Of a DNA stretch of 24,663 nucleotides, positions 1-24,663 are shown piece by piece. The translations under genes were made by a program, and so were the position numbers. Position 1 is the stretch's first letter. Every line of letters starts with the position of its first letter. Source of the stretch: a virus; the IMG/VR virus record IMGVR_UViG_3300007517_000035, positions 1 to 24,663 of that record; one strand, given 5' to 3'. The notes under the pieces were generated by a model that worked only from the letters and a program-made list of their open reading frames with translations, searched no databases and was not told the origin of the DNA.

Positions 1-16
1 ATCTAAGGGAGGAATC

Positions 17-24
17 TATCTTTG
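17..24 (+). promoter_or_regulatory. Probable -7 promoter box of the tRNA-Glu gene
   Basis: The octamer TATCTTTG matches the Bacteroidota housekeeping -7 consensus TAnnTTTG exactly and ends 19 nt before the mature tRNA 5' end, a fitting distance for a short tRNA leader. The matching -33 TTTG element would fall off the left edge of the window, so it cannot be checked here. Confidence 0.55.
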
Positions 25-43
25 CGCCCTCTTACAGAAAGAC

Positions 44-115
44 GGTCCGTTCGTCTAGGGGTTAGGACACCAGATTTTCATTCTGGTAACACGGGTTCGA
101 TTCCCGTACGGACTA
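44..115 (+). tRNA. tRNA-Glu (anticodon TTC)
   Basis: A full cloverleaf can be drawn. The acceptor stem pairs GGTCCGT with ACGGACT (first pair G-U), the D arm is GTCT/GGAC, the anticodon stem CCAGA/TCTGG encloses a TTTTCAT loop with anticodon TTC, and the T arm ACGGG-TTCGATT-CCCGT carries the invariant TTCGA. The discriminator is A115, and CCA is not encoded. The anticodon reads GAA/GAG, so this is glutamate tRNA. It lies just upstream of a tyrosine integrase in the same orientation, which is typical for a gene used as a phage attachment site. Confidence 0.96.
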
Positions 116-118
116 CAA
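92..118 (+). other. Inferred left attachment site (3' end of tRNA-Glu)
   Basis: Inference only. Tyrosine integrases commonly recombine within the T arm and acceptor 3' half of a tRNA gene and restore the tRNA on integration. Here the integrase starts 106 bp past the tRNA and the phage continues to the right edge. No second copy of this tRNA 3' sequence occurs in the window, so the core boundaries cannot be fixed; the partner site should lie beyond the right edge. Confidence 0.45.
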
Positions 119-136
119 TAATGCCTTTTTAATATT

Positions 137-174
137 AAATACCCGCTTTCAACATCAGGAAGCGGGTATTTTTT
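137..174 (+). terminator. Rho-independent terminator of the tRNA-Glu transcript
   Basis: A 12-bp perfect stem (137-148 with 160-171, core TACCCGCTT/AAGCGGGTA) with an 11-nt loop runs into a T tract reaching 174. It sits 22 nt after the tRNA and 48 nt before the integrase start, so it should separate host tRNA transcription from the integrase gene. Confidence 0.85.
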
Positions 175-177
175 ACG

Positions 178-270
178 CATCCTGCTTCTGAATTGCTTCA
201 CAATAACAAAAAAGAACCTATATGACTTTTAGCTGCAAAATCACCCTGTCTGAATATCAGAAGCAGGATG
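178..270 (+). repeat. 14-bp perfect inverted repeat flanking the integrase start codon
   Basis: CATCCTGCTTCTGA at 178-191 is the exact reverse complement of TCAGAAGCAGGATG at 257-270. The right arm lies inside the integrase coding sequence (codons 12-17) and the start codon (222-224) is in the 65-nt interval between the arms. The pair could be two operator or integrase-arm half sites, or form an RNA stem around the translation start. Function is unknown. Confidence 0.7.
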
Positions 271-1394
271 GATCATTGATGGTCTATATTCAGGCGATCA
301 TTGATCGCAAAAAGGCAACAGTGCCGCTTGGATTCTACCTCAAAAAGGAATTTTTTGACCAGCGCAGGCAACTTGTTAAGTCGAGCCACGCCAATGCTGA
401 GACTTATAATACTGAAATAAGCATGGCTTTGACCAGCGCAAACCTGATCGCCTCAAGGTGCCGGATTGAAAAACGGGCTTTGACCGCTGATATCTTTCGC
501 AAATCCTTTACAAACCACGCAGACGAGGTTGATTTTATCAGGTTTGTGAAGCAGGAGCTTACACTCAATGCCCCCGGATTGGCCGAGAATACTATCAAAC
601 AGCACAACACGGTTATCAACAAGCTGCTAGTATTTCGGAAGGTTATTCCCTTCAATCAGGTAACCCCGCAGCTTATGCAAGAGTTCAAAAATTATCTTGG
701 CAAGTCGCTTGGAAATCCTACGGTAAACAAGATTTTAAAAATAGTAAAATACTATTTGAGTGAATCCAAGAAACGCGGGCACACCTTTGAGGATCCGTTT
801 GTATCGATCAAAATAAAATCGTTTCTATCAAACAGGCTTGCCCTTACAGAATTGGAATTGAAAAGATTAGAGGATTACTACAATAAATCGGACTGCCAGC
901 GATCTCATAAAAAGCTACTCAGGTATTTTCTGTTCTGCTGTTACACCGGGCTACGCATATCAGATATTGGTAAGATCACTTGGAACAATATTCACGATGA
1001 TTTACTAATCTATATCCCAGAGAAAACAAAAAGGAAGGGCGAAACCATTACCATACCGATTACCAGAGAGCGGGAATTTTTGCCGCCATTTAAAACTGGT
1101 GGCCAGCCTATCTTCGAAACTTATACAGATCAGTTTAGCAACCGCCACTTAAAAAAAATAGCCATTAGCGCGGGAATAAAGAAGGAGATTTCATTCCATA
1201 CCAGCCGCCATACCTTTGGAACATTGATGGCAGAAAGCGGCCATCTTTCAGAAACGCAGAAAATGATGGGACACTCGGATATTAAGACTACGATGGGTTA
1301 TATCCACACTTCGAATAAAAATCTGATTGATGCGAAGAAAAAAAGGTTTGGCTTTTCTAATGAAATTGAAGCCAGTAATTTGATTAGCAAATAA
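222..1394 (+). CDS. int: Tyrosine recombinase / phage integrase
   Basis: This 390-aa protein should catalyse site-specific integration and excision of the prophage at the adjacent tRNA-Glu. The N-terminal ~95 residues look like the arm-DNA-binding domain of Bacteroidota integrases, residues ~100-200 form the SAM-like core-binding domain, and residues ~205-380 the catalytic domain. Catalytic residues visible are R245 (YTGLRISD), a lysine near 270 in the beta-hairpin (EKTKRKGET), H326 and R329 (HTSRH), H351 (MMGHSD) and the nucleophile Y360 (MGYIH). Length and domain order are normal and nothing is missing. The start is the ATG at 222; no Shine-Dalgarno is visible, as usual in Bacteroidota. It is the only plus-strand protein gene in the window and converges on the terminase gene. 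It could instead belong to an ICE, but the capsid, portal and terminase genes make a phage clear. Confidence 0.95.
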   Translation: MTFSCKITLSEYQKQDGSLMVYIQAIIDRKKATVPLGFYLKKEFFDQRRQLVKSSHANAETYNTEISMALTSANLIASRCRIEKRALTADIFRKSFTNHADEVDFIRFVKQELTLNAPGLAENTIKQHNTVINKLLVFRKVIPFNQVTPQLMQEFKNYLGKSLGNPTVNKILKIVKYYLSESKKRGHTFEDPFVSIKIKSFLSNRLALTELELKRLEDYYNKSDCQRSHKKLLRYFLFCCYTGLRISDIGKITWNNIHDDLLIYIPEKTKRKGETITIPITREREFLPPFKTGGQPIFETYTDQFSNRHLKKIAISAGIKKEISFHTSRHTFGTLMAESGHLSETQKMMGHSDIKTTMGYIHTSNKNLIDAKKKRFGFSNEIEASNLISK

Positions 1395-1460
1395 TTGAGT
1401 TCCGAAACCCAAAAACCCAAATAAAAAAGTAACGCAAGATTCCCGAAGGACTTAACTCAA

Positions 1461-1484
1461 TGGCGATCGCCAATTCTATTTTTT
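1461..1484 (+). terminator. Possible terminator or binding site between integrase and terminase
   Basis: The 110-bp convergent gap (1395-1504) contains a perfect 12-bp palindrome TGGCGATCGCCA (1461-1472) followed by a T-rich run ending in six T at 1479-1484. An 8-bp inverted pair ATTGAGTT (1394-1401) / AACTCAAT (1454-1461) brackets the left part of the gap. The palindrome stem is short once a loop is allowed, so terminator activity for the integrase mRNA is only a possibility; a protein-binding palindrome is equally possible. Confidence 0.3.
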
Positions 1485-1504
1485 AAATGAAATATGAAAT
1501 TTAG

Positions 1505-3010
1505 TTATGTTAAGCTCATAGAATAGGCATCGATTGCCTCGCCTTTTTCTCTATGTTTTAGTGCGTGATAAACGCGGTAGTCGTGCGCATCGGTGTAGTG
1601 GGTGGCATGCTCTGGTTTGATACCGCTATCAGGGTGTTCACTGCTCTTGTCTTTGTTCTGGTCCTTCATAGGTGCAGACTCCATGGCTATTCGAAAGTCG
1701 GTGCAGCGTGCGTTATACCTTAGGCGCGGCAGGCGGGTATCTTCTTCGCTGTGTAGCTTACTGATGAAGCGATGGCGTTCGCTTTGATCTACATCGCCTG
1801 TCTTGCGCTGTATCACTCGCCAACCTTTATCTCTTAGCCGCTCGGCAAACTGCTCGAAGTAGTTGAGCTTAGCGTTGGCCTGCCTGTTGTTGCCCGTCTT
1901 ATCGCCCCACTGATAGGCAATCTTAGCCTTGTGCATGCGATAGTATTCGATAAACTGATCAGCTAGATCGTCTATGGTCATCGGGTTTTTCACGTGCATG
2001 GTGTTCACGAACCGCAGTTCTTTGGGATATTCTTGGTCTATAGTTATGCAGTTGAACACCCCCCAATCGTGGCTAAGGTGCAGGGGCATATCCGGATTGT
2101 AATCGTCACGGCCAACATCATAGCTCGCATCGCGCTTAAAGGATGCACCCAATGGCTGGCTTATAAGTACCTCTGTGGCCAATGCTGTGTACCAGTGCAG
2201 CGTGGCCAGCTTAGGATAAAACAGATTGCCCCAGCTATTCACTTGCTGGTTGCGGATCATCACCAAAATGGCGTTCGCTTCCATCTCTGCTTCCATTTGC
2301 ATGATTGCTTTTTTGCCGAGTACATGGTGGTTCATCCACGTGCTTCCAAGCTGCACCTTTGCGTTTGGCTCCCACCCAATGAAGCTGTACATTTTGGGGT
2401 TTGCTTTTGCTTTGTGATAATAATCCAATAGCCAGTCGCCATTTCCCCGGAAGGGCATAGAGCTGCTAAATTTTTGCTGCAAATGTATTGGCACGTTTTT
2501 GAAGCTCGGGTGCGTGCCGCGCATGGTGGGGATGACGTAGTTGTCATAGCTCTCTTTATCGATCAGATAAGCCTCGTCTGTTTCGGCATCATCATAAGAG
2601 CCGCCTGATATCAATGCGGGTCGATCAAAGCTCCCAAATACAATCGTGCGCCCGTTCCACCAAGTGACCACATTCTCATAGCGATGAGGCTTGTGCCAGG
2701 GTTTTGCAAAGTGCTTTGGCGGTGTTTTGCCCACTACATAATGCAGGCCTTCTATATAGCCAAGGTGCTGCTCCCAAGCGGCCTTCATGGGGATGAGCGT
2801 TTTGGTATAGATCATTGAGTAAGTAGGACTGTTGAAAAGCCCCAAGCTGCGTGGCATGAGTGCTACTTTGTTGGCCTGACTCAGCCCGTTTGTAAAGCTT
2901 TTTGAAAATCCTCTGCCTGCAATGATAGCCGCGTAGGGGGCATTGCTTATCAAATGTATGCGAGCTACGGGGTTAAGATAGCGGTCAATTTTTTTGGCTT
3001 TTATTTTCAT
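1505..3010 (-). CDS. terL: Phage terminase large subunit
   Basis: A 501-aa DNA-packaging motor with ATPase and nuclease domains. Walker A is AGRGFSKS at residues 31-38; it deviates from the textbook GxxGxGK(S/T) by Ser at 36 but keeps K37 and S38. A Walker B/catalytic acid stretch ETDEA places D145-E146. The C-terminal RNase H-like nuclease shows the expected three acidic blocks: D315 (LSHDWG), D370 (WGDKTG) and D477 (DAHDY). Normal length, apparently intact. Its ATG overlaps the small-terminase stop as ATGA, indicating coupled translation. It is the last gene of the long minus-strand cluster, ending 110 bp from the integrase stop, whereas terminase usually opens the late region. Confidence 0.93.
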   Translation of the reverse strand: MKIKAKKIDRYLNPVARIHLISNAPYAAIIAGRGFSKSFTNGLSQANKVALMPRSLGLFNSPTYSMIYTKTLIPMKAAWEQHLGYIEGLHYVVGKTPPKHFAKPWHKPHRYENVVTWWNGRTIVFGSFDRPALISGGSYDDAETDEAYLIDKESYDNYVIPTMRGTHPSFKNVPIHLQQKFSSSMPFRGNGDWLLDYYHKAKANPKMYSFIGWEPNAKVQLGSTWMNHHVLGKKAIMQMEAEMEANAILVMIRNQQVNSWGNLFYPKLATLHWYTALATEVLISQPLGASFKRDASYDVGRDDYNPDMPLHLSHDWGVFNCITIDQEYPKELRFVNTMHVKNPMTIDDLADQFIEYYRMHKAKIAYQWGDKTGNNRQANAKLNYFEQFAERLRDKGWRVIQRKTGDVDQSERHRFISKLHSEEDTRLPRLRYNARCTDFRIAMESAPMKDQNKDKSSEHPDSGIKPEHATHYTDAHDYRVYHALKHREKGEAIDAYSMSLT

Positions 3011-3588
3011 GGCACATCTTCATGCTCAATATCGCTGACCAAATCTGCCTGAATTTTGCGCGCCTGTTTGATTAGGTCTGTAGGGTCAGAAGTGATGGTG
3101 ATCGTATGTGGGCGAAATTTTTTAAGCATCTCGGCCATGCCGCCATCCATCGCATGATCTTTTAACCCGGTTATCTCTAGCCACCGGTTAAAATAGCGTT
3201 CGCTCATCTCATGATCATCTCTTTTATCTGCCTGCTCAATTTTTCTTAGAGCAATTTCTTCGGCAATCGCGCGTTTGTACTCCTTCACCTTTGGCCGTGG
3301 ATCTCCAAACAAGATCATCGCGTGTTTTACATCTTCATAAGCGGTACTTGTTGATATGGAAAACATTTTAACCAGTTCATCGGCTGCGGTTTTTATAGTT
3401 TTAGGAGCGCACAAAAGAAACCATGCTTTCTCCCACCGATCAGAAATAGCGAGTTCTTCTGCCGATAGTTCTATGCGTGTTTTGCTGTCGTGGATATGCT
3501 TGTAGATGCGATCAAAAATAGAATCGTTGATGCGCCTTGCTTGCCTTGGCAACTGCGTTGGGCGCGGTGCTTCATCCTCTTGCTCCAT
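3007..3588 (-). CDS. terS: Putative terminase small subunit
   Basis: A 193-aa, charged, helical protein directly upstream of and overlapping terL by 4 bp (ATGA). Residues ~65-92 (TAADELVKMF followed by SISTSTAYEDVKH) read as a helix-turn-helix, the usual DNA-recognition element of small terminases that bind the packaging site and recruit TerL. The rest is helical and could oligomerise. Identification rests on position, size and this HTH rather than a specific signature. The start at 3588 overlaps the preceding gene by 17 bp; no later Met would preserve the HTH with a shorter overlap. Confidence 0.75.
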   Translation of the reverse strand: MEQEDEAPRPTQLPRQARRINDSIFDRIYKHIHDSKTRIELSAEELAISDRWEKAWFLLCAPKTIKTAADELVKMFSISTSTAYEDVKHAMILFGDPRPKVKEYKRAIAEEIALRKIEQADKRDDHEMSERYFNRWLEITGLKDHAMDGGMAEMLKKFRPHTITITSDPTDLIKQARKIQADLVSDIEHEDVP

Positions 3589-4267
3589 ACTGAATCCTTT
3601 TTATTTTACCTCGCAGCTCATCGCGCTTCGCACATGCCAGCGCCATCTTTATTTTGTAGTCATCTAACCGTGCCGATTTCGTAGGTCCTTTGAGCCCACC
3701 ATTTATCTGTGTGATGGTTCTATGCGTTTTGTAGATCAAATCATTGAGCCTTGTTATTTCGTTGCTGATCGCTGCCGCGCTATCGTTTGTTTCGCTCGGC
3801 TTTGCCTCCATCTTTATTTCAGGGCGCGTGCCATACTTCATCACATGCTGGATTTCATCCCATAACGCAATGGCCTTGTCTGTGTAGGCCTGTATGTTGG
3901 CCGCGTGTGCAGCCAGTTCGGTCATGGGCATGTTGCCCTTCATAAACTCAATGGCCATGGCCGGGCTTTGCTTGTGCAGGTGTTCTTGAAGTTCTGTTAC
4001 CAGAGATGCGCTTTGGGTACTTAGCTTGGCACGCTCTTTTTTCGCCACCGTCATGCTCGCCCACAGTTCATCTAGTATAAGCTGCTGGGCGGTTGCCTGC
4101 TTTAATGGAGGGGCTAAAACAAACTCGCCACCTTCTAAGTTAGCACGCCCGCCAATCGCCATTTTTGGCCTTTCATTTTTGGCTTTAACCTTAATAACCG
4201 GCAACGAAATTGGTCTCTCCAGTCTTTCTTTCTCTTTGCGGATGGCGGCACCTACGTTTAGCTTCAT
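3572..4267 (-). CDS. Conserved helical phage protein of unknown function
   Basis: A 231-aa protein I cannot assign. A basic N-terminus (many Lys/Arg in residues 1-37) leads to a glycine-rich stretch near 39-47, then mostly alpha-helix with coiled-coil character at ~58-100 and ~165-225. No signal peptide, membrane span or catalytic motif is visible. It overlaps the upstream small gene by ATGA and the terminase small subunit by 17 bp, so it is translated within the terminase unit and may assist packaging or head completion; that is inference from position only. Confidence 0.7.
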   Translation of the reverse strand: MKLNVGAAIRKEKERLERPISLPVIKVKAKNERPKMAIGGRANLEGGEFVLAPPLKQATAQQLILDELWASMTVAKKERAKLSTQSASLVTELQEHLHKQSPAMAIEFMKGNMPMTELAAHAANIQAYTDKAIALWDEIQHVMKYGTRPEIKMEAKPSETNDSAAAISNEITRLNDLIYKTHRTITQINGGLKGPTKSARLDDYKIKMALACAKRDELRGKIKRIQYGARG

Positions 4268-4509
4268 GCTGCTTTCATTAAAATTTCGATTTGTTCTTGT
4301 TTTAGCAAGATCGCAAACCTGCGCGCATCGAAATACTCGTAAGGAGAAAAGTGATCGATGTTAAGTTCTGCTAATTTGTACCCCATGATGCCGTTTTGAC
4401 TGATTAGCCTATCGGCCTGTACCACCGTGTAGGGTTTACCTTCAACAAGCCAGTATAGTTCTGGTATTTCGTTCGGTTTACCTTTTGCGTCTATGCATAT
4501 TACGTCCAT
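4264..4509 (-). CDS. Small conserved Bacteroidota-phage protein
   Basis: An 81-aa protein beginning MDVICIDAKGKPNEIP, with a small beta-rich layout (GKPYTVVQADRL, then YKLAELNID and FDARRF). I recognise this general pattern from many Bacteroidota prophages, where it has no known role. The ATG at 4509 is preferred over the in-frame GTG at 4539 because the conserved part starts there and a recurring promoter-like motif (4515-4549) lies immediately upstream; the GTG start would lie inside that motif's spacer. Its stop overlaps the next start as ATGA, so it is the first gene of the terminase unit. Confidence 0.75.
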   Translation of the reverse strand: MDVICIDAKGKPNEIPELYWLVEGKPYTVVQADRLISQNGIMGYKLAELNIDHFSPYEYFDARRFAILLKQEQIEILMKAA

Positions 4510-4514
4510 GTCCG

Positions 4515-4552
4515 TAAAATTGGCGACAACAGATCGCACAATTTAGGACAGC
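4515..4552 (-). promoter_or_regulatory. Late-promoter-like motif, site D (terminase unit)
   Basis: On the minus strand the gap after the tape-measure stop holds GCTGTCCTAA (4552-4543), exactly 20 nt, then CAATTTTA (4522-4515), ending 5 nt before the ATG at 4509. The same arrangement occurs at 13277, 16574 and 20383. Site D is the weakest in its octamer (last base A rather than G). Confidence 0.5.
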
Positions 4553-4567
4553 ATCGCCAGTTAGCAT

Positions 4568-6511
4568 TTACACATTGGCTTCGTTCACGAGTTTGTTCAA
4601 CACATTCAGTCCCTTGGAAGTGTCCTGTAGATTATTAACTACCCTGATGGTAGCTATTTTTGAATCGATTCTCTTATCCATTGCGGCTGCCATCTTATCA
4701 TAGTCAAACATGCCTCCCGCGTTTGCGCTTGGCATAGCGCCTCGGCTGTTATCAAATGGGTTTGTTGGGCCGCCAGCGGCAAAGCTACGGCCACCGCCAG
4801 CCACGTTTATCTGGCTTGCCATGTTGCGAAGGTATGGGTCTCTGTAAACTCCCTTCGCCATAAACAGCTCATCACCTTCTACCTCTACTTGTATACCGCC
4901 CTGTGCATGGCTGGGGCCTTTAAATACTCCCCCTCTTTCAAACTTTTGCGCCTGTATCGCTTGCACAGCCGCTGCCGTGCGTGCCGCAGAAAAACCAATG
5001 CGAAAGGCTGCCAACACCTGCCCAAACGGGCCCAAGGCGGCAAAGGTCTTTGCAATCTCTGAAATCTCCATAATACCGTTCACCAATACCTGCCCGGTCT
5101 GTAGTGTTTTTATAGCATTGGCGTTTTTCTTGCGTGCCTCTGATGTTGCGCCCAACAGTGCAATCGTGCTGTTGGCACCTTCGTTAAAGGTGGCAAGGGT
5201 TTCGGCCTCAATGGCTCTCTTACCTTCTTCTATAAGTCTAAATTCTTCTGAATCCTTTTTATAGGCTTCGGTTTTTTTCTGCAAATGGGTGAGTAAAGCC
5301 GTCATGCTTATTTTGGCTTTGGCTGTAGCTTTGGCCTCCTGAGTTTCTTCCAGGAATTCGTTGTTTTTGTTGGCTCTATTCTCCTGCTCTTGCACAACCT
5401 TACTTTGGTCTTGATCTGTTTTCTTTGCGGCCTCTAATAGCTTAATTCTTCGTTCCTCCTGTTTATCGATAAGTGCATTTCTCTGATTTTGAAGTTTCTC
5501 CAAAGTCTTGAGAGACTCAGCCTGCGCCTCATCTACCGCTCGTATGCTATCCGATAGTTTTGTTGCCTCATCGCCACCTATTTTTGAGTTTTCAAGCAAG
5601 CGCATGCCGTAGGTCTGCGTTGTTTCATTCAGCTGCCTTTGAATATCATGCTTCATTCCAATGGCTTCAATGTCTATATCGCTTTGCCTTCGCGTAAGGC
5701 TCATTCTGTCATTGGTTTGTTTCTGCAAAAGGCCTTCTGCTTTTGTTTGAAGTGCAATTCTTTCGGCCTCAGTCTTTGTCCTATCTTTTGATTGAAGGAT
5801 CAACTCGTCAATTGTATTTTTTAGCCCTTGCTCTGCCGCTTTGAACTGATTGGTCTCATCTTCTAATTGATTTTGCTTATCTGCCAATTGCCCAGAAAGT
5901 TCTACGGCCCGTTGCAGTTGATCACCCACCCCGCTCACACTGTTTTTCATCTCTCCAAAACCTTTTTTAAAATCTCCGGAAAGGATCGAGACAATACCTT
6001 TTCCAAACCTACCGAGGCGTTCCAACAGCACATCAAAAATGGCAGTTATTTGCCCCCATCTCTTGCCAAAAAGATCAGCCGTTTCATCGTCTGTTTTAAT
6101 GGCTGCATAAATAGCACCTATACCCAATGCAATGGCCACCACTATGGCACCAATGCCCGTGGCGATAATGGCGGCTGACAGCCCCCAGAAACTGGTCGTT
6201 AGCCCACCTACACCAACACGCGCGGCTGATAGCGCCCCCGATAGCTGGCTAAAGCCGGGTATCTGATTAAGTATGCCGCCAAACTGCCCTTTCAAACTGT
6301 TGCTTGCGTCCGTGGTATTCTTTATCTCTTTTTTGACATCACCCATTTTGCCTTCAACCTGATTGAGCGAGGCCGCAGACTTAATAAACTCTTCCGTACC
6401 GGGCTTTAAGCCACCAACCTCTTTGCGCAATGCTGCTGCTTGGTTGGTAAGCTGCTTTAGGGTTTCGCCTGCCTTCTGGCCGTTGGCCAATTCAATGTTA
6501 ATTTTTGCCAT
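4568..6511 (-). CDS. Tail tape measure protein
   Basis: A 647-aa protein with the usual tape-measure architecture. The N-terminus is helical with repeated polar heptads, a hydrophobic segment at ~108-137 (rich in Ala, Ile, Gly) would interact with the host membrane at injection, long coiled coils follow at ~195-400, and the C-terminus carries a GG-rich region (RGGVFKGPSHAQGG, near 530). It scaffolds tail-tube assembly and sets tail length; at the general ratio of about 0.15 nm per residue the tail would be near 100 nm. It starts 9 nt after the preceding stop. The genes just upstream are baseplate-like rather than the usual tube and frameshifted chaperone genes. Confidence 0.9.
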   Translation of the reverse strand: MAKINIELANGQKAGETLKQLTNQAAALRKEVGGLKPGTEEFIKSAASLNQVEGKMGDVKKEIKNTTDASNSLKGQFGGILNQIPGFSQLSGALSAARVGVGGLTTSFWGLSAAIIATGIGAIVVAIALGIGAIYAAIKTDDETADLFGKRWGQITAIFDVLLERLGRFGKGIVSILSGDFKKGFGEMKNSVSGVGDQLQRAVELSGQLADKQNQLEDETNQFKAAEQGLKNTIDELILQSKDRTKTEAERIALQTKAEGLLQKQTNDRMSLTRRQSDIDIEAIGMKHDIQRQLNETTQTYGMRLLENSKIGGDEATKLSDSIRAVDEAQAESLKTLEKLQNQRNALIDKQEERRIKLLEAAKKTDQDQSKVVQEQENRANKNNEFLEETQEAKATAKAKISMTALLTHLQKKTEAYKKDSEEFRLIEEGKRAIEAETLATFNEGANSTIALLGATSEARKKNANAIKTLQTGQVLVNGIMEISEIAKTFAALGPFGQVLAAFRIGFSAARTAAAVQAIQAQKFERGGVFKGPSHAQGGIQVEVEGDELFMAKGVYRDPYLRNMASQINVAGGGRSFAAGGPTNPFDNSRGAMPSANAGGMFDYDKMAAAMDKRIDSKIATIRVVNNLQDTSKGLNVLNKLVNEANV

Positions 6512-6520
6512 GGTATTTTT

Positions 6521-7045
6521 TTATGGTTTCTCCAATGAAGCGGTTAGTTCATATTCAATGCCGCGCTCCCATATCGTCACTGTGTCGGCATTCATTTGTT
6601 TTACAATTTTTACAAGGGTTTTGCGCTTCCATCCTTTGGCCTTCCATTGGCTGTGCTTGCGCTTTGCCCACGCTACCCCAGCGGCAATCTTTTTTATTTG
6701 CGCTTCGTTGCTCAGCCGTGTGCTGCCCACGCCACTTACATAGCGGAAGCTGCTCACACCCTTTGCCGCCACCCACTTCTCTAGCTTCTTTAGGTCTGGC
6801 ACTTTGTTCCACACTGGGTTTTTGTAATCCAAAAATCGGCCATGATCTTTATAGAGTAGGCTTACCATTGGTGGGTCTGTTTCGCTGGCGGCTTTCACAT
6901 CTACAGCAAGCGAGTTCAACAGTTCTTTGGTGGCGGTGAGCCGTGCTGCTGTTATCACGCTGGTGGCTTTTGCGAGCAGTTCTTGAGCCTTCTGTTGTGC
7001 GAGGGTGTTTAGGGCGGTTTGTATGTGCGCGGGTATAGGGGTCAT
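6521..7045 (-). CDS. Putative neck / tail-completion protein (HK97 gp10-like)
   Basis: A 174-aa basic protein. The layout (long N-terminal helix, DYKNPVWNKVPDLKKLEKWV in the middle, then WAKRKHSQWKAKGW and a helical C-terminus) resembles gp10-type head-tail joining proteins seen in Bacteroidota phages, where a 'GRFLDxGxxW...' block is followed by 'AxAxAxxIxxxGW'. It starts one base after the stop of the baseplate-like gene (TGA-G-ATG) and precedes the tape measure. The assignment is by pattern memory and context and is moderate; a tail-associated role of another kind is possible. Confidence 0.55.
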   Translation of the reverse strand: MTPIPAHIQTALNTLAQQKAQELLAKATSVITAARLTATKELLNSLAVDVKAASETDPPMVSLLYKDHGRFLDYKNPVWNKVPDLKKLEKWVAAKGVSSFRYVSGVGSTRLSNEAQIKKIAAGVAWAKRKHSQWKAKGWKRKTLVKIVKQMNADTVTIWERGIEYELTASLEKP

Positions 7046-7046
7046 C

Positions 7047-8870
7047 TCAACACTTGTAAAGAGTGGCCATGATTATAATGTCGTCCATCATCAGTTCCAC
7101 ATCTAAGAAAGCAATGAAATAATCATTGCGGTCGTATTGGATCTTCTCGTCAAAGTCTAATGCGCTAAGCTCTGCCATGCCCCAGGAAAGACGAACTTCA
7201 ATTATCTTTCTATTCATCCGGTTTGAAATGAACCTACGATAATCATCTGTATAAATAGTGGCCAGCCCTCTGGATACACCCACGGTTGGGTAAGTACTGA
7301 ACAAGTAGGTAACAAAGCGCAAAGAGAAATCTTTCTTGTCTTCGCTGCTATAAAGGAATCCAATTGGGTTGCCTGTTAATGTATCTACAACACCGCTACT
7401 TGTCTCCGTTGCTTTTATGGGAATTGTTATTTCAGGGTCTCCGATATCAAAATAATCTCCACTATCGGAGAGGTCTTCACTTTTATCTGCTTGCAAGCGA
7501 ATACCGGTGACTCTATCATCTATAAATGATTTGACAACTCCCGCCTGATTGCTAATGTCTTTTTTGGTGGTAGACTCAACAATCTGCTTCCTGCTTTTTA
7601 TCGAGATGTTGTTGGTCTGCGCATTGTATACAATCTTTAGGTTGTACCTGCTTTGCAGCGCCTTTAATAAATCAATAAATGAATAGTCAGGAGCTAGATC
7701 AGCTAGATTGAACTCACGTTTCCAAAACAAAAAAGGGTTGCCACCAATAAAAGGTTGAAGAAAACCCAGTGGTGCCGTGTTGTGGATGAGTAACGAATTG
7801 TAAAATGGTGTGCCCACCCAGTCGCCCTCATAGCTGATATTAAAGTAAGTGGCCGCCTTTTCAAACACATGGCGAAGGGTGAGCATAGGGTGAAGCGTAT
7901 ACTGGCGATTTTCAAAAGAATAAAATTGATAGAAACTATTATTTGGAACATTCTTTTTAAAGTTGCCACCACCAGTCCCGTTTTCTAATGCATTCGAAGT
8001 TCTAAAAAAAGTAGAAGTAGCCGTTCCATCTCCGCCCACCACTGCTTCCTTCTGCAAAATATCCTGCTTGCCCAAAGGGATTCTAAATTTATTGGTAGCT
8101 GGTATGTTGGTTTTGTAACTGGCAAAAAAGGAATCAAACGCAGCGTAGTATCCGGGCAGTTCAAAGTCTGTTAACCAAATCCGCAAGGCATTGTTGATAC
8201 TATCTGAGTTTGGTACGCTCTCGCTTATACTAAGAAGTGCATGCGGATCTCCGCCAAAGTCCGTACTCGTCAATTTTAAGAAAGGCGCAGCCAGTCCGTT
8301 TGGGCTAGTGCCAGAATTTACTACCGTTGCCAATGCTCTGGGCTGAGATATATCTACGTTGATGGCATCGGCAAGAGCGGTTAGCGTTGCCCCATCATAA
8401 TTCCTGCCGTTTACTTTTATTGGATTGTCACCGGTAAACCCCCCTCTTGGTCCTGCCTTGATAAAGATAGCTTTGGCAACTGTAGCGTTGCTGATAACAA
8501 TGTTTTCATTGACTAAATCCTTAATCTTTTTTGATTTGAAATCATCAGAGATAGTTGCCAGCCCAAGCACAAAGTTTACAGATAGCTTTTCAGCAGACTG
8601 GCTTACCTTTATCTTCCCTTTTCTAAATAGGTTGTCATCAAAAAAGATGGAGGCATCTTTCTTTATTGCTCCAACGGACTCAACCACATCAAAATGATCA
8701 AAAAGAATCGCATTGGTGTCGCTATCTTCGGGGGTTGCTATATCAAAAGGAAAAGATACATCGCCCGGTATAATTCCATCGTCTGTAAATAGAGAGTTGC
8801 TCAGTTTGAAACTGATCTTGGCATCGGGCGGTAAGTCTACTTTACGTCCCTCAATTTCTAGACTTATCAT
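7047..8870 (-). CDS. Baseplate / tail-associated structural protein
   Basis: A 607-aa protein I assign to the tail tip by context and style. The N-terminus (ISLEIEGRKVDLPPDAKISF, then a 'GDVSFPFDI' block at ~37-45) is typical of large Bacteroidota-phage tail proteins that may correspond to distal tail or hub proteins. The body is beta-rich with scattered aromatic residues; no catalytic motif, signal peptide or membrane span is seen. Its start overlaps the stop of the 733-aa gene as ATGA, and it is followed at once by the gp10-like gene, so the three are translationally coupled. Confidence 0.6.
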   Translation of the reverse strand: MISLEIEGRKVDLPPDAKISFKLSNSLFTDDGIIPGDVSFPFDIATPEDSDTNAILFDHFDVVESVGAIKKDASIFFDDNLFRKGKIKVSQSAEKLSVNFVLGLATISDDFKSKKIKDLVNENIVISNATVAKAIFIKAGPRGGFTGDNPIKVNGRNYDGATLTALADAINVDISQPRALATVVNSGTSPNGLAAPFLKLTSTDFGGDPHALLSISESVPNSDSINNALRIWLTDFELPGYYAAFDSFFASYKTNIPATNKFRIPLGKQDILQKEAVVGGDGTATSTFFRTSNALENGTGGGNFKKNVPNNSFYQFYSFENRQYTLHPMLTLRHVFEKAATYFNISYEGDWVGTPFYNSLLIHNTAPLGFLQPFIGGNPFLFWKREFNLADLAPDYSFIDLLKALQSRYNLKIVYNAQTNNISIKSRKQIVESTTKKDISNQAGVVKSFIDDRVTGIRLQADKSEDLSDSGDYFDIGDPEITIPIKATETSSGVVDTLTGNPIGFLYSSEDKKDFSLRFVTYLFSTYPTVGVSRGLATIYTDDYRRFISNRMNRKIIEVRLSWGMAELSALDFDEKIQYDRNDYFIAFLDVELMMDDIIIMATLYKC

Positions 8871-11068
8871 AGCGGGGTATAGGCTAAATCAGTATAACCG
8901 CTCACTGCTTTGAAGCGCACAAACTTATTATATGCTCTGTCTTCGCTTTCAATGATTGATCCGCGCACGATCGCCAACGGATATCGGTTTGCGCCAATCA
9001 GCTCAAAGGCCTGCTTGGTCATTTGCACATCGGTAAAGTATGCCTGCCATGCAGCCCCGTTCACATCGGTAAAGAAGCCAGTGCTATATTCTGTGGTAGA
9101 TTGAAAACTCGCCTCGCTATTCTCAAACTGCCCTTGCAGCGCATCATACACGGGTGGCAAGTACTTTTGAATAACCTCACCGCTCACGTTGTTTTCTTTT
9201 TTAGCCTCGCCCGTTAGGCGGTGTACTTCATGTGCGCCCAGGCTGTTTACAATCATTAAAAATCTGCTCAGCGGGTGGGCGTTGGCATTCACCACATAGG
9301 TGCGCACTTCACTTATAAGGGTATCGGTCTGGTCGAGCAGGCTTACCTCATACTTAGTAACATTCTTTGCCGCGTTGATCGTGAGCGCTCCGCTGTTGGT
9401 AGGGCCTGCTGGTATTTGGTACAAGTGGCCGAGCTGTACGCCCGTTTTGGTGAGCAATGTGGCCGTTTGGTCGGTGGCATCATCAAAGTAGGCTTTCACG
9501 CGCAACTTGATAGACGTGGTAAGCCCAAACACATAATAGTTTAGATAATCCTCTTGGTTTTTTTCTACTAATTTATTGTTCGGTTGCCACGTCAAAAATT
9601 TCTTGGTAGTAGGTAATGCATCAAAGAAGTTACTGAGTGCATGTGCGTAGCTGCTAAGGCCGCCATACAAAACCTTAAATGGATTTGAGGTGGTAAACGG
9701 TGGCGTAGAAACCAATTCATCGGCCACTAGGGTATCAGTGATCACCACAAATGTTTTCATCCTATCCGTCAGCCGGATGATGGTGTTTGAATTAAAGGCC
9801 GGGGGTGCAAGCGAGAATATAGACCTCATTGCCTGCCTTAAGTTGAATAGGCAAAGGCCCGTTGCGGAAGGGTAAAGAGTGGTTTTGATTTTACTTGTGA
9901 ACACACCCGAGTCGGCCACATCTTCCACCTTCACTTCGGCATACATTCTCAAATTATCCTGCGCGGCCCAGTTGCTGGCAGCCTGCACCGAAAATGGAAT
10001 TGGGTTCTTGCTCCAATACACTTTTTGAAAAAACTGCACACCCACGTTTATCGTCACCAACTTGCCCACCAAGGCACCGTTGCTCATCTTTTTTACAATC
10101 ACATTGTAAGTGCCTGCCGCAAGCGGGGGAGAAAGATTTGAGCCTTGGTAGCTGACACCTCCATCAAAAGAGAAATTGTACGTGTCTGCCACGGTAGGTG
10201 TTACCACAATGGTGCCGTCAGCCGCTCCTATTATGGTCTCGTCTGTTTTTACAAATGTAAAATCAAAGCCGGGATTGGTAAAGTTGACGGTCTGGCTAAA
10301 GGTGACCACGCAGGTGGTGTTTACCGTTTCCCTTACTTTAAAAAGGTAAGCCCCCGGCAACAGCCCGCTAAAGACATTGCTCGATTGCCAGGTGATGCCA
10401 TTGTCTTTACTATATTCATATGGAGGTGTGCCCGCGCTTACGCTTATCGTTGCAGATCCGTCTGCAATGGCCAGCCCTGTTGCATTTACCGTACCAATGG
10501 TGGCGGCAAGCACACAGGTAAGAATAACATCTTCGTATTCGTAGCAATAAAAAGCATCTGCAAATACAGAAGCACCAAGCGTATTTATATTTAAGCTACT
10601 GCGTTCGATCACTAGACTCACTTGGCCCAAGTCGGCTGCGGTGGCTGTAAACCTCGCCTCTATCTTTTCCCAAATCACACTGGTACTCATCTGTAGAAGA
10701 GTCCTATGGCCTGAAAAATCGGGTAAGACAAAACCCGTTGCCTGCTTGCGTTTAAGCCTCAATAGATTTGTATCTTCTGCTGCACTGCTGTTGGCCTTGC
10801 AGTACACCTCTATTACGTATTTCTTGCCTACCGTAAGCCCGGGAATGTTACCAATGGCAATCTCCTGATCGATCAGCCCATTATCAAAAACAACTGGGTT
10901 GCCGATTGTATTACTAAAAAGTGAAAAGTTACCTTGATGGCTAGGCCCATTAAATATCCTAGTTAAGGCTCTGTCAGGTGTATCAAACCCCCAGACGCTA
11001 GGGTCGCTTTCAAAATTACCGTTGTTGCCAAGGGTATTCAGGTTTCCGCTAATGATATTTATCGCCAT
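8867..11068 (-). CDS. Large tail protein with carbohydrate-binding-like and SprB-like domains
   Basis: A 733-aa multidomain protein, likely part of the tail tip or adhesion apparatus. Residues ~10-180 look like a jelly-roll carbohydrate-binding module (GNFESDPSVWGF at the front, ending in a beta strand with 'VFADAFYCYEYED'). Two tandem Ig-like repeats follow: ~184-262 (IADGSATISVSAGTPPYEYS ... LLPGAYLFKV) and ~268-341 (GAADGTIVVTPTVADTYNFS ... LAAGTYNVIV). They match the SprB repeat style of Bacteroidota surface adhesins. The C-terminal ~390 residues are a separate domain shared in style with Bacteroidota-phage baseplate proteins. Start 3 nt after the preceding stop; stop overlaps the next ATG. 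Host-surface recognition is inferred from the domains. Confidence 0.65.
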   Translation of the reverse strand: MAINIISGNLNTLGNNGNFESDPSVWGFDTPDRALTRIFNGPSHQGNFSLFSNTIGNPVVFDNGLIDQEIAIGNIPGLTVGKKYVIEVYCKANSSAAEDTNLLRLKRKQATGFVLPDFSGHRTLLQMSTSVIWEKIEARFTATAADLGQVSLVIERSSLNINTLGASVFADAFYCYEYEDVILTCVLAATIGTVNATGLAIADGSATISVSAGTPPYEYSKDNGITWQSSNVFSGLLPGAYLFKVRETVNTTCVVTFSQTVNFTNPGFDFTFVKTDETIIGAADGTIVVTPTVADTYNFSFDGGVSYQGSNLSPPLAAGTYNVIVKKMSNGALVGKLVTINVGVQFFQKVYWSKNPIPFSVQAASNWAAQDNLRMYAEVKVEDVADSGVFTSKIKTTLYPSATGLCLFNLRQAMRSIFSLAPPAFNSNTIIRLTDRMKTFVVITDTLVADELVSTPPFTTSNPFKVLYGGLSSYAHALSNFFDALPTTKKFLTWQPNNKLVEKNQEDYLNYYVFGLTTSIKLRVKAYFDDATDQTATLLTKTGVQLGHLYQIPAGPTNSGALTINAAKNVTKYEVSLLDQTDTLISEVRTYVVNANAHPLSRFLMIVNSLGAHEVHRLTGEAKKENNVSGEVIQKYLPPVYDALQGQFENSEASFQSTTEYSTGFFTDVNGAAWQAYFTDVQMTKQAFELIGANRYPLAIVRGSIIESEDRAYNKFVRFKAVSGYTDLAYTPL

Positions 11069-11071
11069 ATT

Positions 11072-11578
11072 CTATATCCATTTACTGGCATCGTAACTCA
11101 CGCCAGTGTTGTCCATAAATGTTATCTTCAACTCCCACCCCCGGTATACTGTGCTGCCGATCATCGTCTCTACCGGTGCGCCTTTTACTGAGCCTATATC
11201 CGTAGCTATCATCGTCCATACCGAGGCTATCAGGCTGCCTGTTTTATCTCTCAATATTTTACTTAGTATTTGATCGGCTATGCTTTCGCAGTATTCAAAG
11301 TCGGCATCTTCTAGTGCATACTCTTTGCCTGCACTCACTTTAAAAAAAGCGATAGTGGCCTGTTTGCGTTTCAAAATATTGTCGCTGATGGAATCTTCAT
11401 AGTCCACATTCTCATAGGGCTGCACCCACAAAAAGTTATCTTCTAAGTTGGCACGGTTAGCATTTACCACCACATCTCTATCGCCCCACTTGTAGCCGTT
11501 GATGGCAATGTTGGTGGTGGCTATGGCCTGAAAGTAGGCCTTGTAAGTGGCTAGGTTGGTAAGCAGTAGGTTAGGCAT
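11072..11578 (-). CDS. Putative tail or neck protein, function unassigned
   Basis: A 168-aa acidic soluble protein in the tail cluster. The N-terminal half is mixed alpha/beta with 'DNFLWVQPYENVDYEDSISD', the central part helical, and the end beta-rich (YRGWELKITF). Size and position between a helical protein and the baseplate-like genes would fit a tail terminator or neck protein, but no diagnostic motif is visible. It overlaps the upstream gene by 8 bp. Confidence 0.55.
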   Translation of the reverse strand: MPNLLLTNLATYKAYFQAIATTNIAINGYKWGDRDVVVNANRANLEDNFLWVQPYENVDYEDSISDNILKRKQATIAFFKVSAGKEYALEDADFEYCESIADQILSKILRDKTGSLIASVWTMIATDIGSVKGAPVETMIGSTVYRGWELKITFMDNTGVSYDASKWI

Positions 11579-12347
11579 TTTGCTGCGCTTTTAGTTTGGC
11601 AAGGCCGTCCATATAGTCGAGGGCATCGTACACATTTGCTTTGCCCGCAACGTCAAATCCCGCGAAGGCGGTAGTCTCACTTAGGCGGTGCTTTAGTTGC
11701 ATCCACATTGCGCCCGTGCTTCGTGGCTTCGCGCCTTCTGTTTCTTCTTCTGTTGGCAATAAGTGTCGGCACCGCTTTACGATGCTCTCTCTGATGTGTG
11801 CATAGGTAAAATAGATCAGGTTCAACTGCCATGGCTTTAACTTGCGGAGTAGATATTCGCCACGTGCTTCTATTTTTTCGCGTTCAAAAACAACTTCATT
11901 ATTGTAGCGATAGAGTGTTGCCGCCAGCCGTGCCAGGTACTTCACATCTTGCGTTACAATAAAGAGGGTAAACTCATTGTCTGCATAGATGAAATGATCG
12001 AACGTGTGCCGCTCCATATCATCATCGGGGGCAAAGAAATTATGCAATTCCTTTTCTCTAAAATAGCCCCACGGCTGTTTTAGAAAATCAAGATCATGGT
12101 AGCAGTCTAGCATCTGCATCTCGTCTATCCGATCTGTGAGCCGCCAATTTTTGCGCAGCTTACGCATCAGCGCAATCAGCGTGAAGCCATATTGTTGATC
12201 TTCTTTGCTAATGCCCTCTACCGCTTTCGACAACGCAAATACCTCTGCATGTTGCCGCGCGCTCAGTTGCTTCCAACTCGTGTAAAAGAGATCTCCTACT
12301 TTATAGGTCTTGTCAGGTTTGGAAGTCTTGTCAGTTTTTGCACTCAT
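11571..12347 (-). CDS. Conserved phage protein, possible tail assembly factor
   Basis: A 258-aa mainly helical, charged protein. The Lys/Asp-rich N-terminus leads to 'VGDLFYTSWKQLSARQHAEV', which resembles the opening of tail assembly chaperone-like proteins, but a frameshift site or tape-measure adjacency is lacking. The central region is Trp/Tyr-rich. No enzyme motif, signal or membrane segment is visible. Its ATG overlaps the preceding stop (ATGA) and its stop overlaps the next gene by 8 bp. I treat the function as unknown. Confidence 0.6.
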   Translation of the reverse strand: MSAKTDKTSKPDKTYKVGDLFYTSWKQLSARQHAEVFALSKAVEGISKEDQQYGFTLIALMRKLRKNWRLTDRIDEMQMLDCYHDLDFLKQPWGYFREKELHNFFAPDDDMERHTFDHFIYADNEFTLFIVTQDVKYLARLAATLYRYNNEVVFEREKIEARGEYLLRKLKPWQLNLIYFTYAHIRESIVKRCRHLLPTEEETEGAKPRSTGAMWMQLKHRLSETTAFAGFDVAGKANVYDALDYMDGLAKLKAQQNA

Positions 12348-12820
12348 AGCGGTGGAGCTTGTTTGATGTCTGCCAATACTTGATTGAAGGTCTCGCTCTC
12401 TTCGTAGAAGACATGCACCTTCAATACTTCCAACAGCCTGCTCAGGTCGGTGCCGCTTGCTTTGTTTTTGCAGAAGTCTATAAGCCCCTGCTTGCCGCGT
12501 TTCAAAAATATGCGCACCATGGTAGTGCGGTTGTCAATTGCTGCCAACACTGGCACATCGGTTGGGTACAGGCACATATCCAGTATGGCCTCGCCTTTGA
12601 TGTGCGTCATGCCTGCCAGCTTTAGTTCATAGCCTGTGAAGGAGGTTTTGTCTATGCGTATGCGGCCAAAGTCAGGGAGTTTATTGGCCATCGCATCGAT
12701 GAAGGCCAGCACTTCGCTGGGTATCATCTTCTCGTTTATTTTTGGCAGCGTTTGTTTCCATGCCGCCAGCTCGGCCACAGGCACTACTTCCTTCATTTGA
12801 AAAACGGGAAGCTGTATCAT
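12344..12820 (-). CDS. Conserved phage protein of unknown function
   Basis: A 158-aa protein beginning MIQLPVFQMKEVVPV. The open frame extends upstream to 12985, but that 55-residue extension lies within the spanin gene in another frame and is low-complexity, so the ATG at 12820, which overlaps the spanin stop as ATGA, is the real start. The protein is mixed alpha/beta, with 'GYELKLAGMTHIKGEAILDM' in the middle and a helical C-terminus. No motif identifies it; the tail-cluster position suggests a tail or assembly role. Confidence 0.6.
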   Translation of the reverse strand: MIQLPVFQMKEVVPVAELAAWKQTLPKINEKMIPSEVLAFIDAMANKLPDFGRIRIDKTSFTGYELKLAGMTHIKGEAILDMCLYPTDVPVLAAIDNRTTMVRIFLKRGKQGLIDFCKNKASGTDLSRLLEVLKVHVFYEESETFNQVLADIKQAPPL

Positions 12821-13272
12821 TTGTTTGCGGTGCGTTTTTCCAGACTCCTTTTTACCACTATGGCCATCAATAAAAAAACAAGGAATGAAACTACACCCAC
12901 GCCCAGCCACTTGCGCGAGTCTCCCTCTTTGATGGTGTTGTTCACGCTCACCGGTACTTTCACATAGATGGTATCGCCCTTGCACTCTACGCGCACGTAT
13001 TCCCTTTTTAAAAGGGTGTCGTATTTTAGTTTTACAGAGTAGCGGGTATGCTTTATGTAAATGGTGTCGTGGGTAAATCTGCGATCGATAACCGTATCGT
13101 AGACCGCATACGGCACTATTACTTCCAATTCTTTGTAGACGGTATCTACGCGGGTTTTTGCGCCTTTGGCCTGTGCCATGCGCAGGTGATAGTTGGCGCG
13201 TTTTAAATGATGGTTTACACCGCAGCCGCTAAAGAGCAGCGCCATGCACACCCACAAAATAATTGATTTCAT
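12817..13272 (-). CDS. Unimolecular spanin (u-spanin) lipoprotein
   Basis: A 151-aa protein with a lipoprotein signal at one end and a membrane anchor at the other. Residues 1-16 form a signal sequence ending in a lipobox LFSGC with the lipidated Cys at 17; residues ~122-140 (WLGVGVVSFLVFLLMAIVV) are a transmembrane helix followed by a short basic tail. The middle is beta-rich, with repeated 'DTVY/DTIY' strands. Outer-membrane lipid at the N-terminus and inner-membrane anchor at the C-terminus define the u-spanin class, which bridges the periplasm and fuses the membranes in the last step of lysis. I know this layout from Bacteroidota phages. Its ATG is preceded by a short GC hairpin (13274-13288). 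Confidence 0.8.
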   Translation of the reverse strand: MKSIILWVCMALLFSGCGVNHHLKRANYHLRMAQAKGAKTRVDTVYKELEVIVPYAVYDTVIDRRFTHDTIYIKHTRYSVKLKYDTLLKREYVRVECKGDTIYVKVPVSVNNTIKEGDSRKWLGVGVVSFLVFLLMAIVVKRSLEKRTANK

Positions 13273-13273
13273 G

Positions 13274-13314
13274 CCCCTAATTTGGGGGTTCTTTTACCCG
13301 TTGCTTAGGACGGG
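13274..13314 (-). promoter_or_regulatory. Late-promoter-like motif, site C, with hairpin at the spanin start
   Basis: On the minus strand CCCGTCCTAA (13314-13305) is followed after exactly 20 nt by CAAATTAG (13284-13277), ending 4 nt before the spanin ATG (13272). The GTCCTAA overlaps the stop codon of the DUF5675 gene (13307-13305). A small hairpin CCCC-AAATTA-GGGG at 13287-13274 covers the octamer and the bases just before the ATG, and could limit spanin translation. Confidence 0.5.
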
Positions 13315-13781
13315 GTGATTAGCTTCTCCACATTGGTGACGGTGATGGTAACGGGCTGCCGTGCCGCTATGGCGTTGGCTATCGGTGGGTAAACCAGCCG
13401 ATAGGCCTGCTCACTGTTCAGCACCTGGCCATCGCCCATTTTGTTGTTGTTGGCAGTCATGCCAGTGAGTATACACCCAGCAGTATGGTCGTCTATGTTG
13501 CCCATGTGGATGAGTATGCCCTGAAAGCCCGGGACATTTTCCAACAGCAGCATGCCTTTGTGAAAGGCGGGAAACCTAGTGCCATATCTTTTGTGATGGC
13601 CACCCCAAGTGGCAAGGATTATCTTGTAAGTACCCTCCGGTATGCGCGTTTCGCTCATCACCTTTTTGGAGATTGGGCGGTACTCATCTTCGAGCGTGTG
13701 ACAGATAAATACATCATCAATAAAAAACGCACCAATGGTACTTTCTTTATTGGCAGAGTAGCGGATGAGTTTTAGGTTCAT
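13305..13781 (-). CDS. DUF5675 protein, probable lysis or cell-wall-acting enzyme
   Basis: A 158-aa protein of the DUF5675 type. Landmarks are 'ETRIPEGTY' at ~44-52, 'MLLLENVPGFQGILIHMGN' in the middle with H92, and 'TAGCILTG' with C103. The His-Gly-Asn ... Gly-Cys arrangement recalls the H...(S/T)xGC signature of L,D-transpeptidases (YkuD fold), suggesting a Cys-based active site on peptidoglycan. DUF5675 genes often lie in phage lysis modules, and here the next gene is the spanin. No classical endolysin is seen elsewhere in the window, so this may be the wall-degrading protein. That role is inference. Starts 48 nt after the previous stop. Confidence 0.75.
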   Translation of the reverse strand: MNLKLIRYSANKESTIGAFFIDDVFICHTLEDEYRPISKKVMSETRIPEGTYKIILATWGGHHKRYGTRFPAFHKGMLLLENVPGFQGILIHMGNIDDHTAGCILTGMTANNNKMGDGQVLNSEQAYRLVYPPIANAIAARQPVTITVTNVEKLITPS

Positions 13782-13829
13782 TTCGAAATGAGTGAGAAAT
13801 AGGTGAAGATGATGCCCGTCTTGTTTCTT

Positions 13830-14870
13830 TCATACAGTAAAGAATCTATCGTGGGGGTTTTCGTTCAAGGGTTGCCAGGTAGGCCCTGGCACAGGCTGCA
13901 CGGTGAAGGCACCCGTGGCCGCTATCAATGGGTAGTTGGCAATGTTATCGCTAATAAATTGCTGTAGGTTATTTTCGTCACTTTCAAAACCCATCACGTC
14001 ATCACTACTGCCTTTCAGTTGCTTGCGAAGCTCGTCAATCTCTGGCTTGGTTGCCAAAAATCCAGTCTTGCGGGTGTCGGTTATATCGCTGTTCAACCAC
14101 AGCCCATCGTTGGCAATGCTCACACGCATAAATGGAAGCTGCATATACAATGCCCGTTTGCTTATAATAGGTTCGAGCATTTCTATCAGCAGCTTTTCGT
14201 TGGGGGTAGTAGTGCCAGCTTTTAGCTTTGTCACCAGCATATCATATTGCGCTTGCCCTACCAGTTTCGAAGCAATGCGTTTTTCTACCTCGCGGATTTT
14301 TGGTAGTAGCTTCAAATATATCCTGCGGCTGTTGCTGATGTCTATCCACTTGTTTGCGATGGCCGTGCCATACACAATCAGGCCGCTGTTGATCGTGTTG
14401 GCGGAAGACGTAAACCAAAGTGCAAAATCGTTGCTCACCGTGGCGGATATCTCTAAGTGCAGCAATAATCTATCGGCATGGATATCGCCATTTTTGAGGG
14501 CGTTGTACAATAGGTTTTCTTCCTTCCACCGGGGGGCGGGGTCGTTGTCTTCACCACGGTCTTGCCGTATGCCCATGTTGCCAAAACTCACACTCATCTG
14601 GGGGATGCCCAACAATTGCATGTAGTAGGCAAGGCACCTCTGTACCAATGGCAGCAGCGTTTGATTGAGGGCGCTCAATGCTACGGGGCTTACGATCAAC
14701 ATGGAGTTGTCGTACTTGGTGTTGAAGTCGCCATAGAACGCATTGCCCAAAAGATCTCTGAGATACAACTGCTCGGCTTCATCGATGTACGGCTTCACGG
14801 TATCAAACGAAGTATTAGGATCTATGCTTAGATACTTTCTGATCTCGGATATGTTGGTGAATAAGCTCAT
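13830..14870 (-). CDS. Head-tail connector-like protein (DUF6712-type)
   Basis: A 346-aa protein directly after the portal, overlapping it by ATGA. The N-terminus (FTNISEIRKYLSID, then 'VKPYIDEAEQLYLRDLLG' at ~25-42) is the pattern I associate with the DUF6712 proteins of Bacteroidota phages, which occupy the head-tail adaptor position. The protein is largely helical, with no catalytic motif, and its C-terminal tail is proline-rich. Role as a connector is inferred from position after portal; the family name is from memory at moderate confidence. Confidence 0.65.
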   Translation of the reverse strand: MSLFTNISEIRKYLSIDPNTSFDTVKPYIDEAEQLYLRDLLGNAFYGDFNTKYDNSMLIVSPVALSALNQTLLPLVQRCLAYYMQLLGIPQMSVSFGNMGIRQDRGEDNDPAPRWKEENLLYNALKNGDIHADRLLLHLEISATVSNDFALWFTSSANTINSGLIVYGTAIANKWIDISNSRRIYLKLLPKIREVEKRIASKLVGQAQYDMLVTKLKAGTTTPNEKLLIEMLEPIISKRALYMQLPFMRVSIANDGLWLNSDITDTRKTGFLATKPEIDELRKQLKGSSDDVMGFESDENNLQQFISDNIANYPLIAATGAFTVQPVPGPTWQPLNENPHDRFFTV

Positions 14871-16240
14871 ACTATTGATTTGCCGGTGGCAGTTCCGGAT
14901 GATGTGGGCGATTGACTGTCATTGGTTGGCGATTGCTCGTTTTGCACGGCAAAGCCTCCTTTGTTTTGGTCGGTCGTTTGCAACACCACATCGCGATAGC
15001 CGAGGTATAAATCCTTCGGCCATCCATTTACCCTCTTGATCAGTTCAAACGGTTCTAACGTAGTTTGGCGCGGCTGTGCAGTTATTACCTGCATGTAGAA
15101 GTTAAACTGCTCGCGCAAATCGCTACCACTGCCGCTGCCAAGGCCATTGGGCAGCACTGCACCGCTCAGCGAAGGACTCATGCCCAGCCCGCTGGCCATT
15201 GCCATCTGTGCCGTGCCGTATGCTTTGAGCCACGCCTCGTGGTTGATGGGGTTATCTAGGGGGATCACCTCCCAGCCCGGTAGTGGCTTGCCATTATCGT
15301 CTATCGCTACTTTGCTGTAGAAGGCTTTGTTTACATTGCTCTCACCGGCTAGGTAGCTGTCAATTTTTCTATATAGATCTTGTTCGTCTGTTGCAATCGC
15401 CTGGTTGCGCTCTTCACCCGTCTTGTACATTTCTGTCGGGTGCCGCTTCATAAAATACTCAAGCGGTATCTTCACATGGTACTTGATGTTTATCGAGTTG
15501 TCTATGTTGGCAAGTATCCAGCGGGGGATTTTACTGGCAATAGCCAACCACCGGCTGATGCCATGCCAACCCGGTTGTGGGTAGTAGTCTTTATCGATGC
15601 TCAGCAGTTGATGTTTGTATAAGCCATAGCTACCAGTAAGCCGGTCAAATGCGGGTATGGTTATATACTCTTCAGCTACGGGATTAGGCCAGAGGCCACT
15701 TATAAAGTAGTTATCAATCTTTCCTGTTTGCGGGTTTCTTTTTGCGGCTCGCACATCTTTCATGCGCTGCCATTTTACTTCGGCAATTTTGCCTGCACCG
15801 TTTTTTATGTATTGCACGTAGAAGGCACTCCACCACTCAAAGTCTGCTATGATGCCCTGCTGAAAGTTCTGCCAATCGTTGTACCACATGAAATCCAATA
15901 TCTCATTGGGTACTTTCTCATCGGGTACAAACTCAATTTGTTCGTTGCCTTTGGCATCGTATGTTTTCTTGTGAAACATTAACCCACGCCCCCAGTGCAT
16001 AGCCCTGCGCTTCTCTAGCAGCGTGGCCACCGGGTCGGCCATCACGGCATCTATCAATGTTTGTGCGTAGTCATTGTTATAGCCCCAGCGCACCCACTTG
16101 TTAGTGGTTAAACTCGCGCGTGTACCCGCATCTGGCTCTATGGCCTTTTTACTGGTTTCATAAATCGCGCTGGTGCTCACATAGATGCCCTGCTCTATGC
16201 GCTGCAGTTCAAAAGTTGATGTTGGCATTTCTGTTTCCAT
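14867..16240 (-). CDS. Phage portal protein
   Basis: A 457-aa protein from the ATG at 16240, which overlaps the previous stop as TGATG; a TTG one codon earlier is less likely. It shows portal features: a helical N-terminal wing, an aromatic middle ('WWSAFYVQYIKN' near 130), a stem-like helical region, then 'GLGMSPSLSGAV' and 'GSGSGSDLREQFNFYM' near 350-385, the glycine-rich loop and crown helix often seen where portals recruit neighbouring subunits. It forms the dodecameric DNA gate at one head vertex, engages terminase and joins the tail. The C-terminal ~25 residues are low complexity. Context is right (next to the connector) although portal follows capsid here. Confidence 0.85.
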   Translation of the reverse strand: METEMPTSTFELQRIEQGIYVSTSAIYETSKKAIEPDAGTRASLTTNKWVRWGYNNDYAQTLIDAVMADPVATLLEKRRAMHWGRGLMFHKKTYDAKGNEQIEFVPDEKVPNEILDFMWYNDWQNFQQGIIADFEWWSAFYVQYIKNGAGKIAEVKWQRMKDVRAAKRNPQTGKIDNYFISGLWPNPVAEEYITIPAFDRLTGSYGLYKHQLLSIDKDYYPQPGWHGISRWLAIASKIPRWILANIDNSINIKYHVKIPLEYFMKRHPTEMYKTGEERNQAIATDEQDLYRKIDSYLAGESNVNKAFYSKVAIDDNGKPLPGWEVIPLDNPINHEAWLKAYGTAQMAMASGLGMSPSLSGAVLPNGLGSGSGSDLREQFNFYMQVITAQPRQTTLEPFELIKRVNGWPKDLYLGYRDVVLQTTDQNKGGFAVQNEQSPTNDSQSPTSSGTATGKSIV

Positions 16241-16563
16241 CAATGGAACACCCGTTGCCAGGCGGTTTGGTTGTGGTCAGAAAAGAAACAGATGGTGGAC
16301 ACCTTCACATGGCGAGGTTCGTCTATCTCAAGATCGTGCAACAGCATATTGCCGGCCCTCTTTAAGTTGTACATTACTTTGCCTTTTTCATTGGGGGTTT
16401 CTAGTTTTTGTTTGGGGCTTTTTACATTCTTGCGGGCGCGCATAGTGCGCAGGCGGCCATCGGTGGTTATGAACTGTATGCCGTAGTCTTTTACGGTAAA
16501 GTCCGCTTCGTCTACCGTGTCGTCAAATCGCTTTAGCACGCTGCCAATGTCTGTTATGCCCAT
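16240..16563 (-). CDS. Conserved Bacteroidota-phage protein of unknown function
   Basis: A 107-aa basic protein immediately before the portal. The C-terminal half ('YNLKRAGNMLLHDLEIDEPR' and then a strand ending in 'WQRVFH') follows a pattern I recall from many Bacteroidota prophages, where a strand 'NLKxxGxLLLxD' is followed by 'Pxx(I/V)xxx...FNxxxVxH'. No known function and no catalytic motif. It is the first gene of the portal unit, following the terminator at 16623 and motif site A. Confidence 0.7.
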   Translation of the reverse strand: MGITDIGSVLKRFDDTVDEADFTVKDYGIQFITTDGRLRTMRARKNVKSPKQKLETPNEKGKVMYNLKRAGNMLLHDLEIDEPRHVKVSTICFFSDHNQTAWQRVFH

Positions 16564-16573
16564 ATAAGTAAAT

Positions 16574-16611
16574 CAAACTTACAGGGTAATAGGCAGCGGA
16601 CTTAGGACGGC
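16574..16611 (-). promoter_or_regulatory. Late-promoter-like motif, site A (portal unit)
   Basis: On the minus strand GCCGTCCTAA (16611-16602) is followed after exactly 20 nt by TAAGTTTG (16581-16574), a perfect match to the Bacteroidota -7 consensus TAnnTTTG. It ends 10 nt before the ATG at 16563. It lies just after the terminator of the previous unit, which is the expected place for a new promoter. Confidence 0.6.
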
Positions 16612-16616
16612 TACAA

Positions 16617-16645
16617 AAGTAAAAAGCCCCAACTCGTGGGGCTTT
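16617..16645 (-). terminator. Terminator of the capsid unit
   Basis: On the minus strand AAAGCCCC (16645-16638) pairs with GGGGCTTT (16630-16623) around a 7-nt loop and runs straight into a T-rich tract to 16617. It lies 75 nt after the stop of the 181-aa gene and 54 nt before the next start. The 156-bp gap 16564-16719 thus holds a transcription boundary: this terminator plus site A. Confidence 0.85.
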
Positions 16646-16719
16646 CGCATTAACCTAAAAAACGTATGAAACAATATAACCCGTCTGGTTATTTCTTTTG
16701 CCGTGATGGCGTTATGGCG

Positions 16720-17265
16720 TTATGGAGTTACGTCAATCGTAGACCCGTATTCAATAGGTGCGTGTATGGTGGTAGTTTTAAAAACAAAAGTAGCACCCAG
16801 TGCATCACCTCTTTTAGAACCGCTATCGCCTGAAACACTTTCTAAATAAACAGGCGGGAATAAGCTGAGCACCGTAGTGGTTTTATCCAAGTTGGTAAGC
16901 CCCAACACAAATAGTTTGCCTGTATTGGCCATGCGGAAGATGACCAACAAGGGGCCATTCTGCACACCGCGAAGCCACTCATACATCGGGCGGTCCATTT
17001 TCGGAAACTTGCCCGTGAGCATGATCTCCAACGCACGGCCATCCACATCGCCCACGCTTTTAAACTCCAGCTTGCCACTTTGATCGGTGATATACATCAC
17101 GCCAAACTTGGTGGCAGCTTGTAGCACCACGGGGGCTATGCACCGCAGCGTACCCACCGCGCTGATAGCAGGGATGGAAAGTATCTCTGGGTGCGATACC
17201 ACAAAGATGGCATCAACGGTACCCGCGAGGTTATCTTCTTGCTGTACAAATGCTAAATCATTCAT
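16720..17265 (-). CDS. Putative tail tube or virion structural protein
   Basis: A 181-aa beta-rich soluble protein after the capsid genes. The C-terminus ('GDSGSKRGDALGATFVFKTT' then 'HAPIEYGSTIDV') resembles the end of tube-type proteins in Bacteroidota phages, where a 'DRxGxxFTFE' strand is followed by a proline-aromatic strand. Size suits a major tail protein. No signal or catalytic motif. It starts 3 nt after the preceding stop and is closed by a strong terminator 75 nt downstream, so it is the last gene of the capsid unit. A head decoration protein is the alternative. Confidence 0.5.
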   Translation of the reverse strand: MNDLAFVQQEDNLAGTVDAIFVVSHPEILSIPAISAVGTLRCIAPVVLQAATKFGVMYITDQSGKLEFKSVGDVDGRALEIMLTGKFPKMDRPMYEWLRGVQNGPLLVIFRMANTGKLFVLGLTNLDKTTTVLSLFPPVYLESVSGDSGSKRGDALGATFVFKTTTIHAPIEYGSTIDVTP

Positions 17266-17268
17266 GGC

Positions 17269-17649
17269 TTAGTCAATTAATATTTTTGCAGACCCACGTA
17301 AAACCAGTTTGCCCAAGATCGCTTGCGCTCTCTCTTGTTCTTTGCCACTGCCATTTTCGGCAGCTTCGATAAGTTCAAAGCCATCTTTCACGGTGTTGTC
17401 ATCCCACATGAACTTCTTGCACGGCAGTTGATAGGTGCCAGCTTCAATATCATTGTCGCTGTCTTCTTCCACTTCAAAAGTGGGAAGCTTATCATCGGCC
17501 CTCGGCATCTTTACTGCCGCCAGCTCTTCGTTTTGCTCTTGTAGCTTTTGTATCGCTGCCAATTTCTCAGCATCAGTAAGTGCTGCAAACTCTTCTGCCG
17601 AAAGTGATCCACTGTTGGCAGTTTCTTTTATTTTTTTCTTTGTTGCCAT
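17269..17649 (-). CDS. Small acidic protein of the head module
   Basis: A 126-aa protein: a lysine-rich first 8 residues, a helical Ala/Glu-rich stretch (~17-46), then an acidic linker ('FEVEEDSDNDIEAG') and a C-terminal strand-helix region. Bacteroidota phages often carry such a small protein just after the capsid gene. It could be a head-associated or head-tail joining protein; nothing specific is visible. It is separated from the capsid gene by a hairpin terminator (17679-17701), so its expression should be lower than capsid. Confidence 0.6.
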   Translation of the reverse strand: MATKKKIKETANSGSLSAEEFAALTDAEKLAAIQKLQEQNEELAAVKMPRADDKLPTFEVEEDSDNDIEAGTYQLPCKKFMWDDNTVKDGFELIEAAENGSGKEQERAQAILGKLVLRGSAKILID

Positions 17650-17671
17650 AAGGCGTTTTTTTTAAGAGTGA

Positions 17672-17701
17672 AATAAAACCCTCGGCTTTTTACACCGAGG
17701 G
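17672..17701 (-). terminator. Terminator or attenuator directly after the capsid gene
   Basis: On the minus strand CCCTCGG (17701-17695) pairs with CCGAGGG (17685-17679) over a 9-nt loop, followed by TTTTATTT to 17671. It starts 10 nt past the capsid stop and lies 23 nt before the 126-aa start. Partial termination here would give extra capsid mRNA relative to the two downstream genes. Confidence 0.8.
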
Positions 17702-17710
17702 ATTAATTTT

Positions 17711-18943
17711 TTAAGCTTGGTCGCCTACGCGGATAGCTGCCAGATCTTGGATTTGGAAACCCATCGCCATTTTGATACCCACTTTCAATGTCCACAAATC
17801 AGAATCTTTTACAGCCACTTCGTTAGCATCGCTAAGTAAGTCTGTACCCATATAAAGATTTTGATGACGGGCTTGCCCCGGTATTGTTGGGCCTGCAACC
17901 AATCTGCGGCTTGTGCCCAACCAGCTTGCAGGTTTTACAATCAACTTATTGCCAGTCTCAGGCATCACTATGAAGTTGTTGTTGATATCAATATTGTCTT
18001 TGAAAGACTGATACTTGGCTGACAAATCATCGAGCAACAAATACCAATCGGTAAATGAGCAGGAGATGATCGATCCGTAATTTTGGTAAGGGATTGGCAA
18101 TGACCTGAACAGTCTCTTGAATGCTGATATAGCCACGCCTGCAGTGGCGTTTACCACTCCGGTAGCAAAAGGGGTGATGTTGCTAGCTGCGATCTCTGTC
18201 AAGATATAACTTTCTAGGCCTGGGCCTACTGCACGGGCAGTTACATTTCTCCAAAGGTTGGGGTGCGAATCAGGGTTGTTGCCTGCTACGGTAGTGCCGG
18301 TAGCTGCAAACCACTCTTGCACAGAGCGCGGGTTGTTGGTTGTGGGCGTATAGCGCATGCGCTGCCCGATAGTGTAAACAGTAGCAGGGGCGTAGGCGGC
18401 TGTTACGCTGCCATCAAAACCTAGCCACGCGGTCTCATCATTGATATCGCGCTTGTAACCTTTCATGATCTGGTCCCACACAAAGTTCTCAAACGGAACT
18501 TCCTTTTTTGTTGCTCCGCTGCCACTGCCGGTGTTCCACGCATAATAGGTGTTTCTGTAAGCCTCAATGTCTATCAACAAATCACGCTTACCGATAGTAA
18601 CGGTCAAGAAACGGTTTGTGTAGTTTAATTCGTTTGGCTTAAACTCTTCGCTAGAAGAATACGGGCGCAAGCCGCCAGCTACCTGTAGCCGGGGCAACGG
18701 GATTCTGTTTTTCACATTTGGCTGCACGGTAATGTCGTTGGCGATATCCAAATCGTTGAGCAACGTGGCGATCAATGCCGCTTGGTTCTGCTCGGCAAAG
18801 CTGGTGATGGCAGAGGTGTTCACACCAAGGCCGAGCAACATATAGTTGACAGGCATTTGTAAAAACAATACTGCGGGGTTGGCGGTAACAACGCTAATGG
18901 TTGCCACCAGCAACAGGTACGAGAGTGCTAGTAATTTTTTCAT
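17711..18943 (-). CDS. Presumed major capsid protein with a signal-peptide-like N-terminus
   Basis: A 410-aa protein directly after the prohead protease/scaffold gene (stop TAA, one base, ATG), the usual capsid position, and closed by its own hairpin. Size suits an HK97-fold capsid. It is rich in loops and strands with an aromatic-rich centre ('AYRNTYYAWNTGSGSG' near 125-140, an extended E-loop-like stretch), and 'SYLLLVATISVVTA' forms an unusual N-terminal hydrophobic segment (residues 8-21) after MKK, like a Sec signal sequence. Alternative starts at Met30 or Met38 would remove it, but the tight spacing to the protease stop favours the first ATG. No fold-specific motif is visible, so the assignment is by position, size and context. 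Confidence 0.72.
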   Translation of the reverse strand: MKKLLALSYLLLVATISVVTANPAVLFLQMPVNYMLLGLGVNTSAITSFAEQNQAALIATLLNDLDIANDITVQPNVKNRIPLPRLQVAGGLRPYSSSEEFKPNELNYTNRFLTVTIGKRDLLIDIEAYRNTYYAWNTGSGSGATKKEVPFENFVWDQIMKGYKRDINDETAWLGFDGSVTAAYAPATVYTIGQRMRYTPTTNNPRSVQEWFAATGTTVAGNNPDSHPNLWRNVTARAVGPGLESYILTEIAASNITPFATGVVNATAGVAISAFKRLFRSLPIPYQNYGSIISCSFTDWYLLLDDLSAKYQSFKDNIDINNNFIVMPETGNKLIVKPASWLGTSRRLVAGPTIPGQARHQNLYMGTDLLSDANEVAVKDSDLWTLKVGIKMAMGFQIQDLAAIRVGDQA

Positions 18944-18944
18944 T

Positions 18945-19412
18945 TTATTTTAAGTTGGTAATTTTAAGATTCATTCTTTCTTGATACTTGGCCAGCTCGG
19001 CTGCCTCTTGCGTGGCATGGGCTACCGGCTGCGCTGCCTGTTCGTTTGCCTGCGCCTCTTCACTTGCGCCTGTCACTACAGTAGTTGCATGGCCTGCCAA
19101 CTTAGCATCTGCTTTCTTTTGCAGATCTGCGTGGGCGGCTGTCAATGTTTCTTTCTCTTTTTCAAGAGAAGCAATGCGGGTGTTGCCACTCGCCACGGTT
19201 GCTTCCAGTGTTGCCACTTGCGTGGAGCTGGTTGCGGCATCAGCACGTAGCTGATCGTTCTCTGCCTTTACCGAAGTATAACTAGCTTCCATCTCTGCCA
19301 CTTTTGTTTCAGTGGCCGCGAGGGTAGCCTGTTCGTCCTCCGTCAAAGCAGCTTTCGCTTTCTTCCCGGCCTGGCCAGAAAAAAAGTTACTAAGGATGTT
19401 TTGGATTTCCAT
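18945..19412 (-). other. Possible internal start giving a separate scaffold protein
   Basis: Met319 of the protease gene (ATG at 19412) opens a 155-residue segment consisting almost entirely of the coiled-coil region and its tail. In lambda the protease gene C contains a nested scaffold gene (Nu3) in the same frame. Upstream of this ATG the minus strand reads AAGTAAATAGTAAT, A/T-rich as is common before Bacteroidota starts, with AAGGG only ~18 nt upstream. There is no direct evidence of initiation. Confidence 0.3.
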
Positions 19413-20366
19413 ATTACTATTTACTTGCCCTTGCGGGGCTACAGTACTTTTTTGTTTGGCCTTTGCCAACTCTGCCACTTTGGTGATGGCCGTTTGCAAC
19501 GTGCCTACCACATCAATCAAACCTATTTTTTTGGCTTCGTACACGTCAAACATGCGGCCTTTAAATAGGCCATCCGCTTTCACGTCCAGCTTATCGCCAC
19601 GGCCAGCTTTTACAATAGAAATAAACTGATCTGCAATAGCGGAAAGACTTGCGCTTATCACACTTTCGATTTCTGGCGTGGCCGCTTCGTATTGGTTTAT
19701 CAGCGCCTTCTCGGTGCTTTGCTTGGCGCGATAAATGGTCACGTTCGGATAGTTGCCTGCCTCTTGCATATTGCTGTAGTTGGGCAAGCCCATCAGCACG
19801 CCTATACTTCCAATTTCTGTCGGGTTGTTTTTGTTGCCCACTATTATGCTCGCTTGGCTTGCCAGCCACACGCCCGCGCTCGCGAGGGTGCCATCGGCAA
19901 AAACGCCCACGGGCTTCCTGCTTGTTTTGATCGACAACGCAAACTCTGGCGTGCCATCAACAGTGCCCCCGGGTGTGTCCATGATAAACACAGAGCCATC
20001 AATGCCGGGCGATGCGTTTGCACGCGCGAGCAGTGATTGATAGCCTTGCATGCCCATGTTGCACAGATCGCTATATTTTGTGAGTGCGCCCACGATGGGG
20101 ATGAGTGCTATGTTTTTTCCGTTGGCCGTGGCGATCGGTAGCTTTGCGTCTTGGTCAAAACCAAAAGATATATCGCTAAGGTATTCACCAGTGGGAAAAC
20201 TATCACTGGCCACCAGCAACGCTTCGATCATTGGCTGATAGTCTTCAATACTTTTTTTGCTAATGAGGTTGTGACCATGCTGCAAAGCATCTAAGTAAAC
20301 ACTGTAGTATTTATTTAAGAAGCCTTCGCTGATCGCCCACTCGCTATATTGAAAAAGTGCTGTCAT
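18945..20366 (-). CDS. S49 (SppA-type) prohead protease with C-terminal coiled-coil (scaffold-like) region
   Basis: A 473-aa protein. Residues ~85-295 are an S49 peptidase domain of the ClpP/crotonase-like superfamily: 'MDTPGGTVDG' at ~129-138, the nucleophile S163 in 'LASAGVWLAS', 'EIGSIGVLMG' at ~184-193, and K215 in 'YRAKQS'. Ser163 and Lys215 are 52 residues apart, the same spacing as the Ser-Lys dyad of Bacillus SppA (147/199). Residues ~335-425 are a long Ala/Glu/Lys coiled coil, unlike host SppA and typical of phage protease-scaffold fusions. It should mature the procapsid by cleaving scaffold and/or capsid. The ATG at 20366 lies 16 nt past motif site B and the gene ends one base before the capsid start. 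Confidence 0.9.
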   Translation of the reverse strand: MTALFQYSEWAISEGFLNKYYSVYLDALQHGHNLISKKSIEDYQPMIEALLVASDSFPTGEYLSDISFGFDQDAKLPIATANGKNIALIPIVGALTKYSDLCNMGMQGYQSLLARANASPGIDGSVFIMDTPGGTVDGTPEFALSIKTSRKPVGVFADGTLASAGVWLASQASIIVGNKNNPTEIGSIGVLMGLPNYSNMQEAGNYPNVTIYRAKQSTEKALINQYEAATPEIESVISASLSAIADQFISIVKAGRGDKLDVKADGLFKGRMFDVYEAKKIGLIDVVGTLQTAITKVAELAKAKQKSTVAPQGQVNSNMEIQNILSNFFSGQAGKKAKAALTEDEQATLAATETKVAEMEASYTSVKAENDQLRADAATSSTQVATLEATVASGNTRIASLEKEKETLTAAHADLQKKADAKLAGHATTVVTGASEEAQANEQAAQPVAHATQEAAELAKYQERMNLKITNLK

Positions 20367-20382
20367 TTTCTTTATTACAATG

Positions 20383-20420
20383 CTAAATTAGGGTGTGTCG
20401 GTCATGTGACGTAGGACGGC
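20383..20420 (-). promoter_or_regulatory. Late-promoter-like motif, site B (protease-capsid unit)
   Basis: On the minus strand GCCGTCCTAC (20420-20411) is followed after exactly 20 nt by TAATTTAG (20390-20383), one mismatch from the -7 consensus TAnnTTTG, 16 nt before the protease ATG. The upstream element is enclosed by a dyad, GTGAC (20406-20410) and GTCAC (20427-20431) on the plus strand. The site lies in the 100-bp gap 20367-20466, which otherwise holds only a relic repeat (20432-20453). Confidence 0.55.
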
Positions 20421-20466
20421 ATACATGTCACCTTTTGCTTGCCTCTGATTTTACCGAGCCGCTAAT

Positions 20467-20829
20467 TTATTTCAACAACGCATCTGCTCCAATCGTACCC
20501 CTGAATATCGCAAAGGAAACTATCGCATTTACTACGATCCACGCAATAAGTTTAAACGTCTCGACCAATTTATTCCTTACATCTTTTTTCGCGTCTATCG
20601 CAATGTCCTGCTCTTTGTTCTTGGTGTGGATCAGGGTTATCTCTTCCCTGAGTATTTCTATTTGAGCCTCTTGTTTTATTTGCCTGTCGATCACCCCGGC
20701 ATGGTTGTTTTTTTTGTCACCGTAAAGTCCCTTGTTCATCTCTTTGACAAGGTCAACCAGTTCGTCTAATGTCGCTTGTATCACCTCAATTTTAGATTTC
20801 ATTTTTTCCAAATCTTTCTCCTCATCCAT
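20467..20829 (-). CDS. Coiled-coil protein with a C-terminal membrane anchor (holin-accessory-like)
   Basis: A 120-aa protein: charged coiled-coil heptads at ~5-33 and ~46-80, then one transmembrane helix at ~92-110 ('LIAWIVVNAIVSFAIF') and a short tail. This layout recalls XhlA-type proteins that assist holins, and similar coiled-coil/TM proteins of phage lysis or superinfection modules. No signal peptide. It overlaps the preceding gene by 8 bp. I cannot tell lysis from another membrane role. Confidence 0.55.
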   Translation of the reverse strand: MDEEKDLEKMKSKIEVIQATLDELVDLVKEMNKGLYGDKKNNHAGVIDRQIKQEAQIEILREEITLIHTKNKEQDIAIDAKKDVRNKLVETFKLIAWIVVNAIVSFAIFRGTIGADALLK

Positions 20830-21145
20830 GGTGGTCTTTCTTCGTTGGAAGTTTAAATGACCTTATCCCCCTGACCCCTAAAAGTGCCGCCCCGCTCGTT
20901 AGGAACGTGGCCACGTAAGTAAAATTCTGTGCGTTGTTGCCTGTGAAAACATCATGTATTGCGATGGCACAAGATACGCGGATGCAAACAGTGCCACACC
21001 ACAATACGGCAATGAAAAATCCGTCTGTATGGTTTGGGTCGCCATCACTATCCTCTATCATCCTGATAACCCACGATCTGCTCTTTGGATAGATCAATAG
21101 TGCGATAATAAGTAACTCGGGGAAAAGCCAGAAAAGATGTTTCAT
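20822..21145 (-). CDS. Small membrane protein, holin candidate
   Basis: A 107-aa protein with three predicted transmembrane helices at ~3-19, ~42-64 and ~75-92 and a basic, charged C-terminus (FKLPTKKDHHG). Three spans with a short charged tail match class I holins in size and shape, but there is no sequence signature. Start overlaps the preceding stop as ATGA; stop overlaps the next gene by 8 bp. Confidence 0.5.
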   Translation of the reverse strand: MKHLFWLFPELLIIALLIYPKSRSWVIRMIEDSDGDPNHTDGFFIAVLWCGTVCIRVSCAIAIHDVFTGNNAQNFTYVATFLTSGAALLGVRGIRSFKLPTKKDHHG

Positions 21146-21510
21146 AAATAAAAGTATAATGCTATTGTAATCATCATCAAAGAAATCAATGCCTGAAGCC
21201 AGTACGGTATGCCTTTTGTCCAGCCCGAATCTTTGCCCTCGTAATCCAATGGCCGACCCATGAACTTATTCAGCAAAGGATCGAACAGCAACCAGAAAGA
21301 ACCCACTTGAAACAAGAGTATAAAAAACCCGTCTTGAGGTGTGGCATCCAAAACCAATGAGGCGAATGTGATCGCGACTATTCCACGGATCATATTTAGC
21401 TGAAAATAATCCGGGCGCACATATTGGCCGTACTTATGCAACTGTTTTGCGAATATCAAAGCCTGAATGACGGCTTCGATCAAAGGATAAAATAGCCATA
21501 GGAATATCAT
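21142..21510 (-). CDS. Multi-span membrane protein of unknown function
   Basis: A 122-aa hydrophobic protein with four predicted helices at ~1-20, ~38-55, ~61-80 and ~102-121, joined by short charged loops. No recognisable family. It is the first of three consecutive membrane-protein genes, translationally coupled by ATGA overlaps on both sides. A lysis (holin/antiholin) or host-membrane conversion role is possible. It lies inside the repeat-flanked cassette. Confidence 0.55.
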   Translation of the reverse strand: MIFLWLFYPLIEAVIQALIFAKQLHKYGQYVRPDYFQLNMIRGIVAITFASLVLDATPQDGFFILLFQVGSFWLLFDPLLNKFMGRPLDYEGKDSGWTKGIPYWLQALISLMMITIALYFYL

Positions 21511-21776
21511 CTTTTGCTTGCCTCCAATTTTATGGCCGCCTGTGCTTCTGCCACCTCTTGCAATGCCCCGATCTGCGTTTCTACTTTTGCTTTTTCTTCT
21601 GTCAAGAAAAGTTCTTTAATGGCTGTGTCAAGTTTTTGCAGTACCAGTTCTTGAATGATAGGTAGCGAGGCGGCTATCAAAGGTGGTTTGGTTGGGTCAA
21701 AACTATATCCCAATTTTTCCAGCAACGCAGGGATTTTATCGTCCGCAATTTCTCTTTTTGAAAATTCGATTATCAT
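21507..21776 (-). CDS. Small helical phage protein, function unknown
   Basis: An 89-aa protein from the ATG at 21776, 10 nt past the previous stop; the in-frame start at 21818 would overlap the upstream gene by 32 bp and adds a residue run unlike the rest. It begins MIIEFSKREIADDKIP, has 'PPLIAASLPIIQELV' in the middle and ends in a Glu/Ala/Lys helix (~60-89). No motif is recognised. Its last codons form the right copy of the flanking direct repeat. Confidence 0.6.
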   Translation of the reverse strand: MIIEFSKREIADDKIPALLEKLGYSFDPTKPPLIAASLPIIQELVLQKLDTAIKELFLTEEKAKVETQIGALQEVAEAQAAIKLEASKR

Positions 21777-21786
21777 GGTTTTGTTT

Positions 21787-23268
21787 TTATTGGTGGATAG
21801 TAAAGCCTGTAATATCATTTAAAGTAATGACGGTGTTATCGGTCAACCCTCGCGCCCCGGTGATCGCTACGGTGATCGCTGTGCCAAATCCTACGCCTCC
21901 CTCCAATGAAATATAGATTGGCTCAGCGCTGTTTGGTGGTATTGCAATATCCAAGATGGCAGCGGTAGTCCCCAAAGTTGGTGAAACCACGTTGAATACT
22001 TTTAAGAATCTCGTTGCCGCGTTTGAGTTCACCACGTAAACAGCAAGCAACCTCCCCGCTGTTCCTTTTATACTCTGCACCGCAGGAGTAGCGGGTGCGT
22101 TTAAATTAGTTGGTGTACCCGCTCCCGTTGCATTGCCTCTATATTGCACCCCTACATCACCTATCGCATTTGTTCCCGCTGCAATGTTTGCCGTAACCGT
22201 TCCTGATACGACAAGCGCAACAGCGCGGATCAAATCAACTGACAGACCTGTGGCGGAAGTCATGGGGCGAACGTCTTGGATGTTTACGTCCTGCAAAGAA
22301 AAATTGCTGGTCGAAATAAGTCCAATCGTCCACGTTGTTGTAGTGGCGGGTGCTGTCGCTCCATTCGCTATCCTTACTTGTAACCGTATGTTTGCATCGT
22401 CTGGGACGTTCTCGGTTCGTGAAGCGCGTGGTGTTATCGCTACCAAGGCAGCAGAAGCAACCAACTGATCCGCAAACGTAGCTGTTAAATCATTGCCAGT
22501 AACTATTGCAAGATGGCCGGGTGAAGCGGTAGTGTTTATGGTAGCGTTGGTAACGCCAGATGCATAGCCCCTACGTTGAGTGTCAAAGTTTACATTCGTT
22601 GCGGTTGTGCCTTGGTATTGCAATTGGTAATAGTTCCACCCAAAAGCTGAACATGTTCCGGTGCCAGCCGCAAAAGCAGAAACGGTAAATGTTATAACGT
22701 CTCCGGCTACCGATGCGATCACGTAACGTCCTGATAAAAATGTTCCCGTGCCAGCGAACGCTCCGATATACATTGACTGTCCAACATTTTCGGAAGTGAA
22801 TCCATGTGCAGATGGAAAGGTTACCGTCATGGCCGTGGCAGATGAAATGGTATACGAAAGCCCATCACCGATAACGTCAACAAGTTCTACAAAGAAGTTA
22901 TTGTTTGCGATGCGCTGTGATAATGTTGACCGCGCCCGTAATCTTATCCCACCGTTCCAGTTAGCATTTGATCTAAGGATCGTTTCAGACCGCGCGGTAG
23001 TCCCAGATGTTACCACCAAGTTACCGCCCGTTTGATTGATGCCCATGCCTGTGCCGATCGTTCCAATAATAGAACCCCACTCGGAGTCCACATTGTTTGT
23101 GATTGCCTTTGTGAAACTTATTCTGGTCACCTCTTGCGGCATTGCCCTACTGAACATGGCGCGCTCTGTGCCGGTGGGCATGAGGTCACTTGCCACGTTG
23201 CCGTACTGTGCCTGTCCGAATGCCGCAACTGTGACGGCCAAAAATAAAATGCTCAATAATTTTTTCAT
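21787..23268 (-). CDS. Virion-like beta-rich protein with an N-terminal signal peptide
   Basis: A 493-aa protein with a clear Sec signal: KK, then 'LLSILFLAVTVAAFGQA' with a plausible cut after AFGQA near residue 20. The rest is Thr/Ala/Gly/Asn-rich beta sequence. The C-terminal ~95 residues (GRLLAVYVVNSNAATRFLKV ... VGFGTAITVAITG) match a domain I know from virion-associated phage proteins ('NNAAATRFxKLYNK'-type). A separate beta domain spans ~130-270 (YTISSATAMTVTFPSAHGFT). It follows the fibre-like gene by 4 nt. A receptor-binding or decoration protein is likely, but a signal peptide on a virion protein is odd; a secreted phage-encoded protein is the alternative. Confidence 0.6.
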   Translation of the reverse strand: MKKLLSILFLAVTVAAFGQAQYGNVASDLMPTGTERAMFSRAMPQEVTRISFTKAITNNVDSEWGSIIGTIGTGMGINQTGGNLVVTSGTTARSETILRSNANWNGGIRLRARSTLSQRIANNNFFVELVDVIGDGLSYTISSATAMTVTFPSAHGFTSENVGQSMYIGAFAGTGTFLSGRYVIASVAGDVITFTVSAFAAGTGTCSAFGWNYYQLQYQGTTATNVNFDTQRRGYASGVTNATINTTASPGHLAIVTGNDLTATFADQLVASAALVAITPRASRTENVPDDANIRLQVRIANGATAPATTTTWTIGLISTSNFSLQDVNIQDVRPMTSATGLSVDLIRAVALVVSGTVTANIAAGTNAIGDVGVQYRGNATGAGTPTNLNAPATPAVQSIKGTAGRLLAVYVVNSNAATRFLKVFNVVSPTLGTTAAILDIAIPPNSAEPIYISLEGGVGFGTAITVAITGARGLTDNTVITLNDITGFTIHQ

Positions 23269-23272
23269 AGTT

Positions 23273-24663
23273 TTAATTTATTATTCTTAAACGTCCGTTC
23301 GATCTTCTTATAATGTAGTTTGTGTCTGCTAAAATAGTGGTGACCAGCGTTGTGTTATCTGAAAAGTAAACCGATGCACCTGTGAAGCTCCACGTGAAAC
23401 CCGCTTCATTGTTATGTATTTCCAAGTAATCTAAGTTAGTGTTTAATGCGGCTACGTCAATGGTCCTATTTGCGGATAAGGTTGCGGCTGGTAAATAGTA
23501 GACCGTCCCCGCTGCTGCGGTAATGTTTGCGTTTGTTCCTATAACTTCAAACGCGGCAATGTTGCGGGAGCTGCCTCCTGCTGGCGTAGTCCACGATAAA
23601 TTAGTACCATCACTTGTCAATACCTGATTTGCTGTGCCTCTCCCTAATCTTGCGGTTACATTACTAGCGTCACGAAATATCAAATCCCCACTTGTAGTCA
23701 TAGGGTCAGCAAAACCAGATGATGAGTTTTGCCATATTGCTGCACTAGCCCCTTGGCTTGTTAAGACCTGACCAGAAGTACCCGCGCTACCTCCCACTAA
23801 AATAACACCGTTACTTCTTAACGACAATCTCTCGGTATCACTTCCGTCCGCCCATCGCTGAATCAAATTAGTGCCTGTTCCAACCCCCCTGACATCCATT
23901 GTCGTGTTCGCTGTTGGTGAAGTGCCGTTGAATATTGATTGACCTGTGACCACTCTAACGCCAATATTCTGTCCAGTTATATTCGCGGGTGTGTTTGGGT
24001 TATGTTCAAATCCAATAAGGTCACCGCGCACACCGCTAGCAGACAAAATTGGTGCTGACCTAAAAACTGTTACGTGGGAGTTGGTTACGTTGGTTGCGAT
24101 AACTTGCATATCAACATTGATTATGTTAAGTGTTGGTGAAGTGCTTACCGTTGCAGGTTGATAAATGCCTGTAAAATTAAAAGCGTTTTGCGCGACCGTT
24201 GTAGTTGGGTTGACAGCACTTCCTACACTCATATTTATACCGTTACCAGCGGCACTCCAACCACCGGTAGTAGTGATTGAAAAATTACCTGCAGTCATTA
24301 TGATTTGACCCGATGTTGGTTGAGCGCCATTGAATGATAACCCGCCAACGCCTAAGCTATTAGTTTGTATTTGCAGCCCATTGGTAAAAGAAGCTAACCG
24401 CGCTCCGTTGCTCGGTATTGACAAAAGTGGTGCTGAATACGCAGCATTGTTTACACTACTTCTTAATTCAAAATTACCAGTTGGGTTTGCTACACCCAAA
24501 ACAGGAACAACGTCCATTTTAAAACGTACTGGCTGGCTAGTTGCAGGAGCCGTTGTTCTCCCTTGTCCTTCCAAAACTATTGATGGTGAAATTTGCACAG
24601 GCACTCCCACGGTCGCAGCCGTTGTATTGACAAACCAAGCACCTGCACCATCTACGGGAGTGG
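23273..24663 (-). CDS. Tail-fibre-like protein, 5' end outside the window
   Basis: The frame is open to the right edge, so the gene is truncated at its N-terminus; a GTG at 24610 is not needed as start because the reading frame continues (T-P-V-D-G-A-G-A-W-F-V...) to 24663. At least 463 residues are visible. It is Asn/Thr/Ser/Gly-rich and repetitive, with two short fibre repeats (GQVLTSQGASAAIW and NQVLTSDGTNLSW) and 'GDLIFRDASNVTARLGRG' between them, typical of tail-fibre shafts. The C-terminal ~95 residues form a compact beta domain ending 'NYIIRRSNGRLRIIN'. Likely host-receptor binding at the tail tip or side fibre. Codon and base use match the neighbours. Confidence 0.65.
   Translation of the reverse strand, partial: TPVDGAGAWFVNTTAATVGVPVQISPSIVLEGQGRTTAPATSQPVRFKMDVVPVLGVANPTGNFELRSSVNNAAYSAPLLSIPSNGARLASFTNGLQIQTNSLGVGGLSFNGAQPTSGQIIMTAGNFSITTTGGWSAAGNGINMSVGSAVNPTTTVAQNAFNFTGIYQPATVSTSPTLNIINVDMQVIATNVTNSHVTVFRSAPILSASGVRGDLIGFEHNPNTPANITGQNIGVRVVTGQSIFNGTSPTANTTMDVRGVGTGTNLIQRWADGSDTERLSLRSNGVILVGGSAGTSGQVLTSQGASAAIWQNSSSGFADPMTTSGDLIFRDASNVTARLGRGTANQVLTSDGTNLSWTTPAGGSSRNIAAFEVIGTNANITAAAGTVYYLPAATLSANRTIDVAALNTNLDYLEIHNNEAGFTWSFTGASVYFSDNTTLVTTILADTNYIIRRSNGRLRIIN

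Follow-up and report, generated by a model that had tools for sequence, protein, structure and literature searches.

Late gene units and bipartite sites in the window

The stretch analyzed here, hereafter the window, spans the whole of an IMG/VR record (24,663 bases). It represents one end of a prophage and carries, besides a tRNA-Glu (positions 44-116), an integrase as well as late genes, the latter encoded by the minus strand. The pattern GTCCTAM-N20-YAANTTWR had been proposed to occur there in four copies, and exact minus-strand matches were found at 20417-20383, 16608-16574, 13311-13277, and 4549-4515 (sites 1 to 4). These are the sites of the original prediction, albeit their start positions had been placed 3 nt upstream of the GTCCTA pattern and are corrected here. 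Including the two further copies that had been noted in TerL and the tRNA, there are six GTCCTA sequences on the minus strand in total. The four sites head the protease-capsid, portal, tail, and terminase units, as had been proposed, and the homologous unit starts carry sites in related phages (see below).

At site 1, the GTCCTA element (20412-20417, minus strand) and the -7 box TAATTTAG (20383-20390, minus strand) precede the protease-capsid unit, the first gene of which, with its start codon at 20366, was identified as an S49 protease by both PHROG and Pfam. The element is kept upstream of the protease homologs in all of the relatives covering this place. The unit following site 2 encodes a 107-aa protein, the portal, a DUF6712 protein, and a DUF5675 protein. 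Its GTCCTA element lies at 16603-16608 and its -7 box TAAGTTTG, which matches TAnnTTTG in full, at 16574-16581 (both minus strand), followed by ATG at 16563. An intrinsic terminator (aagcccc acgagtt ggggctt ttt; 16621-16645, minus strand), as read from the sequence, ends 12 nt before this site.

The GTCCTA element of site 3 (13306-13311, minus strand) overlaps with the final codons of DUF5675 and precedes the unit of a 151-aa putative lipoprotein and tail genes. Its -7 box CAAATTAG (13277-13284, minus strand) is followed by ATG at 13272, and the mRNA is predicted to start at this ATG itself if the box-to-start distance is taken from PMC9723704. At site 4, the GTCCTA element (4544-4549, minus strand) and the -7 box CAATTTTA (4515-4522, minus strand) precede ATG at 4509, which is most likely the start of the terminase unit rather than the GTG of 4539 given in the list of open reading frames. 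An imperfect inverted repeat, AAATTG-T-GCGA..TCGC-CAATTT (4517-4544, minus strand), lies within the spacer and the -7 box of site 4.

The start codons are 16, 10, 4, and 5 nt downstream of the box at sites 1 to 4, respectively, in agreement with the predicted range of 4-16 nt. The octamer had been regarded as a -7-like box, and it indeed matches the -7 element of the host sigma-A, TAnnTTTG, which spans -12 to -5 in Flavobacterium psychrophilum (PMC9723704); of the 6 bases fixed in this element, the window boxes have 4 to 6. The TTTG expected at -33, 19-21 nt before the -7 box, is absent from all four sites, and GTCCTA, spanning about -39 to -34, occupies its place as had been proposed. The mismatch-free pattern matched the window four times and none of 100 dinucleotide shuffles, although the pattern had been derived from the same four hits and the independent evidence is that of the relatives.

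The element in related and distant phages

Viral-contig searches with the protease alone and with the portal alone gave no matches. By searching genomes with TerL, we retrieved two prophages in metagenome-assembled genomes of Cytophagales/Cyclobacteriaceae (G001 and G002; 74-75% TerL identity), both of which bear GTCCTA directly before the homologous starts of the protease, portal, tail, and terminase units. The spacers of these prophages differ and cannot be aligned, while the register of GTCCTA, 21 nt, and a TAnnTTTG-like box is constant. Before the divergent fibre unit of each prophage, we observed two tandem sites 62 nt apart (G001:C33:83642 and 83580; G002:C227:16400 and 16338). Ten more viral contigs were added via TerL and portal alignments. 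Altogether, the element precedes late units (protease, portal, terminase, and tail/fibre) in the relatives, being found at the corresponding places of 13 related phage contigs, one of them held out, with diverged spacers and flanks. When variant hexamers are counted, every contig that covers the start of the protease unit or of the portal unit has a site there, and the layout of a terminator followed by a promoter was shared by the portal units of most relatives. The held-out contig (G015), which was fetched afterwards, possesses sites at the protease, portal, terminase, and fibre units. The terminase site reads ATCCTA in G010, and none was seen in G005.

The sites within a single phage vary together: the hexamer is GTATTA at all four sites of G006 and GTACTA at all five curated sites of G007, and the spacer is 22 nt at all four curated sites of G009. 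Such concerted variation would be expected if one trans-acting phage protein read all of the sites. In 46 curated sites, the spacer was N21 in 35, N22 in 10, and N20 in one. The phase to the -7 box is kept at 21(+/-1) nt, and the register is better written as GTCCTA-N21-TAnnTTTG. In the -7 box of the same sites, A and TT are nearly invariant, G was found in 36 and T at the seventh place in 31, and C is slightly favoured ahead of GTCCTA, as are A and C behind it. Note that this set was picked by eye with variant hexamers included, so that the counts describe the motif and do not constitute a test. Among 11 non-redundant related phages, in which no motif was chosen beforehand, GTCCTA was the hexamer most enriched between genes after poly-A/T; 38 of its 71 copies were intergenic (P of about 5e-20), the intergenic sequence amounting to 10%. 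GTAACA/GTTACA (TGTAAC) was also enriched between genes in the relatives and is possibly a repressor operator.

The element directly precedes start codons, as would a translation enhancer or a leader structure acting at the RNA level on read-through transcripts. Nevertheless, start codons in the curated sites lie anywhere from 3 to 24 nt past the box while the distance between the two boxes stays fixed, a terminator often lies directly upstream of the site, and a hairpin in the spacer is confined to the terminase site. We thus regard an RNA-level signal as highly improbable.

The terminase promoter of the relatives carries a palindrome, TGGCGAC-N4/5-GTCGCCA, between the boxes and overlapping the -7 box, which occurs once per phage and only there; in G006, the palindrome is changed in a compensated manner (TGGCCAG..CTGGCCA). 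This palindrome may be a terminator, an operator of a second regulator, or a packaging signal. We rejected the idea that the terminase site is a mere terminator hairpin, as the confinement of the palindrome to that promoter leaves the family of sites unexplained. The additional palindrome, together with the fact that a protein bound over the -33 region would block sigma, could be taken to mean that the element is a repressor operator holding the late genes off in the lysogen instead of an activator site. On the other hand, GTCCTA is non-palindromic and strictly phased with the -7 box, and it displaces the -33 element, so that the core promoter should be poor without help. We consider the operator very unlikely, if slightly less so than the RNA-level signal.

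A host motif was examined and rejected as the source of the element. The strict pattern of the original prediction matched once in the whole genome of G001, at the prophage site, and twice in that of G002, leaving 0-2 strict matches outside the prophage in these two host genomes. Over 396 Bacteroidota genomes, GTCCTW-N21-TAnnTTTG was sparse, and its counts did not exceed those of the reversed control in most rows.

Beyond the close relatives, GTCCTT-N21 followed by a TAnnTTTG-like box was found in Polaribacter phage Leef_1, Mea-Yong924-1, Cellulophaga phage Ingeline_1, Bacteroides phage BT-TP2, and a human faecal contig, with 4-5 sites each that mostly precede late genes, as assigned from the deposited annotation and our reading of the upstream regions. 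Flavobacterium phage 6H has GTCTTA with a spacer of 20-21 nt. The enrichment of the hexamer inside any single genome of the distant phages was modest. Mea-Yong924-1 (MZ447863.1; hereafter MeaYong) has been deposited as a cyanophage of Microcystis, but both its genes and its late promoters are of the Bacteroidota type, suggesting that a member of Bacteroidota in the culture is its true host. Separately, a bacterial locus (G229:C1:602400-605700) has three GTCCTA-N21/22-TAnnTTTG-like sites before non-phage genes, adjoining a gene for a probable AraC-type regulator; this locus contains neither c16 (see below) nor phage genes, and its sites are possibly those of a convergent activator.

Proposed late promoters and a candidate activator

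The sites are kept at unit starts in a phase of 21(+/-1) nt, change in concert within a phage, follow a terminator at the portal unit in most phages, and do not represent a motif of the two whole host genomes. Thus, we propose with considerable confidence that a temperate Bacteroidota phage uses the four sites in the window as activator-dependent late promoters. The comparison with the relatives supports the late promoters originally envisaged, in which a host-like -7 box would be combined with a phage-specific element at the -33 position: an element foreign to the host is common to several late units and stands in a fixed phase with a sigma -7/-10 box.

In the mechanism that we envisage, host RNA polymerase with the primary sigma factor would open the double helix at the TAnnTTTG box (-12 to -5), and GTCCTA at about -39 to -34 would replace the missing -33 contact by binding a phage-made activator, which would dock on or remodel sigma region 4. 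The late genes would be silent until the activator is made. The fixed phase between the boxes would also suit one sigma factor, alternative or encoded by the phage, that reads GTCCTA and the -7 box alike and needs no additional activator. We regard such a sigma factor as improbable, since the primary sigma of the host uses this same -7 box, which remains constant while the upstream box changes, no sigma-factor match or domain was detected among the conserved early proteins tested from the early regions of the relatives, and the c16 family has no match to known families.

The transcripts would start with the start codon itself or a few bases upstream of it, so that the late mRNAs would be nearly leaderless. 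In 29 of the 46 curated sites, as counted by hand, the start codon (ATG or GTG) lies 3-5 nt past the box, and the mRNA should therefore begin within about a base of it, if the start point known for the host sigma applies to the phage. For comparison, leaderless mRNAs account for 5.5% in F. psychrophilum (PMC9723704), and 5' leaders shorter than 10 nt for about 3.7% in B. thetaiotaomicron (PMC7366714).

The likely activator would be a member of the c16 family, whose gene closes the early region and directly precedes the late genes; in the phage studied here, c16 is predicted to lie beyond window position 24663, as the 24.7-kb contig does not reach that part of the genome. The members, of about 155 aa, were found in all 10 of the contigs covering the early-late border, where they sit just before the late units. 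No match to c16 was detected in Pfam, PHROGs, or NCBIfam. Its AlphaFold model (pLDDT of 83) had no match in PDB and no recognised DNA-binding fold, and the one significant viral match of the fold was a 157-aa protein of Leef_1 (E-value of 6.8e-5 and TM-score of 0.73), which has the length of gp39, the product of the gene directly before the Leef_1 late genes. A c16 profile built without Leef_1 detected gp39 (5.5e-14) and a MeaYong protein (7.8e-5). Among the early families tested, only c16 reached Leef_1, MeaYong, G336, G087, and G189 together (E < 0.001), albeit the last three were chosen by c16 and the unbiased genomes in this comparison are only G015, Leef_1, and MeaYong. Another candidate, c19, was rejected, as it was not detected beyond the close relatives.

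A search of the 396 Bacteroidota genomes with c16 alone retrieved three new prophages, all of which have GTCCTA-N21-box sites on the late strand, and in two of them a site lies before c16 itself. Such sites preceding c16 were observed in G007 (position 10310 as oriented), G087 (G087:C4:26317), and G189 (G189:C16:154053), suggesting that c16 may be positively autoregulated. All c16-positive phages share the TerL/portal lineage, and the co-occurrence of c16 and the sites may therefore reflect shared ancestry.

The activator could instead be another phage protein or a host activator. The promoters of Ingeline_1 and BT-TP2, with the GTCCTT form, match those of the other phages, and c16 was not clearly detected in these two genomes; the profile comparisons of c16 with BT-TP2 gp8 and Ingeline_1 gp41 were not significant, and the AraC-linked host promoters in G229 share the spacing. 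Against this, c16 is the only shared early family, its position at the early-late border recurs, and the c16-only search retrieved prophages carrying the sites. We therefore hold an activator other than c16 to be a serious possibility, and lean slightly towards c16 as the candidate activator of the late promoters. Promoter activity, the start point, and the binding of c16 to GTCCTA are all deduced here from sequence comparison.

As a separate feature of the early regions, a diversity-generating retroelement was observed in G001, G003, G006, G009, G010, and G011 (e.g., 8222-10968 of G006 as oriented). Its reverse transcriptase (RVT_1) has about 319 aa and is accompanied by an Avd-like gene of 98 aa and by two or three short target genes in tandem, of which the products end with ..GSSGFR..VGSRLCF. 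BT-TP2 possesses a related reverse transcriptase.

Comparison with known promoter systems and implications

The primary sigma promoters of Bacteroidota comprise TTTG at -33 and TAnnTTTG at -7 (PMC7366714, PMC9723704), and a genome-wide -33 motif could not be identified in F. johnsoniae (PMC7366714). The sites described here share the -7 element and, with the 21-nt spacer, nearly the usual distance, but differ in bearing the phage GTCCTA/GTCCTT at about -39 to -34 in place of TTTG, in heading phage late units, and in the start codon lying mostly 3-5 nt from the box.

In the middle promoters of phage T4, the host sigma retains its -10 contact and a phage box substitutes for the -35 contact. The proposed promoters are alike by analogy, with a phage box in place of the upstream sigma contact, to those subject to sigma appropriation by MotA/AsiA (PMC6755090). 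They differ from the T4 promoters in the sequence and position of the box and in serving late rather than middle genes. No MotA/AsiA-like match was found among the conserved early proteins of the relatives tested. Protein C of phage Mu binds a longer site that lies further upstream. As in the late promoters of Mu (PMC4461284), several late units would depend on one phage activator upstream of the promoter, whereas no known activator family matched c16. Phage-specific promoters are also found in phiEco32-like phages, which encode their own sigma factor (PMC8948821), but the sites here use the host -7 element, and the early proteins tested included no sigma factor.

Activator-dependent late promoters of phages are a known kind, and the family, its candidate activator, and its spread in Bacteroidota are apparently undescribed; we found no published description of such a motif in the open-access literature searched. 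In the broadest reading, which we consider evenly balanced, GTCCTW-N21-TAnnTTTG would be a phylum-wide late-promoter code of Bacteroidota siphophages, in which new activators of the c16 family replace the contact of sigma region 4 and the late mRNAs are nearly leaderless, some of them starting with GUG.

The motif would predict many nearly leaderless mRNAs in Bacteroidota, which do not use Shine-Dalgarno signals. A protein family that lacks matches in the databases searched also gains a candidate role as late activator, and a motif marking late units would allow operon structure and gene timing to be read directly from metagenomic phages. As Leef_1, Ingeline_1, BT-TP2, and 6H are cultured phages, the promoter reading is testable now. 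Late gene control in the phages of Bacteroidota, those of gut Bacteroides included, has been poorly known, and the distribution of the sites points to a common control system of late genes in phages ranging from seawater to the human gut.
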